Translations under genes and position numbers: made by a program
The notes under the pieces: model-generated
Seen by the model: only the letters and a program-made list of their open reading frames with translations
Databases searched by the model: none
What the model was told of the DNA's origin: nothing
Source of the DNA: Haloarcula marina
GTDB taxonomy: Archaea > Halobacteriota > Halobacteria > Halobacteriales > Haloarculaceae
Assembly (NCBI RefSeq): GCF_024218775.1
Contig: NZ_CP100405.1
Coordinates: forward strand, 124,001-188,000
Direction: 5' to 3'
Length of the DNA: 64,000 nucleotides
Shown here: positions 1-64,000 of the stretch, in pieces
How positions within the stretch are numbered: the first letter of the stretch is position 1
Layout of the letters: the number at the start of each line of letters is the position of its first letter

Positions 1-98
1 TATTTTCTCTCTGAGGATGGCTACGTAGCTATCGTCCAGCCATCTTACCCGCAAGGAGTTTGGTTCTCTTTTCTACCTAATAAAAGGAAAATTGTATT

Positions 99-2282
99 TT
101 ATAGATTAATTATATCCCGGCCGATTGAAGCAGTTGTTCGGCCACCTGCTTCGTAGAACATGTAGAGTTTGTCCCCGTTCAGGTCGAAGTTTTTCGACGA
201 ACCAGTGGTGTAGAAGTAGGGGGAAGCACACCGCTCGTAATCCGGGCGGTCGGAGAGTGCCTGTCTGAAGATTCCGAGGTGATTCTCTTTGTCAAGGTTC
301 TCTCCGACTTCGGCAATATAATGTTGGCCTTGACTGGTGCTCGGTCCGTCAGCATGGAAGGTGACATAATACGTCCCATCCCATTCGAAGTAGAACGGAC
401 CGGAGACATTACCGACGTTGTCGTGGGCAATATTATCCGGGTCGATCACTTCTTCGTCGTCTATCGTCCAGTTCTTCGCGTCGTCAGAGTACGCGGCGCG
501 GATGTGTCGAGTGCCGCTCTGGTTATCCATGAACAGCATCAGATATTGTTGGCTTGCAGACTTCTTCGGCAGCGAATGTTCGAACACGCGGGCATACGAC
601 GATTCGCTGCTGTTGAGGGGATCCATTGTAGTGTCGATCGCAACCCCTCCGTACGTGAAGTTGATACCGTCCGATGAAGTCGCGTATCTGGTCGTGTCAT
701 TGTCACCGTGGAAATACAAGAAGAGCTGTCCGTGTTCGTCGTTCCACATCGCGTGCGGCGAGGAGACGTGAGACGCTTGGTAGTGTGGATTCCAATCCGG
801 CGGGACGATTGGATTGTTCGAGTACTCTGTCCACGTCCCGTCCTCTAGTGTCCCATCGAGCGAATCGGAGTAAAACAACGCTACACCGACAGTGTTCCCA
901 TCTCTCGTATTCTCGTTCCCGTGCGGGGCACAATAGAGGTAGTACTGGCCAAGCGGATTGTCCAGATTCGAAGTCTCGATGACCGACGGGAAGATGAATT
1001 CGTCACCCGGACTGTAGTTCGCGTTCGCGGGCGCGAACACCTCGTCATTCGTCGAGAAATTCGGTTTCGGTGGGAGGTCTACCAGCGAAGTGCTACCGCT
1101 CGCTCCCGGTGAGCCGATGTCGATCGAGGAGTATGACGACTGACCGATACCGCTGACTTCGTCGAAGTTCGACGTGCAGAGCGTTCCCTGCAAGCCGCTC
1201 GTGACCGCCAGCCCGATATACGGGTCGGTCATGGAGATGGTCACCGACCCTATTTCAGTCCATGACTGACCATCGCGCGAATTGTAGCCGGTAAGTGTGT
1301 CACCGACTCGTTCGATCTTTACCCAGTATGGAGCGTTCACACCGTCATTTGGGTCCGTATTGGATGAACTGCCGCCGGTGGAACTCCGCCACTGGAACCG
1401 AGAGCCGTTCGCGCTCGGATTGTCCGGTGTGACGTACATCATCGCGTTCTTCGCGTCTGCGGAGAGACTGTCTCGAATCATCACTCCGGCTTTCGCCCAG
1501 TCGTGTGTCGCTTCTTGACGTGTAACCCGTGTTTGTATCGTAGTGTCACCGGAAACCTGTTCGTACGCGAAATGGCAGTGATCGGCGCTGCCGTAAATAT
1601 CGTCACCAGCCCCATTGAGTTGCCATCCGTTACCCGACCCGCTTCCACCGCTTCCAGCGGACTCGGTGAGATAGTCGAAGGCGGCGGACTCCCATACTCT
1701 GAAGCCGAAACTCCCATAGGTATACGTCGAGTCCGTCGCCGAAACCTGTGCGAGTTGGCTCCCCGATGAATCTTCGAGGACCCACGTGAGGTTCCCGCTT
1801 GTGTCTGTCGTGATCGTATTGGTGACCCACTCGCCGGTGGGAATCGTCGCCGACGATTCGGCGAGTTTGGTCTTGCTACCGCCATCGAAGCGTCGAATCT
1901 TCACGACGTTCTGGTCTTCTTGGACGACGAACTGATAGCCGTCTGTACCAATCGCGTTCGTAAATAGCTGGATACCGGCATCGGTCTGTGTCCGGACGTA
2001 CTGATGAAAGCTGAACTCGCTGCCGGCGGAAATTGAAGCACTGTCGTGTGTAATGACGGCCAGGGACCTGTCGACGGAACTGTCGAGCGCCGACGACCCG
2101 GTGTGAACCGGATTGCTGGTGATACTGAACGACCCTGTATCACCGCTGTATTCGGATAAGTCGCCGTCCTCGAAGTCGTCGAGGACGGTTGGACTGGCGA
2201 GACTGACTTGCGGGGCGATACTTGTACCAGTGGCTCCGACGCCGAGGACGCCGAGAGACTTGAGTAGGTCACGTCGGTTCAT
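99..2282 (-). CDS. Secreted Tat-dependent glycosidase-like protein (GH43-like propeller with carbohydrate-binding domains)
   Basis: About 727 residues. The N-terminus carries a twin-arginine signal (NRRDLLKSLG) and a hydrophobic stretch, so export is expected. I chose the ATG at 2282 because a GGAG motif lies just upstream; an ATG at 2306 would add eight residues. The first 200 residues look like a LamG/concanavalin-type module, followed after a Gly/Ser linker by a second module with an AGVMIRD motif as in DUF1349-like domains. The C-terminal half has repeated aromatic-rich blade motifs (LFLYFHGD, YYVTFHADG, LYMFYEAGG) typical of five-bladed propellers of GH43/GH32-type families. The sequence does not reveal the substrate. 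The gene lies downstream of a sugar ABC operon on the same strand, which fits extracellular processing of a polymer. Confidence 0.75.
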   Translation of the reverse strand: MNRRDLLKSLGVLGVGATGTSIAPQVSLASPTVLDDFEDGDLSEYSGDTGSFSITSNPVHTGSSALDSSVDRSLAVITHDSASISAGSEFSFHQYVRTQTDAGIQLFTNAIGTDGYQFVVQEDQNVVKIRRFDGGSKTKLAESSATIPTGEWVTNTITTDTSGNLTWVLEDSSGSQLAQVSATDSTYTYGSFGFRVWESAAFDYLTESAGSGGSGSGNGWQLNGAGDDIYGSADHCHFAYEQVSGDTTIQTRVTRQEATHDWAKAGVMIRDSLSADAKNAMMYVTPDNPSANGSRFQWRSSTGGSSSNTDPNDGVNAPYWVKIERVGDTLTGYNSRDGQSWTEIGSVTISMTDPYIGLAVTSGLQGTLCTSNFDEVSGIGQSSYSSIDIGSPGASGSTSLVDLPPKPNFSTNDEVFAPANANYSPGDEFIFPSVIETSNLDNPLGQYYLYCAPHGNENTRDGNTVGVALFYSDSLDGTLEDGTWTEYSNNPIVPPDWNPHYQASHVSSPHAMWNDEHGQLFLYFHGDNDTTRYATSSDGINFTYGGVAIDTTMDPLNSSESSYARVFEHSLPKKSASQQYLMLFMDNQSGTRHIRAAYSDDAKNWTIDDEEVIDPDNIAHDNVGNVSGPFYFEWDGTYYVTFHADGPSTSQGQHYIAEVGENLDKENHLGIFRQALSDRPDYERCASPYFYTTGSSKNFDLNGDKLYMFYEAGGRTTASIGRDIINL

Positions 2283-2459
2283 GATGTTCTCCGGGTTCGG
2301 AACCATGCGTCAACTTGCCGGCGTCACGCTCGATATGTGCTCAGCTCGACATGGGGCCGAACTCGGATTAAATTAGTAGAAGAAGGTACTTATACTTATC
2401 TCCTGAAAAATATAATCTTAAATTGGCAAATTCAAAGCAGGTGGAATTTCCAGATTTAC

Positions 2460-3608
2460 TCAGAAGGACGGCGTCTCCGCTTTCGAATCGAGACGGCGGT
2501 TGTGGACCGCTTTTCCGGTCGCAGCGTCGAAAATGTGAATGACAGCTTCTTCGACGTGGAGCGCGACATCGTCCCCCTGCCTGATGTTTCGGGCAACAGC
2601 ATCGTCAACGGTAGCAACGGCTGTCGTGTCGCCCGAACCTTGGTCTAGTTCGACGTAGATGTTACTTTCCTTCCCAAGCGATTCCGTAACGTTCACGCTC
2701 CCCATCGTATCGTTTGAGTCGGTAGCTTCTGGATATAGCTGAATGTCTTCGGGACGGATGCCGAGGACGTACTCTGACTGCGGCTTCAGAGCGGGTGCGA
2801 TATCGTCAGAGAGGGCGTAGTCGAACCCACTCCCGCGTAATGTACCATCCTCGAACCTGACGTCGAAGAAGTTCATCGACGGCTCACCGAGGAATCCTGC
2901 GACGAATTTGTTGTTGGGCTGGTGGTAGCACACCTCCGGCGGGTCGAGTTGCTGGAGTTCGCCGCCGTTGAGGATCGCGATCCGGTCACCCATTGTCATC
3001 GCCTCCGTCTGGTCGTGAGTGACGTAGATAGTCGTCACATCAAGTTGGTTCTGGAGCTGCTGTAGCTCCGTTCTCATTTTCGACCTGAGTTTCGCGTCTA
3101 AGTTCGATAACGGCTCGTCCATCAGGAACACGTCCGGGTCACGGACGATAGCTCGGCCGAGCGCGACCCGTTGCTGCTGGCCGCCGGAGAGTTCTTCCGG
3201 GAGTCGGTCAAGCAACTCACTAATCCCCAACAACGAGGCTGTCTCTTCGACCCGATGACTGATTTCACTCTTGGATAAGTCGGTAGACTGCTCAAGCCCG
3301 AAGCTCATGTTTTTCCGTACTGTGAGATGTGGGTACAGCGCGTATGACTGGAACACCATCGCGATGTTCCGGTCCTGTGGCGCCCTGTCGTTGAGGGGCT
3401 CTCCGTTTAGTCGAATCTCGCCGTCGCTTATCGTTTCGAGGCCGGCGATTGACCGGAGAGTCGTCGTCTTTCCACAGCCTGACGGGCCAACGAAGACGAC
3501 GAACTCGCCATCGTCGATCGTCGCGTTCAGTGTATCGACTGCAGTTACTTCGTCTGTGCCTCCTTCATTGAATCGCTTCGTAACGTCGTCGAATTCGAGG
3601 TGTGTCAT
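2460..3608 (-). CDS. Sugar ABC transporter ATP-binding protein (MalK/UgpC type)
   Basis: 382 residues, the usual length for CUT1-family ATPases. Walker A GPSGCGKT is at residues 41-48, the ABC signature LSGGQQQ at 140-146, Walker B FLMDEP at 161-166, and a switch His in YVTHDQ. A C-terminal TOBE/MalK-type regulatory domain of about 140 residues follows (GIRPEDIQLYPE). It powers the two permeases encoded immediately upstream. The 15-bp gap to the permease gene indicates one operon: binding protein, permease, permease, ATPase. Confidence 0.93.
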   Translation of the reverse strand: MTHLEFDDVTKRFNEGGTDEVTAVDTLNATIDDGEFVVFVGPSGCGKTTTLRSIAGLETISDGEIRLNGEPLNDRAPQDRNIAMVFQSYALYPHLTVRKNMSFGLEQSTDLSKSEISHRVEETASLLGISELLDRLPEELSGGQQQRVALGRAIVRDPDVFLMDEPLSNLDAKLRSKMRTELQQLQNQLDVTTIYVTHDQTEAMTMGDRIAILNGGELQQLDPPEVCYHQPNNKFVAGFLGEPSMNFFDVRFEDGTLRGSGFDYALSDDIAPALKPQSEYVLGIRPEDIQLYPEATDSNDTMGSVNVTESLGKESNIYVELDQGSGDTTAVATVDDAVARNIRQGDDVALHVEEAVIHIFDAATGKAVHNRRLDSKAETPSF

Positions 3609-3623
3609 TGTATTCTCCTTGTG

Positions 3624-4577
3624 TTAGCTTCCGCCGTATCCTGCGACACCGCGAACGAACTTATCGCCGAAGAAGATATAGATGATCAGCGTTGGAATCG
3701 CGGTGATGAACGCACCGGCCATCATCGTGTTGTACGTGGGTATTCGGCCAGCCAGCGCGAGTTTGTTCAAATCGACTGTTATCGGCGCTGCCGGACCCGC
3801 TCCTGCGACGATGAGTGATAATAGCAGGCCGTTCCAAATGGACGTGAACTGGTAGATGAACGTGACGATGAAGATGGGTTTCGATAGGGGGAGCACGATA
3901 TTCTTATATATGCTCATCAGTCCAGCACCGTCGATCCGCGCGGCCTCCAGCATCTCATCTGAGAGGTTCTTGTAGTACGACCGAAACAGGAGCGTCGCGA
4001 TGGGGATGCCGAAGGCGGTGTGAGTGAGGATGAGTTCGACGATAGTCGCGTAGTGTGGCTCCATGAACGAAAGGCCCCACAGGTCGAGGGGTGTCACCGA
4101 TTGTAGTACGTTCTCGATATCGACGATAGCCCAGAAACGTGAGACGGGGACGAGAACCGATTGGATAGGGATAAACGTCCCGGCGACGAAGAAGACGAAT
4201 ATCAGCGTCTGTCCCCGCCACTTCGTGTTCGTCAGCCCGTACGCCGCGAGGCTACCGATGGTCGCCGAGAGAATCGTCGCGGGAACGGTGAAAGCCAGAC
4301 TGTTGAAGAAGGACCCGGAGAGGGTGTTCCATGCCTCTTGCCACGGAGCGAGCGTGACTGTTCGCGGCGGGAGGAACGGCAGTGACGTGAGATAGCCGTC
4401 CTGTGTCTTGAATGCGGTCATGATACCGGTCTCTATCGGCACAAGGTATATCGCGGCGATGGTCCCCGTGAGAACGAGGAGCCATGGAACGTCACCGACG
4501 ATGGTCGATTCGTCTTGCGCAGCGTCTTTGGACCGGATTGTACTCGATAGCTGCTGTAGTTTGGATTTGCCAGACAT
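3624..4577 (-). CDS. Sugar ABC transporter permease (MalG type)
   Basis: 317 residues with six predicted membrane segments after an N-terminal cytoplasmic stretch of about 30 residues. The EAA-loop motif EAARIDGAGLMSIYKNIVLPLSKP, which docks on the ATPase, is near residue 210. The MalG-like C-terminus ends in KFVRGVAGYGGS. It lies between the second permease (3-bp gap) and the ATPase, so it is the inner-membrane partner of this importer. The substrate is not readable, but the adjacent sulfatase, sugar kinase and propeller enzymes point to a sugar. Confidence 0.92.
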   Translation of the reverse strand: MSGKSKLQQLSSTIRSKDAAQDESTIVGDVPWLLVLTGTIAAIYLVPIETGIMTAFKTQDGYLTSLPFLPPRTVTLAPWQEAWNTLSGSFFNSLAFTVPATILSATIGSLAAYGLTNTKWRGQTLIFVFFVAGTFIPIQSVLVPVSRFWAIVDIENVLQSVTPLDLWGLSFMEPHYATIVELILTHTAFGIPIATLLFRSYYKNLSDEMLEAARIDGAGLMSIYKNIVLPLSKPIFIVTFIYQFTSIWNGLLLSLIVAGAGPAAPITVDLNKLALAGRIPTYNTMMAGAFITAIPTLIIYIFFGDKFVRGVAGYGGS

Positions 4578-4580
4578 TGT

Positions 4581-5510
4581 TTATAGTCCTCCGCGCTGAT
4601 ATTCGCTGTACAGATACGGCCCGATAATCATCAGTGCGACAACAAAGAGCGCAACCGCGATGGCCGAGCCATAGGCCCAGTTGTTCGCGCTGTAGGCCTG
4701 CCGGTACATCATCGTCGCCAGTATATCCGCGTTTGGTCCCGGGTTCACCCTGAAGAGCGCGTAAATGAAGTCGAACGCTTTGAGACCGAACACAACGAGG
4801 ACCACCGCTGCGCTGACCGTCGACGTTCGCAGTTGCGGGATGATGATACGGAGGTACACGGTGAGCGTATTCGCTCCGTCGATGTTCGCCGCTTCGTATT
4901 GGGCGTCGGGAATCGCGCGTAACCCCGCAAGATAGACGACCATCGCGTAGCCACTAAACTGCCAGACTAACCCGATGATAATTGACCAGAGCTTCAACCG
5001 GGGACTCAACCAGTTCAGAGCGAGAAACTCCAGTCCAATTCCCTCGAAGAACGTATTCACGACCCCGATATCCGGGTTGTACATCCAGAGCCAGAATTTC
5101 GCCGTAACGACGAACGAGAGGCTGAACGGGAGAAGATATATCGTTCGTATCGTATTCTCGTAGCGTATCCCTTTATCGATAAGGATGGCCAGCCCGAGAC
5201 CGGTGAGCAGACACAATAGCGTGAAGACGACCATCAAGATGAACGTATTTTTGGTCGCATTCCAGAACACCGGGTCGCTGAACAATTGTCGATACATCTC
5301 GAGGTCGAAGGTAGAAACATCATATGTAGGGAGGGTCAATCCCTCGAAATCGGTGAACGATATCAAGACGTTCCACGAGATCGAGCCGTAAATTGCCAGT
5401 CCGACGATTAGTGTCGGCGGTAGCCAGAACGGCGTCGAGCGAAGCAACTCGCTGTCCCGTATCCGCTGAGTGAGCGTGTTCATGTGTCCCGGTAGGATTC
5501 TATGACTCAT
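4581..5510 (-). CDS. Sugar ABC transporter permease (MalF type)
   Basis: 309 residues with six predicted transmembrane segments. The EAA motif EAANIDGANTLTVYLRIIIPQL sits near residue 210. The C-terminus ends LYSEYQRGGL and stops three bases before the start of the next permease, so translation is probably coupled. An alternative start at an internal Met (5483) would remove nine residues. It pairs with the MalG-type permease to form the channel of the region 1 importer. Confidence 0.92.
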   Translation of the reverse strand: MSHRILPGHMNTLTQRIRDSELLRSTPFWLPPTLIVGLAIYGSISWNVLISFTDFEGLTLPTYDVSTFDLEMYRQLFSDPVFWNATKNTFILMVVFTLLCLLTGLGLAILIDKGIRYENTIRTIYLLPFSLSFVVTAKFWLWMYNPDIGVVNTFFEGIGLEFLALNWLSPRLKLWSIIIGLVWQFSGYAMVVYLAGLRAIPDAQYEAANIDGANTLTVYLRIIIPQLRTSTVSAAVVLVVFGLKAFDFIYALFRVNPGPNADILATMMYRQAYSANNWAYGSAIAVALFVVALMIIGPYLYSEYQRGGL

Positions 5511-5554
5511 ATTCCACGATTAAATAACAAGGTTAAATCGTTTTCGGTACCGCG

Positions 5555-6958
5555 TTATTCGAATGCGCTCACGAACTGATCGTACGTGGCATCAACATCC
5601 CACGAAGAGGTGAAGTCGCCGGTCGCTTTCTTCAGGTTCGTCAGCGGTTCCGGTGCGACCGACATGCCGTGTGTCATCGACCCCGGTTGATTATCTGTAT
5701 TGTTGATGCTCTCGATTTGCTCTTTCTGATAGCCACTGAACTCCTCGGTCGAAACGTCGGTACGTGGCGGAATCGACCCCTTAATCGAGTTGAGAATCCG
5801 CTGTCCGTCCTTCGATCCGCAGAATTTGAGGAACTTCTTCGTCGCCTCGGGAGACGGATTGTTAGACGGCATCGCGAACACGTCCATCACGACGGTAAAG
5901 GAGTTCTCCGTTCCGGGGAAGGGAATCCAGTCCCAGTCTTCACCGAACGCGAAGTCTTCCGCACCGAGGAAGACCCCGGCGGCCCAGTCGCCGTTATTGA
6001 AGAACGCGGCGTTTCCCTCAGTGATCTGTGAGGCCGCTTCGGGCCATGCGATTGCGTTCGCATCACTCGAAAAGTGGTCTTTGAACGCCGCGATGCGTTC
6101 GAGTGCTGCTTTTGCTGGTCCCTCCACGGCCGCTACGTTACCGTTTGCGAACTTATTGTAGGCTTCAACTCCGCCCTCGTCGAGGAGCGCAGTCTCCCAC
6201 AGTTGAAGGACGGTCCACGGTTCCATTGTCGATTGTGCCATCCCAACGGCATCAGTGCTGTTCTCCACCTTCTGCATCGCTGAGGTCAGGTCACCGGCAC
6301 TTCCGAGGGACGTCGGGTCGACACCAGCCTGCTCAACGACCGATTTATTGTAAAATAGGAGATTGACCCGGTGGATATTTAGTGGGACCATCATGTAGCT
6401 CCCGTCCAATTGGGCGATCTCCTTTGGGCCCTGAAGATACGCATCTTTCATCCCGTTACTCGACCAGACTGAGTCGCCAATGGGGTCAAGATGCTGCTTA
6501 AACGGAGTCATGTACTTCCCCGCGAGGCCCTGGAACGTACTCGGCGGTTCGCTGTTCAATAGCCGTTGCGTGATGACCGTTTTGACGCCGGAGCCGGCCT
6601 GTCCGGCGATGGTGTTCTCCAAAATACGGACATCAGAGTGCTGATTCTTGAATTCCGTAAGGAACGCGCTGAACGCTTTTCCATCCGCACCACGGGTCCA
6701 GTGATGGATGATTTCTAACTCGCCGTTGCCGCCGCTCCCACCGTCGCTACTTCCATCGCTGGTGCTATCGCTACTGCCATCACCGTTGCCGTCGGTGGAC
6801 GAGGTACCATCAGAACCGTCACCGCCGTCACCTGAACAACCAGCCAATGCCGTGACACCCCCTAAGCCAGCTAGCCCTGTAAGACGCATGTAATTTCGCC
6901 TGGAAACGGAGTCGTCGCTATCTACACTTGAGTCTGGAGTCGAACGTTGGTCGCTCAT
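5555..6958 (-). CDS. Extracellular solute-binding lipoprotein of sugar ABC transporter
   Basis: About 467 residues from the ATG at 6958; a start at 6973 is also possible. The N-terminus has a twin-arginine motif (SRRNYMRLTG) and an archaeal lipobox LAGCSG, so export by Tat and lipid anchoring are expected. A low-complexity linker rich in Gly, Ser and Asp follows, typical of haloarchaeal binding proteins. The mature part resembles family 1 sugar-binding proteins (NGDWAAGVFLG, FPGTENSF). It heads the operon that continues into two permeases and the ATPase. The divergent sulfatase gene starts only about 130 bp away, so the two may share control. Confidence 0.93.
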   Translation of the reverse strand: MSDQRSTPDSSVDSDDSVSRRNYMRLTGLAGLGGVTALAGCSGDGGDGSDGTSSTDGNGDGSSDSTSDGSSDGGSGGNGELEIIHHWTRGADGKAFSAFLTEFKNQHSDVRILENTIAGQAGSGVKTVITQRLLNSEPPSTFQGLAGKYMTPFKQHLDPIGDSVWSSNGMKDAYLQGPKEIAQLDGSYMMVPLNIHRVNLLFYNKSVVEQAGVDPTSLGSAGDLTSAMQKVENSTDAVGMAQSTMEPWTVLQLWETALLDEGGVEAYNKFANGNVAAVEGPAKAALERIAAFKDHFSSDANAIAWPEAASQITEGNAAFFNNGDWAAGVFLGAEDFAFGEDWDWIPFPGTENSFTVVMDVFAMPSNNPSPEATKKFLKFCGSKDGQRILNSIKGSIPPRTDVSTEEFSGYQKEQIESINNTDNQPGSMTHGMSVAPEPLTNLKKATGDFTSSWDVDATYDQFVSAFE

Positions 6959-7086
6959 GCTTCGCTGTACCATTTATATTCATCATATATAAAACCTTCC
7001 CGAACCATCATCGACGATACGTGGAAGCGAGAGGAGAGACGTGGTTTGGGGTATTTTTATATATGAGATGGTTGTCTGGTATATCG

Positions 7087-8472
7087 ATGACACGAGTAGT
7101 GTACATCGACATTGATTCGCTACGTGCGGATCATGTTGGTGCGTACGGGTATTCGAAAGAAACGACTCCAAATATTGACGCGGTGGCGGCCGACGGTGTA
7201 ACCTTCCAGCAGGCATACGTCGCCAATTCACCTTGTATGCCGTCTCGTGCGGGCCTCATCTCGGGACGCTACGGTATCCACAACGGCGTCGAAACCCACG
7301 GAACGCAGTCGCAGTCCCTCCGAACGCCCGCACGGGAAATAGAGTGGGCAGGCACGTGGGGAGACCACACTGACGCTCATCCATGGTGGACTCTGCCGGA
7401 ACTCTTTTTCAAGAACGGAGTGACCACTACGGCCGTATCGTCGTTCCCCCGTCATCCCGCACACTGGTTTTATCACGTCTGGGATGAGTTCCACCACCCG
7501 AAAGAACCGGATGGCCCGAACGAATCCTTTCAGACACCCCGCGGAGAAGTCGTTGCAGAGACAGCAAACGAAGTACTGGACAGAGTGGGCGACGACGAGT
7601 TCTTCCTCTATATCCAGATGTGGGATCCACATGGGCCGTATAACCGCTCCGAAGCACAAATTGAGGAGTTCCGTAACGGTAACTTCCAGGAGTACCCGAC
7701 GGCTGAACAGATTGCCGAGCACCAGGAGTGGGATGCGTGGCGGTCCGCATCGCACATGAATATCGCAGACAGGGACGACCTTGAAGAACTGCTCGCCCAC
7801 TATGACGCGGAGATTCGCTACGCAGACAAGCAAGTCGGCCAAGTGGTAGAGACGCTCAAGCAGGCGGGCCTCTACGACGAGACGTTCATCGTCGTGACGG
7901 CCGACCACGGCGAAGAGTTCGGCGAACACGGTGTGTATCGAGAACACTGGAGTACTCACGACGGGACTCAACGTGTTCCGCTGATCGTTAAGCCGCCAGC
8001 GTCAACCTCGTTTTCTACAGGGCCTCGAACCCAACTTGCAACGAACGTTGATATGCCGCCGACACTCGCCGACTTTGCGGATCTCGATCCACCAGAGAAC
8101 TGGCAGGGGCGATCGCTTCTCCCCGCTATCGAGAATCCGAAGATCGACTGGCGCTCCGAAATTGTCGTCGACCACGGTCTCTACACGGCGCAACGAGCGA
8201 TAAGAACGGACCAATGGAAACTCATCTGGACGTTCCACAGCGGTATGTGGGAGACCGTTGTCCCAAAAGTGCAACTCTACAATATGGACAATGACCCATG
8301 GGAGCAACAAGACGTATCGCAGTCACACCGGACCGTCGTTTCGGAGTTGAAGGAGCGGATGTCTGAGTGGGCGGAGACACACGCCGGGACGACCGGCGAC
8401 ACGCTCAAAGCAGTAGCACGAGACGGACCGGCAGGAACAATCGCCTTCGGTGACGATTTCGAGGGAGTATGA
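7087..8472 (+). CDS. Type I sulfatase (formylglycine-dependent)
   Basis: 461 residues from the ATG at 7087. An A/T-rich TATA-like stretch at 7050-7060 lies about 27-35 bp upstream, which fits a leaderless transcript; the longer frame from 6928 would overlap the divergent gene. The N-terminus IDIDSLRADHVGAYG supplies metal-binding Asp residues. The signature SPCMPSRAG contains Cys50, the residue oxidised to formylglycine in type I sulfatases. A second metal site is visible as TADHGEEFGEHG. No signal peptide is seen, so it probably acts in the cytoplasm on imported sulfated sugars. It cannot be told from the sequence whether a dedicated maturase exists; none is in the window. Confidence 0.92.
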   Translation: MTRVVYIDIDSLRADHVGAYGYSKETTPNIDAVAADGVTFQQAYVANSPCMPSRAGLISGRYGIHNGVETHGTQSQSLRTPAREIEWAGTWGDHTDAHPWWTLPELFFKNGVTTTAVSSFPRHPAHWFYHVWDEFHHPKEPDGPNESFQTPRGEVVAETANEVLDRVGDDEFFLYIQMWDPHGPYNRSEAQIEEFRNGNFQEYPTAEQIAEHQEWDAWRSASHMNIADRDDLEELLAHYDAEIRYADKQVGQVVETLKQAGLYDETFIVVTADHGEEFGEHGVYREHWSTHDGTQRVPLIVKPPASTSFSTGPRTQLATNVDMPPTLADFADLDPPENWQGRSLLPAIENPKIDWRSEIVVDHGLYTAQRAIRTDQWKLIWTFHSGMWETVVPKVQLYNMDNDPWEQQDVSQSHRTVVSELKERMSEWAETHAGTTGDTLKAVARDGPAGTIAFGDDFEGV

Positions 8473-8478
8473 GAACGG

Positions 8479-9447
8479 TTATTCAGACTCCCATGGCGGA
8501 TTCGAGTAGAGACTCTCCGCACTCCGTCTGAGCGAGAACGCAGTTATCGCACCAGGAGACATCGTCGAAATGGTTGCGACCGCGTTTGCCGCTGCGAGTA
8601 TATCACGAACCGATTTCGCATCGTGCAGAAGCGACGCGATGACGCCCGCGGTGAAAGCGTCAACCGCACCGATGGGATACACTGGATCGACATCATACCC
8701 GTCGTGATGCGCGTCTCCTGTAAGGGGGCCATCGATAATCGTCCCATACGCTGATATGGAATCCAAAGAGAGGAAGACTGAATCGGGTCCGTATTGGACG
8801 AGTTCGTCAGCGAGGGTCTCCGGTGTGCTCGTCTCGAATCCGATTGGTTCGAAATCGGCTGGCGTCGCAATCACCACGTCAGTCAGTTTCAGTGCGTCGC
8901 CGATATCCTGCGCGAGCTCTTCCGTTCGATTCCAGAGCTGCGGGCGCGTGTTTGGATTGAACGACACCTGACAGCCAGCTTGCTGTGCTCGATCCATTAG
9001 TGAGAGGATAGCTGTCCGGCTCGGTTCGGTTGCTAGCAGGACCCCGGTAACATGGAGCCACTGAAGAGATTCGAGGACATCGACGGGGACCAGATCTGGT
9101 TCGAGACGTGTATCAGCCGTCTCGTGACGATAGAACGTGAAATCGAGTGCGTCGGATTTTTGACGCTCGACGAACGCCAGTGATGTCATCGCCTCGGCAT
9201 CCGCTTCGACGAAGTCGGTCGGGATACCGTGTTCGTCGAGCGTCTCACGGAGGAATGCTCCGAACGGGTCCGTCCCAATTCGCGTGCGTAAGAACGGAGT
9301 TTCTCCGAGATGATGGAGACCAATCACCGAGTTAACCGCGGATCCACCGGCTCGGCGAGCGAAGTTCTCGACGTGTTTCGTCGGTCCGGCCTCGTCTGGG
9401 AGGAAGTCCACGCCCGCTTCGCCGACCACCATGATATTACCCTTCAT
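8479..9447 (-). CDS. PfkB-family sugar kinase
   Basis: 322 residues, the normal length for ribokinase/PfkB enzymes. The N-terminal glycine motif is ARRAGGSAVNSVIGLHHLG and the C-terminal signature is GAVDAFTAGVIAS, containing the catalytic Asp. The signature usually reads GAGDAF, so the Ala-Val change is a small departure. It would phosphorylate a sugar, such as fructose, ribose or a keto-deoxy sugar, with ATP. It is convergent with the sulfatase gene (6 bp between ends) and followed by trmB on the same strand. The context suggests entry of the imported sugar into central metabolism. Confidence 0.88.
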   Translation of the reverse strand: MKGNIMVVGEAGVDFLPDEAGPTKHVENFARRAGGSAVNSVIGLHHLGETPFLRTRIGTDPFGAFLRETLDEHGIPTDFVEADAEAMTSLAFVERQKSDALDFTFYRHETADTRLEPDLVPVDVLESLQWLHVTGVLLATEPSRTAILSLMDRAQQAGCQVSFNPNTRPQLWNRTEELAQDIGDALKLTDVVIATPADFEPIGFETSTPETLADELVQYGPDSVFLSLDSISAYGTIIDGPLTGDAHHDGYDVDPVYPIGAVDAFTAGVIASLLHDAKSVRDILAAANAVATISTMSPGAITAFSLRRSAESLYSNPPWESE

Positions 9448-9486
9448 GCTCTTGTGGAGTACACCCTCTAATGTAATTGTTTAGAT

Positions 9487-10590
9487 TCAGTCGATCTGGT
9501 CAATGTCGTCGTCTTCCGTCGCGGCGACAATAGTAATCTCGGTGGCCTCGTAGTCCTCGTCAGTTGAATTCCAGCCGCCGACGGTGACGACGCCAGCATT
9601 GACCTTCGAGTCGTCCTCAACAGGATCCAATACCAGATAGGCCCGATCGTCGTCCTCCGAGTGGTAATAATCGAGCAGTTGGCCCGCGAAGGACACCTGT
9701 TCTCGTCTCTCCGTGTCTACGCCGTCCACCACGATGAATACAACTTCCATCGATTCTTCGGCCACGATATCTTCTATCGCCGCAATGCTATCACGAATTC
9801 GCATGAAAGAAAGCGGAAGCGAAGGTAGTTCCCGCGAATAAACTGGCATCGCATTCTCCCACAGTAACTCGTCAATGAATCGGTCAAGGAAGAGCGCGAG
9901 TTGTTTCGTTGTTATGTAGAATCCTTGTGAGTCGGTGCTCGGGTTACCGACGTAATCGACCCAGAAGAAGGCCCTCGAACGGTCGGCACAGACTACGATC
10001 GGTTCCTCCGTTTTTACCATACGAACCTCGCGAGCGATGTCTTGAAACGACTGGAGCGCAGTCGAATCACCGACTAGCAAGTCCTCTGGGACGTTGGAGA
10101 CAATGAGTTTCGAATTGATTTCGTCCCCAATATTTCTGAGTTCAGATTTGTACTTCGTGACGAGTTCGAAAGGCAGGACGACAGAAACGGTCACGTCAGC
10201 TGAGCTAATCACCTGGCGGATGTACTTCTCAATGGTGGCATCGTTGCGAAACATGGCGATGCCGGTCTCAATCGAGGCATCGCGTTCGTGTATCTCTTCG
10301 AGTTCTCCGACCGCAGAATCGATCTGTGATTGAGTCTGTCCGAGCGTCTCAGCCGGGTCAACCGCGTATGCTTGCTTGGGGGATTCGTCGATGATTTCGA
10401 TGAGATTCTCGTCTCGGAGCGTGTTCGTAATATCGTATACTCTCTGTCTGGGTACGTCACTCGTCTCTGCGATCTCCGACATCGTCTGTTTCCCGTTGCG
10501 AATAAGAGAGAGATAAACATCCGCTTCGTAGGTAGAGAGACCGAAATTATCGATGAGAACGTTCCGGAGCGATTTTTGATCGTGTACCAT
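9487..10590 (-). CDS. TrmB-family transcriptional regulator
   Basis: 367 residues from the ATG at 10590; a TTG two codons earlier is less likely. Residues 10-75 form the TrmB winged helix (LSTYEADVYLSLIRNGKQTMSEIAE, then a recognition helix with VPRQRVYDITNTL). A central coiled segment links to a C-terminal ligand-type domain. TrmB proteins bind sugars and control sugar transport and metabolic genes in archaea. This one sits between the PfkB kinase and a divergent propeller gene, with paired direct repeats upstream. It is the likely local regulator of region 1. Confidence 0.88.
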   Translation of the reverse strand: MVHDQKSLRNVLIDNFGLSTYEADVYLSLIRNGKQTMSEIAETSDVPRQRVYDITNTLRDENLIEIIDESPKQAYAVDPAETLGQTQSQIDSAVGELEEIHERDASIETGIAMFRNDATIEKYIRQVISSADVTVSVVLPFELVTKYKSELRNIGDEINSKLIVSNVPEDLLVGDSTALQSFQDIAREVRMVKTEEPIVVCADRSRAFFWVDYVGNPSTDSQGFYITTKQLALFLDRFIDELLWENAMPVYSRELPSLPLSFMRIRDSIAAIEDIVAEESMEVVFIVVDGVDTERREQVSFAGQLLDYYHSEDDDRAYLVLDPVEDDSKVNAGVVTVGGWNSTDEDYEATEITIVAATEDDDIDQID

Positions 10591-10685
10591 ACCCAATTAC
10601 ACACTCTCGATGAAAGTAAGCGTGGCGGGCTAAACTCTAGTAACTCCTCCCTCGAAATTGTACCAGTAACAACCGTACGTTTGTG

Positions 10686-10840
10686 ATAGTTTAGAAGTGT
10701 CTCGACCGCGACGGATTGTAACCACGGCTATGACAAAAAACCATCGGTGCACTCTAATCTAATATGCGTACATATGTTATAGTTTAGATGGATCTCGACC
10801 GCATCTGATTGTAACCACGGCTATGACAAAAAACCATCGG
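10686..10840. repeat. Pair of 62-bp direct repeats, 93-bp period
   Basis: Copy 1 spans 10686-10747 and copy 2 spans 10779-10840. Both begin ATAGTTTAGA, share CTCGACCGC, and end in an identical stretch of 34 bp containing GTAACCACGG and ending CCATCGG. They lie in the 469-bp space between divergent trmB and the propeller gene at 11060. Possible readings are duplicated operators, for example for TrmB, or a small noncoding unit. No ORF of note runs through them. Confidence 0.8.
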
Positions 10841-11026
10841 CAGTAAAGACCTGGAAGCAAGAACTGTCTAAAATGGTGGCAATAAAATCCTTGATGCGCC
10901 AGTATTATATACTGACAGAATTATTTTCGTCTGTGAATCGATGTGAAGAGACTACCACACTCTCAACCCCCTGCTACGGTGAGGTGTGAATTTGATCGCT
11001 CGTAGTCTCATGCGCACGAAGAGACC

Positions 11027-11034
11027 GCTAAATA
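11027..11034 (+). promoter_or_regulatory. TATA-like box for the propeller gene at 11060
   Basis: The TAAATACC motif lies 26-33 bp before the ATG at 11060. That is the spacing at which haloarchaeal leaderless transcripts start on or near the initiation codon. Confidence 0.4.
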
Positions 11035-11059
11035 CCAATCGCTAATCAAACCTCAACAT

Positions 11060-12997
11060 ATGAGTAATGAACAACTGCTAGATGCTTCGGAGAACTCGCT
11101 CGACGACCGTTTTGGCATTCAGCCAGCTAACCATGATGGGTTCGAAACGGGTGATTTTCGAAACTTTTCACCAGTCTACCTTGGAACTGACACCGAGTGG
11201 ATTCGTCCATCGATGACCGTCACCGAGAACAAGCCTATTGATGGCGACTACTCGCTTCATTGTTCAGCTGGTGACGGCCATCACCGATGGCTGTTAGTCA
11301 GTAACGCTTTCTCTCTACAGTCACCATTCGTCGCCTCAGCGAAATTCCGCCTCTCCTCACTTCCCGAGGAAGTAACGGTTGGACTGGGCGTGTTCGAAAC
11401 TGGCGAAGAGAGCCTCGTGATTACAGGGACACGCGATTCCGTCGAATTATACACTGAGGGGCTGGACGCAGATTCGACAAAGACCCTCCAAGCGGAACTA
11501 GTCGATGATGAAGTCTATGAATTCGAGCTCGCACTTACTGAGGGCGAAGCCGTCGGGAAGCTGCGCCGGGACGAAACCGGAGAACTCCTCGCCCTCTTCA
11601 ACACTGACACCACGATAGCACCGACAGCGCTCGGACTGTACGTCGACTTCCCTCCTGGTGCTGATACGGAAGCGGTCTTCGATTGTGTCTCGGTAGACAC
11701 CGATACTTACCGTGTTCCAAGCAACCAGTGGGTCCGCTCACCGAGATTCGTAACTCTCCCCAGACAGCCCGATCTCGACCAAGATCAAGGGAATTGGGTC
11801 GGCGCTCACTCGATAATAGACGAGAGAGAGCGCTCACTTCTCTGGTATCGAATCAGAAATAACAACGGACGAGGGGCAGGCTACGGACTCGCTGCAAGTT
11901 CGGACGGGCTGAACTGGGAGCGAGTCACCAATACACCGGTGCTCACGAAATCAGACGAGTTCGTCAGTAACGAGGGGATAACTGTACTCTCAATCGATGG
12001 CACTTATCGCGCGTGGTACGCCGTAGACGATGGCGAGACCTGGCACGTTGTCTACGCGACGAGTGAAGATGGTATTCACTGGGAGAACCACGGTGTCGTT
12101 GTGGAGGGATACTGTAAGGACCCCATCGTTCTCTACAAGGAGGGCACGTACTATATGTACGCTATCGCACCGACCACTCACTCGTTCTCGGTGTATACCT
12201 CTGCCGACGGTTTGGACTGGGAGCGTCAGAATACCATGGAATTAGCATCACACCGCCATCCCGGTGCGTATTACGTGGAGGAGACCGAGCAATTTTGGCT
12301 GTACGCGTTTGCCGAAGAGGGTCTTGACGAAGGGGACCGGTTTGCACAGGAGGAACTGACCAATGACTCTCCAAGCCGTGTCTCGATAGCGTCCTCAACC
12401 GATGGTATCCACTTTGACGAATTTTCGACGACATGGCGGGACCCAGCACTCGGACTTGACGACCGTCCCGCTGGCGGCATCGATTATGGACGGTTTCCAA
12501 CGGACGCGCATGGCCATCTCGCTCACGATGATCGCGTGCTGATGTATTATCAAGCTCGGCACAACTACGATAACAACCGACCGGGTTGGCAGATGGCGGG
12601 AGACGGACGCATCGTCTTGGCTGGTCGGTTCCGTGGCTTCTACGACGGTATAACGACAACAGTCTCTCCTTCCGGGACGAAGGCGTATCACTCGTTTCCA
12701 CACCCAGCGACGCCACTCAGCAAGGTAAAACTGGAAACCGATACTGAGGCCATTATTACGCTTCAACAATCGTCAGAGCCGGAGACGCTGTTATCTGGTA
12801 ACTTGCTACTGACTGAGACTGGTGAGATCACTCTAGTCATTACAGATCGTGTCCGAGAGGCAAGCTACGAATTGTCAGTAAACGGCGACCGGGCAGCAGA
12901 ATCGAACGCCGACGAAGCGGGAACAGTTAGGCTCACCACGCGGGTTGATACGACTGAGAAAGTCGACGTGTCCGTGCAGCGTCTCGACAAAAATTAG
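11060..12997 (+). CDS. Cytoplasmic glycosidase-like five-bladed propeller protein
   Basis: 645 residues with no signal peptide. Residues 1-220 form a beta-rich N-terminal module with LamG-like spacing. Residues 230-530 carry repeated blade motifs of the form Y-x-L/M-A-x-SxDGLxWER (YGLAASSDGLNWERV, YATSEDGIHWENHG, YTSADGLDWERQN, IASSTDGIHFDEF). These motifs are typical of GH32/43/62/130-type propellers. A short beta-sandwich tail follows. It probably acts on sulfated or desulfated oligosaccharides after import, but the specificity is not readable. It is paralogous in design to the secreted propeller protein at the left end. Confidence 0.78.
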   Translation: MSNEQLLDASENSLDDRFGIQPANHDGFETGDFRNFSPVYLGTDTEWIRPSMTVTENKPIDGDYSLHCSAGDGHHRWLLVSNAFSLQSPFVASAKFRLSSLPEEVTVGLGVFETGEESLVITGTRDSVELYTEGLDADSTKTLQAELVDDEVYEFELALTEGEAVGKLRRDETGELLALFNTDTTIAPTALGLYVDFPPGADTEAVFDCVSVDTDTYRVPSNQWVRSPRFVTLPRQPDLDQDQGNWVGAHSIIDERERSLLWYRIRNNNGRGAGYGLAASSDGLNWERVTNTPVLTKSDEFVSNEGITVLSIDGTYRAWYAVDDGETWHVVYATSEDGIHWENHGVVVEGYCKDPIVLYKEGTYYMYAIAPTTHSFSVYTSADGLDWERQNTMELASHRHPGAYYVEETEQFWLYAFAEEGLDEGDRFAQEELTNDSPSRVSIASSTDGIHFDEFSTTWRDPALGLDDRPAGGIDYGRFPTDAHGHLAHDDRVLMYYQARHNYDNNRPGWQMAGDGRIVLAGRFRGFYDGITTTVSPSGTKAYHSFPHPATPLSKVKLETDTEAIITLQQSSEPETLLSGNLLLTETGEITLVITDRVREASYELSVNGDRAAESNADEAGTVRLTTRVDTTEKVDVSVQRLDKN

Positions 12998-13079
12998 GAA
13001 GCTTCACCGAACGAACCACCTGCCATTGTCCGGAGACCGAAACTTTCTCCTTGCTGGTATGGGATTGTAACACACAAAG

Positions 13080-14291
13080 ATGAAACAATATGCAGATCCA
13101 GATTGGCTTCAAGAAGAGATAGGTGAACTACTAAATTTTTACTATCCGGCCTGCGTCGATACCACACACGGCGGCTTTATCGCGCAGTTAGATGAAACGA
13201 CCGGTGAGATATACGACGAAACGTCGAAACACCTCGTTTCAACATGTCGACTCACATTGAACTTCGCTCACGGCGCGAGGTTGGGTAGCCGGGATTGGTG
13301 CTACCAGCAGGCAGAACGTGGTGTAGCGTTTCTCCACGACGAACACTACGATGCAGCTCTGGAAGGATACGACTGGCTATTAGATGGAACCAACATTATC
13401 AATAAAGCACGTAGTTGCTACGGTCATGCATTCGTCCTACTTACGTTCGCACGAGCAACCGGAATCGGTGTCGAAAACGCTGAAGACTACTTACGTGAGG
13501 TATACGACATTATCGATGATCGGTTCTGGGAACCTGGACACCGACTCTGTGCGTCCGAATTCGCACCGGATTGGTCATCGGCATCGGAGTACCGGGGACA
13601 GAATGCGAATATGCACATGTGCGAAGCGATGCTAGCTGCCTACCAAGAAACTGGTGAGGGACGTTATCTCAACCGAGCGTCCAAAATCGCGGAGTCAATC
13701 ACTGTCCGCTTGGCAGAAGAGACAGATGGACGCCTCTGGGAGCATTATACATGCAAATGGGAGCATGATTTCGAGTACAACCGTGACAAGACGACTGATA
13801 CGTTTCGGCCGTATGGCTATCAGCCCGGCCATCACCTCGAATGGGCGAAATTACTGGCTGAACTCGACCGAATGGCAAATTCAGCGTGGTTCCTCTCTCG
13901 TGCCAAAGAGCTGTTCCAGTACGCCGTTGAGTCCGGGTGGGACACAACATATGGCGGCTTCTACTACACACTTGACCAATCAGATACTCCACTTGCCACA
14001 GACAAGTACCGGTGGCCAGTAGCAGAAGGAATTGGGGCCGCTGCCGCCCTTTATGAGCGTACCGGGCAAGGCCGATACCGAGAACGATACATCGACTTCT
14101 GGGAATATGCGGAAGAAAACTTGATTACAAATCGGCGGAACTGGCGCTTGAAATTAACGCGAGAAAATGAACCGTATCCTCCCTCAGACGGACCCGAAGT
14201 CGGTGTCGGCTACCATCCCATTGGCGCGTGCCTGGAAGGACTCCAAGCATTCGGAACCAACCGCTCGAATTCAGAAGACGATATCTACTGA
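13080..14291 (+). CDS. AGE-family sugar epimerase/isomerase
   Basis: 403 residues, the standard length for the N-acylglucosamine 2-epimerase/mannose isomerase family with its (alpha/alpha)6 barrel. Matching motifs include FYYPACVDTTHGGF near the N-terminus, RLTLNFAHGARLG, ANMHMCEAMLAAYQETG, and PGHHLEWAKLLAEL with catalytic-type His residues. The enzyme would interconvert C2 epimers or aldose and ketose sugars. It follows the propeller gene on the same strand 82 bp downstream and completes a hydrolyse-isomerise-phosphorylate scheme with the PfkB kinase. Confidence 0.88.
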   Translation: MKQYADPDWLQEEIGELLNFYYPACVDTTHGGFIAQLDETTGEIYDETSKHLVSTCRLTLNFAHGARLGSRDWCYQQAERGVAFLHDEHYDAALEGYDWLLDGTNIINKARSCYGHAFVLLTFARATGIGVENAEDYLREVYDIIDDRFWEPGHRLCASEFAPDWSSASEYRGQNANMHMCEAMLAAYQETGEGRYLNRASKIAESITVRLAEETDGRLWEHYTCKWEHDFEYNRDKTTDTFRPYGYQPGHHLEWAKLLAELDRMANSAWFLSRAKELFQYAVESGWDTTYGGFYYTLDQSDTPLATDKYRWPVAEGIGAAAALYERTGQGRYRERYIDFWEYAEENLITNRRNWRLKLTRENEPYPPSDGPEVGVGYHPIGACLEGLQAFGTNRSNSEDDIY

Positions 14292-14592
14292 TTGATTCAG
14301 TTTGAGACTAAGCTCGCTGATAATCCCAGCATATGATAACATATATGTCGATTCAAGAGTTAAAGTCGTCTAGAACTCTGCCTATCTGACCAAGGATATT
14401 CAATAGCACTATATTTGCGGATAGTAAACTATATCGTTATAAAGATAGAGAAAATAATAAATGATTTTCCAACCACTATAAGTAGAGATATCGAGACGAT
14501 AGTTGCTAAGATACTGTATCTATTACGGCTCTGTTGAAATCCTCAGAAAGTGATATGTTCAGCTCCGATTGCGGTCAATACAGGGTAGTAGT
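14292..14592. other. AT-rich intergenic stretch
   Basis: About 300 bp between the epimerase and a small membrane protein gene. It contains AT-rich runs near 14420-14490. I see no gene or clear repeat. Confidence 0.6.
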
Positions 14593-14808
14593 CTATCGAC
14601 GCTTCAGTAGCACAGAAATGAGCATAAGCGCCGCAAAGACGATTGCGAAGCCCATCACTCCGACTCCGAAAACGTAGTATGGGTTCGTAAAATCGGGACT
14701 GTTGAGGAACAGAAAGAGGCTGAAACTCGACCCCATCAAGACAATCACCACAGACTGAATACTCGGATTATACCAGTCTTCAAGCGAATCCCGAACAGTC
14801 CCATACAT
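14593..14808 (-). CDS. Small two-helix membrane protein
   Basis: 71 residues. Two hydrophobic segments (about residues 17-34 and 43-66) are separated by a short polar loop, and the protein ends in KRR. It is typical of haloarchaeal small membrane proteins of unknown function. It is divergent from the surface hydrolase gene. No operon partner is evident. Confidence 0.5.
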   Translation of the reverse strand: MYGTVRDSLEDWYNPSIQSVVIVLMGSSFSLFLFLNSPDFTNPYYVFGVGVMGFAIVFAALMLISVLLKRR

Positions 14809-14950
14809 GTCAGAGTAATAACTTCTATGCCGTATAGCGTTTGCGGTCGGTGAAAATCCGATAAGTTCGCACTCTTCAGCAATCAGACGTTTTAGGCGAT
14901 AATATGTCTGAAGAATGGGGTTTCAACATAGCCGTTCAGCTTTTTCATTC

Positions 14951-16504
14951 ATGGACCACCAAAGGCAAAATAGCAGAAATCAGAGTTCAGGCTACAGCCG
15001 TCGGTCGATACTGGGTGCTTCTGCAAGTAGCATTGTAGGGGCCATCAGTCTCATGGCGATACGCTCTCCTGTTACCGGACAACAGAATGACAACCTCTCC
15101 ATCGTATTCGAGGAACAGGAATCAGATGGGCAGACAGTCGTTATTTCCTCTGTCTCGACCGATGAGGATGCCGAACTCGAAATCAAGTCGGGTGAGACCG
15201 GAGAGCAACAGGAACACTATGGCAGGAGGGCCCTTCCGGCTGGGACGAATGAATCAAATCTCACTGTAGAGTTAGAACTCCCTATTACGGAAACCCAAAT
15301 AATCGAAGTGGGGCTGATAAGCACGGAATCAGATTCTGTGGTTCGGGATCAGGCAGAGGTCGTCATTTCCGAAAACCAGGAAAACTCCAGTGTTACCTTC
15401 GTCGAGGCCGATTCCAGTGCAGGTTTCAACTATCCATACTACCTCTACACTCCAGATACAATTAGAGAGGGTGAGGTTCCCATTCTTGTCGAACCGAACA
15501 ATACTGGGGAACCGACGGACGATTTCGAGGAACACCGCGAAAGCGCCAAGGAATTCATCGAACAACAGGGGCTTCCCCACTATATCAGTGATGATCTCGG
15601 CGTTCCGCTATTGGTTCCCGTGTTCCCCCGACCGATGTCTGAGCCAGTTGATGCCCTCCACTACACCCACCAACTCGACCGAGATACGCTCCTGATCGAA
15701 GATGGGCCGCTCGAACGAATTGATCTCCAACTTCTTCGCATGGTTGAGGACGCGACGACACGCTTTGATAGCGTCGATAGCTCGGTGGAGAATCGGATTA
15801 TGCTAAACGGCTTCTCTGCATCGGGGAATTTCGTCGATCGGTTCACCGTGCTGCACCCAGAGCAGATCCTCTCTGTCACGGCTGGAGGGTTAAATGGGAT
15901 GACTCTTCTTCCCCTCTCAGAAATCAACGGCCACACCCTAAACTATCATATCGGTGTTGCCGATCTGGACACGATTATCGGGAAGTCCGTCAATCTGGAT
16001 GCACTTGACGAAGTGAATCAATTCCTGTACATGGGGGCTGAAGACAGTAACGATACAATCCCCTATGACGATGCCTGGACGAGCCAAGAGATGCGCGAGA
16101 CTGCCTTGGCGGTCTATGGTGACGATATGATCGAAGAGCGCTTCCCATTCTCCCAGCAGGCGTACGAGACGGCAGGTGTGGATGCTCAGTTCAAAATCTA
16201 TGCCGACGCAGGCCACAGTCCCCATCCAGCGAGGGATGATATCATTGAGTTCCATCGCCGGAGTGTCCAAGGTGAGGATGTGAGCAGTTTTGGGAGCGAT
16301 CTCTCGTCATGGGAGGGTAGTACGAGTGATGAAAGTGACTCAGGTGGGTCGATGGATACCAACCAAGTCCGCGATGACGGTTCTGAGAGCGATCCGTTTG
16401 GGTTCGTTGAGGGACTCGGAATCGGGTTCGCGGCCGGCGCCGTCACGACCGGGATCGCGTGTTTCTCGTATCTGAAAGGCCGGCTCCATACTGACTCGGA
16501 GTGA
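14951..16504 (+). CDS. Tat-exported, C-terminally anchored alpha/beta-hydrolase-like protein
   Basis: About 517 residues from the ATG at 14951. A TATA-like ATAATATG at about 14897-14905 argues against the earlier ATG at 14915. The N-terminus has a twin-arginine motif (YSRRSILGAS) and a hydrophobic core. After a beta-rich domain of about 110 residues comes a hydrolase domain with a nucleophile elbow (NGFSASGNF, Ser in GxSxxG) and a late His in ADAGHSPHPARDD. A Ser/Asp-rich spacer leads to a C-terminal transmembrane helix (IGFAAGAVTTGIACFSYL). It is probably an esterase or depolymerase held on the outer face of the membrane. The substrate is unknown. Confidence 0.72.
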   Translation: MDHQRQNSRNQSSGYSRRSILGASASSIVGAISLMAIRSPVTGQQNDNLSIVFEEQESDGQTVVISSVSTDEDAELEIKSGETGEQQEHYGRRALPAGTNESNLTVELELPITETQIIEVGLISTESDSVVRDQAEVVISENQENSSVTFVEADSSAGFNYPYYLYTPDTIREGEVPILVEPNNTGEPTDDFEEHRESAKEFIEQQGLPHYISDDLGVPLLVPVFPRPMSEPVDALHYTHQLDRDTLLIEDGPLERIDLQLLRMVEDATTRFDSVDSSVENRIMLNGFSASGNFVDRFTVLHPEQILSVTAGGLNGMTLLPLSEINGHTLNYHIGVADLDTIIGKSVNLDALDEVNQFLYMGAEDSNDTIPYDDAWTSQEMRETALAVYGDDMIEERFPFSQQAYETAGVDAQFKIYADAGHSPHPARDDIIEFHRRSVQGEDVSSFGSDLSSWEGSTSDESDSGGSMDTNQVRDDGSESDPFGFVEGLGIGFAAGAVTTGIACFSYLKGRLHTDSE

Positions 16505-16964
16505 GGGAAACGAGTCGGGATTGGATCGAGCACAGCGACAGTCCCCCTCTCTGGTCGAGAATTTCGTCACGCTCTCTTCACCGACAGTATCGTCTCTGAC
16601 TGGAAGAGGGCTGCCGGCGGCAATGTCTTTGGCCGTTGGATAGGGTGACGACAACGAGGACTGTGTCTCTACGCGAGAGCCAGTGTTCCGGCGTAAGGGT
16701 GGTGTGGATGGGCGGAAACATCCGGATGTCTCCGAGTTAATTGGTGGTGAGCAGATAGCGTGATCACGCCCGTTGTGACGACGGGATCTGCTGCCAGCGG
16801 GTTGCGTGCGTTACGAACACATGCAACGTTGCTGTAACGACCGGAGCGCTCCCGCTTGCTGTAGCTAGCAGACAGCAATGCCGGCAGCGGCAGGGCATGT
16901 GCCACTGCGTCCAACAGCGTCAGTTCTGCATCGATTCCGTCCTCAGCTGGTGTTCGTCACGGCC
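16505..16964. other. Intergenic stretch without convincing gene
   Basis: About 460 bp between the surface hydrolase and the coiled-coil protein gene. An 81-codon frame on the minus strand has no protein-like features. I see no repeats of note. Confidence 0.5.
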
Positions 16965-17843
16965 TCAGTCCCCAGCCCCCGTCACAACGGGCGTGACACC
17001 GCCGGTGGTGGCTTTCCCGCCAGTCCCGTCCAGCAGGTCTAAGCCGAGATAGCGTTTCTCGAGGAGTCGTTCGGCAGTCTCTCGCTGTAGTGCCAAGATG
17101 TCCGTCGGCTCTTGGCTTCGGCTGACCTGCCGTGTCTTCTCCACGAGGTCACTCCCACCGAGTTTTCGGAGCTTCTCCCAGACACGTTTGACCGTCTGTC
17201 GGTGGGGCTCCTTCCCGAGTTCCGCTGTCAGGGCCATGGTGAGGTCCTCACGGGTAAAGAACACGCCAGAGCCGTCGGTCCGTTCAGTCGCGAACTCTTT
17301 CCAGCGCTTCGCGATTCTGATCGCTCGATACGTGTTCTGGCGGTTCGATTGCTCGACGAACAGCTCCTTGATCTTGGTCTCGCGACAGTTCGCGAAGAAG
17401 TCCAGCGGTGAACTGCTGGGTTCGACCCCCGCTGGCAACGATTCGGCGTCTTCCTGGTGGTCGGGGTCAGCCGTTGCCTGCTCGACTTTTGCGGTCGCAC
17501 TCCGGGCAATGTCGCGTGTCTCCTCGTGGTCGTCTTCGAGCTCTTCGAGGCGTGCATGGTTGGTCGCCGCCTCCCCGACGGCCGTCGTTGCGACGTCGTG
17601 GGTCGCCTCCTGTTGGACTTCGAGTTCATCGACGCGGTCTTGCAGCCGGTCGATAGTCGCCACAAGCCCCTCGAGCACACTCGAAAGAAGAGGTGACACC
17701 TCGCCCTCGAGTTGCTCAAGCAGGGGGATGATCGTCTCTACGTCTGGCTCATCTTGTCCGATGTCCATGCCGAGTTGCTCGGCGAGTTCGGCGTCGCGGT
17801 CGTCGGCGTCGGTGCCGTTATCGGCTGTCGTGGTTCGTGGCAT
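16965..17843 (-). CDS. Coiled-coil winged-helix protein of a mobile element
   Basis: About 292 residues from the ATG at 17843; a GTG at 17852 is possible. Residues 40-130 are heptad-like and charged (IDRLQDRVDELEVQQE), suggesting a long coiled coil. Residues 165-265 contain a helix-rich segment (YRAIRIAKRWKEFATER, FFTREDLTMALTAELGKEPHRQTVKRVWEKL) that reads as a winged-helix DNA-binding domain. I do not recognise a named family. The gene begins immediately beside a tRNA-3'-like fragment and lies among small DNA-binding proteins, so a plasmid or provirus maintenance role is possible. Confidence 0.65.
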   Translation of the reverse strand: MPRTTTADNGTDADDRDAELAEQLGMDIGQDEPDVETIIPLLEQLEGEVSPLLSSVLEGLVATIDRLQDRVDELEVQQEATHDVATTAVGEAATNHARLEELEDDHEETRDIARSATAKVEQATADPDHQEDAESLPAGVEPSSSPLDFFANCRETKIKELFVEQSNRQNTYRAIRIAKRWKEFATERTDGSGVFFTREDLTMALTAELGKEPHRQTVKRVWEKLRKLGGSDLVEKTRQVSRSQEPTDILALQRETAERLLEKRYLGLDLLDGTGGKATTGGVTPVVTGAGD

Positions 17844-17854
17844 TGTGACCACAG

Positions 17855-17898
17855 TGCCCGCCCCGGAATCGAACCGGGCATCCCGACCACGGTACGGG
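17855..17898 (-). tRNA. tRNA 3'-end-like fragment (possible attachment-site scar)
   Basis: On the minus strand, a perfect 5-bp T-arm (CCCGG, loop TTCGATT, CCGGG) is followed by GCGGGCA, which looks like the 3' acceptor strand. It is preceded by a possible anticodon-arm remnant (CCCG/CGGG stem). No D-arm or matching 5' acceptor is found upstream, so it is not a functional tRNA. Such 3' fragments are typical of att sites left by tRNA-targeting integrases. Confidence 0.45.
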
Positions 17899-17961
17899 CT
17901 ACTGACGTTGAACAGCGCTGCCGCTCTCGGCAGCAGCGTGAGCGGCTCGTGGCCGCCGTGA

Positions 17962-18267
17962 TCAGTTCACTGCTGTCGGTGGCCGACAGCCCTGAATCCC
18001 GGGACCGCCACGGTAGCGGAACTCCTCTACAGAGAGAGTGAGCGTGGGGACGTCTGCACGACGGACGGCCGCCGTGAGTCGTCGTCGGCGTCGTCGGTCA
18101 CCGATGGATGCTGCGAGTCTGAGGACCGTTTCCTCGGCGAGGTCTGCGAGGCGTGTCCCGGTGACAGTCTCAGCCGTTTCGTCGGTCACACAGACGAGGA
18201 GCCACGGTTCTGACTCGTCGGTGTGGAGAACGACGACTTCACCCACCTCTGGGAGAGTTGCGGTCAT
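17962..18267 (-). CDS. Hypothetical 101-residue protein
   Basis: The start ATG overlaps the stop of the upstream PadR-like gene by four bases (ATGA), which indicates coupled translation. The sequence is acidic to about residue 55, then has an Arg-rich patch (DRRRRRRLTAAVRRADV). A beta-rich N-terminus (VGEVVVLHTDESEPWLLVCV) could be a small barrel. I do not recognise a family. It is probably part of a two-gene unit with the winged-helix protein. Confidence 0.6.
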   Translation of the reverse strand: MTATLPEVGEVVVLHTDESEPWLLVCVTDETAETVTGTRLADLAEETVLRLAASIGDRRRRRRLTAAVRRADVPTLTLSVEEFRYRGGPGIQGCRPPTAVN

Positions 18268-18578
18268 CGGCGCCTCCGCGACTGCAGTGCCTCGGCCGGA
18301 CAGACCGTTACCATATCCTGGGCGTGGCGATACAGGACGCTTCGACCCTGGTCGGTCAGCCGATAGGCGTTCGTTCGCTCGTCGATCGGGTCGGGTGTAA
18401 GCAGGCCCTCTTCCGCCAGTTGGTTCAGGTTCTGGTACAGACGGCTGTGGTTGATCGGGTCGGCGTAGCGGTCGTCGAGGTAGTCTTTGAGAGCGAGGCC
18501 GTATGGTTCGTCGTCGACGGCCGCGCTGGCCTCCAGCAGATCGCGCTGGAAGCCCGTGAGGTCGTAGTAGGTGGTCAT
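18264..18578 (-). CDS. PadR-like winged-helix protein
   Basis: 104 residues from the ATG at 18578; the frame extends further upstream but without protein-like sequence. The motif order fits PadR-type domains: TGFQRDLLEASAAVDDEPYGLALKDYL, NHSRLYQNLNQLAEEGLL, then the wing with TNAYRLTDQGRSVL. Such proteins are common repressors on haloarchaeal plasmids and viruses. It is coupled by ATGA overlap to the 101-residue protein. Confidence 0.75.
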   Translation of the reverse strand: MTTYYDLTGFQRDLLEASAAVDDEPYGLALKDYLDDRYADPINHSRLYQNLNQLAEEGLLTPDPIDERTNAYRLTDQGRSVLYRHAQDMVTVCPAEALQSRRRR

Positions 18579-18786
18579 AGGTGCTTGCTGGTGGTTGGTG
18601 AGCGTGCGTTGGCGAGCGATGCTTCTCGGTGTGGGTGGGAGCTCTGGTCGGTCATCGGTTGGTGCGCCGCCGTTGTTCTGGGCGGTGCCTATCCCTTGCT
18701 TCGGAGTGCGGGGTATTAGTTCTTGCCCCGTAGCAATAGTTGTAGTTAGTACGACTAATACCGGAGGCGAGTGAAACGGTGTCAAA

Positions 18787-19050
18787 GTGACAGATAAGCC
18801 GGGCCCGGATCCAACTGCTGACAGGAAATCTATCCTCGAGGCATTGGCTTTAGCGTATTCACCGGTACTTGGCACTAGTGACATTGCTGAGCGAACTGGT
18901 GTAAGTCGGCAAGCAGTGGATCAGCGGCTACGCCGGATGACAGAAGACGGACTTGTAGATACCCGAAAAATTGGACGTGCTAGGGTTTGGTGGATAACAA
19001 ACGAGGGTCGGGCCTATCTTGATCCAGTAACTGATTCGGGTAACCAGTAG
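18787..19050 (+). CDS. Small winged-helix DNA-binding protein
   Basis: 87 residues from a GTG start. It has a helix-turn-helix (LGTSDIAERTGVSRQAVDQRLRRM) and a wing (DGLVDTRKIGRARVWWITNEGR). Its C-terminal codons overlap the convergent gene at 19014-19250 by 37 bp. The two proteins share the N-terminal GPDP motif and the same domain layout, so they look like diverged duplicates. Confidence 0.72.
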   Translation: MTDKPGPDPTADRKSILEALALAYSPVLGTSDIAERTGVSRQAVDQRLRRMTEDGLVDTRKIGRARVWWITNEGRAYLDPVTDSGNQ

Positions 19051-19250
19051 ACAACAGCGCTACTCCCGACCTTCATTCGGTCAATTGTCCCTTGTTCGTT
19101 CAATTTATTGAGGCGCTGTCTTGCTCTCTCCGTCGAAAGACAAACTGCTTCTGCAATATCTCCTGTAGTCACGAATGGGGGGTCAGCTGATCGGACGGTC
19201 TCAATAATCTCTTCGTCAGTTACCTTGGGATCAGGGCCACGGGTGGACAT
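19014..19250 (-). CDS. Small winged-helix DNA-binding protein, convergent paralog
   Basis: 78 residues. It carries GPDP near the N-terminus, a helix-turn-helix (VTTGDIAEAVCLSTERARQRLNKL) and a wing (QGTIDRMKVGSSAVVYWL). Its 3' end overlaps the 87-residue paralog on the other strand. Convergent overlap means the two transcripts would be antisense to each other. Confidence 0.72.
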   Translation of the reverse strand: MSTRGPDPKVTDEEIIETVRSADPPFVTTGDIAEAVCLSTERARQRLNKLNEQGTIDRMKVGSSAVVYWLPESVTGSR

Positions 19251-19326
19251 ATTCTGTATTGCTAACTATGTTGCTATGGAGCAATAGATTTTTGGTTGTC
19301 CGGGACAACAGTATGAGCAGGAACGC

Positions 19327-19680
19327 ATGCGTAGCTGGTCGGTTTCTTACGAAATCGTCCCGGTGCCAGAACACCGAGACGCATGGTTCCTGGGAGAACC
19401 AATGGTAACTACACGAGTCTACCCACAAGAACGCATCGCCCACGAAGAACTATCCCAGCACTCGTTTTCCGGGACCGTCGATCAAATCCGCTACCGGAAG
19501 CGGCAAGAATTCCCAACCATCGTTGAAGTTGCTGAACCGGCGAGAATTGAACTTGTCGGGACTGTAGTTTCGACGCTTAGCCAGTGGTGTGAATACGCGC
19601 ACGAGGGCCGTGGCTACCGCAATCAAGCAAACATCGACCATGCGCTCGTCCAGGACTCTATCCGGGGTGTTCCGACGTGA
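19327..19680 (+). CDS. Hypothetical 117-residue protein
   Basis: The first codons read MRSWSVSYEIVPVPEHRDAW, followed by a beta-rich middle and a basic-aromatic C-terminus (WCEYAHEGRGYRNQANIDHAL). I do not recognise a family. It overlaps the next gene by four bases (GTGA), so the two are probably translated together. The position downstream of the HTH pair suggests a plasmid or provirus gene set. Confidence 0.55.
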   Translation: MRSWSVSYEIVPVPEHRDAWFLGEPMVTTRVYPQERIAHEELSQHSFSGTVDQIRYRKRQEFPTIVEVAEPARIELVGTVVSTLSQWCEYAHEGRGYRNQANIDHALVQDSIRGVPT

Positions 19681-19928
19681 GCTGTACCGTCGAGCAGCGC
19701 AAACAGGTTCGACGTGCTGCACGGGCTATTCGAGACTGTGCACCTGCCATTGCCGTCGACATCGTCGCGCCGAATGCGAGTCAGTACGACGCGTGGACCC
19801 TCGATGCCGTGTTACGGGGACCAGACGGTGTGCCGCCAGCGGTTTTGCGTGAGCTGGCGCTTGCCGGGTTGACCTTGCGGCCGACGCCGTCGCAGGCAGG
19901 GTTCCAGCATGTGACTGCGACGGCGTAG
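19677..19928 (+). CDS. Hypothetical 83-residue protein
   Basis: It starts at a GTG inside the stop of the previous gene. The sequence is helical and Ala/Arg-rich (EQRKQVRRAARAIRDCAP), ending in PTPSQAGFQHVTATA. Small proteins like this are common on haloarchaeal plasmids, but I cannot assign a function. A TTAACCAAC inverted repeat begins 12 bp after its stop. Confidence 0.55.
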   Translation: MSCTVEQRKQVRRAARAIRDCAPAIAVDIVAPNASQYDAWTLDAVLRGPDGVPPAVLRELALAGLTLRPTPSQAGFQHVTATA

Positions 19929-19939
19929 TCCAGAGATAT

Positions 19940-19979
19940 TTAACCAACATACGGGCGGGGACTGCAGACAGTTGGTTAA
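19940..19979. repeat. TTAACCAAC inverted repeat, copy 1
   Basis: The arms TTAACCAAC (19940-19948) and GTTGGTTAA (19971-19979) are separated by 22 bp. The same arms and spacing recur near the replication region at 49.3, 51.5 and 55.6 kb. The spacing places the arms about three helical turns apart, as expected for a two-site protein-binding element. Confidence 0.8.
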
Positions 19980-20097
19980 CTAGCTGAGCGAGAAACACAT
20001 ACTTTCTGCGGAGAAAATATTGCGTATGAATTGGTTGCCTTTTCAGCGAACTGTGTAATCGACTCCCTTTTCACCGGCGCCGATATAATATGTGGGA

Positions 20098-20519
20098 ATT
20101 TGAATCATTCATGAGTTCGTCTGAAACCGAGATTTCCATGTACTCACTCGAGCCGAACGACTGCTTCAATCCCTCATGGGTTCGTCTGAAACGCTATCCG
20201 CTCCGCGATTGCCGAGCGTGACACGCTGCTTCAATCCCTCATGGGTTCGTCTGAAACGGTATGTCGACGCTGACGGCGACTATAAGACCGTCGCTTCAAT
20301 CCCTCATGGGTTCGTCTGAAACTATGTCAGAAGAACCTAACCATAGTGTCACAATCGACGCTTCAATCCCTCATGGGTTCGTCTGAAACGACGGATCCCA
20401 CCAGATCGTGGAGCACCCACGGGCGCTTCAATCCCTCATGGGTTCGTCTGAAACGAGGCGCTCGTCCGTGCCCTCGAGGCCAAATCACAGCTTCAATCCC
20501 TCATGGGTTCGTCTGAAAC
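20098..20519 (-). CRISPR. Orphan CRISPR array, 7 repeats and 6 spacers, type I-B-like repeat
   Basis: Six identical 30-bp repeats start at 20163, 20228, 20293, 20360, 20425 and 20490. A degenerate seventh at 20098-20127 has six mismatches. Spacers are 35 bp, except one of 37 bp at 20323-20359. On the minus strand the repeat begins GTTTCAGACGAACCC and ends GGGATTGAAGC, as in haloarchaeal type I-B systems. That orientation and the degenerate repeat at the low-coordinate end place the leader to the right. Instead, a broken integrase gene follows directly at 20520. No cas gene is in the window. Confidence 0.95.
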
Positions 20520-21214
20520 TACCCTGCCGTTCGTGCTTCGAAGGGACGTAGATACAGTTCTGATAGTCGGATAGCTGAGGTGCAGTTCCCAACTCGGGGT
20601 AACACTCTCTGATTTGCGAGTGCGCAATCGTGATGTCTTCGAGACGAATATTCAGGAACTCACCTACCCTCATCCCGAGCTTGAGTAGCCAGATCAAAAA
20701 GAGCCGCTCCCGGATATTCGTACAGCCATGGATGATCTCAGAGATGTCGCTCTCTGTCAGGTGTGGATAGTCCTTCTCATCCGTATCGTCGGCAAGATTC
20801 ATCTCTCGTTTGGCGATGTTGAACGGGTTGTAATCCGAAGGGTGTGGGAATGCGTAATAGTCCTGCCACCATTCGTAGACTCGGCCGAGATTGTCTCGCT
20901 TCTGTTCAATCGTATTCGTCGAGTTCTCCCGTTCGTTTTGGAGGTGAGCCGCAAACCCCTTGATATGCTTCTCGTTGGGGCACGCGGGGTGTCGACCCTC
21001 GTTGGACATGAAGGCTCTCCACTGATCGAACGTGTGACGGTAGTTCTTTAGCGTCGACTCAGAGGGATTCTTCGGGAGTAAAAACCCGTTCGACATAGGC
21101 TTGGAAAAGATCAACGTCGATATCTGCAAAGTCAGCCTCGTACTGACACAGCGGATCAGTTTGTCGACCGAAAGCTTCTGCAACTTCGCCGAGGTTCTGA
21201 TTATGACTCACCAT
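20520..21214 (-). pseudogene. Tyrosine integrase pseudogene, frameshifted and cut off at the CRISPR repeat
   Basis: The intact start is the ATG at 21214 (N-terminus MVSHNQNLGEVAEAFGRQ), which runs to FTPEESL and a stop near 21063. The integrase then continues in another frame from about 21070 (ESTLKNYRHTFDQWRAFMSNEGRHP). One extra base near 21062-21068 explains this. The core-binding domain and the first catalytic Arg (LKLGMRVGEFLNIRLED) are present, but the gene ends at IYVPSKHERQGS where the CRISPR repeat begins. The H-x-x-R and Tyr motifs are missing, so it cannot be active. Confidence 0.88.
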
Positions 21215-21434
21215 GTCTAGTTTGGTTCAACGGCGATTCTCCAGGGTACTCGTATTCCCTGCCTGTCAGCAACACCCTGCACATTGTCAATTTCCTCGGG
21301 CATGCAAAAGCGTCGGCGAGATCGTGGATCCGGCCCGCAACAGATATTCAACAGTAATAGCCAGATGACTAGTGAGATGATGGCAATTCTTATTGTCTAA
21401 TCCCCCTCCGGTCAGAACCTGGCCATTGTACTAA

Positions 21435-21941
21435 TTAACTGAAGGTCGCAGACTCTTTCGCAGTCAACTGGAGATTCTCGGCAATAAGCACAAGATCATC
21501 GTCTTGATTACTAATCTCGATTTGTAACGTGAGAATTCCCCAGTCGTCATCCTGTTCTGAAGCGTCAACGATTTCGATAGTCCCAGAAATCGTATCGCCG
21601 ACATACACTGGATTAAGAAATCTAACCTTGTTGAATCCATAATTTACACCGAATCCGGCGTCTCTACTGATTGTGTCAACCACGAAACCATCCACGATAC
21701 CCATGATGAGGACACCGTGAGCAACGATTCCATCGATAAGTGGATGCTCAGCAGCGTATTCCGCATTGACATGGTTAGGATGAGAGCCGTCTGTTGCACC
21801 GTTGAACATGCGTATGTCAGAGTGGGTAATCGATCTTCCCGCCGTCTGGAACTGCTGACCGACTTCGAAATCCTCGTATGTCTTTGTTTCCGCGAGATAC
21901 TCGCTGAGTGAATCGTAATCTTGGAATGACTTACGTGCCAT
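21435..21941 (-). CDS. MaoC-like (R)-hydratase/dehydratase
   Basis: 168 residues, hot-dog fold. The hydratase signature is FNGATDGSHPNHVNAEYAAEHPLIDGIVAHG, with the Asp and His of the catalytic dyad. Enzymes of this family hydrate enoyl-CoA or related thioesters. It begins a run of CoA-linked enzymes (CoA-transferase, acyl-CoA synthetase, enoyl-CoA hydratase) in the AT-richer part of the window. It is transcribed away from those genes, so it is probably not in the same operon. Confidence 0.88.
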   Translation of the reverse strand: MARKSFQDYDSLSEYLAETKTYEDFEVGQQFQTAGRSITHSDIRMFNGATDGSHPNHVNAEYAAEHPLIDGIVAHGVLIMGIVDGFVVDTISRDAGFGVNYGFNKVRFLNPVYVGDTISGTIEIVDASEQDDDWGILTLQIEISNQDDDLVLIAENLQLTAKESATFS

Positions 21942-22911
21942 AGTATCCTGCCTTCGTCCCGGATATTAAACCTAATCGTCCACCACGTCCTCAGCCGCCG
22001 TTATTTCTGAGATAGTTTCGATTAATTTTCTCTACACTAATCTTTTCGAACTGATCCATGAACCGTATTCTCACTGACAAACGGGTGAGGAACGCATTCG
22101 GTGGGCTCACCCCTGGAGCGGAGACCCTACATTAACAGATTAGAGGATTAATGATCCTTTTGCCAGGCTGCTATTAGGGCTTATCAGTACAGCCAAAATC
22201 GTCGAATGCTGGCCCGCAACCAGAACCATCGTTACAAAGTTAAATAACGCACTAACGCGGAGGGAACGTTCCTTGAATTTTCTACGCGCTATTGAGCACC
22301 TGCTCATCAGCAATGTACATCCTTAAATCTCAGTCAGGATTGGTTGCTTTATCTCCCTCGCCCCGTAAAAACTGAATTGCAGTACGGAACTCACAAAGCC
22401 GACATAAACTTCAATTGGGAGACAATAGATCCTGGGTTAATGAGGGACGATAGTAAGGAGATCGCCGAATTCGACACCAATCGATTTCATCAAAGGCGTA
22501 AACATATCGGGTCGCCAGTCGAAATTATTGAACCGAGTCCTTATCGAAGCTTCAATCAGGTATACTTCGTCGCGCGCTGGCGTATATAGATTTTCGTACT
22601 TTAATAAGATGTCAATGGTGAGAATGAAGTCCCCCCGGAGACACTCACCTAAACTACTGATCTACCTCGGTATAGAAATCTGCATGGGAGAAACAGATTA
22701 ACTCATGTAATGGGTTAGAAGATGTGAAGAAGATCCAGTTGTGGTGATTTCTATTAAATAATGTATCCTCCCAACAGTGAGAATTCTAGTTATATTCGGT
22801 TATTGGCTAAGTTCCTCAGTTCCGGAAGATTATTGCTCATAATGGACTGAGCTGCAAATTTCCGAGATCGGTTGACTAAGGCTTATTATACCTGCGAATA
22901 CTGCATTACTT
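21942..22911. other. 970-bp stretch with no convincing gene
   Basis: An 81-codon frame at 22344-22589 (plus) shows no recognisable motif and is probably chance or a remnant. The stretch is AT-rich. A TATA-like TTATTATA at 22884-22890 precedes the CoA-transferase ATG by about 22-28 bp, so that gene is likely leaderless. Confidence 0.5.
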
Positions 22912-24108
22912 ATGGCATTGCCATTGGAGGATGTAACAGTTGCTGACTTCACGAAGATGATGCAAGGTGGCTGGGCAACTCAAAAACTCGCGGACATGGG
23001 TGCCGAAGTCATCAAGATTGAACAGCCTGGCGGCGAATTCAACCGATCCCATACAGTAGGAGGCGATCTGTATCAGGGAGTTGGGCCTTTCTTTCTCGCG
23101 ATGAATCGCAATAAACGTAGTATCGAACTCAATTTAAAGAATGATGAGGGGCTTGAAGTCGCGCAGAGAATAATCAAGAACGCAGACGTCCTGATGGAGA
23201 ATTTTCGTCCCGGTGTAATGGAGCGTCTCGGTCTGGGATTCGAACAAGTGAAGGAGATCAATACCGAGATTGTCTACGTCTCCGCATCTGGTTACGGAGC
23301 AGATGGACCCTATTCTGATCGTCCAGGTCAAGACCTTCTTGTTCAAGCATTATCAGGGCTTGCCAAGAAAACTGGCCGGAAAGATGATCCCCCGACTGCA
23401 GCTGGAACCTACATCGGTGATGAACTCTCCGCAACTAATCTCGCCCTCCATACCGTCATTGCGCTCTATCATAAAAAAATGACTGGTGAGGGACAAAAGG
23501 TCGAAGTTAATCTATTTGACACGATGGTTGATGCTCAGTGTCAAGAAATAACAGCTACACTTAATCTCGAAAGGGAATTTAGTCGGAGCGAGGAAAACGT
23601 CTCACACCCGACTGAATCTGCCCCATATGGAATCTATGAAACAGAAGATGGTCACATAGCGATCGCGATTGCCCCCCTTGAGGAATTAGGCGATTCGCTT
23701 GGGATTGAGGAATTAGCAGAGTATGCATCTGGTGATCTGGCTTATGACAGCCGTGATGAGATATTTCGGATTATTGAGTCACATACTCGTGAAAATAAGA
23801 CCGAGGATTTGCTGGAACAGTTACTTGAAGACGATCACTGGGTAGCTAAGGTTCAAAATTATTCAGACCTCTCTGAGGATCCTCAGATAGAGCACAATGA
23901 TATGCTTGTGGATGTTGAGCATCCCGAGGTTGGAACGTATAAAACGACGGGGATTCCCGCAAAGTTCTCTGAAACACCTGGAGAAATTCGCTCACCTCCT
24001 CCACAAGTTGGGGAGCATACGGAAACGATCTTAAGCGAACTTGGGTATGATGACGAAGATATAGGCCATCTAAATGATATCGGTGCAATAGGCGATCTGA
24101 AAGAATAG
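22912..24108 (+). CDS. Family III CoA-transferase (CaiB/BaiF)
   Basis: 398 residues, full length for the family. The N-terminal motif LADMGAEVIKIEQPGG, the substrate region MNRNKRSIELNLKNDEG, and Asp170 in TYIGDELSA (equivalent to the catalytic Asp that forms the CoA-ester intermediate) are all visible. The enzyme moves CoA from one acyl-CoA to a free acid. It is followed on the same strand by an acyl-CoA synthetase, giving two alternative routes for activating an organic acid. A degraded copy of another family member lies at 48.1-48.5 kb. Confidence 0.92.
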   Translation: MALPLEDVTVADFTKMMQGGWATQKLADMGAEVIKIEQPGGEFNRSHTVGGDLYQGVGPFFLAMNRNKRSIELNLKNDEGLEVAQRIIKNADVLMENFRPGVMERLGLGFEQVKEINTEIVYVSASGYGADGPYSDRPGQDLLVQALSGLAKKTGRKDDPPTAAGTYIGDELSATNLALHTVIALYHKKMTGEGQKVEVNLFDTMVDAQCQEITATLNLEREFSRSEENVSHPTESAPYGIYETEDGHIAIAIAPLEELGDSLGIEELAEYASGDLAYDSRDEIFRIIESHTRENKTEDLLEQLLEDDHWVAKVQNYSDLSEDPQIEHNDMLVDVEHPEVGTYKTTGIPAKFSETPGEIRSPPPQVGEHTETILSELGYDDEDIGHLNDIGAIGDLKE

Positions 24109-24263
24109 GGGAGCATCAGTATGGACCTCATGTCTTGAAAACAACGGCTCAAAGCCGCTTCTACACAGGTCCTTTAAACATGGTGGAATATTATGAAAAT
24201 AGATCCACCCTCCCAGTTGCTTTACCGCAATCTACTTACTAACTCTTATCGTATCTCCTAACA

Positions 24264-25892
24264 ATGGTCTGGTCCGTCCCAGTAGACGGAAATACGTACG
24301 AAGAAGCACAAAGTCAATTCAGATGGCAGTTCCCATCTGATTTCAACGCTGCCAATGATCTGGTCCGAAAGCACGACAACCTCGATAAGAAAGCGCTCTA
24401 CGAAAAGTCAACCAACGGAGAGAAGACTTCGTATTCTTTCAGAGACATTGACAGCTTATCCGACGACTTAGCATTCGCAATTGAGGGGCTTGGTCTTGGC
24501 CAAGGTGATAGAATTGCCATCGCAGGTTCACAAAGATCCGAAACTCTTGCAACACATCTAGCTGCTTGGAAGATGGGAGCAATTTCCGTTCCCCTATCTT
24601 GTATGTTTGGAGCGGAGGGTATCCGATATAGGCTGAACGATAGCGGCTCAAGAGTAGTCATCGCTGAGAGTGAAATGGTGCCTTCTATTCGTGCGATTAG
24701 TAGCAAGTGCAAAAATTTAGAACATATTATCTCTATCGGTGGGAACGAAAGCAACGAAGAACCAACATTCGAATCCTTCGTTGAATCCGAGAGCGCAAGA
24801 TATGAAATCAAGCAAACCGATCACGAGACACCTGCAATAATCATCTACACGAGTGGGACGACTGGTGACCCCAAGGGAGTCCTTCATACTCACGGAATAT
24901 GGGCTGGTTCAGTGCCTGCTTTTTATATGTATTTTGACGGAATGCCATCAGAAGATGATGTTTTCTGGACTCCTTCAGATTGGGCTTGGATTGGATCACT
25001 CGGCAATGTAATTTTTCCACCGTGGCACTTCGGTTGTCCAGTCGTAGGGGCGACGTTGGAGAAATTCAGCCCTAAGGAAGCCCATGCGATTATGGCTGAG
25101 TTTGATGTCACTAAGACATTCCTGCCCCCTACTGCCCTTCGTATGATGAAGGAACAATCTTTTGAAACGGCAAGTCTCTCTCTTGAAGCTATACTTTCTG
25201 GGAGTGAAGTTCTAACATCTGATGTCAGCGAGTGGGTTAGCGAATCGATGGAGGGCGTTCACCTAAACCAGGTCTATGGCCAGACCGAGGCTCATTCCAT
25301 TATTGCAACCTCTCAAATGTGGTTTGATTATCGGGCTAACAAACTCGGAAAAAGTGTTGTCGGTCACGACGTCGCAATTGTTAACGATGAAGGAAATACT
25401 CTTGCTCCTGGCTCGGTGGGTGAGATCGCAGTGAAATTTGAAGACGACCCTGTGGTGGCATCTGAGTATTGGGGGCGACCAGAACTCCTCGATGAAACCC
25501 ATATGAACGGATGGCACTTGACAGGAGATCTCGGGATGATTGACGAAGACGGATACATCGAGTTCAGATCGCGCAAAGATGACTTGATCATAAGCAGTGG
25601 TTATAGCATAAATCCCCTCGAGATTGAACAAATCTTAGCAGAACACCCGTCAGTAGAACAAGCAGGAGTGATTGGTGTCCCAGATGAGCTACGCGGCCAG
25701 CTGATCAAGGCTTTCATAAAACCGAAAGAGAAAGTCAAACCTTCCACAAAGTTAAAAACCGAACTCAAAGAACTTGTACGTGAAGAAGTAGCTCTATACG
25801 CATACCCACGTGAAATAACATTTACAGATCAGTTCCCTACATCTGCTTCAGGGAAGCTTGATCGTAGTAAGCTATCGAGCCTCGATAACTAA
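24264..25892 (+). CDS. AMP-forming acyl-CoA synthetase
   Basis: 542 residues. Core motifs are the P-loop YTSGTTGDPKG, the A5 motif QVYGQTEAH, the A7/A8 region GDLGMIDEDGYIEFRSRKDD, and the C-terminal A10 motif SASGKLDRSKL with the catalytic Lys. It activates a carboxylic acid to its CoA ester through an acyl-AMP. The closest visible style is a medium-chain or acetoacetyl-type ligase, but the substrate cannot be read. It lies 156 bp after the CoA-transferase. Confidence 0.93.
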   Translation: MVWSVPVDGNTYEEAQSQFRWQFPSDFNAANDLVRKHDNLDKKALYEKSTNGEKTSYSFRDIDSLSDDLAFAIEGLGLGQGDRIAIAGSQRSETLATHLAAWKMGAISVPLSCMFGAEGIRYRLNDSGSRVVIAESEMVPSIRAISSKCKNLEHIISIGGNESNEEPTFESFVESESARYEIKQTDHETPAIIIYTSGTTGDPKGVLHTHGIWAGSVPAFYMYFDGMPSEDDVFWTPSDWAWIGSLGNVIFPPWHFGCPVVGATLEKFSPKEAHAIMAEFDVTKTFLPPTALRMMKEQSFETASLSLEAILSGSEVLTSDVSEWVSESMEGVHLNQVYGQTEAHSIIATSQMWFDYRANKLGKSVVGHDVAIVNDEGNTLAPGSVGEIAVKFEDDPVVASEYWGRPELLDETHMNGWHLTGDLGMIDEDGYIEFRSRKDDLIISSGYSINPLEIEQILAEHPSVEQAGVIGVPDELRGQLIKAFIKPKEKVKPSTKLKTELKELVREEVALYAYPREITFTDQFPTSASGKLDRSKLSSLDN

Positions 25893-25908
25893 ATCACTAC
25901 ACAACTCA

Positions 25909-26670
25909 TTAGGGCATGAGCGACCGCCCACCATCAATTTGCAGAATTATTCCCGTTATCCAGTTTGACATCGGTGAGCCCAAGAAGAGTGCCGCCTCGG
26001 CAATGTCTTCAGGGACACCAGTCCGGCCAAGTGGGGTATAGTCTTCTGGAAATTCCCTAAGATCCTCTGTCATGGGCGTACGAACCAGTGACGGAGCGAT
26101 GACGTTGGCATATACTCCATAGGAAGACCCGTATCCTGCTATATCCTTCATAAATCCGTGAAGTCCCCCTTTGGACGCCGCATATGCCGTGTTTTGACCG
26201 GATTTTCCCGTCTCTCCAACAATCGATCCAATAGCGACGATCTTCCCGTAGCCATTGGCGGCCAAATCGTCAAAGAATCTATCAACCAAGAGAAAAGAAC
26301 CGGTTAAATTGATGCCAATAATTCGGTTCCAATCGTCTAAGGTTGTTTTTTCAAATGGGAGTTCCGGCGAGACACCGTGAGCCATCACCAAAATATCTAT
26401 CTTATCCGAAAAGTTGTGTGATGCTTCATGAAGCAAATCAATATCTGCTGGATCAGTAACATCACACGCAACGGACTCGCATGCCTGCCCACGGCTTTCT
26501 ACAAGCTCTACGACGTTAGATAGTCGATCTGAGTCTATATCTGTGGCGATCACGTCAGCTCCTTCGCGGGCAAACGATTGGCAGATTTTATTTCCAATTC
26601 CACCACCAGCACCCGTCACAACAGCCGTTTGCCCGTGCAGATCGGGTGGACCGCTTGAATTTCCGTTCAT
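25909..26670 (-). CDS. Short-chain dehydrogenase/reductase
   Basis: 253 residues. The Rossmann motif TGAGGGIG is at 19-26, the catalytic Ser at 149 (AIGSIVG), and Tyr163 and Lys167 lie in TAYAASKGG. The usual NNAG motif reads VMAHG here. The C-terminus (ITGIILQIDGGRSLMP) is typical. It would oxidise or reduce a hydroxy or keto group with NAD(P). It is convergent with the acyl-CoA synthetase, with 16 bp between the ends. Confidence 0.92.
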   Translation of the reverse strand: MNGNSSGPPDLHGQTAVVTGAGGGIGNKICQSFAREGADVIATDIDSDRLSNVVELVESRGQACESVACDVTDPADIDLLHEASHNFSDKIDILVMAHGVSPELPFEKTTLDDWNRIIGINLTGSFLLVDRFFDDLAANGYGKIVAIGSIVGETGKSGQNTAYAASKGGLHGFMKDIAGYGSSYGVYANVIAPSLVRTPMTEDLREFPEDYTPLGRTGVPEDIAEAALFLGSPMSNWITGIILQIDGGRSLMP

Positions 26671-26855
26671 GTGTTCTCCACTTGATTAAATAATAGCCAT
26701 GCTACAGCGTACTCTATCAGTTTCACAATAGAGAGAATGAGCAGATCAATATTAAATATGTGGATTAGTGTCAATCGAAAATCAAGGCTGGGTCAGGAGT
26801 ACTATTGGCTAGCAAGACATTGAAGATCAAGCATAGACAGCTTCCTCATTGAGTA

Positions 26856-28184
26856 CTAGTCGTCGATAACGATTATTCGAAGATCATTAACGTTTGTTCC
26901 AGTCGGCCCCGTTTTTATGAGAGAATTAGATTTCTCAAGAAATGTGTATGCGTCATTATTTTGGAGTGCGTTGTGACCATCATTCTCAGCATTCGCGGTG
27001 GTTTCAGAATCGACAATTGCGCCTGCGGCATCACTCGCACCATCAATACCATCAGTATCCACGCTTGCAACAACGATATCTTCAATGTCAAGTTCCAGTG
27101 AACTTGCAAGTGCAAATTCTTGATTCGGACCGCCTTTTCCATCTCCAGTAATCGTCACCGTGGTTTCTCCGCCAGAAACCAACACGGCTGGTGGTAAAAA
27201 GGGATTTCCCGTGTTATGGATCTCTTCAGCAATACCGACATGTGTCTTCGCGGCTTCACGTGCTTCACCGCGAATACGAGACGAAAGGATGTACGAATCA
27301 AATCCCTGGTCAACTGCAGTGGCACGTGCAGCCAGCAAAGTCGTCATTCCATCCGCGAGTACGTGCATAAATACGTTTTCGAAGACATTATCGTCAGAAG
27401 TTGGCGTCTCTGGGAGTTTGCCCCGAACTCCTTGTTGTAAATGACTTTGAACGGGATCCGGGACATCAAGGCGATACCGCGAAGCAATTTTTCTTGCATC
27501 ATCGTATGTCGTTCTATCTGGCGACAAGGGGCCGCTGGCAATGATGCTGAGATCATCCCCCACGACATCGCTAAATACAAGTCCCACAACAGTGGCGGGT
27601 GAGGCAATCTTGGCGAGCCTGCCGCCTTTTATCTGTGAAAGGTGCTTTCTAACTGTGTTGATTTCGTGTATCGATGCACCACTGGCGAGGAGTTCAGCTG
27701 TGGTCGCACGGATTTCCTCGAGTGTGAGAGGCTCTGTGGGTGCAGAAAGGAGAGCGCTCCCTCCACCTCCGATGAATGCTAGAACAAGGGTACTTTCCTT
27801 ACTCTTCTCAGCGGAGGTTATCACTTCACGTGTTCCCTCTATATTTTTCGTAGTTGGAATAGGGTGGTCACCCTCAATGACGCGAATTTTCGAAGTGTCA
27901 GCGGCTCCATCGGTGACAACTACCCCCCTGGTGAGATCTTCACCAAGAAGTTTTTCTAAGACGGTAGCTGCTTCTCCTGCTGCATTCCCGCCCCCAAGTA
28001 ATACGACTTCATCGTAGTCTGCAAGATTGTACTGTGTTCCATTGATGGTAAGAATTCCATCTTTGAGCGTAATTGTCCGTTCAAGAACAGACTTTGGGTG
28101 TGCTGCTTCGATTCCTGCCTCAAGAGAAGCGAGAGCTATCTCATGGGCTGCCGTGGACGCTAAACTGTCTCTGTCCCTGATCAC
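26856..28184 (-). CDS. gckA: Glycerate 2-kinase (DUF4147/MOFRL family)
   Basis: 442 residues, the normal length. The N-terminal DUF4147 domain includes VVLLGGGNAAGEAA and EGDHPIPTTKNIEGTREV. The C-terminal MOFRL domain includes VSGGETTVTI, GKGGPNQEFALA and DTDGIDGASDAAGAIVD. These enzymes phosphorylate D-glycerate at C2; older annotations call them hydroxypyruvate reductases. It may convert glycerate made from the imported compound to 2-phosphoglycerate. The ABC permease genes lie just downstream on the same strand in this orientation. Confidence 0.92.
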   Translation of the reverse strand: MIRDRDSLASTAAHEIALASLEAGIEAAHPKSVLERTITLKDGILTINGTQYNLADYDEVVLLGGGNAAGEAATVLEKLLGEDLTRGVVVTDGAADTSKIRVIEGDHPIPTTKNIEGTREVITSAEKSKESTLVLAFIGGGGSALLSAPTEPLTLEEIRATTAELLASGASIHEINTVRKHLSQIKGGRLAKIASPATVVGLVFSDVVGDDLSIIASGPLSPDRTTYDDARKIASRYRLDVPDPVQSHLQQGVRGKLPETPTSDDNVFENVFMHVLADGMTTLLAARATAVDQGFDSYILSSRIRGEAREAAKTHVGIAEEIHNTGNPFLPPAVLVSGGETTVTITGDGKGGPNQEFALASSLELDIEDIVVASVDTDGIDGASDAAGAIVDSETTANAENDGHNALQNNDAYTFLEKSNSLIKTGPTGTNVNDLRIIVIDD

Positions 28185-28287
28185 ATTTTAAAGGACAGCC
28201 GAGTTATTAATAGCTCTTTATCTATCCATGTGCCATACTCTCTATGAATTCCGTAAGTGGATAAGAGTGCGAGTAGACTGAGGGAGA

Positions 28288-29145
28288 TTATCCAAATGAG
28301 AGCGCTTCGGAAAGGAAGCTCCGAGCGACCATGTACATGATTACGGGTGGGATGCCGATCGCGAGGGTCATCGCCATCATCCAGGCCCAGTACGTTGCTT
28401 CCCCGCCAGCAGTGACTTGGTATAACACGACCACTGCTGGTGTTGTGTTAGCGCTCTGAGTCAACATTGACGCAAATAAGAAGTCATTCCAGCCGGTGAG
28501 GAATGCAAGGAACCCAACAGCGATTATCGCCGGCGTCGCGAGTGGGAGTGCCACTCGTGCGAAAGCAGTGAATTTCGAACAGCCGAATACCTGGGCAGCC
28601 TCTTCGAGGTTGGGAGGTAATTTCTGGAAGAAGTCACGTAGAACCCAGATGGCAAAGGGAACAGATATCGTCAACTGAGCCAACGAGACGCCAAGTTTCG
28701 TATCGAACAGTCCAAGCTGCCACCAAAGATCAGAGACGGGGATAATTAGCAAGATGTACGGGAACAACAACGCGATAATGACGAAGTAGAAGAGAAGCTC
28801 CCGTCGCGGAAGATCGGTCCGCGCGAACGCATATGCACCGGGGATCGCAATCAACAAGGTAAGGACTCCGGTAATAGTGGCGATTATTGCACTATTCTGT
28901 AGAGGTTGTGCCAATCGAGTAAATGCATCATCCCAAGCAGTTAGCGTTGGTTCTTTGGGAATCCAATGAGGGTCCTGTGTAAAGAACTCTGCTGGCGCTC
29001 TGAATGAAACTGAGATAATCTGCAGAAACACGCCTATAATGAAGAGTAAATAGATGGCGAGCAGGGAGAACCGTAAACTGTGATAAGCAACATCTCCCAG
29101 CGTCATGTTCCCGAATGGCCAATATTCAGAGTCGTTGACAGACAT
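28288..29145 (-). CDS. ABC transporter permease (MalG/UgpE type), second system
   Basis: 285 residues with about six membrane segments. The EAA motif EEAAQVFGCSKFTAFARVALPLATP is near residue 195. It overlaps the adjacent permease by one base (29145), indicating coupled translation. It belongs with the binding protein at 30172-31686. The ATPase is probably the one at 35531-36673, about 4 kb away, because no other is nearby. Confidence 0.92.
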   Translation of the reverse strand: MSVNDSEYWPFGNMTLGDVAYHSLRFSLLAIYLLFIIGVFLQIISVSFRAPAEFFTQDPHWIPKEPTLTAWDDAFTRLAQPLQNSAIIATITGVLTLLIAIPGAYAFARTDLPRRELLFYFVIIALLFPYILLIIPVSDLWWQLGLFDTKLGVSLAQLTISVPFAIWVLRDFFQKLPPNLEEAAQVFGCSKFTAFARVALPLATPAIIAVGFLAFLTGWNDFLFASMLTQSANTTPAVVVLYQVTAGGEATYWAWMMAMTLAIGIPPVIMYMVARSFLSEALSFG

Positions 29146-30092
29146 TATTGCATCACTGCATCCGTGTCAGCGTGAGTGAATTGGTACAAGAAGAATGCGA
29201 TAATCCCTAGGACGAGGATGAGAAGTATCATGCCGACAGCGTAGCCAAGTCCCAGTGAGTTCTGAGTGAACGCAAACCTAAACAGCAATACGGCCAACAA
29301 CGATGTTTCGAATCCAGGCCCTCCTCCTGTCATTTGAAGCGGTTGTGCGATTTTTGAGAGGTTCCAGATGACTCGGAGGCTCACAGCGATGTAAATTGCT
29401 GTTTTTAATTGTGGCAGGGTAATCCAGCGGAACTGCTGAATCCGATTCGCTCCGAATATACGAGCCGCTTCATACTGACGTTCTGGGAGTCCGTCAAGAG
29501 AAGCGAGTATAATTATGAACATAAACGGCCAAAAAGTAAACGCTGTAGCGATCATAATCCCAATCATCGCGCCAATACCGGACGTTTGCCAATAGATTGG
29601 ATCACCAAGGATCCCCCAGTCAACTAAATACTGGAACACTGGACCGAAATCTGGTTGGAGAATCCACAGCCAAATTGTACCAGAGACTACTGGCGCCATC
29701 GCAAATGGACTAATTAGAATACTGCTGACTATGCTCTTGAGACGATTACGACGAATATGTGTTACAAGAAGTGCTGCGACTAGAGCAAGCACAAGTTGGA
29801 CTATTGTAACAGTAGCAAAGATGAGTGTTGCTTTCAATGACGTATAGAACGGCTCCCAACTGAGCAAATACGCATAGTTGTCGAGCCCGACCCACTCTGG
29901 ATCACCCGTTCCAAGTGGCCAACTATGGAAACTCATCCAGACGCCCTTCATGAATGGTATCCATAGTAAGACTGCGAGGAACAATATCACCGGTAGTACA
30001 AGCATGTATTCAAACCGATACTCTTGGACGCTATCGAGGAACCGATGATAGCTATTACGTGTGGATTGTTGGAGTTTATTTTCTGATGACAT
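29145..30092 (-). CDS. ABC transporter permease (MalF/UgpA type), second system
   Basis: 315 residues with six predicted membrane segments. The EAA motif EAARIFGANRIQQFRWITLPQLKT is near residue 220. It sits between the binding protein (79 bp upstream) and the MalG-type permease. In both permeases of this pair the Asp normally seen in the EAA motif (IDGA) is Phe (IFGA, VFGC), a shared change that suggests co-evolution with one ATPase. Confidence 0.92.
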   Translation of the reverse strand: MSSENKLQQSTRNSYHRFLDSVQEYRFEYMLVLPVILFLAVLLWIPFMKGVWMSFHSWPLGTGDPEWVGLDNYAYLLSWEPFYTSLKATLIFATVTIVQLVLALVAALLVTHIRRNRLKSIVSSILISPFAMAPVVSGTIWLWILQPDFGPVFQYLVDWGILGDPIYWQTSGIGAMIGIMIATAFTFWPFMFIIILASLDGLPERQYEAARIFGANRIQQFRWITLPQLKTAIYIAVSLRVIWNLSKIAQPLQMTGGGPGFETSLLAVLLFRFAFTQNSLGLGYAVGMILLILVLGIIAFFLYQFTHADTDAVMQ

Positions 30093-30171
30093 TATAAGTA
30101 CCTTTTAGCATTTGGTAACAATTATATGGTAACAGACACCGTAGATTTAGGTTTGTCGCTTCTGAGCAGGC

Positions 30172-31686
30172 CTATCCGCTGAACCCTTCGGTGCCTTCCA
30201 TTGCATCGCGGAGGTCGCTGGCCGTGTTTGCGACTGCTTCTTCCGGAGTGACCTCTCCACGCATCATCTGCTGCCAGTGAGGACCGGGCCCCTGGAACAT
30301 AAGTGTTGAACCAAGGGGTGTAATCTCCCATGCAGCCTCTTGAGCCTCAATCATGTCGAAGAGTGTCTCCATCATATGATGCCCCTCTTCAGCTGGCGAG
30401 AGCTCCATCGCACGATCTTTGATATCGAGACGAACAGGTGCGTAGCCGATATCAAACATTTGAGACGATTGCCAACTCTCGGTCATGAAGGTCTTTTGAT
30501 ACTCAATTGCAGCCCGCTGTTGACGCTCCCACTTGGCACTATCAGCATTCTCCGGCTTTTCCGTAATGCCAATTGTGTACGGACCAAGTGCCCCATTCGG
30601 CCCTCCAGATTCAGAGTACATCGGATTCCATTGTATATCTCCGTTAGCTAGTTTATCTTCAGCTCGCGACAAAAACTCGGGGAACGTAGACCACTCTGGC
30701 ATTGAGATAGACGTTGTTCCGTTTATCAATGCCTGCATCTGTTCTTCATCAGTTGCTTGGGGCGTCGTTGGCCCTGATAGACCATACTCGCTATAAATGG
30801 CTTTGAACCGGCGCCAAGTCTTTACCCATGTATCATTCTCGTAAGCGACGTCAGTGCCATCTTCATTTACGAGTAGCCCCTTTGATCCACCTTCGGCTAC
30901 GGCTGCAGGTTGCGCTGCATCGATCCAGTCGAATGCTTGTCCGAAAATGTGGAAGCCCCATTCTCCAGGTCCATTTTCCTGTAAGGTTTGGGCGACATCA
31001 ATTAAATCGTCGAAAGATTCAGGAGGAAAATCGTTGTCGGGATCCAGTCCGGCTTCCTCAAAATGGTCCATTCGCGCGACAAGAGGGTTACGTGGATAGG
31101 CAGCTATTGGGAGCTCCCACATTGTATCCTGGTAATCTGACGGGAGTGCTCGTGCAGCGTGCTTCTGAACCGGTTCGATCCACTCGACTGCTTCCCGAGT
31201 CTTTTGATCAAACTGGTCACTGAACTGCTCGAACGGTTTGACGTAATCTCCAAGGATGAAGGGGGAATCAAGAGGGTTTTCCCCAATGTACATATTTGGA
31301 ATGTTCCCACGTTCGAAGTTACTGATCCAGTTACCTCCTGCTAACTCGGAGTAGTTCGACCAGTTAGGTTGAATCGTCGCACCTGTCTCCGATTCGAAGT
31401 CTTGAATCTTCTTTTCCAGGTTCCGTCGTGCCGCCCTGGAGTTGGTGTTGATCGAATCCCAATATCTGAACGTCACCCCAGATAGGTTGACTTCATTGGC
31501 ATTTTCGTCAGTGGCTTTGTCTTTTTCCGTTTCTTGATTATTGCCACCATCGCTGCTACCATCGCTGCTACCATCGCTGCTACCATCACTGCCACCATCA
31601 CTTGAACAACCTGCAACGCTTGCAGCAATACCAGCACCAATTGTTTTCAACAAATTTCTTCGTCTTTCGTCTGTATTTCCCGTCAT
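30172..31686 (-). CDS. Solute-binding lipoprotein, second ABC system
   Basis: 504 residues. The N-terminus has ERRRNLLKTIG (Tat) and VAGCSS (lipobox), then a Gly/Ser/Asp repeat linker (SDGSSDGSSDGSSDGG) that could vary in length between strains. The mature domain resembles family 1 extracellular binding proteins (VTFRYWDSINTNSRAARRNLEKK, SISMPEWSTFPEF). The 79-bp gap to the permease gene supports an operon. Ligand unknown; the neighbourhood suggests a small organic acid or sugar acid rather than a polymer. Confidence 0.92.
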   Translation of the reverse strand: MTGNTDERRRNLLKTIGAGIAASVAGCSSDGGSDGSSDGSSDGSSDGGNNQETEKDKATDENANEVNLSGVTFRYWDSINTNSRAARRNLEKKIQDFESETGATIQPNWSNYSELAGGNWISNFERGNIPNMYIGENPLDSPFILGDYVKPFEQFSDQFDQKTREAVEWIEPVQKHAARALPSDYQDTMWELPIAAYPRNPLVARMDHFEEAGLDPDNDFPPESFDDLIDVAQTLQENGPGEWGFHIFGQAFDWIDAAQPAAVAEGGSKGLLVNEDGTDVAYENDTWVKTWRRFKAIYSEYGLSGPTTPQATDEEQMQALINGTTSISMPEWSTFPEFLSRAEDKLANGDIQWNPMYSESGGPNGALGPYTIGITEKPENADSAKWERQQRAAIEYQKTFMTESWQSSQMFDIGYAPVRLDIKDRAMELSPAEEGHHMMETLFDMIEAQEAAWEITPLGSTLMFQGPGPHWQQMMRGEVTPEEAVANTASDLRDAMEGTEGFSG

Positions 31687-32007
31687 TGTTATTACCTCTA
31701 ACTACGGCCCATCAGTTTATTTGTCCGACTTCCATTTATAATTTTCGTTTATTATCATCCTCGTGTTATGAATCGTAGTCGTTGCTCATCATAGCAGGGG
31801 TTGCCAAAGTATCTGCGCGACTTTTCAGTGTAACCGTAGTACTGGTACGGTCGGTCTTGATGAGGATCGCAAAGTAGGTGATGCTCGAAGACAACCACTT
31901 TAGCTGGCAGTAGACTTCGAAACCAAGCCGATCGGGACCAATCCGAGTGAGGACTCTAGCGAAATCCAGACTCTACATGCGTTCGAAAGGGAGTCGTCTG
32001 CAGGAAC
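31687..32007. other. Intergenic stretch upstream of the binding-protein gene
   Basis: It presumably holds the promoter of the second ABC operon. AT-rich sequence around 31735-31760 is a plausible core promoter. I see no gene. Confidence 0.4.
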
Positions 32008-32259
32008 TCAAACACTCTTGCCACAGTTCGAACGAGTGAGATGTTCCCGTGAAGATGCTCTTTCAATGTCCGTCTTCCGCTGGATTAGCTCTGACGGATC
32101 AACGATGACTGTCCCACTACTATTTACAGTAATCCGACATCCCTCATAATCAAACGTAATTGATCCGTTGCAGGGCTTCGTTTGGTTCGAAGTCGCAGAA
32201 AATATCCTGTCGAGTGTGTCTGGATCGATTCTAGTGAATAACGGTGACAAGGTGGTCAT
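32008..32259 (-). CDS. HalOD1 output-domain protein
   Basis: 83 residues. The layout LSPLFTRIDPDTLDRIFSA, then GSITFDYEGCRITVNSSGTVIVDP, matches the haloarchaeal output domain HalOD1, which is thought to act in signalling. The last 25 residues do not match the family and may come from altered sequence downstream. It overlaps the upstream HTH-10 fragment by four bases. Confidence 0.6.
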   Translation of the reverse strand: MTTLSPLFTRIDPDTLDRIFSATSNQTKPCNGSITFDYEGCRITVNSSGTVIVDPSELIQRKTDIERASSREHLTRSNCGKSV

Positions 32260-32462
32260 GTCTTCGTCCTTTGCCTCTGCAACGGCAGCAACGATTGCCT
32301 CACTCGGTCGGCGAATCTGATGGTCAAACTTACCGTTTCACTCGAAACCCCATTTTTAGCCTCTTCCGTCAGTCTCGATGAGAGTGCCTCAATGAGACGG
32401 CGGATCACGCTACACAACCGAGCACTGAGTGCTTGGTCAGTAATTCCGAGATCATCGGCCAT
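32256..32462 (-). pseudogene. HTH-10 (Bat-type) regulator fragment
   Basis: 68 residues. The start MADDLGITDQALSARLCSVIRRLIEAL matches the recognition part of the bacterio-opsin activator HTH-10 domain, which normally ends a much longer protein. The sensor part is missing, so this is probably a remnant. It could still be expressed with the HalOD1 gene through the ATGA overlap. Confidence 0.5.
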
Positions 32463-32599
32463 CTCTGGCTAACCCGAATCGAGCTCTCGAGAGTCTGTGA
32501 AAAGGGATGACTATGGAGAGTACTCATGCTAGTCCTCATCCATGCAAGATCTTTGTGTTCATCGAACGGAACCACAGTCTAAAAATAGCGAAGCGGACT

Positions 32600-32872
32600 A
32601 TGACTTCTCACATGTCCACCCCCTCTCGATATCTTAACGCGATGGCAAATTCATCATTGTTTCTCCGGCTGTTATTCGGTGTCGTACTCCTGGTTGGTAT
32701 ACAACCGACCTATGCGTGGGTCTATTCGCTCACTCCAAATACGAGTCCATTGCAGGCAATCGCTGTATCCACCCTTACGCTTATTGTCTGGTTAGCACTG
32801 CTTATCTGGTCTGTCGGTGCATATCGAGATATTAAGGCTGCTCGTGATGGCCGCATCCGTGAACGATATTGA
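32600..32872 (+). CDS. Small two-helix membrane protein
   Basis: 90 residues from the ATG at 32600; a start at 32507 would add 31 residues that do not look protein-like. Hydrophobic helices lie at about residues 17-33 and 44-66, followed by a charged tail (YRDIKAARDGRIRERY). Function unknown; similar small proteins are widespread in haloarchaea. Confidence 0.5.
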   Translation: MTSHMSTPSRYLNAMANSSLFLRLLFGVVLLVGIQPTYAWVYSLTPNTSPLQAIAVSTLTLIVWLALLIWSVGAYRDIKAARDGRIRERY

Positions 32873-33104
32873 CAAAATTGACAAAGTCATCCTTTCCCTC
32901 AAGCTTCTGTCTCAGTGAAAGAATTTTACTGGACAAGATTTTTTATTTAGTATACTTATACTTCGATTTTTTCCGGTAGCGAGCGTCTGTTGTAGGATTG
33001 GTCGTTGGTGGTGGATCTTCTGAGTAACTTCGATCCATCCCTTCAACATCGGCGGTAGGAAAGGACCAATACACTCACGGAGTTCGGGAAGGATGAATAC
33101 AGAG

Positions 33105-33545
33105 GTCAAGGCCGTCTACTTCGACCGCGGGTTTCCGATGACAAGTGTCTCACACTGTTGCAGGCGCACAACTGCAGCTACGTGATACCGATTATCAGAT
33201 GGGGCGAGACATCCAGTAGGTACTCCCGAAGGGTTGGAGCGTGTCATCGACTACGATTTGGCAGGGTAACTTGAGGGTCACAACTGGACTTCGAGTTTCC
33301 CGTCTACACCACCTGTCAGTACATGAATGGTTGATAAGACAACCACGGGTTGGCGCGTCAGCGACGTAGCCGTGGCGCGCCGTTCACCGAGGCAGCAGGC
33401 CAGGCCCGAGACCGCTGAAGAGGTACTTCGGTATCGAATCGAGCTTCCGCTTGGCGAAGCAAGCAACAGCTCCGCCCTCGACCCGCGTTGTTCGACCACA
33501 TCCGACGACCCATCACGACAGAACAGGCGGCTCAGGTCAGGTTGA
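33105..33545 (+). pseudogene. Decayed ISH3-type transposase remnant
   Basis: Pieces in shifting frames match a haloarchaeal transposase. They are VKAVYFDRGF (33105 on), LLQAHNCSYVIPIIRWGE, ERVIDYDLAG followed by a stop and LEGHNWT, and RYFGIESSFRLAKQA near 33422. At least one stop and several frame changes are present, and the N-terminal half is missing. I saw no terminal repeats. Family assignment is from memory of ISH3-like motifs. Confidence 0.7.
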
Positions 33546-33672
33546 CAGACGATACTTTATGAGGCACTGAACCTCAATAAGCTCCCGCTTTCACGTGGTT
33601 CCTCTCCTAGCTGAAGATTGGTGAACGAAATCAGATTATCTTCTGATTTCATGCTGCATAGCAGGGTAACTC

Positions 33673-35283
33673 TTATTCTGAATCCCAAATATCTGTTCCA
33701 GAGAACGAATCCGAGAGACTTTCAGCTGTGAAGACATCATCAATTCCTACCAACAAAGAGGAAACCTCGGTTGCCAGGTTTATTGCATTTGACTTGACAA
33801 GGGTTGGTTCAATTACGCCCACGTCCATTACGTCAGTAACCTCTCCCTCGATGACGTCCAGCCCAGTCGTGGGGTTCCCGTTGTGATGGGCTTTTCGTAC
33901 GTCTGAGAGCGCCAAGATAGGATCCATTCCAGCTGACGTCGCTAGCGTTCGAGGAATCCCTTCTATAACATCAGCAAACTCCTCTATCACCAGTTGACGA
34001 CGATCATCCAATGTGAGGCTGTAGTCCCGAAGTTCGCGTGCAATTTCGACCTCCACTGCACCGGCACTGGGCAACACGCTACCCCCCTCAATAGCCATCG
34101 AAACTGCTGCTGTGGCATCTTTAACTATCCGCTCAACTTCGTCAACCGTGTAACGAGTTCCACCACGACAGACAACCGCTGCGCTCCGAGCGGCGTCATT
34201 CTCCACAAATATCAAGCCATCTCCTGTGACTTCTCGGTAGTCGATAAGTTCGGCGTGTCCGAGGTCTTCTTCACCAATCATACTAAGATGCGTGACGATA
34301 TTTGCGCCCGTCGCTCGCTTTATTCGTTCCATTTCAGAGTCCTCGTTCACGAGTTCGATAGCAAGAATACCCGCATTAGAGAACATCTGACGGATCGGAT
34401 CATCTAGGATTTGTCCGCTTGAAACGACGAATTCGACACCGAGTGACTGAACATGATCTATCCAATCTTGTACCTGGTCAAATCTCGCATCGTTGAACGA
34501 CAAGTATTCACTGGAATTACCTGGTCGTGCTGTGATATCTTTTCTCCCACTTTCAGTACTAACATCGCTGTCAACCAGAGCGACTTTTGCCCCCTCAATT
34601 CGCTTGGGCATTTCTTCATGCACGCTCTCACTTTCAACAATTGCTCCTTTGATCAAAAATGAATCAGTTATCGAATCACCACGGAGGCGAAGCGTCTTTA
34701 TCATCTCTAAATCGATTTCACCTTCAGCTGACACCGTCTCTACGGTTTGAACAGCAAGATCAGATAAGAAGTTCTCAGTCGAATCAATCAGTCTCCCAGA
34801 CATTGTTGTCTTCGCAATTAGCAGTAGTATCTCACGATCATCGCTTGAAATAGGAATTGCAACGTCCGATAGAGACTCTCGCGCTTTGGATGCAGCCAGC
34901 TGGTATCCCTCTTGAATCGTAGTAGAAGAGACACCCAAATCACGAAGCTCTCCAGCTTTAACGAGGAGATCTCCGGCAAGTACGACAACGGTGCTTGTTC
35001 CATCGGCGACAATGTCGTGTTGAGTACGCGCCGCTTCTCGGATCATCTCACCGATGGGATCGTCAATATCCATCTCAATGACAATCGTGTAGCCATCGTT
35101 CGTCACTACATACATCCCGCCATCATCCACCAGAATCTTATCTCGACCGAAGGGTCCGATCGTTGAACGAAGGGAATCTGCCATCGATTTTCCTATAGCG
35201 GAGACGTGAGAATTGAATTCGAAGCTATCTTGCGTAGCTTTTTGATCAATTTCGGATGTGACGGAATCTGAATCAGTGGCCAT
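33673..35283 (-). CDS. Divergent thermosome (group II chaperonin) subunit
   Basis: 536 residues, full chaperonin length. Group II motifs are recognisable but altered: GPFGRDKILVDDGG (usually GPKGMDK), VVTNDGYTI, ADGTSTVVVLAGDLL (usually GDGTTT; Asp94 kept), and IEGGSVLPSAGAVEVEIARELRDY (usually GGGAPE). The catalytic-type Asp in VKDATAAVS is kept. The C-terminus ends SDSFSGTDIWDSE, without the Gly/Met-rich tail of usual thermosome subunits. It probably folds as an ATPase ring subunit but is clearly a fast-evolving paralog. It lies between a transposase remnant and an ABC ATPase gene. An AATTTATC promoter-like motif precedes it. Confidence 0.88.
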   Translation of the reverse strand: MATDSDSVTSEIDQKATQDSFEFNSHVSAIGKSMADSLRSTIGPFGRDKILVDDGGMYVVTNDGYTIVIEMDIDDPIGEMIREAARTQHDIVADGTSTVVVLAGDLLVKAGELRDLGVSSTTIQEGYQLAASKARESLSDVAIPISSDDREILLLIAKTTMSGRLIDSTENFLSDLAVQTVETVSAEGEIDLEMIKTLRLRGDSITDSFLIKGAIVESESVHEEMPKRIEGAKVALVDSDVSTESGRKDITARPGNSSEYLSFNDARFDQVQDWIDHVQSLGVEFVVSSGQILDDPIRQMFSNAGILAIELVNEDSEMERIKRATGANIVTHLSMIGEEDLGHAELIDYREVTGDGLIFVENDAARSAAVVCRGGTRYTVDEVERIVKDATAAVSMAIEGGSVLPSAGAVEVEIARELRDYSLTLDDRRQLVIEEFADVIEGIPRTLATSAGMDPILALSDVRKAHHNGNPTTGLDVIEGEVTDVMDVGVIEPTLVKSNAINLATEVSSLLVGIDDVFTAESLSDSFSGTDIWDSE

Positions 35284-35530
35284 TAGTATTGATGAATACT
35301 CGACCTAGCTTGATAAATTGTGTGGGCACCCGTATCAGACTGTCTCTCCTCTTCGAAATATGCAGTCCATCTCGGCGCACGCGATATTCTTGGCTGTCCC
35401 AATGTTGATCCTTGGACGACTATCGAGACGTCCTATAGAATGGCCCGACACTCGGGTGAACGAATACGAATCCAGAGAAAACCGACAAAGAGTGAAAGTA
35501 CTCTTGCAAAGCATGTATGGTAGCAACCCT

Positions 35531-36673
35531 CTAGATTACGCGATATCCATCCTGATCAAACACCCATACATTTTCTTCATCAATGTTAACCGAAACCCGG
35601 CGTTTTTCTTCATCGATCTTTCCTTGTTCAGTAGATGCGCGAATCTCGATATCACCTGAACGGAGTAACACCGTATCTCGAGCCCCTTTCGGTTCAACAA
35701 GATCAATATCGCACTCAAATAGACTCGAGGTCGCATCGAGAGCCAAGTTCTCTGGACGTACACCAACAGTGATGTTCTCTCCTAGATATTCTTTCAACCG
35801 CTCGGCCCGTTCTGTGCGCATTGGAAGGGTGAATAAGTCGTTTACTATCGCAATTTCGTTTTCTCGCATTTCTATCGAACTTTCTATGATATTCGTCGAG
35901 GGAGATCCGATGAACTGGGCAACGAATAGATTGACCGGTTCATTGTAAATTTCGTGGGGAGTGCCGATCTGTTGAATTTCAGCATTATTCATGACGACGA
36001 TTTTATCACCTACAGTCATCGCTTCCTCTTGGTCGTGGGTGACCAAAATCATCGCTCGATTGAGTTCGCGGTGGAGTCGCTTGATCTCAGTGTGCATTTG
36101 GTCACGTAGATTCGCATCGAGCGCTGAGAATGGTTCATCAAGAAGGAATGCGACTGGCTCCATCACCATGGAGCGACCAATGCTAACACGCTGTTGTTGA
36201 CCACCAGAGAGGGCTGCAGGCTTTCTATCCAGATAATCTTCGATGCCGAGCATTTCAGCAGCTTCCTCGACTCGCTTGTTCTTCGTTGCTTTGTCCAAAT
36301 CAGTTGCCATATCCAGCCCGAATCGAATATTCCTTCGGACACTCATATGTGGAAAGAGCGTGATATTTTGGAACACAAAAGCAAGGTTGCGATCCTTTGG
36401 TTTCTTGTGCGTTATATCCTCCTCCCCGACCGTTATCGTCCCTCCATCAGGTATTTCTAACCCTGCAATACATCGGAGTGTCGTCGTCTTCCCACACCCT
36501 GACGGACCAAGAAATACCACGAACTCCTCAGGTTGGATGTCTAGATCGATCTCCTTACAGGCAACGACTTCTCCACCATTGAACGTCTTCTTCACATTTC
36601 GGAGGCAGATGGTATTTTGTCCAATTTCGGCGTTTTGGGTATTGTCCGCCGTTTCTGCAGATTGTGATTCCAT
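35531..36673 (-). CDS. ABC transporter ATP-binding protein (MalK/UgpC type), second system
   Basis: 380 residues. Walker A GPSGCGKT is at 56-63, the signature LSGGQQQR at 145-152, Walker B FLLDEP at 176-181, a switch His in LVTHDQ, and a C-terminal TOBE-type domain (GVRPENLALDA). It is the only candidate partner for the permeases at 28.3-30.1 kb, from which the thermosome gene and transposase remnant separate it. Insertion into an ancestral operon would explain this. Confidence 0.92.
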   Translation of the reverse strand: MESQSAETADNTQNAEIGQNTICLRNVKKTFNGGEVVACKEIDLDIQPEEFVVFLGPSGCGKTTTLRCIAGLEIPDGGTITVGEEDITHKKPKDRNLAFVFQNITLFPHMSVRRNIRFGLDMATDLDKATKNKRVEEAAEMLGIEDYLDRKPAALSGGQQQRVSIGRSMVMEPVAFLLDEPFSALDANLRDQMHTEIKRLHRELNRAMILVTHDQEEAMTVGDKIVVMNNAEIQQIGTPHEIYNEPVNLFVAQFIGSPSTNIIESSIEMRENEIAIVNDLFTLPMRTERAERLKEYLGENITVGVRPENLALDATSSLFECDIDLVEPKGARDTVLLRSGDIEIRASTEQGKIDEEKRRVSVNIDEENVWVFDQDGYRVI

Positions 36674-37239
36674 TCGTAGTAGGGAGATTACGCCTTCTTT
36701 TATAAATATTTGTTGGTGGGGTTACCACATGAGGCATCGCAAGCGTGACGCTCCCCCTTTCGGAATCGAGTCTCGCTTACCGCGGAATATACATAATGAA
36801 TAATAATGTTCGACATGCTCGAACGCCATTCAGCTTGAATCTCAAATTCCAATCCACCCACACCGAAATAATAACAAGGGTATATGTGTTATTCCCAGCA
36901 TTTACTATTTAATGTTCGGTTATGCCGTACCGGTCAGCTTTGTTGTACCACCAGGGAATAACATTTTATTTGATCTCAACAATAGTATCTGGGTCTGGTC
37001 TAAGAATAAGTCGACAGACAGTTCTGACGTCCCTATGAGAGGGAAGGGGGAATCTTGGCTGGGATTTTGATATCTCAAGGAGGAGGAAGTATGGCGCGAG
37101 GGCAACTACTGAGGCTGACGATCCAGCCCGGTTTCTGACTCCTCCTGATGGACACTAGCTGGCGAATACTGTCTCAATTCATGCTTCCTGGGTATTGGGT
37201 TCTCTCCCCAACTGGTCTTCTGAGGCTGAACGTTTCCAC
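36674..37239. other. Intergenic stretch
   Basis: 566 bp between the ABC ATPase gene and the IclR gene, both on the minus strand. No convincing gene seen. Confidence 0.5.
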
Positions 37240-38004
37240 TTACTTCGGCATCGCCAACTCCAACTCGAATTCATTGACGATTTCGGATACTTGATTTGCA
37301 ATTTCGCTTTCTTGATCTTGACCTGTGAACGACCTTTTCGGCCCATTAACGCTGAATCCACCAATCACTTTTCCGGCACGGTCTGTCGCCGCGACTCCCA
37401 GCGCATGTAGGTCCCGAATGTTTTCTTCGTGGTTTGTAGCATACCCCTGATCACGCACCTCCTCTAGCTCGTTGAACAATTCATCACGGTCCGTGATGGT
37501 ATATTTCGTTTCCGCTGGCAAACCCCACTTATCCAATATCTGCTCCGTTTGCTGCCGGGGTAGTTCGGCGAGGATTGCTTTCCCAATGGCTGTATTGTGA
37601 AGGTACAATCGGTTCCCCAACTTTTCGTGGGCCCATCCCATACGATCTCCTGAAGCAGTATGAAAATACGTGGCTTTTCCGCCCATCTCAACAGCGAATG
37701 CAGACCGAAAGCCAAGCTTTTCATGTATATAATCAGTAAAGTGTCCCGCGAGTACGTAGCCTTCCTCTTGTGAGCGTACGTACGTCCCCATACGAAGTAG
37801 CTCAGGCCCGAGAACATAGATATCTCCTCGTTTGATAACAAATTCTTTCGCCTCCAACGTGGCGAGATGGCCGTGGATCGTACTCTTCGGAATATCCATT
37901 GCATCTGCTAGTTCACTGACTCTCGAACCGTCGCTCTCCAATAGGTACTCAAGAATCTCTATCGAACGTTCTGTTGTCTGAAGCGTATTTGATTTTGTGT
38001 TCAT
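37240..38004 (-). CDS. IclR-family transcriptional regulator
   Basis: 254 residues. The N-terminal winged helix is RSIEILEYLLESDGSRVSELADAMDIPKSTIHGHLATLE. The C-terminal effector domain has the family motifs LYLHNTAIGKAILAELP and YATNHEENIRDLHALGVAATDRAGKVIGGFSVNGP. IclR proteins sense small metabolites and often control adjacent catabolic genes. The likely targets here are the second ABC system and the Gfo/Idh and LarA-like genes. Confidence 0.92.
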   Translation of the reverse strand: MNTKSNTLQTTERSIEILEYLLESDGSRVSELADAMDIPKSTIHGHLATLEAKEFVIKRGDIYVLGPELLRMGTYVRSQEEGYVLAGHFTDYIHEKLGFRSAFAVEMGGKATYFHTASGDRMGWAHEKLGNRLYLHNTAIGKAILAELPRQQTEQILDKWGLPAETKYTITDRDELFNELEEVRDQGYATNHEENIRDLHALGVAATDRAGKVIGGFSVNGPKRSFTGQDQESEIANQVSEIVNEFELELAMPK

Positions 38005-38262
38005 AGAGCTATGTAACGCCCCGCCCTATTAATAAAGTTCGATATGTCCAAACGATTCAAGGGCCGTTACTGGACTGACTGTTATATCAGAACGGAATAC
38101 AGATCTATCCGTACTACTCAATCAGTAGTGACGGCAACGAATACAACTCGCAATAAATTCACAACGAACGCAAATCCTGCAACAGTTGGATGTACTCGAG
38201 TATATTTCACAATTGAAAATGGTAGTAGAATTATAATATTATATGAAAGTGGAAACGTAGGG

Positions 38263-39369
38263 TTATACCTCAACCCAGTTTCTCGTTTCTGCTGATTCAT
38301 AAGCCGCATCAAGTACTCTGAGCAACTGTACCGCATCGTCAATGGTAGCGGGCACGTCTCCAGTTCTAAACCCGTCAAAGTAGGATTCAAAGTAGTCTTG
38401 AACAAAGTCTCCCCAATTTGGAAACCGATCATATGTGAATTCATATTCAATGGTTTGCTTGGGGGACGCAGACCATTCTGGATCTTCGGCTGTCAGTCTC
38501 AATGGAACTGTTGGTTCTTGTTGGAGGCTATCATGGTGAAGCGGGGTGAGAGCCTGCGCATCGGTCCCATATATACCAAGATGGGTATCCTTCCCACGAT
38601 CACTCAAGTAGTATCCGGTATTTTGTGTTGCCAATGTTCCTTTCTCGGTTTCAAGTTGCAGGACTGCTCCAGTCTCGATATCGGCGTTTTCATCAGCGGC
38701 TTCATGCATACGAGCGTTCACGGAGGTAATCGGGTCGTTCAAGATATACGGAATAATATCAAGCCAATGAGGGCCAATCCACTGCAGGGCACCACCTCTG
38801 GACGTTTCTTCGTCATAGATATAATGACTCGTATCCCGCTGTGAGAGCTGACTTGCATTGAACCGGCCTTCAACAGTCCAAACATCGCCAAAGAATCCTT
38901 CTTCAATTCGATTACGGAGCGCGATACTGACGGGGTTTTTTCGATAAAAGAACGTCGGTGAAATTGTGACCCCTGTTTCATTGGCTTGCCTCGCTATTTC
39001 TTCCATGTCACTAGCAGTTCTGCCGATAGGCTTCTCACTAATTACATGTACTCCCTCTTCAACGGCAGTCTCGACGATATCGGGGGTCTTATCGTTTCGA
39101 TAAGTAATCCAAACTACCTCAACATCGCCGTCGGAAATCAATGTGTGAGGATCCTCAAATACAGTCGCTCCTTTAAGCAGTTCCGAGACATCTTGATTTT
39201 CAGTTGTCACTTCGTCCGGCCTCTCTTGCATAGGTGTAATGTCCTCAAGATCAACCACTCGGCCAGGTTCACACACCGCAGTGATGTCGATGCCAATGTT
39301 GCTAGCCACGGAGAAATAGGGATCGCGATGATGATGATCTATTCCTATGTATCCTGCTTTCACAACCAT
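38263..39369 (-). CDS. Gfo/Idh/MocA-family oxidoreductase
   Basis: 368 residues. The N-terminal nucleotide-binding domain starts KAGYIGIDHHHRDPYFSVA, where the usual GxGxxG is degenerate. The ISEKPIGRTASDMEEI motif supplies the conserved Lys-Pro. The C-terminal domain has GGALQWIGPHWLDIIPYIL, resembling the catalytic His helix of the family. It probably oxidises or reduces a sugar or polyol with NAD(P). It follows the IclR gene in the catabolic island. Confidence 0.85.
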   Translation of the reverse strand: MVVKAGYIGIDHHHRDPYFSVASNIGIDITAVCEPGRVVDLEDITPMQERPDEVTTENQDVSELLKGATVFEDPHTLISDGDVEVVWITYRNDKTPDIVETAVEEGVHVISEKPIGRTASDMEEIARQANETGVTISPTFFYRKNPVSIALRNRIEEGFFGDVWTVEGRFNASQLSQRDTSHYIYDEETSRGGALQWIGPHWLDIIPYILNDPITSVNARMHEAADENADIETGAVLQLETEKGTLATQNTGYYLSDRGKDTHLGIYGTDAQALTPLHHDSLQQEPTVPLRLTAEDPEWSASPKQTIEYEFTYDRFPNWGDFVQDYFESYFDGFRTGDVPATIDDAVQLLRVLDAAYESAETRNWVEV

Positions 39370-39698
39370 ATTCTCGCATCACTTGAAGAGGTATGGTACT
39401 ATAACGTTTGTGGGTTAGGAAACTGACTCTGAAGACCCCCTTTTTAGTGAATGATCGAGAAATGGGGTAATGATCATTCTATGAGGTTAAAAATAAACCA
39501 GATTGTGGATGAATATTAATTAAAAAATCAAAGGGCATCAATATATTACAAATATTGACAACCTGGTATTCCAACTGTATACCTGTTTAGACGTTGTATG
39601 AGATATTTTCGACAGTAGAATCAATGCCTCTCTCTATCAAGTCCGTAGCCCGGTGGAATAGGATACTCTCTAATTGTTAGCTCAATATATAATCGAGC
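39370..39698. other. AT-rich intergenic stretch
   Basis: About 330 bp, very AT-rich around 39480-39560. No gene seen. It presumably carries the promoter of the oxidoreductase gene. Confidence 0.5.
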
Positions 39699-41036
39699 TT
39701 ACGAGTTATATGGTGTTGGCATCGTGAAATTCCCTGAATCAAATGAGAGTGGCTTTGGTTCTTTGATTATCTTCAAATCTTCCCTGTTTCTAGACTCATC
39801 AATTAGCGCTTTCGAAGCATACAATCGGGATAGATGCATCGTGTCAGTTGCACGAAGGACTCGAACGGACTCTGGATCAACGATCCCAATGGTCGAGAGG
39901 GCTGCAGTCAGGCCTGCTCTGTCAGTTTGAACTACCGGTGGTATCCGAACCCCGCGAGGCGTACTCGCTGTGAGGGCGTTAATTAGAGTCGGTTCCATCT
40001 CTATTTCATTGAGAAGATCTTTGTGGATGAAATCGGCAGACCCCATCCCCATTGCATTTCCGTGTGTTGTTTCGGTCAGTCTACGAGTGTAGATTCGTTT
40101 TATATCCGGAGAAACAGGTTCTGGCTCTTGTATTGCGAATGGGCGTCTTCCAATAACGTTTGTATCCATGCCTTGCCCACTGATCTCTTTACCCTGATAG
40201 TCGAGAATGAGTAGGTCTATATTATCAAATGGCAGTTTTGGCATGATATCATATGATGTTTTCAGTAACTCTCTTTCACGTTCCAGAAAGTTTGAAGGGG
40301 TAATTCCTTCGATAGACGCAGTCTCGTCATGTTGATCTTCTAAAATTGCGACGCCTCCTAATATTGGAAGATTCTCAATTAACTGTTCAGTTATAGCTGG
40401 AATCATATCCCGTAGTGACCAATCCACAGCCCAGTCATGTGCTATCTTCGCCCCTCGCTGTTTTCCCATCCCAATAACGAGCATTTTTGAGAGCCCGCTT
40501 TCTACAGACCCATCGAAATCAGTATGTGGCTTAATTCGATTGATTGGCACTATCGCATCGGCATTGACTGCGTTCCTATCTGCGACAACGGGGACATTGC
40601 GATCAGTAGTACGACTCACCTCCACGACATCCATACTGGACCGAATTTCACATCCGATTGTTGCTTCAGTAATACCGAGTTCGTTTAGCATCTCCCTTTG
40701 ACCCTCTGCCGTTGCCCCTCCATGGCTCCCCATTGCTGGAAATACGAATGGGTGGTATCCACGTTGATCTGCTTGATGAACAACCCCAGAGACGATATCG
40801 GCAATATTCGCAATACCTCGACTTCCTACTCCAAGCGCAATTTCGCCGTTTTCCGGCACATCATCCAAGGGAAGCGACAATAAAGCTTGACCAGCTTCAG
40901 CAGCGATCTCATCACTGCTTATACTATCTGTTTGCCATACTTGCTCAATGAGTCCTAGCTCAGGGAGTTCTATCTCGCCACACGCGTTCATCACCGCAGT
41001 TTCTGAGACTGCTAATGAATCTCGTGATTGGTCCAT
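39699..41036 (-). CDS. LarA-like (DUF2088) protein
   Basis: 445 residues. Motifs PAMGSHGGATAEGQREML, VPINRIKPHTDF, GLSKMLVIGMGKQRGAKIAHDW and TTHGNAMGMGSADFIHK match the lactate-racemase-like DUF2088 group. LarA itself uses a nickel-pincer cofactor to racemise 2-hydroxy acids. Whether this member does so is unknown, and no LarB/C/E cofactor genes are in the window. With glycerate kinase and Gfo/Idh nearby, a hydroxy-acid or sugar-acid substrate is plausible. Confidence 0.72.
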   Translation of the reverse strand: MDQSRDSLAVSETAVMNACGEIELPELGLIEQVWQTDSISSDEIAAEAGQALLSLPLDDVPENGEIALGVGSRGIANIADIVSGVVHQADQRGYHPFVFPAMGSHGGATAEGQREMLNELGITEATIGCEIRSSMDVVEVSRTTDRNVPVVADRNAVNADAIVPINRIKPHTDFDGSVESGLSKMLVIGMGKQRGAKIAHDWAVDWSLRDMIPAITEQLIENLPILGGVAILEDQHDETASIEGITPSNFLERERELLKTSYDIMPKLPFDNIDLLILDYQGKEISGQGMDTNVIGRRPFAIQEPEPVSPDIKRIYTRRLTETTHGNAMGMGSADFIHKDLLNEIEMEPTLINALTASTPRGVRIPPVVQTDRAGLTAALSTIGIVDPESVRVLRATDTMHLSRLYASKALIDESRNREDLKIIKEPKPLSFDSGNFTMPTPYNS

Positions 41037-41179
41037 GCCAGCACAAACCCTACGTTTGGTAATAAATACGGTGGTTGCTCACATCCTGACGAGAGCTCGA
41101 GTTTTCGAAATCTTGGCTCTGTAGTTCGGTATACGGCACTAGTATTCACGAATATCTCCCGATCCGTCGAGTGACCTTG

Positions 41180-41649
41180 GGCCGATCCTCACATCATAGT
41201 TCTTTGAAGTCGTTGAATGTATATCGGTGATGGACAGAATTTCGACATCCACGAATGAAGTAACTTTGAGTGCTCAAACGTCGTAGGTAGTGCGCGTGGC
41301 AAAGGAGCGACTGGCTGCGCACGGTCGAGTTGAAGAAGGCGAGGTCAGCGTACTTCTCAGCTGACGCGCCGAGAAATGCACTCCAAATCTTCAGCAGGAA
41401 TTTGCCCAAATCACTTGCTGGGAACGGTGTTATGAGGCAGATTCCGTCGAGGATGCCACGCATTTCGCTGAGCAAATCTACCGTGACACGGTAAGATTCA
41501 CCCGGATCGATACGAACTGCACGCAAGATGGGCATCATCCACTCAGCGAACTCGTATCCCCGGAGAGCCGGTGGTTCGGCAGGATTTGTAACAACAGATT
41601 CAGGCGTTGCGTCCGTCAGAAAAGTGATGAGACGGATTTCCGGTGTCAC
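41180..41649 (-). pseudogene. Decayed IS5-type transposase remnant
   Basis: The N-terminal part reads GYEFAEWMMPILRAVRIDPGE, LLSEMRGILDGICL and GKFLLKIWSAFLGASAE, resembling haloarchaeal IS5-type transposases. After a frame change near 41277 the next conserved part is LKVTSFVDVEILSITDIHSTTS. The catalytic C-terminal region is missing. No terminal repeats were found. Confidence 0.7.
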
Positions 41650-41906
41650 ACTGACGTGTCACTTCGCTTTCTATAGCAATAACGCAGTCACGGATTCTCT
41701 TTCTAGTAAACCTACAATGCCATGATTAATAAAAACACACCAAGCGCTCATTTAGCGAAAGCCGGCTCAGGATATTAACAAAGCTATGCCGATTTTGACG
41801 GTCTCTATCCCTCAAATTGCGATATTGCGTTATCAGCTTGACAAATCTCCCATAAACCAGAGAGATCTAATCCGGAAGAGAATAGATATAACGTTGCGTC
41901 ACGGTG

Positions 41907-42665
41907 TCACCCCCATTCAGGTTCTCTATTATTAAAGAACGCATCAACGCCTTCTTTTTGATCTTCAGTCCCAAAGAGAAACATATTTGAGGTGACTTCG
42001 TCCACACCATTTGATAAGTTTTTGTTTAACTGTCTCTTAGTCATCTTAGCAGCTAAGGGCGCTGTCGATGCGATTTGCTCTGCTCTCTCGGATATCAATT
42101 CGTTAAGTTCCTCACTTGACGTGATCTCATTCACTAATCCAATCTCAAACGCTTCCTGAGCAGAGAATTCGCGCGAAGTAAGCAATAATTCCCTTGTTCT
42201 TTTTAAACCAATTAAATCTGGAAATCTTGCTAAAGCCACCATCGCAACGTGTCCAAGGTTTGGCTCGGGTAGTCGGAACCTGGCGTTCTCACTCGCGATT
42301 GTAATATCACATAACGCTGCAATTTCACAACCACCTCCAAAGGCGATACCGTCTACCTTTGCGATCACTGGGATAGACACTTCTTCGATAGCAAACATGG
42401 AACTCAATATATGCTCGGTGTACTCCCATAACTCCGAATCGCTCTTACTCTCAAAATCTAAATCAGAGATGTCATCACCTGAAGAGAACGCGCGCCCATT
42501 TCCAGCGAGAATTGCCACACGCACTTCATCATTCTCCTCAGCCTTTTCAAGTGCGGTTTTGAGTTCATTCCATGTCTTCGTTAATAATGCATTCAGCTTC
42601 TCGGGCCGATCAATCGTAATATGCGCAGTTTGCCCGACTATTTCGTAATTTATCTGTTGGAACAT
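41907..42665 (-). CDS. Enoyl-CoA hydratase/isomerase family protein
   Basis: 252 residues, normal for the crotonase fold. The oxyanion-hole segments are GRAFSSGDDISDL and AFGGGCEIAALCD; the acidic residue in RLPEPNLG matches the catalytic Glu region. It hydrates or isomerises a CoA thioester and fits with the CoA-transferase and synthetase upstream. It is flanked by a transposase remnant on one side and a poorly defined stretch on the other. Confidence 0.92.
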   Translation of the reverse strand: MFQQINYEIVGQTAHITIDRPEKLNALLTKTWNELKTALEKAEENDEVRVAILAGNGRAFSSGDDISDLDFESKSDSELWEYTEHILSSMFAIEEVSIPVIAKVDGIAFGGGCEIAALCDITIASENARFRLPEPNLGHVAMVALARFPDLIGLKRTRELLLTSREFSAQEAFEIGLVNEITSSEELNELISERAEQIASTAPLAAKMTKRQLNKNLSNGVDEVTSNMFLFGTEDQKEGVDAFFNNREPEWG

Positions 42666-42861
42666 GCAGGATCATACTGATTCAGAATCATATAGATTTC
42701 GAATTTGAACGTTATCGAGGAGGAGAAATTTCACTTGAATAACCATCCATCTTCCATTCGAAAGCCTAAGTCTACCTCACAATCCTCTTTTTCACTGCCG
42801 ACAATCGGATCGTACATGTTCCAACGGCGGCATTGATTTCCTTAAATAAGAGGGATACCTT

Positions 42862-43245
42862 TTGAATGAGAATCTCGCGAAGGTGGTTGGCCCGTGTCAC
42901 CTGGGCGCGCGGTTCCTTCAGAACGGCGACCAGGCCAGTTCGCACAAGAAGGTGTTCACTATCGCCCAATCAAAGAGCGAAGCGAGCATCGACCGTCATG
43001 ACTTCCTACCGGTGGCACTGAACACTATCTCCAATGGCGCAACTTTTCGAGACGCTCGACGGAGAGCGCGTCAAGACATGCGCTATATCACAGCACCGAT
43101 CATCGGCCATCAAGGCCCCGAAATCGTGGCCCTCAGCCTGTTCGGATACAAGAGCCGGGCACAAGGAAACCGATCTACCGACGAGATACCAAGGCAGTTA
43201 CTCAAATGTGCGAACGTCATCGAGGTGAACCTGACCTCCTCATAG
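42862..43245 (+). other. Doubtful 127-codon frame
   Basis: The frame has GC-rich codons like the following FAH gene but no domain I recognise. Its end (RQLLKCANVIEVNLTSS) faintly resembles the start of an AsnC/Lrp effector domain, so it could be a remnant. A minus-strand frame here is equally unconvincing. Confidence 0.25.
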
Positions 43246-43294
43246 TCGGGGGCAAACACAACAGTTAGGTTGGCGGGCCCAACAGCGTACGGTG

Positions 43295-44146
43295 ATGCAA
43301 TTCGTCCGATACACGAACGGTGGCGGTCCAGAGTGGGGAGTCCGTCTCGACGAGGAGATCGTCCCGTTGTCCGGCCTCCGCGAAGACGTCTCGTACCAGC
43401 AGTTGACCGACCCGGGATTCCTCCAGGTGGTCGAGAACGCCGTCGACGCGGCGTCGTCGCACGCGATTCCGGTCGGCGACGTACGGTTTCTCGCTCCGGT
43501 TCCACGACCCGGCAAGATCATCTGTGTGGGTTTAAACTACCACGACCACGCCGAGGAGCAAGACGAGGAGGTCCCCGAGCGCCCGCTGCTGTTCGGGAAG
43601 TCCCCGTCGTCGGTCACCAACCCGGGTGATCCCATCGTCCACCCGGACGACCTCGAGGAGGTCGACTACGAAGTCGAACTCGGCGTCGTCATCGGACGAA
43701 CCGCTAAGAACGTTTCTGCCGAAGAAGCCCGCGACTATGTCGCCGGCTACACGGCAATCAATGACGTCAGCGGACGAGACGCGCAGTTTGACGACGGGCA
43801 GTTCTTCCGCGGGAAAAGCTACGATACATTCGCGCCGATGGGGCCGACGCTCGTCCCCGACGACCGACTTGACCCTGCCAATCTTGACGTCGCCTGCCAC
43901 GTCAATGGCGAGACCAAGCAGTCCTCGAACACCGAGGAGTTCATCTTCGACGTCCCGGCGGTTGTCGAGTACATTAGCGGGTTCACGACACTGCGCCCGG
44001 GTGACGTCATCTCAACCGGGACCCCTGGCGGCGTCGGCATCTTCCGCGAGCCACCCGAATTGCTCAAACCGGGCGACACTGTCGACGTCGAGATTGAAGG
44101 CATCGGGACGTTAAACAACCCCATCGTTGCCGAATCGGAGATATAA
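43295..44146 (+). CDS. Fumarylacetoacetate hydrolase family protein
   Basis: 283 residues from the ATG at 43295; a GTG one codon earlier is possible. The catalytic domain starts KIICVGLNYHDHAEE. The metal-binding acidic residues lie in EVDYEVELGVVIGR and the conserved segment GRDAQFDDGQFFRGKSYDTFAPMGP follows. Family members hydrolyse or isomerise 2-keto acids, including acylpyruvates and sugar-derived 2,4-diketo acids. It is noticeably GC-richer than the genes at 22-42 kb, so it may have a different history. Confidence 0.92.
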   Translation: MQFVRYTNGGGPEWGVRLDEEIVPLSGLREDVSYQQLTDPGFLQVVENAVDAASSHAIPVGDVRFLAPVPRPGKIICVGLNYHDHAEEQDEEVPERPLLFGKSPSSVTNPGDPIVHPDDLEEVDYEVELGVVIGRTAKNVSAEEARDYVAGYTAINDVSGRDAQFDDGQFFRGKSYDTFAPMGPTLVPDDRLDPANLDVACHVNGETKQSSNTEEFIFDVPAVVEYISGFTTLRPGDVISTGTPGGVGIFREPPELLKPGDTVDVEIEGIGTLNNPIVAESEI

Positions 44147-44724
44147 TCCCACTAACTGTACTCGAACGGAAATTTTCTAATTTTATCCTGGTGTTTTTAA
44201 TCCCAAATAGTTCGAGTGGGGCGTAGTTGAACATTCAAATAAGAAATTCGGGCAGTTCAGGGCGATGAACTCCAGGTGAGGCGAACGATCGCGCACCTCA
44301 ATGAGCAGTGAGCGTTACTTTCAGCAGATGTCCTGCCAAGTTTCGACTATTCTATTTAAATAAAGGAACTCTCAGCGAGGCCACGCTATGAAGCGGAAAA
44401 CGAGGGACGTGAATATCTGAAGGGACTGTCGACTCTGATCTGATAAGTTTAGCCGGGCGAAAAAAGGAGGGCTCAATAGCTCTGGGAGAGAAATCAGATG
44501 ACTCTAAAACAGCGCATCCGTACAAAGGATTCCATCTCTACTTCACCTAAGTCGACAGCTGAATACCGTGGTTATACGAAAATGATCTCGAAATCGAATC
44601 AAACATTAATACCGTAGATGTGTGCCTAATTTTCCACGGCCGACAGAAGAGACCGCTCTCGAGAGATGATACGACAAGCATGCCAACTTAAGAGTGGTAT
44701 TTTACCACTCCGTGTGAACGGTTC
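44147..44724. other. Intergenic stretch without gene
   Basis: About 580 bp between the FAH gene and a membrane protein gene. No coding frame with protein-like composition and no clear repeat. Confidence 0.5.
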
Positions 44725-45588
44725 ATGCGAAATCCTTCCGTCCGTCACGAAAACACGGCCAGCAGGGAAATGAACCAGCAAACGACCTGTCGGTTGCATC
44801 CCGACGACCTCGCCTCGATAGGATGTTCCGATGGCGACGCCGTGGAGCTGTACAATCCGGACACTGGGGCACGGTTTCAGGCGACAGCACGAGCAGCATC
44901 GACAAATATGGACCCCGGACAACTCTCGGTGAGCACCCGCTGTCGGAAGCTCCTCGACGTGGAGTTCCCCGAACGGGCCGACGATGAGCAGGCGACGACG
45001 CTACATGCCCGAAAACCGGTCAAGACAGTCGATGAAAGTGACGAAAAGGGGCTCGTCAATCGATTCACCGACCGACTGCTCGATTGGGCCGTCGACTATC
45101 ACGAGGTTCAGTTACGGGTCAATATCGGACTCAACGCTGACGAAGGTAGGTCGGCGGGCCGGGTAAACGCAGATACGATGGAGGTCCTAGCTATCGACGA
45201 CGGAGATCGTGTTCAGATCCACTCCAAAGACTCAGAAACCACGGTCCGATGTCGAATCATCGAGCCGGAGAGCCACTTCATCGAGACGGACTCCGACATC
45301 GACGCCGCCGACGTCCGTGACAGGACGATCTTGTTGCCATCGACTGCCCGTGAACGCCTGGACGCAGTCTGTGGCGATATCGTTCGCGTCCGACGCGATA
45401 CCCGTCACGTCGCGATTCGCAGCATTACCCCGTCGATGTTTGCGTTCCTGGGCGTGTTGATCAGCGGTCTGCAGATAGTCGACCTGCTGTCACCGTCCTT
45501 GCAACCGTACGCCATTCTGCTCACACTGATTCTCGCCGGTGTCGCGATATGGCTCATGCTCTGGCCGGAGCGAGTTCGCTGTCGGTAG
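44725..45588 (+). CDS. Membrane protein with two double-psi-barrel-like domains
   Basis: 287 residues, or 272 from an internal ATG at 44770. Residues 20-85 (RLHPDDLASIGCSDGDAVELYN) and 135-230 (VNADTMEVLAIDDGDRVQIHS, then STARERLDAVCGDIVRVRR) resemble the double-psi barrels of the Cdc48 N-domain. The C-terminus has two transmembrane helices (about 235-280). No ATPase domain is present. I know no function for this arrangement; a membrane adaptor for a Cdc48-type AAA ATPase is one speculation. Confidence 0.65.
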   Translation: MRNPSVRHENTASREMNQQTTCRLHPDDLASIGCSDGDAVELYNPDTGARFQATARAASTNMDPGQLSVSTRCRKLLDVEFPERADDEQATTLHARKPVKTVDESDEKGLVNRFTDRLLDWAVDYHEVQLRVNIGLNADEGRSAGRVNADTMEVLAIDDGDRVQIHSKDSETTVRCRIIEPESHFIETDSDIDAADVRDRTILLPSTARERLDAVCGDIVRVRRDTRHVAIRSITPSMFAFLGVLISGLQIVDLLSPSLQPYAILLTLILAGVAIWLMLWPERVRCR

Positions 45589-45739
45589 GACGTGCAGGCC
45601 GAGTGCCGAGACCTATTAATCTGCCCCCGATGGTCAGAACGGAATCGACGGCAACGACACGCTCTTGGCGAGTCGAACAGCCACCGCCAGTGCCTTGACC
45701 GTCTCGATACTGCGTTCGGCGCGCTCGAACGGCCCGTGC

Positions 45740-46267
45740 TCAGACCCGACGCGCGAAGTACAGTGTATCGACGCCAGCACCCCTATCGTCGGGAATACGG
45801 GCGACTTCCTCGAATCCGAGATTTTCGAGTACCGCGATGTGGGCCTCGTTCGTGTGCCACGTCTTCGTCGAGGCAGCGGGAGCGTGCCATGCATTTGGGA
45901 CGTCAGACAGTAGCGTCTGATACATCCGCATCGCAAGGCCACGTCCGCGATGTGACTCGTCGACCGCGATGATTTCGACGTGATTCGTCGGCGTGAACGC
46001 ACTGAGTGCGTCAGCGTCTTCGAGTCGTTCGAACGAGCAAAACCCGACGAGATGTCCCTCATCGAACGCTCCGATCATCGGCCGCTCCAGACACCGCTTG
46101 ACGTAGCCCTCGATGTTCGTTGCGCCTCCCTCGCCCGGTGCACGCGAGACTGCGGACCGCGTCTCGCTCGTTAGTGCGGGGACGAACTCCTCATCGACGT
46201 GTTTGAGGAGCCGTGTGACTCCGTTTCAAGAGGGCGTGGTTTCTTCGACGAATCGCACAGTCGCCAT
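45740..46267 (-). pseudogene. GNAT acetyltransferase gene interrupted by an in-frame TGA
   Basis: Reading from the ATG at 46267 gives MATVRFVEETTPS, then TGA at 46228-46226, then an open frame continuing in the same phase (NGVTRLLKHVDEEFVPALTSETR) to the normal end. The acetyl-CoA-binding region is intact (VDESHRGRGLAMRMYQTLL, ENLGFEEVARIPDD). A translated product could start downstream at an internal GTG or ATG. A single substitution, sequencing error or readthrough are the alternatives. Confidence 0.75.
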
Positions 46268-46510
46268 GGGGGGTGCTTTGGCTACAGCCCCACAGATAAA
46301 AGTCTCGACGGTGTCGCCGTACGTCGAGCGGACACACTCGAACGTGGATAGACCCATGTCTCACTCAGACCGATGGACTGTCCGTGGAGTCGAAGCCATC
46401 GTAGTACAGAGGTAGATGTCAATGTCTCGTTCACGTCCGCGTGGCACTCACCCGGCCAACAGTCGCCGTTGGTACACTTGAACGTCGTCTCTTTCAGGAC
46501 ACGAAAGAGG

Positions 46511-46905
46511 TCATCCTTTCATCCCCGAGAGACTCATCCCGCGGATGAAGTAGTTCTGTGCGGCGAGGAACACGAGGATGACCGGCGCGACGATGATGAG
46601 CGCCGCCGCCATCATCAGGCCCCACTCGGCAAAGTACTGGTTCCGAACCGCGAACAGCGCGATGGGGAGGGTGTACATCTCCGTGTCGTTGGCGATGATC
46701 AACGGCCACTGGAAGTTGTTCCACGTGCCCATGAAGGTGAAGATGCCCAACGTCGCCAACGCGGGTTTCGCCAGCGGCAGATAGATCTTATAGAACGTCT
46801 GGAACTCGTTGCAGCCGTCTATCTTTGCTGCGTCGCCGAGCGCCGACGGCAGGCTCTTGAAGTGCTGGCGGAGCAAGAAGAGGCCCAACGGCTGCGCGAC
46901 GAGCC
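46511..46905 (-). pseudogene. ABC sugar permease (MalG type) C-terminal fragment
   Basis: Residues LGLFLLRQHFKSLPSALGDAAKIDGCNEF (EAA loop) through FLAAQNYFIRGMSLSGMKG form the last 125 or so residues of a MalG-type permease. The upstream half is absent: beyond about 46,900 the sequence belongs to a histidine kinase read from the other strand. The stop codon is intact. Confidence 0.85.
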
Positions 46906-47422
46906 GCTCGACGACGTCGTCAAGGACACCCTCTGGCTGGTACAAGAAGACGAGACGGTCTCCAAAATGTCGATGGTCGACATCCAATCTGTTGCAGAGG
47001 ACGCGTGGCGACTCGTCGGCGACGACGCGGTCACGCTGCACACCGCGTCGATAGAACGGATTCCGGCCAACAGGTCCCTCTTACAAACGGTTTTCGAGAA
47101 ACTGTTCGAGAACACGCTTGCGCACACGACGGCTTCTCGGATCAACGTCGGGCCCTGCTACAAAGGTGACTATCTCGACGGATTCTACGTGGCCGACGAC
47201 GGCAAAGGATTCGACACAGCCACACCAGAGGAACTGTTCGAAATAGGCACCAAGGAAGGGAGTGGTGGGGCGGGTATTGGACTCGCTATCGTTGACGAAA
47301 TCGTCCGACGTCACGATTGGTCTATCACAGCGACCGAAAGCGACGAAGATGGAGCTAGGTTCGAAATAAGGCCGAAACGGTATCTCTGTACGAATATCGC
47401 TTACCAGCCGGTAAACGGATAG
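46896..47422 (+). pseudogene. Histidine kinase C-terminal fragment
   Basis: The HATPase domain is present: N-box LLQTVFEKLFENTLAH, G1 VADDGKGF, G2 GSGGAGIGLAIV. It begins abruptly with LDDVVKDTLWLVQEDE after the junction at about 46,900, so the sensor and H-box are missing. An open frame runs on to 46373 through the antisense of the permease fragment, but that part is not real protein. Confidence 0.85.
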
Positions 47423-47473
47423 AATATGCGGTAAAACAAGCGATATATATTGGGCTACGGGTTATTCGGTAGT

Positions 47474-48085
47474 ATGAGTAAGCCGGGGCAAGAATCGGTC
47501 TCGAACGACACGCGTGAGGCCATTATGGAGGCGACGTTCCGCGCCATCAGCACGCAGGGCTACAACGACCTCCGGATGCGCGACATCGGCGAGGAGATGG
47601 AGATGACCCGGCAGGTCATCCACTACCACTACGACGGAAAGCACGACCTGATGAGTCACTTCCTCGAATACATCATCGATCAGTACGAGGGGAGTGTCGA
47701 AGTCGCCGCCGACGCACCGCCCCGCGAGGAATTGGACGCCCGTATCGACCAATGCCTGTTCGGCCCCGAGTTCAGCGACTTCGGCCACTGGGACCGGATG
47801 AAGGTCTATCACGAACTGTTCACCCACGCCCAGAACGACGCCGAACACCGGGCTATCTTCAACGAGCACTACGAGCGTATCCGTGGCAGCATCACGGAAG
47901 TGATCGAAGAGGGTATCGAGCAGGGCGTCTTCCGCGATGTCGACGCCGCACGGATGGGCCAACTCATCACGGACGCCATCCACGCTGCTCGCGGTCGGCG
48001 GCTCTCACTCGGTCACGACGAAGCCCCTGAACAGACCCGCCAGTCCATCGACGAGTTCGTCCTCACCGCACTCGACGTCGAATAA
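47474..48085 (+). CDS. TetR-family transcriptional regulator
   Basis: 203 residues from the ATG at 47474. The helix-turn-helix is REAIMEATFRAISTQGYNDLRMRDIGEEMEMTRQVIHYHYDGKHDLMSHFLEY-like in positions 15-65. The ligand domain is all-helical and acidic. TetR proteins usually repress a nearby transporter or catabolic gene; here the candidates on both sides are broken, so its target is not evident. Confidence 0.9.
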   Translation: MSKPGQESVSNDTREAIMEATFRAISTQGYNDLRMRDIGEEMEMTRQVIHYHYDGKHDLMSHFLEYIIDQYEGSVEVAADAPPREELDARIDQCLFGPEFSDFGHWDRMKVYHELFTHAQNDAEHRAIFNEHYERIRGSITEVIEEGIEQGVFRDVDAARMGQLITDAIHAARGRRLSLGHDEAPEQTRQSIDEFVLTALDVE

Positions 48086-48098
48086 CCGCCTGCGCGGC

Positions 48099-48475
48099 CT
48101 ACTCCTGCTCACCGAAGACACCCATTGCTTCCAGTTCGTCGAGTTCGTCCGCCGAGTATCCCAACTCAGCGAGCACCTCTCGGTGTGTTCCCCGAGAAGC
48201 GGCGGGGCCAACTCGAACCCGCTATCGGCGTTCGCGAATTTCAGTGGGTGTTCGATTACCGGACTCACCCCGAGTTCGGGGTGGTCTATCTCAGTGATAG
48301 CTCCCCGTGTGTCGATTTGTGGATTGTTCAGCGCTTCATCGACCTCGTAAACCGGGCCAGCAGGCACACCTCCTTCTTCGGTGATGATCTCGATACACTA
48401 CTCTATCGTCCCCTGGGTCAGCGTCTCTTCGAGTTCGGCTTCGAGCGCGTCTTGATAGGTCAGAAAACGCCCTTA
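48099..48475 (-). pseudogene. CoA-transferase (CaiB/BaiF) C-terminal remnant
   Basis: The remnant begins with FLTYQDALEAELEETLTQGTIE, then has an in-frame TAG (48400-48398). It continues with CIEIITEEGGVPAGPVYEVDEAL and HPELGVSPVIEHPLKFA. A frame change near 48180 leads to the normal end VLAELGYSADELDELEAMG and a TAG at 48099. The N-terminal two-thirds is absent. It is not a copy of the gene at 22.9 kb at close identity. Confidence 0.85.
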
Positions 48476-48536
48476 GCGCCCAGTCCCGCTGGTTGGTCAG
48501 CACCCTTATGGCGTCTGAAAAACAATCAATCGTTGT

Positions 48537-49190
48537 ATGTCAGACGATCCGATTTATCAGGAGACGGAACCACGTACTCGGAAGGGTCTTGCATCGTACT
48601 TCTATCGCCTGTCCAGAGCGCTTCGGCGCGGTGAGCCAGTCCCTGCCGACGAAGAGCAGTCAGTGACAGTCGATCCGGCCGCAGAATCCGACCTCACTGT
48701 CGACGTCACGCGGGACGGTGACGAAGTCAACCTCGATATCGGAATGTCGTGGACCGAGTCTGACGAGGGCGACATCGAGACGGACGTGACCGCCAGCAAG
48801 GCGACTTTCGAGCGGTACCAGGACACCGCTGATGAATGGCGGTGGCGACTGGTCCACAACAACGGCAACATCATCGCTGATTGTGGGGAGGGGTACGCTT
48901 CCAAGCAGAAAGCCACCCAAGGACTCGACAGCGTGAAAGAAAACGCACCCGGCGCACACATCCTCGACACGACAAAAGACGAGTCCACCGTCGAGAATCC
49001 GGAAACAGGCAGCGATGCAACCTTCGAACTGTTCACGGATTCCGCCGAGAAGTTCCGCTGGCGACTCGTCCACGACAACGGAGACATCATCGCCGACGGT
49101 GGCCAGGGATACGCATCGAAACAGAAGGCTACGCAGGGACTCCGCAGTGTGCAAACGAATGCTCGTGGTGCGCCTGTCGTCGACGAATAA
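48537..49190 (+). CDS. Amphi-Trp/DUF1508-type protein with two repeats
   Basis: 217 residues. Residues 1-80 resemble an amphi-Trp domain (ending NLDIGMSWTESDEGD). Two tandem repeats follow, each with a core FRWRLVHDNGDIIADGGQGYASKQKATQGL: residues about 92-142 and 160-215. This core matches the HVO_2922-type/DUF1508 fold, a small beta-rich dimeric unit. Function is unknown, though such proteins are common in haloarchaea. It is intact, unlike its upstream neighbours. Confidence 0.8.
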   Translation: MSDDPIYQETEPRTRKGLASYFYRLSRALRRGEPVPADEEQSVTVDPAAESDLTVDVTRDGDEVNLDIGMSWTESDEGDIETDVTASKATFERYQDTADEWRWRLVHNNGNIIADCGEGYASKQKATQGLDSVKENAPGAHILDTTKDESTVENPETGSDATFELFTDSAEKFRWRLVHDNGDIIADGGQGYASKQKATQGLRSVQTNARGAPVVDE

Positions 49191-49292
49191 CGAGCATACA
49201 CGCACGTATCCGCACGAGACACAGATTGAGGACACCGTCCCGCGATTGCACAGCAACGGACACCTCCGAAAGGCTACGCACAGTTTGGTGCC

Positions 49293-49335
49293 GTTAACCA
49301 ACAAAACTATCGTATAGGCTGCTTTGTTGGTTAAC
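49293..49335. repeat. TTAACCAAC inverted repeat, copy 2
   Basis: Perfect 13-bp arms: GTTAACCAACAAA (49293-49305) and TTTGTTGGTTAAC (49323-49335). The shared 9-bp core arms are 23 bp apart. The right arm ends 15 bp before the ATG at 49350, so it could control that gene. Confidence 0.85.
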
Positions 49336-49349
49336 ACGAAGCGAGACTC

Positions 49350-49664
49350 ATGTCTTACGACCCACCGACCCCACCAGCAGAACTGCCAGCCGAAGTCGTA
49401 GACACGCTCAACGGCTCGTCACCGGAGACCCTCACTCGCATCGCCCGGTACGCCGAGGAACTCGCGACGCACAAACGCCGAGAAGCACGGCTAGAGGCCG
49501 ACGAAGCGAACGAAGAATCCCCGGAGGACCGCCCCGATGGCGTCCCGTCGAAAGCGACAGTCACCGAGAAAGAGATCAATGGGAACCGGTACTACTACTG
49601 GCAGTGGCGCGACGGCGAGAAGATTCGCTCGCAGTACAAAGGCCCGGTGAACGACGACAGCTAA
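49350..49664 (+). CDS. Small conserved haloarchaeal protein next to the origin
   Basis: 104 residues. It has an acidic helical N-terminal part (ETLTRIARYAEELATHKRREARLEADEA) and a C-terminal beta unit NGNRYYYWQWRDGEKIRSQYKGPV, with the same aromatic-rich core as DUF6788-type proteins. The function of the family is not known. Its stop codon lies at the first iteron, so the gene abuts the replication origin. Confidence 0.72.
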   Translation: MSYDPPTPPAELPAEVVDTLNGSSPETLTRIARYAEELATHKRREARLEADEANEESPEDRPDGVPSKATVTEKEINGNRYYYWQWRDGEKIRSQYKGPVNDDS

Positions 49665-49913
49665 CAGCGGAACCAGTGGGGTGGCCACGTACCGCTAACA
49701 GCGGAAGTAGTGGGGTCACCTGCTCACTAACAGCGGAACCGATGGGGTGGCCACCTACCGCTAACAGCGGAAGTAGTGGGGTCACCTGCTCACTAACAGC
49801 GGAACCGGTGGGGTGGTGTGTTCGGATATACCGGCCGAGCGGCCCAAACGCGACCTGTTAACAGCGGAAGTGGTGGGGTAGTCGCGTATAGCTAACAGCG
49901 GAACCAGTGGGGT
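49662..49913 (+). repeat. Seven-iteron array (ORB-like) downstream of orc1/cdc6
   Basis: Seven copies of about 21 bp, consensus TAACAGCGGAACCAGTGGGG plus T, start at 49662, 49696, 49728, 49762, 49794, 49859 and 49893. The first five are 32-34 bp apart, in phase with the helix, and alternate AACCAG/GATG and AAGTAG centres. All have the same orientation. The last one overlaps the stop codon of orc1/cdc6. The terminal G-run is a feature of haloarchaeal origin recognition boxes. Confidence 0.92.
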
Positions 49914-51100
49914 CAGGGTGTCGAATCAAGTAGTTCGGACAAGCCTGCCTCCACGGACGAAATCGACTGTTCGAGTTCGTGCTCTTTGTACTTTCCACCG
50001 CCCTTCCCCCTGTTGTACTCCGTCGACGAGATGATGCCCAGTTGATCAAGTTCACCGAGGTAATCGCGCACCGAGCGCTCGGACACCGGGTCCATTCCCT
50101 CCTCGGTTGCGACGTGCTGATACGCTTCGAGGATGTCTTTCGTTCGTGCCGGAGTTTGCTCTCGCTCTGCCAAGAGCGTCAGCGCGTAGAGGACGAGTTG
50201 CCCGTGGTCGGAGTAGTTCCGAATCCCTTCGACGACCTGGTCGGTCTGCAGGCGCTTTCGCGCGTTGCGAACGTGTCGCTCGGAAACATTTTCGTCGTTG
50301 TTCTCCCGTGCGAGGTCACCTGCTTCGAGCAGTAGGTCCAGCGCCTGCCGGGCGTCACCGGAGTCTTTCGCGCCGTAGGCCGCACACATCTCGATGACCC
50401 CCTGGTCCAACACGTCGTCCTTGAACGCGACCGCTTCGCGTTGTTCCAGGACGAGTTGCAGTTCCCCGGCATCGTACGCCGAGAACGAGACTTCCTTTTC
50501 ACAGAGGCTGGAGCGGACTTTCGACGAGAGTTGGTTGCGGAAGTCGAGGTCGTTCGAGATACCGATGACACCGAGTTTCGCCTCGGTAACGTCGCCGTTA
50601 GAACGCGCACGGGGGAGTTTATACAGGAGCGAGTCGTCTCTTATGTGGTCGACTTCGTCCAGAACGATGAGCACGGTCCCACCGACGTTGTCGAGTTCCT
50701 CGAACAGGAACTGATAGACCGACGCCTGGGGATACCCCGTGTTCGAGATTTGGTCGGCGGGGTCGCGAAGTTCGTTCACCAACGCGACGGCGACCTGATA
50801 GCTGGAGTTGAGGCCGTCGCAGTTTATTTCGATCGTGTGCAGGTCCAACGGTTCGACCTCTTCGGCGTCGCGTTCGAGTGCGTGTAACAGGTACCGTGTC
50901 GCGGCGGTCTTTCCGACGCCGCTCTTACCGTAGAGGAAGATGTTGGAAGGACTCTCGTTGTTGATCACCGGCTGGAGAGCCGCGTGATATCGTTGCAGTT
51001 CCTCGTCGCGCCCGACGAGTTCGTCGGGAGTCCATTCCTCGAGTAGCGCCTCCCGCTTCTCGAAGATGGAAGAGGAGGGAGTGAACGTGAGGTCGCTCAT
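49913..51100 (-). CDS. Orc1/Cdc6 replication initiator
   Basis: 395 residues from the ATG at 51100; the longer frame to 51184 runs into the iterons. The AAA+ core has Walker A GKSGVGKT (58-65), Walker B LIVLDEVD (about 144-151) and sensor 1 GVIGISND. The C-terminal winged helix (about 310-380) contacts origin boxes. In archaea the initiator binds recognition boxes beside its own gene. Here iterons flank both ends, so this is very probably the origin of the replicon. The iterons upstream lie within the promoter region, so self-control is likely. Confidence 0.95.
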   Translation of the reverse strand: MSDLTFTPSSSIFEKREALLEEWTPDELVGRDEELQRYHAALQPVINNESPSNIFLYGKSGVGKTAATRYLLHALERDAEEVEPLDLHTIEINCDGLNSSYQVAVALVNELRDPADQISNTGYPQASVYQFLFEELDNVGGTVLIVLDEVDHIRDDSLLYKLPRARSNGDVTEAKLGVIGISNDLDFRNQLSSKVRSSLCEKEVSFSAYDAGELQLVLEQREAVAFKDDVLDQGVIEMCAAYGAKDSGDARQALDLLLEAGDLARENNDENVSERHVRNARKRLQTDQVVEGIRNYSDHGQLVLYALTLLAEREQTPARTKDILEAYQHVATEEGMDPVSERSVRDYLGELDQLGIISSTEYNRGKGGGKYKEHELEQSISSVEAGLSELLDSTP

Positions 51101-51177
51101 TGGGATAACTCCGTAACGAACCAACTTAACCTTTGGTTCCGTTGCTTCCGCTGTTGAGGGAGGTTTATATACTACCG

Positions 51178-51435
51178 GCCCCACAAGTTCCGCTGTTAGC
51201 TGATGGGTGCTGGAATGGGGTGGGTCACACCCACCCCACTGGTTCCGCTGTTAGATCTAGAGAGTGTGTCGTAACTATCCTCAGCAGGCTGAATAAGTTT
51301 CTAGAGCTAGTGAATAAGTATAAGTATACGGAGAAGAAAACAAACCCGTATGCTGTTTTTCACGAGATGACAAAACACCCCCTGACATGGGGGTGGTGCT
51401 GTCTATCTCTGCGCTAACAGCGGAAGTAGTGGGGT
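51178..51435. other. Candidate replication origin: inverted iterons around an AT-rich segment
   Basis: Two iterons in minus orientation (51178-51198, 51233-51253) and one in plus orientation (51415-51435) flank about 160 bp. This includes an AT-rich stretch at about 51290-51350 (AATAAGTTTCTAGAGCTAG and following). The arrangement resembles haloarchaeal origins, where inverted boxes flank the unwinding element upstream of orc1/cdc6. Confidence 0.8.
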
Positions 51436-51521
51436 GGGGGTGTTCTTATCTCGGGCCACTTCTGGCGAAACGTTTCCTGTTCATCATCTCTTCACCGTTC
51501 TCCATGACTATCCCACTTCGT

Positions 51522-51561
51522 TTAACCAACGGATATATGCACATCAGAATCTGTTGGTTAA
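51522..51561. repeat. TTAACCAAC inverted repeat, copy 3
   Basis: Arms TTAACCAAC (51522-51530) and GTTGGTTAA (51553-51561) are 22 bp apart. The right arm contains the stop codon of the PolB fragment, as the half-site at 53311 does for the full PolB gene. Confidence 0.85.
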
Positions 51562-51945
51562 CCTCTCCTCGACTCTGAGAACGCGCGCAACGAGGGTTGC
51601 TCTGTTTCAGATAGTTCTCGTCGAATCTCTGTCCGATCCCACCCCAACGGTGAGCGGACACTCTCGACAGCTCGAATGAGTCGAGTCTCGTAGTACGAGG
51701 GGTCGTACGCCTCTATCTCCTCGTGGGCCAACGCGACCCGTTCTCGCGAGCCCTTCTTATGATTGACGACCACGTACTTGATGTCCTGTCCGGCGTGTAC
51801 GGTGAAGTCCTGCTCACGAGTTCGCTTCAGCGCCGCGACGTGCTGTGTGTTCTGCGTGTATCCTTCCAGCGGCTTGGAGACACGATTTCGTTGGCCGATC
51901 TGTTCACTCGGCACCGCTCCAGCGAAGACTGGTGGGAGACCATCC
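51558..51945 (-). pseudogene. PolB C-terminal fragment
   Basis: About 120 residues, from SEQIGQRNRVSKPLEG to the end, align almost without gaps with the C-terminus of the full PolB at 53.3-55.5 kb (PDQLVERNRVSKPLEG; GWDRTEIRRELSE versus GWDRTDIRRELAD). The rest of the gene is missing. The sequence differs enough to be an old paralog or a different plasmid's copy rather than a recent duplication. Confidence 0.88.
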
Positions 51946-51994
51946 CGTCGAAAGTAGCATGTACCTGATTCCGGGTTTTCTTCTCGGACAACCA

Positions 51995-52090
51995 TTAGCT
52001 GAAAGTAGGTGCTGTATCCCCTCCCTGCTCGCGCCTTCCCTTCGGTCGGCGCTCGCTGAGGAAGGGGGCTTAGCGCCTACTTTCAGCTAA
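51995..52090. mobile_element. 96-bp palindromic element with perfect 15-bp ends
   Basis: Ends TTAGCTGAAAGTAGG (51995-52009) and CCTACTTTCAGCTAA (52076-52090) are perfect inverted repeats. The interior is also hairpin-rich. Its centre is nearly identical to 58780-58859 beside the IS200/IS605 element. It looks like a nonautonomous element of the kind moved by IS200/IS605 transposases; palindrome-associated elements are known in haloarchaea. Confidence 0.7.
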
Positions 52091-52186
52091 AGACGCGGGT
52101 TTCCGCCTCGCTTTCATTATGAATTCCACAACTTGTTTCGAGAGAATACACCAGCCATCGCTTTGAGAGGCAAGTCTATGGAAAGC

Positions 52187-52633
52187 TCAATCCTCCCAGA
52201 GCGATTGGATACGTCCCTCGATGGCATCAAGAACCGTAGAATAGACATCCAGCGGATGGCGCGATGACAGTGACAGGTCGGTAGCCTCTACTGCAGTTGG
52301 TGGTTGATGAAAGTGCAGTCGTGCGTTGTGTGGATTGGGATGGCGGTCCCAGCGACACTCCCATCGGCTATCATCCTGGTGCGTTTCGACGTAGTGGAAC
52401 GAGAAATCTCCCGTGGTAAACCAGCGAATATCGACACGGGTAGCTACGACGGTCTCAGGATACTGTCCCGCGTCAACGAGGGCATGAAGAAGGCGAGGTT
52501 CGTAGGTGTCTGGATCGAATTCCGTCTCCACAATGAGTGCCTCAGTTCGAAGGTTACGGTCCAAGAGCTGTAGCGTCTGTCGATCGGGTGGACCTGGCGA
52601 CCCTGAATTCGAGTCTGCTGGGTCCGGCTTCAT
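52187..52633 (-). CDS. Putative toxin-like protein (DUF6516-like)
   Basis: 148 residues. The central part reads WFTTGDFSFHYVETHQDD followed by WECRWDRHPNPHNARLHFHQPP. This order, a YHY-like strand then RWD-x-HP-x-H-x-H, resembles DUF6516 proteins, which are found in toxin-antitoxin-like pairs. It starts one base after the stop of an HTH protein gene. Toxicity is inference only. Confidence 0.6.
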   Translation of the reverse strand: MKPDPADSNSGSPGPPDRQTLQLLDRNLRTEALIVETEFDPDTYEPRLLHALVDAGQYPETVVATRVDIRWFTTGDFSFHYVETHQDDSRWECRWDRHPNPHNARLHFHQPPTAVEATDLSLSSRHPLDVYSTVLDAIEGRIQSLWED

Positions 52634-53161
52634 CTATGCCGGGATGAGATGTCCGTCGTTCTCTGCGAGCTGACGGGCGAGTTCATATAGTCGAATATCT
52701 CGAATAATTCCACGCCACTCACTGACTGCAGCCATCCGGTCATGAATGGTCTCGTGGCTATCGTCATCGTATACGCTCACAGTAGTTGGATCGGTAGCAT
52801 CAAATTCGTCTTCATACTTGGCTCGTTCTTCTTCAAGTTCACCCACCCGGTTGATAATCTCTTCAACAGTCAGTTCGTCGGCAATCCGGCTCGCATCTTG
52901 CCATTCAAGATATCCCTCGTTGCGTTCGTACTGCATGGGTCGACCGTCGCGGCTCACACTGACGATACCCATGTCTACCAATCGGTCAAGATGCTTTTTC
53001 GCAGTGTTTGGGGAGCAGTCGGCGATATCTGCAATCTTCGCTGCTGGGATGGGTGAGGTGATCCCCATAGCAACGTCGTAGACACGGCTGAACGTATCTT
53101 CTCCCTGCTGCCACCGGCGTTCGGTGGCTGAGGGTTCCGGCGCGGGGTCAAACTCTGTCAT
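52634..53161 (-). CDS. Winged-helix protein, probable antitoxin/regulator partner
   Basis: 175 residues. The winged helix covers about residues 20-75 (TSPIPAAKIADIADCSPNTAKKHLDRLVDMGIVSVS). A long charged helix follows (EEIINRVGELEEERAKYEDEFDA), and the C-terminal helix ends LYELARQLAENDGHLIPA. Its stop directly abuts the start of the 148-residue protein, so the pair is co-translated. Regulation of its own promoter would be usual for such pairs. Confidence 0.72.
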   Translation of the reverse strand: MTEFDPAPEPSATERRWQQGEDTFSRVYDVAMGITSPIPAAKIADIADCSPNTAKKHLDRLVDMGIVSVSRDGRPMQYERNEGYLEWQDASRIADELTVEEIINRVGELEEERAKYEDEFDATDPTTVSVYDDDSHETIHDRMAAVSEWRGIIRDIRLYELARQLAENDGHLIPA

Positions 53162-53315
53162 AGACGCTACTACAAGTTCGAGCGCAATATATCTTTGCGA
53201 GGTTCAAATATATGCGCTATACTCAACGAGATAAATCCTCTACCGAAGCAATATGCTCAGTCACTGGCCACAGGAGTGTGAAAGTATTAACCTACCTTGA
53301 GAGAGACATTGTTGG

Positions 53316-55466
53316 TTAACAAAAGTCTCTCAGTCTCCTCGTAGTCGTATCAGCGAGCTCCCGTCGAATATCTGTCCGATCCCAACCCTTTGGAGAGAGT
53401 ATACTCTCGACCGCTCGAACGAGTTGTGTCTCGTAGTACTCGGGATCGTATTCCTCAACCTCTTCGTGTGCTAATGCGACACGGTCCCGAGATGATTTTT
53501 GATCGTCGACGACCACGTACTCGATATCCTGTCCTGGATGGACACTCAATTCTTGATCTCGTGCTCGTTTGAGCGCGGCCACATTTTGCGTGTTCTGGGT
53601 ATACCCTTCCAGTGGTTTTGAGACTCGATTCCGTTCGACGAGTTGGTCGGGAGCAACCTCCCCGGAATGCAGGCTCGCAATCGCTGCTTTGAGCTGGCAG
53701 ATGACTGCGTCGGGAGACCGTGTCTCATCAAGGACCTCTAGACACTCCCGCTGTACCGCTTCGATGAACGGCGGTGTCGACCGCTGACGAGCTTCGATGC
53801 CTCTGACCTTGAAGCCACCGTCGACAGCGACTTTCCCGAAGTATTTCGTCAACGCGCCAGCGTCGCTCTCGCGCTGCGGCACGAACGCCACCCAGTCGTA
53901 GTGGGCTTCGTGTTCGAGCCGAATCTCGACTTCCTCGGTAATGTCCGTCGCGACCCTCTCGAGGTCCTCACAATCCTCGTTGTCGACGCCGGGGTCCGGG
54001 GTCACCCAGATGGAGTCGACGATGCCGTGGACGACGCGCCAGCCGCCAGCCTCCAGCCGCTGTTTCGCCGTCAGCAGAATCTCGCGAGCGAACGCGTTGA
54101 TCGCCTCGTGGCACTCGATGCGCCCGAATTTCGCGTTGCTGAACCCCTGATACCCGAAGCAGGCGACGAGGATCCACTTCAGCGCACCCGACCGACCTTC
54201 GAGTTCCGCGAGTCGCTCCTCATCGGGGTCGTCCCGCTCGTTCTCGCGACGGATGGCGGCCTTGATCTCGTCGCGAGCGTCGATGATCGGCTGTAGCACG
54301 TCGACGAGGTAGCCCCGGTCGTCGCAGATGGCGTATCCGAGCCCAGGAACGTCGTCGCGGTCGCGGTGGCACTCACAACGAATGACGTCCGGCGAGACAT
54401 TTTGGGTACAGATGATGTTCGGGTACAACGAGGAGAAGTCGAGTTCGTGAACGTTCTCGTGGAAACCGACCTCCGGCGCGAAGATGAACCCGCCGCGGTC
54501 GGCGTCGTGCAACGTGGCCATCGACTTGTAGAACTCGTGGCGCCAGGAGTTCCACGGGACGAGGACGCCGCGGTCGTGGGCCTCACAGATCTGAATCGCC
54601 GTGAGTACGTTCCCGATCGACGCCCAGGCGAGTTCCTGGACGGGCTTTTTCGAGCGCGACACGAGGTCGAGGACGCCCTCGAGGTTCGTCTCCCCGTAGA
54701 AGAACGTGTTCGACTCGTCGATGATCGCCCGACCGGGTACGTTGTACCGCGCCGGGGAGTGGCCGACACGACCGTAGCTCGCGTACGTCGACCGGCTGGC
54801 GAGTTGCTGGTAGTCGACGTCCGGCAACCGACTCAGCGAGAAGTCGTCGACGCCGGCGGCCGTCGCCATCTCGTAGAGGGTCGGGACGATCTCGCTCGTC
54901 GAGCAGACTAGCACGTCCGGATCGTGGGCTTCGAGCGCTGCTTGGACGACCGACAGAAGCTCCGTCGGCGAGCCGGTGACGGTTTCACCGGCGACGGACA
55001 GTTCCCCGTAGACGTCGTTGCTCGTTTCGGTCACTGGAACGCCGAGCCGGAGCGTCGACAGCTCGCTCGCTGGCGTCGGGTCGACGCCGTTCTCCAGACA
55101 GTATCGGAACTCTCGCGAGAAGTCGACGTTGAAACAGGCGAGATTCCCGACTGGATAGTCCGACAGTTGGCGTGCCTGCCGAGCGAGCGGGGTGACGCGG
55201 TCGACGTGGACGACGTCGACGGCGAGGACTGTCTCCTCATCCCGTCGAAATCCGGGGCGTTGTGTAACCATCTCGGTCGCGACGACGTCTGGGTGCTGGT
55301 CGTACACCGACTGGAGTGCCGTGAGGTCGATGTCCTCTCCCGGGTCGCGAGCGCCGACGTAGAAGCGTGGGGTGTAGTCCTCACGTTCGGTCGCGACAGC
55401 GCCGTCGGCGGTTGCCTCCCACTCCAAGATGCGGCCATCGTCGAGAAAGTCGATGGTGAACGGCAT
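53316..55466 (-). CDS. polB: Family B DNA polymerase, plasmid type, without recognisable exonuclease motifs
   Basis: 716 residues. Polymerase motif A is ELDFSSLYPNI (Asp343) and motif B runs from Lys430 (KWILVACFGYQG). Motif C reads HGIVDSIW instead of YGDTDS, so only Asp484 remains of the usual Asp-x-Asp. In known enzymes the second Asp is the metal ligand, so activity is possible. The N-terminal part lacks the exonuclease DxE and NxxxFD motifs, which suggests no proofreading. It lies 2.2 kb from the origin and probably serves replicon copying or repair. A fragment of a second PolB lies next to the origin. Confidence 0.9.
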   Translation of the reverse strand: MPFTIDFLDDGRILEWEATADGAVATEREDYTPRFYVGARDPGEDIDLTALQSVYDQHPDVVATEMVTQRPGFRRDEETVLAVDVVHVDRVTPLARQARQLSDYPVGNLACFNVDFSREFRYCLENGVDPTPASELSTLRLGVPVTETSNDVYGELSVAGETVTGSPTELLSVVQAALEAHDPDVLVCSTSEIVPTLYEMATAAGVDDFSLSRLPDVDYQQLASRSTYASYGRVGHSPARYNVPGRAIIDESNTFFYGETNLEGVLDLVSRSKKPVQELAWASIGNVLTAIQICEAHDRGVLVPWNSWRHEFYKSMATLHDADRGGFIFAPEVGFHENVHELDFSSLYPNIICTQNVSPDVIRCECHRDRDDVPGLGYAICDDRGYLVDVLQPIIDARDEIKAAIRRENERDDPDEERLAELEGRSGALKWILVACFGYQGFSNAKFGRIECHEAINAFAREILLTAKQRLEAGGWRVVHGIVDSIWVTPDPGVDNEDCEDLERVATDITEEVEIRLEHEAHYDWVAFVPQRESDAGALTKYFGKVAVDGGFKVRGIEARQRSTPPFIEAVQRECLEVLDETRSPDAVICQLKAAIASLHSGEVAPDQLVERNRVSKPLEGYTQNTQNVAALKRARDQELSVHPGQDIEYVVVDDQKSSRDRVALAHEEVEEYDPEYYETQLVRAVESILSPKGWDRTDIRRELADTTTRRLRDFC

Positions 55467-55632
55467 GTGTTATTACATCCTCCTAACACCTTACAGAACA
55501 ACCGAACGGCCGATAAGCCATGGCGTGTCGCTTCCGGATTTCGGCAAAAGGGTGTCACGAAGACTCTCGACGGCAGATTTTGGCTCCCTGTCGACAGCTT
55601 CCGGACCGCTTTCCGGAATCTACCAGCTAGTA

Positions 55633-55673
55633 TTAATCAACAGTATTTGACTATTGCCGCGGATGTTGGTTAA
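55633..55673. repeat. TTAACCAAC inverted repeat, copy 4
   Basis: Arms TTAATCAAC (55633-55641, one mismatch) and GTTGGTTAA (55665-55673) are 23 bp apart. It lies 167 bp upstream of the PolB start. Confidence 0.75.
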
Positions 55674-56012
55674 TATAGCTATAACTTCGACGATTGACAT
55701 TGTTCGGATTTTATTTCTGCCCCTCTGGATCTGTTAAACCCCTCAGAAGCTGATACAAACGGTGTGCTGAAGATAGAGGGTACATTCACCAGATCATGTT
55801 GATTGTCCTATTCAATGTGACCTGAATAGGATGAGCATTTCCGCTCTCTGTGCTCGGAGCTGGGAGAGGGGAGATGTCGGCAGTTGTGTCTGTGCACCAA
55901 GGGCTGTCGGATCGTCCGATACGACGAGTTACTCTCCGTTCACTAGAGTGCTGTTTCCCGCCCGCCGCGAGCCACCTTACGTGTTTATCGTTCACCTCAT
56001 CGAATCTTTCGT
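55674..56012. other. Intergenic stretch
   Basis: About 340 bp between the fourth inverted repeat and the CPBP protease gene. No gene seen. Confidence 0.5.
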
Positions 56013-56906
56013 ATGGATAACCCCAGCGTGGACGCACGTGAGGAGAAACGTATCCGGAATACCGCTGCCTCCGGTGTTCTCGGACGCTGGTGGGTATACC
56101 TCGTTGTCGCGGTGGCCGGGACGTGGGTCTTCTGGCTTCCGGCGATCGTTCTCGGCCTAAGCTTCGACAGTGCTGTGGGACTCGTGTTACTCCTCGTCGG
56201 CCTCGCTATCCCCGGCGTGTCCGGAATCGCGTTCGTCTATCTCGTCTACGACGAACGCGGATGGAGCGACTTCTGGAACCGCGTCACCAACCCCCGGCGC
56301 CTCAGATACGGCTGGCTCGTCGTGATCATGCTGGTACCCCTTGGTGTTGGTGTTCTCGCTGGCATCGTTGACCTACTCCTTGGTGGTCCCGGACCATCGT
56401 GGGGTGAAGGTGTGACACACTTCGGGGTAAATCCTCTCGCGATCCTCCCGGCGTTGTTCTTCGCGACTCTCCCTCCGATCCTCGAGGAGCTAGGATGGCG
56501 AGGCTACGCGTTAGACCGACTGCAACTGAAGATGTCGGCGTTGAGCGCGAGCTTGTTTCTGGGCGTGGTCTGGGCCATCTGGCACCTCCCCCTGTTCTTC
56601 ATCGATGGGTCGTTCCAGCACGACGCGGTCGGGTTCGCGACCACGGGATTCTGGCTGTTCATGGCCGGGATCGTCGCGCTCTCTGTCGCATTCACGTGGA
56701 TCTACAATAACACGGAACGCAGCATCCTCGGTATCATCGTTCTACACGGCTGGGTGAACTTCACCGCCGAGGTCATCGTGGTCCCGGACCTCGCCTATTA
56801 CGGACTCTGGTTCGTACTCGCCGGGGTGATCGTCGCGATCTGGGGACGCAAGACCCTGACGGCTGATCCCGAGGTTCCTCACCCCCCACTCCCCGCCAAC
56901 CCGTGA
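56013..56906 (+). CDS. CPBP-family intramembrane metalloprotease
   Basis: 297 residues with about eight membrane segments. The family motifs are EELGWRGYALDRLQ (paired Glu plus Arg), FLGVVWAIWHLPLFF (His) and LGIIVLHGWVNF (His). CPBP proteins are intramembrane proteases, some linked to self-immunity or protein processing. The role here cannot be read. It is transcribed toward the IS200/IS605 element. Confidence 0.9.
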   Translation: MDNPSVDAREEKRIRNTAASGVLGRWWVYLVVAVAGTWVFWLPAIVLGLSFDSAVGLVLLLVGLAIPGVSGIAFVYLVYDERGWSDFWNRVTNPRRLRYGWLVVIMLVPLGVGVLAGIVDLLLGGPGPSWGEGVTHFGVNPLAILPALFFATLPPILEELGWRGYALDRLQLKMSALSASLFLGVVWAIWHLPLFFIDGSFQHDAVGFATTGFWLFMAGIVALSVAFTWIYNNTERSILGIIVLHGWVNFTAEVIVVPDLAYYGLWFVLAGVIVAIWGRKTLTADPEVPHPPLPANP

Positions 56907-57035
56907 TGGATCTCGACTGACGTGGTCGCTCCGGAAACAGTATACACGCGACGGCCTGGGTGTCTGACGAATTATAGGTATTCGTTCATTCCACTGCAGA
57001 CGTCGAAGAGCAGCGGTGAACTACCCTACCCTACC

Positions 57036-58277
57036 CTACTCGCTCACGGCTTCCGCCGTTCGCTCCTTGAGGGTAGGGCTTCCTGATTCCACGACGCGCT
57101 TTGCAGACACCGAGGTGTCCACAGGGAGTGCAGTCTCCACAGGCGTTGATTCGGAGTGAACCACTCCTACATCTTCGAGGCCGCGAGAAAGAATGTTCCA
57201 CGCCGCATTCGCGTCTCTGTCCGCCTCAAACCCGCAGGTGGGACAGGAATGTTCACGGACCCACAACGGCTTCTCCGTCGAGACACCGCAAGACGCGCAC
57301 TCCTTGGTCATCCCTCTCGGGTTGACCGCGACGAAGTGCGCTCCCTCTCGCTCACACTTGTACTCAAGTAGTGAAAGGAACGTCCGCCACGCGGCGGAGG
57401 CGGTGTTGCGGCTGTTCGACGGCGACTTCATCATCCCCTTGACGTTCAGGTCTTCGACCGCTACGAGGTCGTACTCCCGAGCGTAGTAGGCAGAGAGTTT
57501 GTGCAAGAAGTCGCGGCGCTTCCGTCGGAGGTCGGCGTGACACTCCGCGACTCGCCGCCGTTGCTTCTCGTAGTTGTTCGACCCGTGTTGCTTTCGCGAG
57601 AGCCTCCGTTGCTCGCGCTCCAGCCGCTCCCGTTCGTCTGAGAGGTCGAGCGACCCGACCGCCGTTCCGTCCGTGTCGTGAGTGTATTTGAGAATCCCCA
57701 CGTCGATACCGACGCACTTCTCGGGGTTCTCAGGCGGTTCGGGTGCTTCGCGGTCCATTTGGACGCCGAACGTGGCGAACCACTCGCCCGTCGGTTCTTT
57801 CTTGACCGTGACCTGTTTCACGATGGCGTCGTCGGGGATTGCGCGGTGGAGCCGTATCGGTATATCCGCGAGTTTCGAGAGGGACAGAACAGTCTGACCG
57901 CCCTTCTTGTCGAGCTTGAAGCCAGACTGACTGTACGTGAAACTGCGGAACTCCCGTGGCGGCTTCCACTTGAGTTGACCGACGCCGTAGCCATTCTTCT
58001 TGAGCGCCGAGAGTCCTTTGAGGTTGTCGAACAGACGTTCTACGACGGTTTGGAGAACCTTCGAGTACACGTCTGAGAGGCCGTCCCACCACTGCTTGAG
58101 GTCGGGTAGTTCCGACCGCAGAGTGGTCATGGACGGCAGTTCGCCGTGTTCGTCTTGGTACTCGTTGAGGCGGTAGAGCGTGTGGTTGTAGAGTTGCCTA
58201 CAAATGTCTCGGTGGCGGTCCAACTCCTCACGGTGGGCGTCGGACGGCTTGAGACGGTACTTGTAGGCGTAGTACAT
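57036..58277 (-). CDS. tnpB: TnpB RNA-guided nuclease (IS200/IS605 family)
   Basis: 413 residues. The RuvC-like acidic residues are Asp192 (CVGIDVGILKYTHD), Glu275 (LVAVEDLNVKGM) and the Asp pair in FEADRDANAAWNI (353/355). A zinc finger is formed by Cys327, Cys330, Cys345 and Cys348. All are present, so the protein is probably active. TnpB proteins cut DNA guided by an RNA made from the element's end next to the tnpB 3' end. It is one base from tnpA. Confidence 0.93.
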   Translation of the reverse strand: MYYAYKYRLKPSDAHREELDRHRDICRQLYNHTLYRLNEYQDEHGELPSMTTLRSELPDLKQWWDGLSDVYSKVLQTVVERLFDNLKGLSALKKNGYGVGQLKWKPPREFRSFTYSQSGFKLDKKGGQTVLSLSKLADIPIRLHRAIPDDAIVKQVTVKKEPTGEWFATFGVQMDREAPEPPENPEKCVGIDVGILKYTHDTDGTAVGSLDLSDERERLEREQRRLSRKQHGSNNYEKQRRRVAECHADLRRKRRDFLHKLSAYYAREYDLVAVEDLNVKGMMKSPSNSRNTASAAWRTFLSLLEYKCEREGAHFVAVNPRGMTKECASCGVSTEKPLWVREHSCPTCGFEADRDANAAWNILSRGLEDVGVVHSESTPVETALPVDTSVSAKRVVESGSPTLKERTAEAVSE

Positions 58278-58278
58278 T

Positions 58279-58683
58279 CTACTCGCGTTGGTCCTCTACG
58301 TACTGTTTCAGCACATCCAGCGACACCTGCCCCGTCGAGATGAGGCAATACGAGTCGTTCCAGAACGAATCGCCCCACAGTTCGGTCTTCAGTTCCTCCG
58401 CGTACTCGTTGCGGATACGGCGGGCGGTCGCGCCCTTGACCGTGTTGATGAACTTCACGAGGTCCGTGGTGGGTTTCGCTCGGAACAGGATGTGTACGTG
58501 GTCATCCTCGCCGTCGAGGTTCGTCAATTCGACGCCGTAGTTGTCCGTGAACCCGCTGATGACCTCGTGAATGAATTGGGTTCGCTCCTCGGTTAGCACT
58601 CCGAGCCGATACTTTGTGGTGAGTATCAGGTGGTAGTGCAGGGAATACGTCGAGTGCGCTCCCGAGTCGAGGTCGTACTCCAT
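58279..58683 (-). CDS. tnpA: TnpA Y1 transposase (IS200/IS605 family)
   Basis: 134 residues from the ATG at 58683. The HUH motif is DDHVHILF (His62, His64) and the catalytic Tyr is Tyr128 in LDVLKQYVED. The length is normal for single-domain Y1 transposases. Both catalytic elements are intact. Confidence 0.93.
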   Translation of the reverse strand: MEYDLDSGAHSTYSLHYHLILTTKYRLGVLTEERTQFIHEVISGFTDNYGVELTNLDGEDDHVHILFRAKPTTDLVKFINTVKGATARRIRNEYAEELKTELWGDSFWNDSYCLISTGQVSLDVLKQYVEDQRE

Positions 58684-58779
58684 TGGGTTCGGCCAATAAT
58701 ATGCTACCCTACTGCAAAAACATTGCGACTGCGTGGGCCTGTGGGACTGCAACCGCAGAGTGTATGAGAACCGTGCGGC

Positions 58780-58859
58780 GCTGTATCCCTCCCTGCTCGC
58801 GCCTCCCGCTCGGTCGGCGCTCGCTGAGGAAGGGGGCTTAGCGCCTCAATTCAGCTAAA
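58780..58859. mobile_element. Partial palindromic element matching the one at 52.0 kb
   Basis: From GCTGTATCCC to TTCAGCTAAA it is nearly identical to 52011-52090, but the left 15-bp arm is replaced by unrelated sequence on the tnpA side. Either the IS element is joined to it or it is part of the IS left end. Confidence 0.6.
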
Positions 58860-59003
58860 ACGGGCGTTTGTATCGACACGCCCTGCCGACCGGATCACAG
58901 TCGTGGACCACGCAACACTCGCGCTGTCTATGCAGCAGAGAGGCTGTTAGTTGTCGTTAGGTTGGGAAATTTCTCATTCTGGGCCGCCACACTCGTGTAG
59001 AGG

Positions 59004-59708
59004 ATGGTTCATCAAGGAACATCGAAGAATGAATGGGCCGACCGACACCGACAGGCACTGACCACTCGCCATTCCCATGAGGACGTAGTCAATGACCGGG
59101 AGTTCGAACTGTTATTAGAAGCATGCGGGGATTTGCCAGCACCACGTGACTTCGAGGCGCGATTCATCTGTCTGCTCGGCGGGCGGCTTGGCCTACGAGC
59201 TGGGGAGATTGCACACTTCAATTCCTCTTGGCTAGACTGGAATCGTAAGCTCATTCGGATTCCACAGCACGAACCGTGTGACTGTGGCTACTGCCAGCGA
59301 CAGGCCCGTCAGGAAGTCTCGCATAATGAACAACTGACTGAATCCGACGCACTAGGTTCACGCTGGCACCCAAAGACCGTTGCGTCTGCTCGGTCAATCC
59401 CCTTCGATCTCTCACTGCGAATCGAACTCTGTATCGAGCGGTTCGCAAGCCGTTACAGTGGGTTCCCACAGTCGCGGTCAACGGTCAACCGACGCGTCGC
59501 GGAAGCCGCCGACGAAGCGAATCTCACTGGACGAATCTATCCACATTGTCTGCGGGCAACCGCAGCCAGCCATCATGCGTACAAGGGTGTAGCCCCGGTA
59601 CCGCTCCAAGCACTAATGGGCTGGAGTGACCTTGCAACTGCCCAGAAGTACATCCGGATCTCCGGAACCGCGACTGCCGACGCACTCCGTCGAGTCCACC
59701 ACAAATAA
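59004..59708 (+). CDS. Tyrosine site-specific integrase
   Basis: 234 residues. The catalytic set is complete: Arg65 (GLRAGEIAHF), the Lys/Arg beta-turn region (ASARSIPF), His181-x-x-Arg184 (YPHCLRATAASHH), Trp207 (LMGWSD) and Tyr216 (ATAQKYIRIS). A Cys-rich insert (PCDCGYCQRQ) may bind zinc. There is little room for a full N-terminal core-binding domain. It is intact, unlike the integrase at 20.5 kb, and may act in resolving or integrating this replicon. Confidence 0.88.
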   Translation: MVHQGTSKNEWADRHRQALTTRHSHEDVVNDREFELLLEACGDLPAPRDFEARFICLLGGRLGLRAGEIAHFNSSWLDWNRKLIRIPQHEPCDCGYCQRQARQEVSHNEQLTESDALGSRWHPKTVASARSIPFDLSLRIELCIERFASRYSGFPQSRSTVNRRVAEAADEANLTGRIYPHCLRATAASHHAYKGVAPVPLQALMGWSDLATAQKYIRISGTATADALRRVHHK

Positions 59709-59818
59709 CCGAACAGCCACTCTTCTGGCAGATCACCCGGTGCTGCATAGAGAGGGTGTAGTCAGCACGGGTGCTGAACTTGTCCCGCATTTGAATTTTA
59801 ATCAATCTCGTGTCTCCG

Positions 59819-60616
59819 TTATGACATTGGTTTGTCCTCAAGATGAATATCAAAAGATGTTGTAATCAGGGTTCCGTTGGGCTTTGTCTGCAAAAAGAGT
59901 CGATACCGGCCGACCGTTGGAAACCGAGCCATGAACTGGATGAGCCCGCTGTCAGGATCGGTTTCTTCAGGATGGACATGGAGGTACGCTAAATCACCTT
60001 CGCGGATTGCTACGAGGTGCCCAAGGGCTCCAAGATATTCGTCTAAGTTTGCGACAGGATGATCATCCTGACGAACCTCGAATTGTAATTGACTCGCTTC
60101 GCCGGGAATGATTTCATCTGTCATCAATTCTACCTCGTATCCGTCTGCCGTTGCTTGACGAGACGAGGTTGGTCGGGAATCAATTGTTCCCGAGTCTGAC
60201 GCGAACAGATCGAATCCGAGAGTTGTCGGCTGCCCATCGACGACGATATCCACGAACGCACGATAGACACCAGGATCTGGAAGCGAGAAGTTCTCAACAT
60301 GCCAAGTTCCGTCCGAGTCAAGCTCCGGATGAAGGTGCTGGAACCGGGTTAAATCACGGCGGACAATTATGAGATGACTTTGCTGGCCGTGTGCGTACTC
60401 GAAGTCGGTCACTGGCTCGCCATCGTCGTCAACGATGCGGAACGTCCATTCGGTAGCAGTTCCCGCTTCGAAGCGCGTCTCCGATGGATCGAACCGGAAC
60501 CCGTTTGCAGCAAGGGCTAACCCGCCCGGAACCGCGTGTCCCTTCGGGGCATATCCTCGGGGCGCTTCTTGTGAGGTGCCGTGATTTCCATGGCCAGAGT
60601 GGTCTTCCATACGCAT
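59819..60616 (-). CDS. Metal-resistance companion protein with His-rich N-terminus
   Basis: 265 residues. The first 15 residues contain a His/Met cluster (MRMEDHSGHGNHG). Two similar beta-sandwich units follow, each with a HLHPE/HVHPE motif (RFQHLHPELDSDGTW and LAYLHVHPEETDPDSG), resembling YtkA-like domains. No signal peptide is evident. The divergent neighbour is a CopB-type ATPase 358 bp away, so a role in copper handling is likely. Confidence 0.65.
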   Translation of the reverse strand: MRMEDHSGHGNHGTSQEAPRGYAPKGHAVPGGLALAANGFRFDPSETRFEAGTATEWTFRIVDDDGEPVTDFEYAHGQQSHLIIVRRDLTRFQHLHPELDSDGTWHVENFSLPDPGVYRAFVDIVVDGQPTTLGFDLFASDSGTIDSRPTSSRQATADGYEVELMTDEIIPGEASQLQFEVRQDDHPVANLDEYLGALGHLVAIREGDLAYLHVHPEETDPDSGLIQFMARFPTVGRYRLFLQTKPNGTLITTSFDIHLEDKPMS

Positions 60617-60974
60617 ACATTACGCCCGAAGCATCTACAAACTGGTGCCACATCCCAAATGTCAACATTAACCCATTCGATTTCGATCTCTGTTCTCAGT
60701 TTGTGCCTCTCTGTTAATGCGCCATCAAACCGTTTTCACAGGAACAAGATGGGTGAATTATAGCCCAAGAGAGCTGACACTGGTGATGCGACTCAGTAAG
60801 ATGGAGTGGTTTGTGAATGGGTTTTACAGTTTGGCCGCTATCTCCCCCACTCGTCTATCTCCGAGGGATGTCTCAGGGTAACATCTACCCAGGGCTACTA
60901 AATCGTGGGGTGTCGTAGTAGAGTTCTAGCGACGTTGACACCAGACCGTCGATTCGATACAGAGAACTCTCAAT

Positions 60975-63230
60975 ATGCCAAACAACGACGACCACCGAAA
61001 ACACGGGGAAGATGTTGAGAAGGTTCGCCAGTCAGAAGAAAACCCGGACGCAGCGAATCACACCCATCACGATTCGTCACATAAACAGCCACGTGTTGAA
61101 CAATCGTTGTTAGAAGACGAAGCTACTGCATCTCCGCATATGGGGCACGGAGCGGGCCACAATCACAGTGGCGAGAGAGACACTCATCAAGGAGGGCACG
61201 GTGGGCATGACGTGAGTCACGTCGGCCATGAGCAGATGTTCAAGAAGCGATTCTTCGTCAGTCTCATCCTCTCGATCCCCGTCCTGCTCTACAGCGAAGG
61301 GCTGCAAGAGCTACTGAGTTTCTCTGTCCCCACCTTCCCGGGAAGTGAATGGATCAGCCCCGTATTGTCAGTCGTTGTCTTCGCCTACGGGGGTGTTCCC
61401 TTCATTCAGATGGCCCTTCCCGAACTCCGTGACCGGGAACCCGGCATGATGACGCTAATCTCGATGGCGATCTCTGTCGCATTCGTCTACAGTCTCGCAA
61501 CCGTGGTTGCTCCGATTGGGATGGATTTCTTTTGGGAGCTGGTGACGCTGATTGACATCATGCTACTGGGACACTGGATCGAAATGCGTTCAGTACGCCA
61601 GGCTTCGGGGGCACTCAATGAGCTTGCGAAACTCCTGCCAGACACTGCCGAACGAATCACTGAAAGCGGAGAGACCGAAGAAGTGCCTGTCGGAAATCTT
61701 GAACAGGGCGACCTGGTTCTCGTTCGCCCCGGAGCCAATATTCCCGCAGACGGTGTCGTTGAGGAAGGGGATTCAGACGTAAGTGAGGCGATGATTACGG
61801 GGGAGTCCCGTCCCGTTTCGAAAGAACCGGGTGACGAAGTCATCGGTGGGACGATAAATGGAGAGGGAAGTCTCCGGGTGCGCGTCACGGCAACGGGCGA
61901 CGAATCGACGTTGTCTGGGATTATGCGGTTGGTGGAAGAAGCTCAGACGAGTAAGTCTCGGACCCAGATGCTCGCGGACAAAGCTGCGGGCTGGTTGTTC
62001 TACGTTGCCGTTGCTGCTGCTGCTATCACTGCCGTCGGTTGGATCATCGCCGTCGGATTCAATGTTGAGGTAATTGCTCGGGTAGTGACCGTACTCGTCA
62101 TTGCCTGTCCGCACGCACTCGGGCTCGCAATTCCACTCGTCGTTGCGATCAATACGTCGCTGGCGGCCCGTAATGGAATGCTCATCCGTGATCGCATTGC
62201 GATGGAGGAAGCCAGGAACGTGGACGTGGTCGTCTTTGACAAAACCGGGACGCTCACGAAGGGAGAGCAAGGCGTTGTAGAGGTAGAAACCCTTTCAGGA
62301 GTAGACGAAAATGAGGCACTCGCGTTAACCGCTGCAATCGAAGGAGATTCTGAGCATATCATCGCGCAAGCGATCCGTGAGGAGGCAACAGAGCGAAACC
62401 TTTCCCTTCCCGAAATAGGGGACTTCGAGGCCATCAAAGGGCGCGGGGTTCGTGCGACGTCCAACGGCGATACTGTCCATGTTGGCGGGCCGAATCTTTT
62501 GACCTACCTTTCGATTGAACCGTCTACCGAACTCAAGGAGTTTGCCGAAGAAGCAGGTTCGAACGCCCAGACGGTTGTCTATCTGGTTCGTGACGGCCAA
62601 GCTGTCGCAGCAATAGCTCTTGCAGACGTAATCCGCGAGGAAAGTCGGCAGGCCGTGGAAGCACTTCACGACATGGGTATCGAAGTAGCGATGCTAACAG
62701 GCGACTCTGAGGATGTTGCCCGAGCCGTCGCTGAAGACTTGGGAATCGATACCTACTTCGCTGAGGTCTTGCCGGAAGACAAAGACAAGAAAATCATCGA
62801 GCTTCAGGAACAAGGAAAAAAGGTGGCAATGGTTGGCGACGGTGTGAATGATGCACCTGCTCTGACTCGGGCAGATATCGGCATCGCAATCGGAAGCGGG
62901 ACAGACGTTGCGGTGGAGGCCGCTGATATTGTACTCGTCCAGAACAATCCGGTTGACGTAGTGCGTCTCATTTCTCTCTCCCGGAAAAGTTACAGGAAGA
63001 TGCAGGAAAATCTCGTTTGGGCTGCGGGGTACAACGTCTTCGCCATCCCATTAGCGGCTGGGGTACTTGCGCCGATTGGGATTCTCCTCTCGCCAGCGAT
63101 TGGCGCAGTCCTGATGTCACTATCGACCATTATCGTAGCCATCAACGCACAGTTCCTCCGTCGGAGTGACCTCAGCCTCCCAAGCCTACCGGGACGCTCC
63201 GCCCCGGTGGAAACACGACCAGCTGACTAG
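60975..63230 (+). CDS. copB: CopB-type copper-translocating P-type ATPase
   Basis: 751 residues. The N-terminus (1-90) is His-rich ([19 protein letters not shown]) in place of a CxxC metal domain. The membrane metal site is CPH (Cys378-Pro379-His380), as in CopB pumps, rather than CPC. Phosphorylation occurs at Asp422 in DKTGT; the actuator TGES and the hinge GDGVNDAP are intact. Eight membrane segments fit the family. It should export copper, or silver, from the cell. Confidence 0.93.
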
Positions 63231-63436
63231 TTTGTTCTACTTGGATTTATTACACTCTCAAAAGGAACGTATGTAGTCTGCGGGATGAGCTACAGGAGGC
63301 GTCCGAATTGACGTGATGACCCCAGTTGAATTGTACCCTGAGATACCTAAGCGATTGTTTGGCTGATGAAGACGGTACGCACCCTGTGAATATTCTCACA
63401 CCCAGACGTTATGTGAAATCGAGTACAAGCTAACCT

Positions 63437-63742
63437 ATGCCTCACGACGATCAGAGTCAACCTAGCGAAGTCAGACTCAAACCTGGGCAAAAGCTGTACA
63501 CCAATGACGGTGTGGAAATTGGTGTGATTCAGGGAATTACTGACATCGGAGTTGAGGTCAATGTCCACGACGACTTCTCGAAACTCTCCCTAGAACACGC
63601 TCCGAACGAAAACTACGGTGAAGGCTATCTTGTTTGGCGGTGTTCAAATTGTGGAGAGTTAGGCGATATCGACGAGATCCCGGATGAGTGTCCGAACTGT
63701 GGGCAAGGTCGAGAGGAACTCTATGCTTACCTTGAAGACTGA
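63437..63742 (+). CDS. Zinc-ribbon protein, rubredoxin-like
   Basis: 101 residues. The N-terminal beta-rich part (KLYTNDGVEIGVIQGITDIG) precedes a C-terminal ribbon WRCSNCGELGDIDEIPDECPNCG, with two CxxC pairs. Proteins with this layout are common in haloarchaea (DUF7130-like) and bind zinc or iron. It sits 207 bp after the copper pump on the same strand. Confidence 0.8.
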   Translation: MPHDDQSQPSEVRLKPGQKLYTNDGVEIGVIQGITDIGVEVNVHDDFSKLSLEHAPNENYGEGYLVWRCSNCGELGDIDEIPDECPNCGQGREELYAYLED

Positions 63743-63944
63743 ATATCTCTCACCTTTAGTATATGAGTTCTAATATTTTGTCTGTAGAGCGCGAACGCTA
63801 ATTCTGACTGGTTCGGTTATTACGAGTGCCGCATTCGCGCTATCTATTCAGCAGCGCCCTGTTCGAACTACTCGGCTTCTGTCAGTTACCATGTGACCGA
63901 TACAGAGGGTATATTCATCACTGTACTACCACTCGTACGCTGAG

Positions 63945-64000
63945 TTAGATGAGGCCGATCCCCTGGGCGATGAGAGCCAGTGAGATGAGAATACTGAGCA
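63945..64000 (-). CDS. C-terminal end of a membrane protein, cut by the window edge
   Basis: The last 18 codons read LSILISLALIAQGIGLI and stop (TAA, 63947-63945). The hydrophobic composition indicates a terminal membrane helix. The rest of the gene is beyond the window. Confidence 0.5.
   Translation of the reverse strand, partial: LSILISLALIAQGIGLI

Follow-up and report, generated by a model that had tools for sequence, protein, structure and literature searches.

A dispersed inverted repeat around a haloarchaeal plasmid replication module and the small-protein family that probably binds it

The window, that is, the whole 64,000-nucleotide stretch of DNA analyzed here, carries the replication initiator gene orc1/cdc6 (49913..51100, minus strand), a PolB fragment (51558..51995, minus strand), the family B DNA polymerase gene polB (53316..55466, minus strand), and, beside orc1/cdc6, an unannotated open reading frame (ORF) for a 104-aa protein (49350..49664, plus strand), the proposed binder of the repeat described below. 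orc1/cdc6 often neighbors the binder gene, and polB is a frequent member of the module. All four dispersed pairs of 9-bp arms reported in an earlier note were found at their positions: three have exact arms, namely, the distal site 19940..19979 (spacer, 22 bp), the own-gene site 49294..49334 (spacer, 23 bp; 15 bp before the ATG at 49350), and 51522..51561 (spacer, 22 bp), and one has a single mismatch, 55633..55673 (spacer, 23 bp). The arm at 53311-53319, which had been taken for a lone arm, proved to have a one-mismatch partner, TTAACCTAC, at 53287-53295; the resulting pair, 53287..53319, belongs to a short class (spacer, 15 bp), and its counterpart on the H. marina plasmid has a spacer of 13 bp. 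The stop codons of the PolB fragment and of PolB do lie, as had been noticed, inside the right arms of 51522..51561 and 53287..53319, respectively. Near the distal site are a PadR-like ORF (18264-18884), a small winged-helix ORF (18787-19050), and an integrase-like ORF (20485-21183). The description of this copy as lying beside small winged-helix genes agrees with the ORF at 18787-19050 but not with our own dicodon gene caller, the source of the gene calls used here (58 called versus 70 annotated in BJ1), which predicted no gene between window positions 18578 and 20485.

The repeat is real. The three exact pairs in the window compare with none in 100 dinucleotide shuffles. Single arms with at most one mismatch were mildly enriched in the window (15 versus 8.2 expected, with 15 or more in 2 of 100 shuffles), and the nonchance feature is the pairing of arms. 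A scan of the entire replicon, a 364-kb Haloarcula plasmid, that allowed one mismatch at most gave seven pairs, and none of 10 composition-matched random sequences gave any; four of the six pairs other than the own-gene site lie within 20 kb of the 104-aa gene. Exact pairs were present in 201 of 292 sampled Halobacteria, and the reversed control gave 0. The form of the repeat found here, termed A, is TTAACCAAC-N23-GTTGGTTAA. Single-arm loci (L033 to L048) were left out of the counts.

With loci of <45% GC left out, spacers were mostly 22 to 25 bp, with a minor class of 11 to 15 bp, one helical turn less, and almost nothing between. This tight spacing, together with the class one turn shorter, supports the earlier proposal that a protein would bind on one face of the DNA at two points about three helical turns apart. 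Among 43 non-own sites compared with loci fetched without the pattern (pairs with flank identity of >96% left out), the arms were 0.965 identical, versus 0.791 for the spacer and 0.902 for the flanks (P = 4e-8), so that by alignment the conserved part of the site is the arms. Copies were not randomly placed, and the spacing showed no drift; neither outcome that the earlier note had given as a refutation was seen. A mobile repeat (MITE) was dropped as an explanation because spacers and flanks vary from site to site. A purely viral element was likewise dropped because phiH (20000-58072) and Humcor1 had no pair even at up to three mismatches and BJ1 had only one imperfect pair. Separately, low-GC viral matches at 27-bp spacing appeared by eye to be one recurring sequence of unrelated phages.

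The 104-aa protein belongs to a haloarchaeal family of proteins of approximately 100 to 130 aa, in which we distinguish subfamilies A, B, C, and D. Of 30 loci fetched by protein, all 24 belonging to close relatives, among them that of the window, had a pair no more than 20 bp from the start (23 exact and 1 with one mismatch), and the 6 distant relatives had a variant palindrome in four cases and none in two. When the upstream DNA of all collected members (many from pattern-fetched loci) was searched without presupposing any arm, a repeat was found before 64 of 69 A genes, 6 of 7 B genes, 11 of 12 C genes, none of 10 D genes, and none of 3 unclassed genes; nonmotif repeats lay upstream of 4 of 321 control genes. 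Upstream of their own genes, the divergent subfamilies carry other palindromes (CTAACCAACA; GTTACCCCAC) with the same geometry, 10 of the upstream repeats of subfamily C having a GTTACCCC-type arm. The B palindrome recurs in 24 and the C palindrome in 30 of the 292 genomes (reversed control, 0).

Close relatives of the protein, defined as E of at most about 1e-39 by a cut chosen after the list was seen, occurred in 155 of the 292 genomes. Pairs were present in 154 of these 155 (median, 9) and in 47 of the 137 others (Fisher P = 8e-39, a value that overstates independence because the genomes are related). The protein brings its own site, and one site per protein is therefore expected by construction. 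The single exception, G138, has two copies of the gene: copy 1 has no recognizable start or upstream repeat, and copy 2 has an in-frame TGA, its locus containing a pair with one mismatch. In a genus sample of 32 genomes, the same three (G005, G020, and G026, the last assembly only 58% complete) lacked both protein and pair. In the other direction, among 65 sampled genomes in which no relative had been detected, 16 carried one to five pairs; a full second search of these turned up a relative in just one, a weak match (G234). Within the genus, six genomes (G003, G007, G015, G016, G023, and G030) had one to five A-type pairs and only distant or partial relatives. The plasmid G006:C4 has five exact pairs, and no relative was found on it by protein search or in the stretches read outside 40001-60000. 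The sequence comparisons show both a link of the site family to the protein family and covariation of protein and site. From these comparisons, the 104-aa family is very probably the binder of the repeat.

The 104-aa protein is predicted to consist of helices at residues 14-21 and 25-53 and a C-terminal three-stranded beta sheet at residues 70-97, the block-mean pLDDT of the beta domain being 66-77. Sequence searches of Pfam, NCBIfam, and PDB found no usable relative, and PHROG 22659, of unknown function, matched weakly (0.0065 for the window protein and 1e-5 for L137). Fold searches with the model found nothing with E of <0.001 in PDB or viral models, and the best Z in a second fold search was 3.2; this absence of a match does not show a new fold.

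Only 4 of 144 independent site families lie inside genes. Site density was 2.3 per 10 kb at 2 to 4 kb from the gene and 0.5 at 10 to 20 kb, with sites densest at 2 to 10 kb, sparser past approximately 10 kb, and low in number (0.47 per 10 kb) at <2 kb when the own site was excluded. The orc1-holding gene cluster of the window was found near 24 of 27 A genes; the corresponding counts were 6 of 8 for C and 3 of 6 for B. The own-gene site beside orc1 and the density peak at 2 to 10 kb support the tie to the replication region that had been claimed for the repeat. A ParA-like gene lay no more than 9 kb from 4 of 6 B, 3 of 8 C, and 2 of 23 A genes, several kilobases off in the case of A genes and in mixed arrangements beside B and C genes. 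In 11 of 15 loci, ParA was followed by its own 117- to 142-aa gene, whose product could be the real centromere binder.

An account that we consider fairly probable as a whole is that the repeat binds a plasmid-borne protein, which would repress its own gene at one copy and serve plasmid maintenance at the dispersed ones. We infer that a dimer of the 104-aa protein, probably linked via its helical N-terminal portion, binds directly, with one C-terminal beta-sheet domain per arm on the same DNA face, three turns apart. The own-gene copy would cover or abut the presumed core promoter, so that, judging by position, binding there would probably repress the gene. The other copies, intergenic around the orc1 module, may be dispersed centromere-like or DNA-organizing sites for plasmid maintenance; this is the least certain step, and its likelihood falls somewhat short of even. 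Among the roles first suggested, an operator fits the own-gene copy and a partition site is possible for the others; nothing directly supports a second origin-binding element. Overall, the earlier interpretation is partly supported.

The same binder could also regulate transcription across the plasmid, as KorA/KorB of RK2 do, with the distal copies serving as operators by looping or spreading. The own-gene copy is indeed in promoter position, a divergent winged-helix gene lies past it in 19 of 27 A loci, and 34 of 111 tested distal copies are 40 to 150 bp before a start (29.3 expected). Distal copies nevertheless avoid core promoters (5 of the 111 within 40 bp of a start versus 21.7 expected; loci of <50% GC, 11 locus-edge sites, and 11 sites in gaps of >1,500 bp left out), they show no depletion between convergent gene pairs (28 of the 122 classed sites), and by eye their distances from starts show no fixed value. 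We regard this reading as somewhat unlikely and, from site placement, favor a maintenance role, centromere-like or organizing, over ordinary operators.

That another protein (Orc1/Cdc6, the divergent winged-helix protein, or a host factor) binds the repeat and the 104-aa protein is merely a linked target is improbable. Sites in genomes where no relative was detected, and the frequent adjacency of orc1, would fit such a binder, but the site sequence shifts along with the subfamily of the 104-aa protein, no winged-helix gene was detected in 8 of the 27 A loci, and the ORB-like repeats beside the window's orc1 (TAACAGCGGAA...GTGGGGT) are separate from and unlike the A arms. GTGGGGT is, as a side observation, common to the subfamily C arm and the ORB-like repeats. 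The small HTH proteins, Orc1/Cdc6, and the PadR-like protein, which the earlier note had put forward for binding tests, are not the best candidates; the 104-aa ORF in the cluster is. Many sites at gene 3' ends, some with a stop codon in an arm, recall the attC sites of integrons, but a recombination or gene-cassette site is most improbable, given that tandem, divergent, and convergent gaps are all hit, roughly in proportion to gap length (loci of <50% GC and 28 locus-edge sites left out), that orthologous sites stay in place with conserved arms, and that the near-identical stretch shared with the H. marina plasmid stops at the start of polB, 167 bp short of the site. Equally improbable is an RNA hairpin or bidirectional terminator, for which 48 of 111 sites lie suitably within 50 bp of gene 3' ends (33.9 expected) but whose loops suit spacers of 22 to 25 or 11 to 15 bp less well than DNA helical phase does, and the same form stands directly before the start codons of family genes.

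An unannotated protein family is now paired with probable DNA sites (approximately 1,650 exact copies in 155 genomes, from class means), and both are therefore testable. Haloarchaea often hold several large plasmids, whose maintenance and mutual discrimination are, to our knowledge, poorly understood; three site specificities within one family would offer a handle on that question. A bolder and rather doubtful possibility is a new archaeal class of plasmid segregation or organization, with a beta-sheet DNA-binding family without a recognized relative, two arms three turns apart, a dispersed centromere made up of intergenic sites that surround the replication module, and at least three specificities (A, B, and C) that could define compatibility groups. 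In the literature searched by arm sequence and theme, with most subscription journals and bioRxiv outside its scope, we found no description of the element, no paper with an arm together with "haloar," and none on DUF6788. The profile of the 104-aa family caught one DUF6788 (PF20586) protein, L265; the window protein and the tested B, C, and D members had no match to PF20586. The pairing of family and sites may also offer a first functional clue to the DUF6788-like domain.

In haloarchaeal replicons, the cited account describes origin recognition box repeats around cdc6 genes that are bound by Orc1/Cdc6 (PMC3936714), from whose ORB-like form beside orc1 the A arms differ. SegB of the Sulfolobales, as far as the cited text describes it, is a site-specific DNA-binding protein of the ribbon-helix-helix type whose 13-bp sites, about 83% of them intragenic, lie ahead of its own operon as well as at scattered positions elsewhere (PMC12284271). 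The arrangement here is similar in having archaeal sites upstream of the own gene plus scattered copies, but most of our sites are 40 to 43 bp and, as given above, few are intragenic. Checked for a ribbon-helix-helix, the 104-aa model shows a three-stranded sheet with moderate pLDDT and no informative fold match. Unlike segB with segA, the A genes are not arranged for cotranscription with a ParA-type ATPase gene, ParA being rare near them. KorB and KorA of RK2 are plasmid-encoded DNA-binding proteins with several dispersed palindromic sites, some far from promoters. Unlike KorB and ParB, the 104-aa protein has no ParB-type HTH or nucleotide-binding domain by profile search and is predicted to be a helical hairpin plus a beta sheet, and its site, unlike that of KorB, consists of two 9- to 10-bp arms three turns apart. 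Like KorB, however, it is encoded on a plasmid that has several palindromic sites spread over it, the seven pairs of replicon C2.

The inverted repeat described in the earlier note was confirmed, and the observation was enlarged: three exact TTAACCAAC-N22/23-GTTGGTTAA pairs and one pair with a single mismatch were all found in the window, and the supposed lone arm at the gene for the family B DNA polymerase (PolB; 53316-55466, minus strand) actually belonged to a fifth pair, in which the spacer is 15 bp and one base is mismatched. A search of the whole genome (3.74 Mb in three contigs) gave six exact copies of the pair, five on the 364-kb plasmid replicon that holds the window (C2, of which the window is 124001-188000) and one on contig C1, and the reversed control gave none. 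With both strands counted, the 9-mer GTTGGTTAA occurred at 16 places genome-wide, of which 12 lay in the six exact pairs, two lay in imperfect pairs on C2, and two stood alone on C1; the arm extended to TTAACCAACA in 84 to 89% of arms. A C-terminal PolB fragment (51558-51995) was 60% identical to residues 584 to 716 of intact PolB, and the 3' end of each of the two runs into a repeat. C2 and a Haloarcula marina plasmid were close kin, aligning at 98.4% identity across 92% of the 49000-56000 query. This near-identity ends at the polB start (55466), past which the next site common to both plasmids has an identical spacer and is found at C2:192294 on this replicon and at L049:29281 on that of H. 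marina.

The pair was present in 29 of the 32 genomes of the genus and, by a stricter pattern that included the tenth base, in 201 of 292 sampled Halobacteria (reversed control, 0). It was also found in 83 stretches of viral contigs, some from unrelated low-GC phages. A genome collection gave at least 120 stretches with the pair, for the most part haloarchaeal contigs from numerous genera, along with some unrelated bacteria. Among 281 unique pairs at loci of at least 45% GC, the spacer was 22 to 25 bp in 257, 11 to 16 bp in 11, 19 to 21 bp in 5, and longer in 8; when arms of 10 bp were used, the spacers among 267 unique sites were 20 to 23 bp in 246, 9 to 13 bp in 12, and 14 to 17 bp in none. 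The step between the spacer classes is close to a single helical turn and argues for a protein on the DNA.

When the genes adjoining the sites were clustered, the top family was a protein of about 104 to 107 aa, with the site before the start in 26 of 26 adjacencies. Its member in the window, a 104-aa protein (49350-49664, plus strand) encoded directly after the site at 49294-49334 and beside orc1/cdc6 (49913-51100, minus strand), is, on sequence evidence, with high probability the binder of the repeat. A protein search of the genus, in which the site was not used, was positive in 29 of 32 genomes, and the three without a relative were the same three that lacked pairs; six of the 29 had distant or partial relatives only and still held one to five pairs with arms of the window type. 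Among 30 loci from this search, all 24 close relatives had a pair no more than 20 bp from the start, and the six distant relatives had CTAACCAACA-type arms in four cases and no repeat in two. Across the class, a close relative (E <= about 1e-39) was present in 155 of 292 genomes. Pairs occurred in 154 of these 155 (median, 9) versus 47 of the 137 others, and at least three pairs in 150 versus 17, although the p-value of this co-occurrence is only a guide, because the genomes share ancestry and each gene for the protein comes with a site of its own. Pairs were also present in 16 of 65 genomes without any relative, and a fuller protein search of these 16 found one weak relative; genomes G067, G110, and G279 had 3, 5, and 4 pairs, respectively, and no detectable relative.

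The strongest single argument is that the site changes alongside the protein sequence, as direct recognition would predict. Distant relatives were taken from 40 genomes without a close relative, and the upstream DNA of 30 loci was scanned for inverted repeats of the same geometry, whatever their sequence. Three subfamilies with different arms emerged, A (which includes the window protein; TTAACCAACA), B (CTAACCAACA), and C (GTTACCCCAC), with spacers mostly of 20 to 23 bp and typical gaps from repeat end to start codon of 14, 3, and 1 bp, respectively. Across all members collected, a perfect 9-bp repeat lay upstream of 64 of 69 genes in subfamily A, 6 of 7 in B, and 11 of 12 in C, with unrelated arms in one of these 11; among control genes of the same regions, 4 of 321 were preceded by a non-motif repeat. 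No upstream repeat was found in the 10 members of subfamily D, which were mostly on chromosome-sized contigs, or in three unclassed members. The B and C palindromes were themselves dispersed, in 24 and 30 of 292 genomes with up to 14 and 12 copies, respectively (reversed controls, 0). At six subfamily D loci (L455 to L460), a small gene family adjoined in five and a gene of about 450 aa in four. From its position, the site before the binder gene is likely to mediate autorepression.

The neighborhood of A-type genes included the cluster of the window's orc1 in 24 of 27 loci, a divergent winged-helix gene in 19 (one member of this cluster also matched a nucleotidyltransferase family), and the PolB gene cluster in 17. 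Within 9 kb, orc1 accompanied six of eight C genes and three of six B genes, and a ParA-like gene accompanied three of eight C, four of six B, and only 2 of 23 A genes. A gene of 117 to 142 aa followed ParA in 11 of 15 loci (L403, L407, L426, L437, L441, L447, L448, L454, L482, L483, and L484); a Pfam scan of two of these genes gave no match. Seven ORB-like repeats (TAACAGCGGAA...) stood in tandem at 49662-49893, downstream of the 104-aa gene, and the far side of orc1/cdc6 had another three (51415, 51188, and 51243), two in inverted orientation.

For the copies elsewhere than before a binder gene, orthologous sites were aligned via their flanks in comparison loci not fetched by the pattern. 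Identity was 0.965 in the arms, 0.791 in the spacers, and 0.902 in the flanks (43 sites, 146 pairs), a test that is one-sided because only sites with exact arms served as queries. Counted without the gene's own site, density around A genes was 0.5 sites per 10 kb in the nearest 2 kb, rose to 2.3 at 2 to 4 kb, and fell to 1.1 to 1.5 at 4 to 10 kb and to 0.5 at 10 to 20 kb; on C2, four of the six such sites lay within 20 kb of the binder gene (p = 0.002). Among 144 independent site families, 4 were inside genes, 7 were own-gene sites, and 11 were at locus edges; of the remaining 122, 78 lay in tandem, 28 in convergent, and 16 in divergent gaps. In 111 tested gaps, 5 sites lay within 40 bp before a start versus 21.7 expected by random placement, and 48 lay within 50 bp of a stop versus 33.9 expected. 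Unlike the own-gene copy, the distal copies thus avoid core promoters, which favors a role that spares transcription, such as segregation or DNA organization, but is also compatible with regulation from a distance. The dispersed copies may serve plasmid maintenance, our first choice; plasmid-wide regulation comes second.

Literature searches on the arm sequences and related themes turned up no account of this protein and its site, and database searches with the window protein gave no Pfam or NCBIfam relative and no useful PDB relative. AlphaFold2 predicted helices at residues 14 to 21 and 25 to 53 (block means of 91 to 94 for residues 11 to 40 and 76 for 41 to 50), then a low-confidence linker and strands at 70 to 76, 79 to 88, and 91 to 97 (block means, 66 to 77); fold searches were uninformative. 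The family's conserved stretch reads KATITIKEINDNRYYYWQWREG...SKYKGPV. A remote link between the C-terminal domain and DUF6788 is possible and rests on one sequence, the L265 protein (L265:1223-1567), which was caught by the family profile and is DUF6788 by Pfam.

What the first reader, a model, noticed from the sequence alone, without database searches (positions are those of the whole stretch)
20098..21214. CRISPR array that lost its leader to an integrase remnant
Repeat orientation and the degenerate repeat at 20098 place the leader at the right end. There the last perfect repeat is followed immediately by the truncated C-terminal end of an integrase. The array therefore cannot acquire spacers at a normal leader. 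It may be transcribed from a foreign promoter or be silent. The junction is base-exact, which suggests recombination or an integrase-linked event at a repeat.
Basis: partly seen in the sequence, partly recalled or inferred. Interest (0 to 1): 0.6.

Follow-up and report, generated by a model that had tools for sequence, protein, structure and literature searches.

The report
Dead CRISPR array fused to integrase remnant
A short CRISPR memory array on a large Haloarcula replicon has lost its control region, and all three cas gene families searched for are absent from the genome; it now abuts a broken integrase gene, so it is most likely a silent fossil of a once-active immune system and fairly ordinary.

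Summary
The array is real. Six identical 30-nt repeats plus one degenerate end repeat lie at 20098-20519. No leader is there. Four relatives' leaders align with one another (scores 31-56), but nothing on either side of this array scores above shuffled sequence. From 20520 onward lies an integrase pseudogene on the same strand as the crRNA. Homology runs to ERQG plus the first base of the conserved Asn codon, at the base beside the repeat. Beyond the lost leader, Cas1, Cas6 and Cas7 are undetectable in the whole 99.9%-complete genome, with working positive controls. The repeat occurs nowhere else, and no close protospacer was found. Related Haloarcula plasmids carry complete I-B loci with leader and cas genes, in pNG400 beside the same plasmid module. 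Best reading: an orphan I-B relic whose leader and cas genes were lost when a recombination joined its first repeat to an unrelated integrase gene. An integrase-driven event is unsupported; spacer-target recombination is possible but unproven.

The parts
18264..19928 (.). Conserved Haloarcula plasmid module (helix-turn-helix genes and two small hypothetical ORFs at 19327-19680 and 19677-19928) immediately left of the array
   Evidence: DNA similarity to many Haloarcula plasmids ending at 19928 (one record to 19949); in pNG400, G010:C5 and G018:C15 a CRISPR array follows this module directly
20098..20127 (-). Degenerate terminal (trailer-end) repeat GTTTCAGACGAACTCATGAATGATTCAAAT
   Evidence: relatives' trailer repeats degenerate at the same 3' end
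20163..20519 (-). Six identical repeats GTTTCAGACGAACCCATGAGGGATTGAAGC with five spacers between them; with the spacer at 20128-20162 six spacers in all (35, 35, 35, 37, 35, 35 nt)
   Evidence: only copies in the genome at up to 3 mismatches
20519..20520 (-). Junction: 5' edge of the leader-proximal repeat joined to integrase coding sequence
   Evidence: Integrase reads ...H-E-R-Q-G-(A of Asn codon) up to 20520; homologues continue GNKS..RP..P
20520..20555 (-). Stretch that would be the lost leader-proximal spacer if the array recombined with its own target (hypothetical; 36 nt shown)
   Evidence: Inference; PAM test not favourable: CTG, ACT, AAC at 35, 36, 37 nt, no TTC or TAC
20520..21213 (-). 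Integrase (tyrosine recombinase) pseudogene: SAM-like N-terminal domain and start of the catalytic domain, one frameshift near 21070-21085, C-terminal catalytic half missing
   Evidence: Pfam PF13495, PF00589, phrog_1 integrase, homologues at 55% and below
21435..21941 (-). MaoC-like dehydratase gene, upstream of the integrase remnant on the same strand; possible source of read-through into the array (inferred)
   Evidence: PF01575

Best explanation
This is a dead, orphan type I-B CRISPR array on a 364-kb Haloarcula replicon. It was once part of a complete plasmid-borne I-B locus, with a leader and a cas6-8-7-5-3-4-1-2 cluster on its right. A deletion or rearrangement removed the leader and cas genes and joined the leader-proximal repeat to the middle of an unrelated integrase gene, destroying both. 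Shown: leader absent, Cas1, Cas6 and Cas7 absent from the genome, repeat unique to this place, integrase cut mid-gene at the repeat edge. Inferred: that a complete locus was once here; that the array is silent or at most passively transcribed; that it cannot give crRNAs (no Cas6) or take up spacers (no leader, no Cas1). For the join itself I rank an ordinary illegitimate or microhomology deletion first, and recombination between a spacer and its target in the integrase gene second.
For: Array anatomy and orientation. Four relatives' leaders share a conserved palindrome and score 31-56 against each other; both flanks of this array score at most 18, within shuffle range. Cas1 PF01867, Cas7 PF05107 and Cas6 TIGR01877 give no hit in the 99.86%-complete genome, while all three hit Haloferax volcanii as control. 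Repeat found only here at up to 3 mismatches, and no I-B-type repeat at up to 7 mismatches elsewhere on C2 or C3. Complete loci exist in relatives: pHsi540, whose repeat differs by 1 nt, with leader and all cas genes; pNG400, beside the same plasmid module. Integrase homology and cut. The missing integrase half is not elsewhere. In type I-B haloarchaea, strong self-targeting activates microhomology end joining with deletions (PMC7521656).
Against: All six repeats are identical, so decay of the array itself is slight and the loss may be recent, or some selection could persist. The array orientation relative to the plasmid module is opposite to that in pNG400, G010:C5 and G018:C15, so the exact ancestral locus is not identified. 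The junction lies at or very near a repeat edge, which a random deletion would hit about 6% of the time (within 3 nt, one edge, 65-nt unit; my estimate). No relative with the intact arrangement on both sides of the junction was found.
Confidence: 0.82

Rival explanations
1. Spacer-target recombination fossil (a sub-mechanism of the join): the leader-proximal spacer had been acquired from this integrase gene (or an identical one), and homologous recombination between that spacer and its target deleted the leader and cas genes, leaving the spacer continuous with its own protospacer. This also ended self-targeting.
For: Predicts a base-exact repeat/integrase edge, as seen. Recombination between spacers and their targets is reviewed as established for invading phages (PMC8616872, citing Watson 2018 and Varble 2019). 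Removes a self-targeting system, so it could be selected.
Against: No TTC (Haloarcula hispanica, 94% of acquisitions, PMC3936756) or TAC (Haloferax, PMC7521656) PAM 33-39 nt from the repeat; ACT at 36 or AAC at 37 only. A homology of about 36 bp is short. No second copy of this integrase exists in the genome or databases to prove a spacer ever existed.
Confidence: 0.25
2. Cas1-Cas2 half-site product (a sub-mechanism of the join): the adaptation integrase joined a long broken DNA end (in the integrase gene) to the leader-repeat junction, its natural attack site, and repair fixed the branched product, losing the leader.
For: The joined bond is the one Cas1-Cas2 attacks first (leader-repeat junction; PMC8616872), and the polarity (incoming 3' end to 5' end of repeat) fits. 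Needs no PAM at a set distance.
Against: No example of such a long half-site product being fixed in a genome was seen in the titles and abstracts found; cas1 is gone so the activity cannot be tested; the exactness is not proven to the base.
Confidence: 0.08
3. Repeat-repeat recombination (a sub-mechanism of the join) with an ectopic repeat that had lain inside or beside the integrase gene of another element.
For: Solitary repeats exist in Haloarcula replicons: one copy at G010:C8:30538, one mismatch from this repeat. Recombination of viral single repeats with host arrays has been proposed (PMC8616872).
Against: Requires a repeat already placed in the integrase gene, for which there is no evidence; no exact repeat in viral contigs.
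Confidence: 0.07
4. Assembly artefact at 20519/20520.
For: Reads are not available, so the join was not checked directly.
Against: Every repeat copy in the assembly is in this array; a misjoin at a repeat would leave the true continuation with another repeat copy elsewhere. The contig is 364 kb with only three contigs in all.
Confidence: 0.04

Closest known systems
Type I-B CRISPR-Cas locus of Haloarcula sinaiiensis plasmid pHsi540
   Same: Array repeat GTTTCAGACGAACCCATGTGGGATTGAAGC differs by one base from this one; similar spacer lengths; large Haloarcula replicon
   Different: Has leaders, 22 and 57 repeats in two arrays and a complete cas cluster; no integrase fused to a repeat
Type I-B locus of Haloarcula marismortui pNG400
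   Same: A CRISPR array directly follows the same conserved plasmid module
   Different: Array in the opposite orientation with its leader next to the module, different repeat (GTTTCAGACGGACCCTTGGGCGGTTGAAGT), full cas cluster
Orphan CRISPR arrays without cas genes, regarded as degenerate systems (reviewed in PMC8616872)
   Same: Array without any detected cas gene, intact repeats
   Different: Here the leader is lost too and the edge is fused to a cut integrase gene
Spacer-target recombination products (Varble 2019 and Watson 2018 as cited in PMC8616872)
   Same: Would give an exact repeat/target-gene edge
   Different: Recombination not shown here; expected PAM absent; no second copy of the target

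Membership tests
Haloarchaeal type I-B CRISPR array | Regularly spaced repeats of about 30 nt of the GTTTCAGACG...ATTGAAGC class with unique 34-38 nt spacers | tested here: met
   within 1-2 nt of repeats of cas-bearing loci
Haloarchaeal type I-B CRISPR array | Leader with conserved palindrome directly upstream of the first repeat | tested here: not met
   It is therefore filed as a relic of such an array, not as a complete one
Haloarchaeal type I-B CRISPR array | Degenerate trailer-end repeat | tested here: met
[quoted passage not shown]
   each with Haloferax volcanii as positive control
[quoted passage not shown]
   Needs small RNA sequencing
Orphan CRISPR array | Array with no cas genes nearby or in the genome | tested here: met
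   Cas3, Cas4, Cas5 and Cas8 were not searched separately
Tyrosine recombinase (integrase) | N-terminal SAM-like domain and start of the catalytic domain | tested here: met
Tyrosine recombinase (integrase) | Catalytic C-terminal HxxR and Tyr region | tested here: not met
   not elsewhere in the genome apart from a different intact integrase (30% identity) on the chromosome
Spacer-target recombination product | Protospacer with PAM at spacer length from the repeat | tested here: inconclusive
   No TTC or TAC at 33-39 nt; ACT at 36, AAC at 37

The most novel reading that the evidence does not exclude
A natural fossil of spacer-target homologous recombination in an archaeon: a CRISPR system that had taken a spacer from an integrase gene in its own genome recombined with that target, deleting its leader and cas genes and ending autoimmunity.
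Probability: 0.22. Interest if true: 0.5.

Novelty: new member of a known kind. Interest (0 to 1): 0.2.

Why it matters
As an orphan, leaderless I-B relic it documents one more loss of CRISPR immunity from a haloarchaeal megaplasmid. If the join could be proven to be a spacer recombining with its own target, it would show a direct route by which self-targeting removes the whole system, which can be tested in Haloferax or Haloarcula laboratory strains.

Tried and rejected
1) Leader on the left end: the left flank (19929-20097) has a 9-bp inverted repeat (19940-19948 / 19971-19979) at the place where pNG400-type leaders sit, but similarity to four leaders is not above shuffles; rejected. 2) Loose regex search for leader palindromes on C2/C3 gave chance hits throughout this GC-rich DNA; uninformative. 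3) Closer integrase relatives: none in genome or viral contigs, phages or plasmids above 55% identity. 4) Protospacers: none in phages or plasmids at E<=1 except 28 nt of the third spacer in a Halosegnis plasmid; no exact 20-mers for four of the six spacers in viral contigs; weak matches in family genomes, best 30/35 for the fifth spacer in G009:C14, in a gene matching phrog_22963 of unknown function. 5) Spacers of relatives' arrays against integrase loci: only chance 14-21-mers. 6) Integrase-mediated insertion at a repeat: rejected because the cut is mid-gene and no common core was seen. 7) Cas6 test with PF10040 was uninformative (does not ring in Haloferax volcanii) and was replaced by TIGR01877. 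8) Integrases beside the I-B loci of pHsi540 and Halomontanus rarus were compared as possible sources; neither is a close relative.

Full report
What is there. The window is part of contig C2 (364 kb) of a three-contig genome of 3.74 Mb. Its relatives place it in Haloarcula: plasmid hits to the left flank are mostly Haloarcula, and one same-genus genome reproduces the pNG400 coordinates of H. marismortui. Between 20098 and 20519 lie six identical 30-nt repeats and one degenerate repeat with spacers of 35, 35, 35, 37, 35 and 35 nt. On the minus strand the repeat reads GTTTCAGACGAACCCATGAGGGATTGAAGC, ending in the ATTGAAGC tag of haloarchaeal I-B crRNAs (the tag is from general knowledge of the family). 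The degenerate copy is at the left, the trailer side. In relatives the last repeat of an array also decays at its 3' end. So the leader should be at the right.

The leader is missing. Leaders of arrays in pHsi540 (two), pNG400 and genome G006 share a conserved palindromic core and score 31-56 against one another. The 915 nt right of the array and the 170 nt left of it score 10-18, no more than shuffled sequence. Further leaders of the same kind were seen in L184 and L185.

What replaced it. From 20520 to 21213 there is an integrase pseudogene on the same strand as the crRNA. It has a SAM-like N-terminal domain and the start of the catalytic domain, a frameshift near 21070-21085, and it stops where homologues continue with the conserved GNKS...RP...P and the catalytic residues. 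The last codons are His-Glu-Arg-Gln-Gly plus one A. Gly is nearly invariant and the following Asn codon begins with A, so homology probably runs to the last base before the repeat; it is certain only up to the Glu-Arg codons, about 8 nt away. The nearest homologue is 55% identical, so the exact base cannot be proven from DNA. The missing half is not in the genome; the only hit is a different intact integrase on the chromosome.

The rest of the system is gone too. Profile searches of the whole genome find no Cas1, Cas7 or Cas6, with Haloferax volcanii ringing as a control each time. The repeat occurs nowhere else at up to three mismatches, and on C2 and C3 nothing within seven mismatches. The array therefore has neither uptake nor processing machinery in this genome. 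The spacers have no close protospacers in phages or plasmids, and no self-target elsewhere in the genome beyond a 19-nt partial match; four of the six were also searched as exact 20-mers in viral contigs, without a match.

Where it came from. The DNA left of the array is a conserved Haloarcula plasmid module ending at 19928. In pNG400 and two other Haloarcula genomes an I-B array follows this module directly, although in the opposite orientation, and in pNG400 a full cas cluster comes next. The nearest repeat, one base different, is in pHsi540 with leader and full cas cluster. In pHsi540 the two leaders lie next to cas6 and cas2. I infer that this array too had its leader and cas genes on the right and lost them in one or more events.

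How the join arose. A random break would fall within 3 nt of this repeat edge about 4 times in 65, so the exactness is suggestive, not decisive. Recombination between a spacer and its target gives an exact edge by necessity, and is documented in bacteria (PMC8616872). But the known PAMs TTC (PMC3936756) and TAC (PMC7521656) are not found at any spacer length from 33 to 39 nt; only ACT at 36 and AAC at 37. Deletions by microhomology end joining under self-targeting are known in Haloferax (PMC7521656). A Cas1-Cas2 half-site product or recombination with an ectopic repeat would also fit. I give the ordinary deletion the first place, spacer-target recombination about one chance in four. Integrase action is not supported.

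Assembly. I could not check reads. A misjoin is unlikely because no second copy of the repeat exists to be confused with.

Verdict. It is an orphan relic of a known kind, of modest interest. The confidences given for the rival sub-mechanisms of the join are not exclusive of the best explanation, which covers the relic as a whole.

Noticed in passing
L139 (pNG400), L144 (G010:C5), L153 (G018:C15): In three Haloarcula replicons an I-B array with its leader follows the same small conserved plasmid module directly, which looks like a recurrent place for CRISPR loci on Haloarcula plasmids.
   Followed up: partly
G010:C8:30538-30567 (L159 8539-8568): A solitary I-B repeat on a 51-kb Haloarcula contig, identical to the main repeat of one array of pHsi540; may be a relic, a viral single repeat or a CreA-like element.
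   Followed up: no
window 19940-19979: A 9-bp perfect inverted repeat (TTAACCAAC/GTTGGTTAA, 22 nt apart) between the plasmid module and the array, at the position where leaders sit in pNG400-type loci, but without leader sequence.
   Followed up: partly
G009:C14:413492-413526 (L163): Best partial match of a spacer (fifth, 30 of 35), inside a gene of a viral protein family of unknown function (phrog_22963), flanked 5' by AAC.
   Followed up: partly
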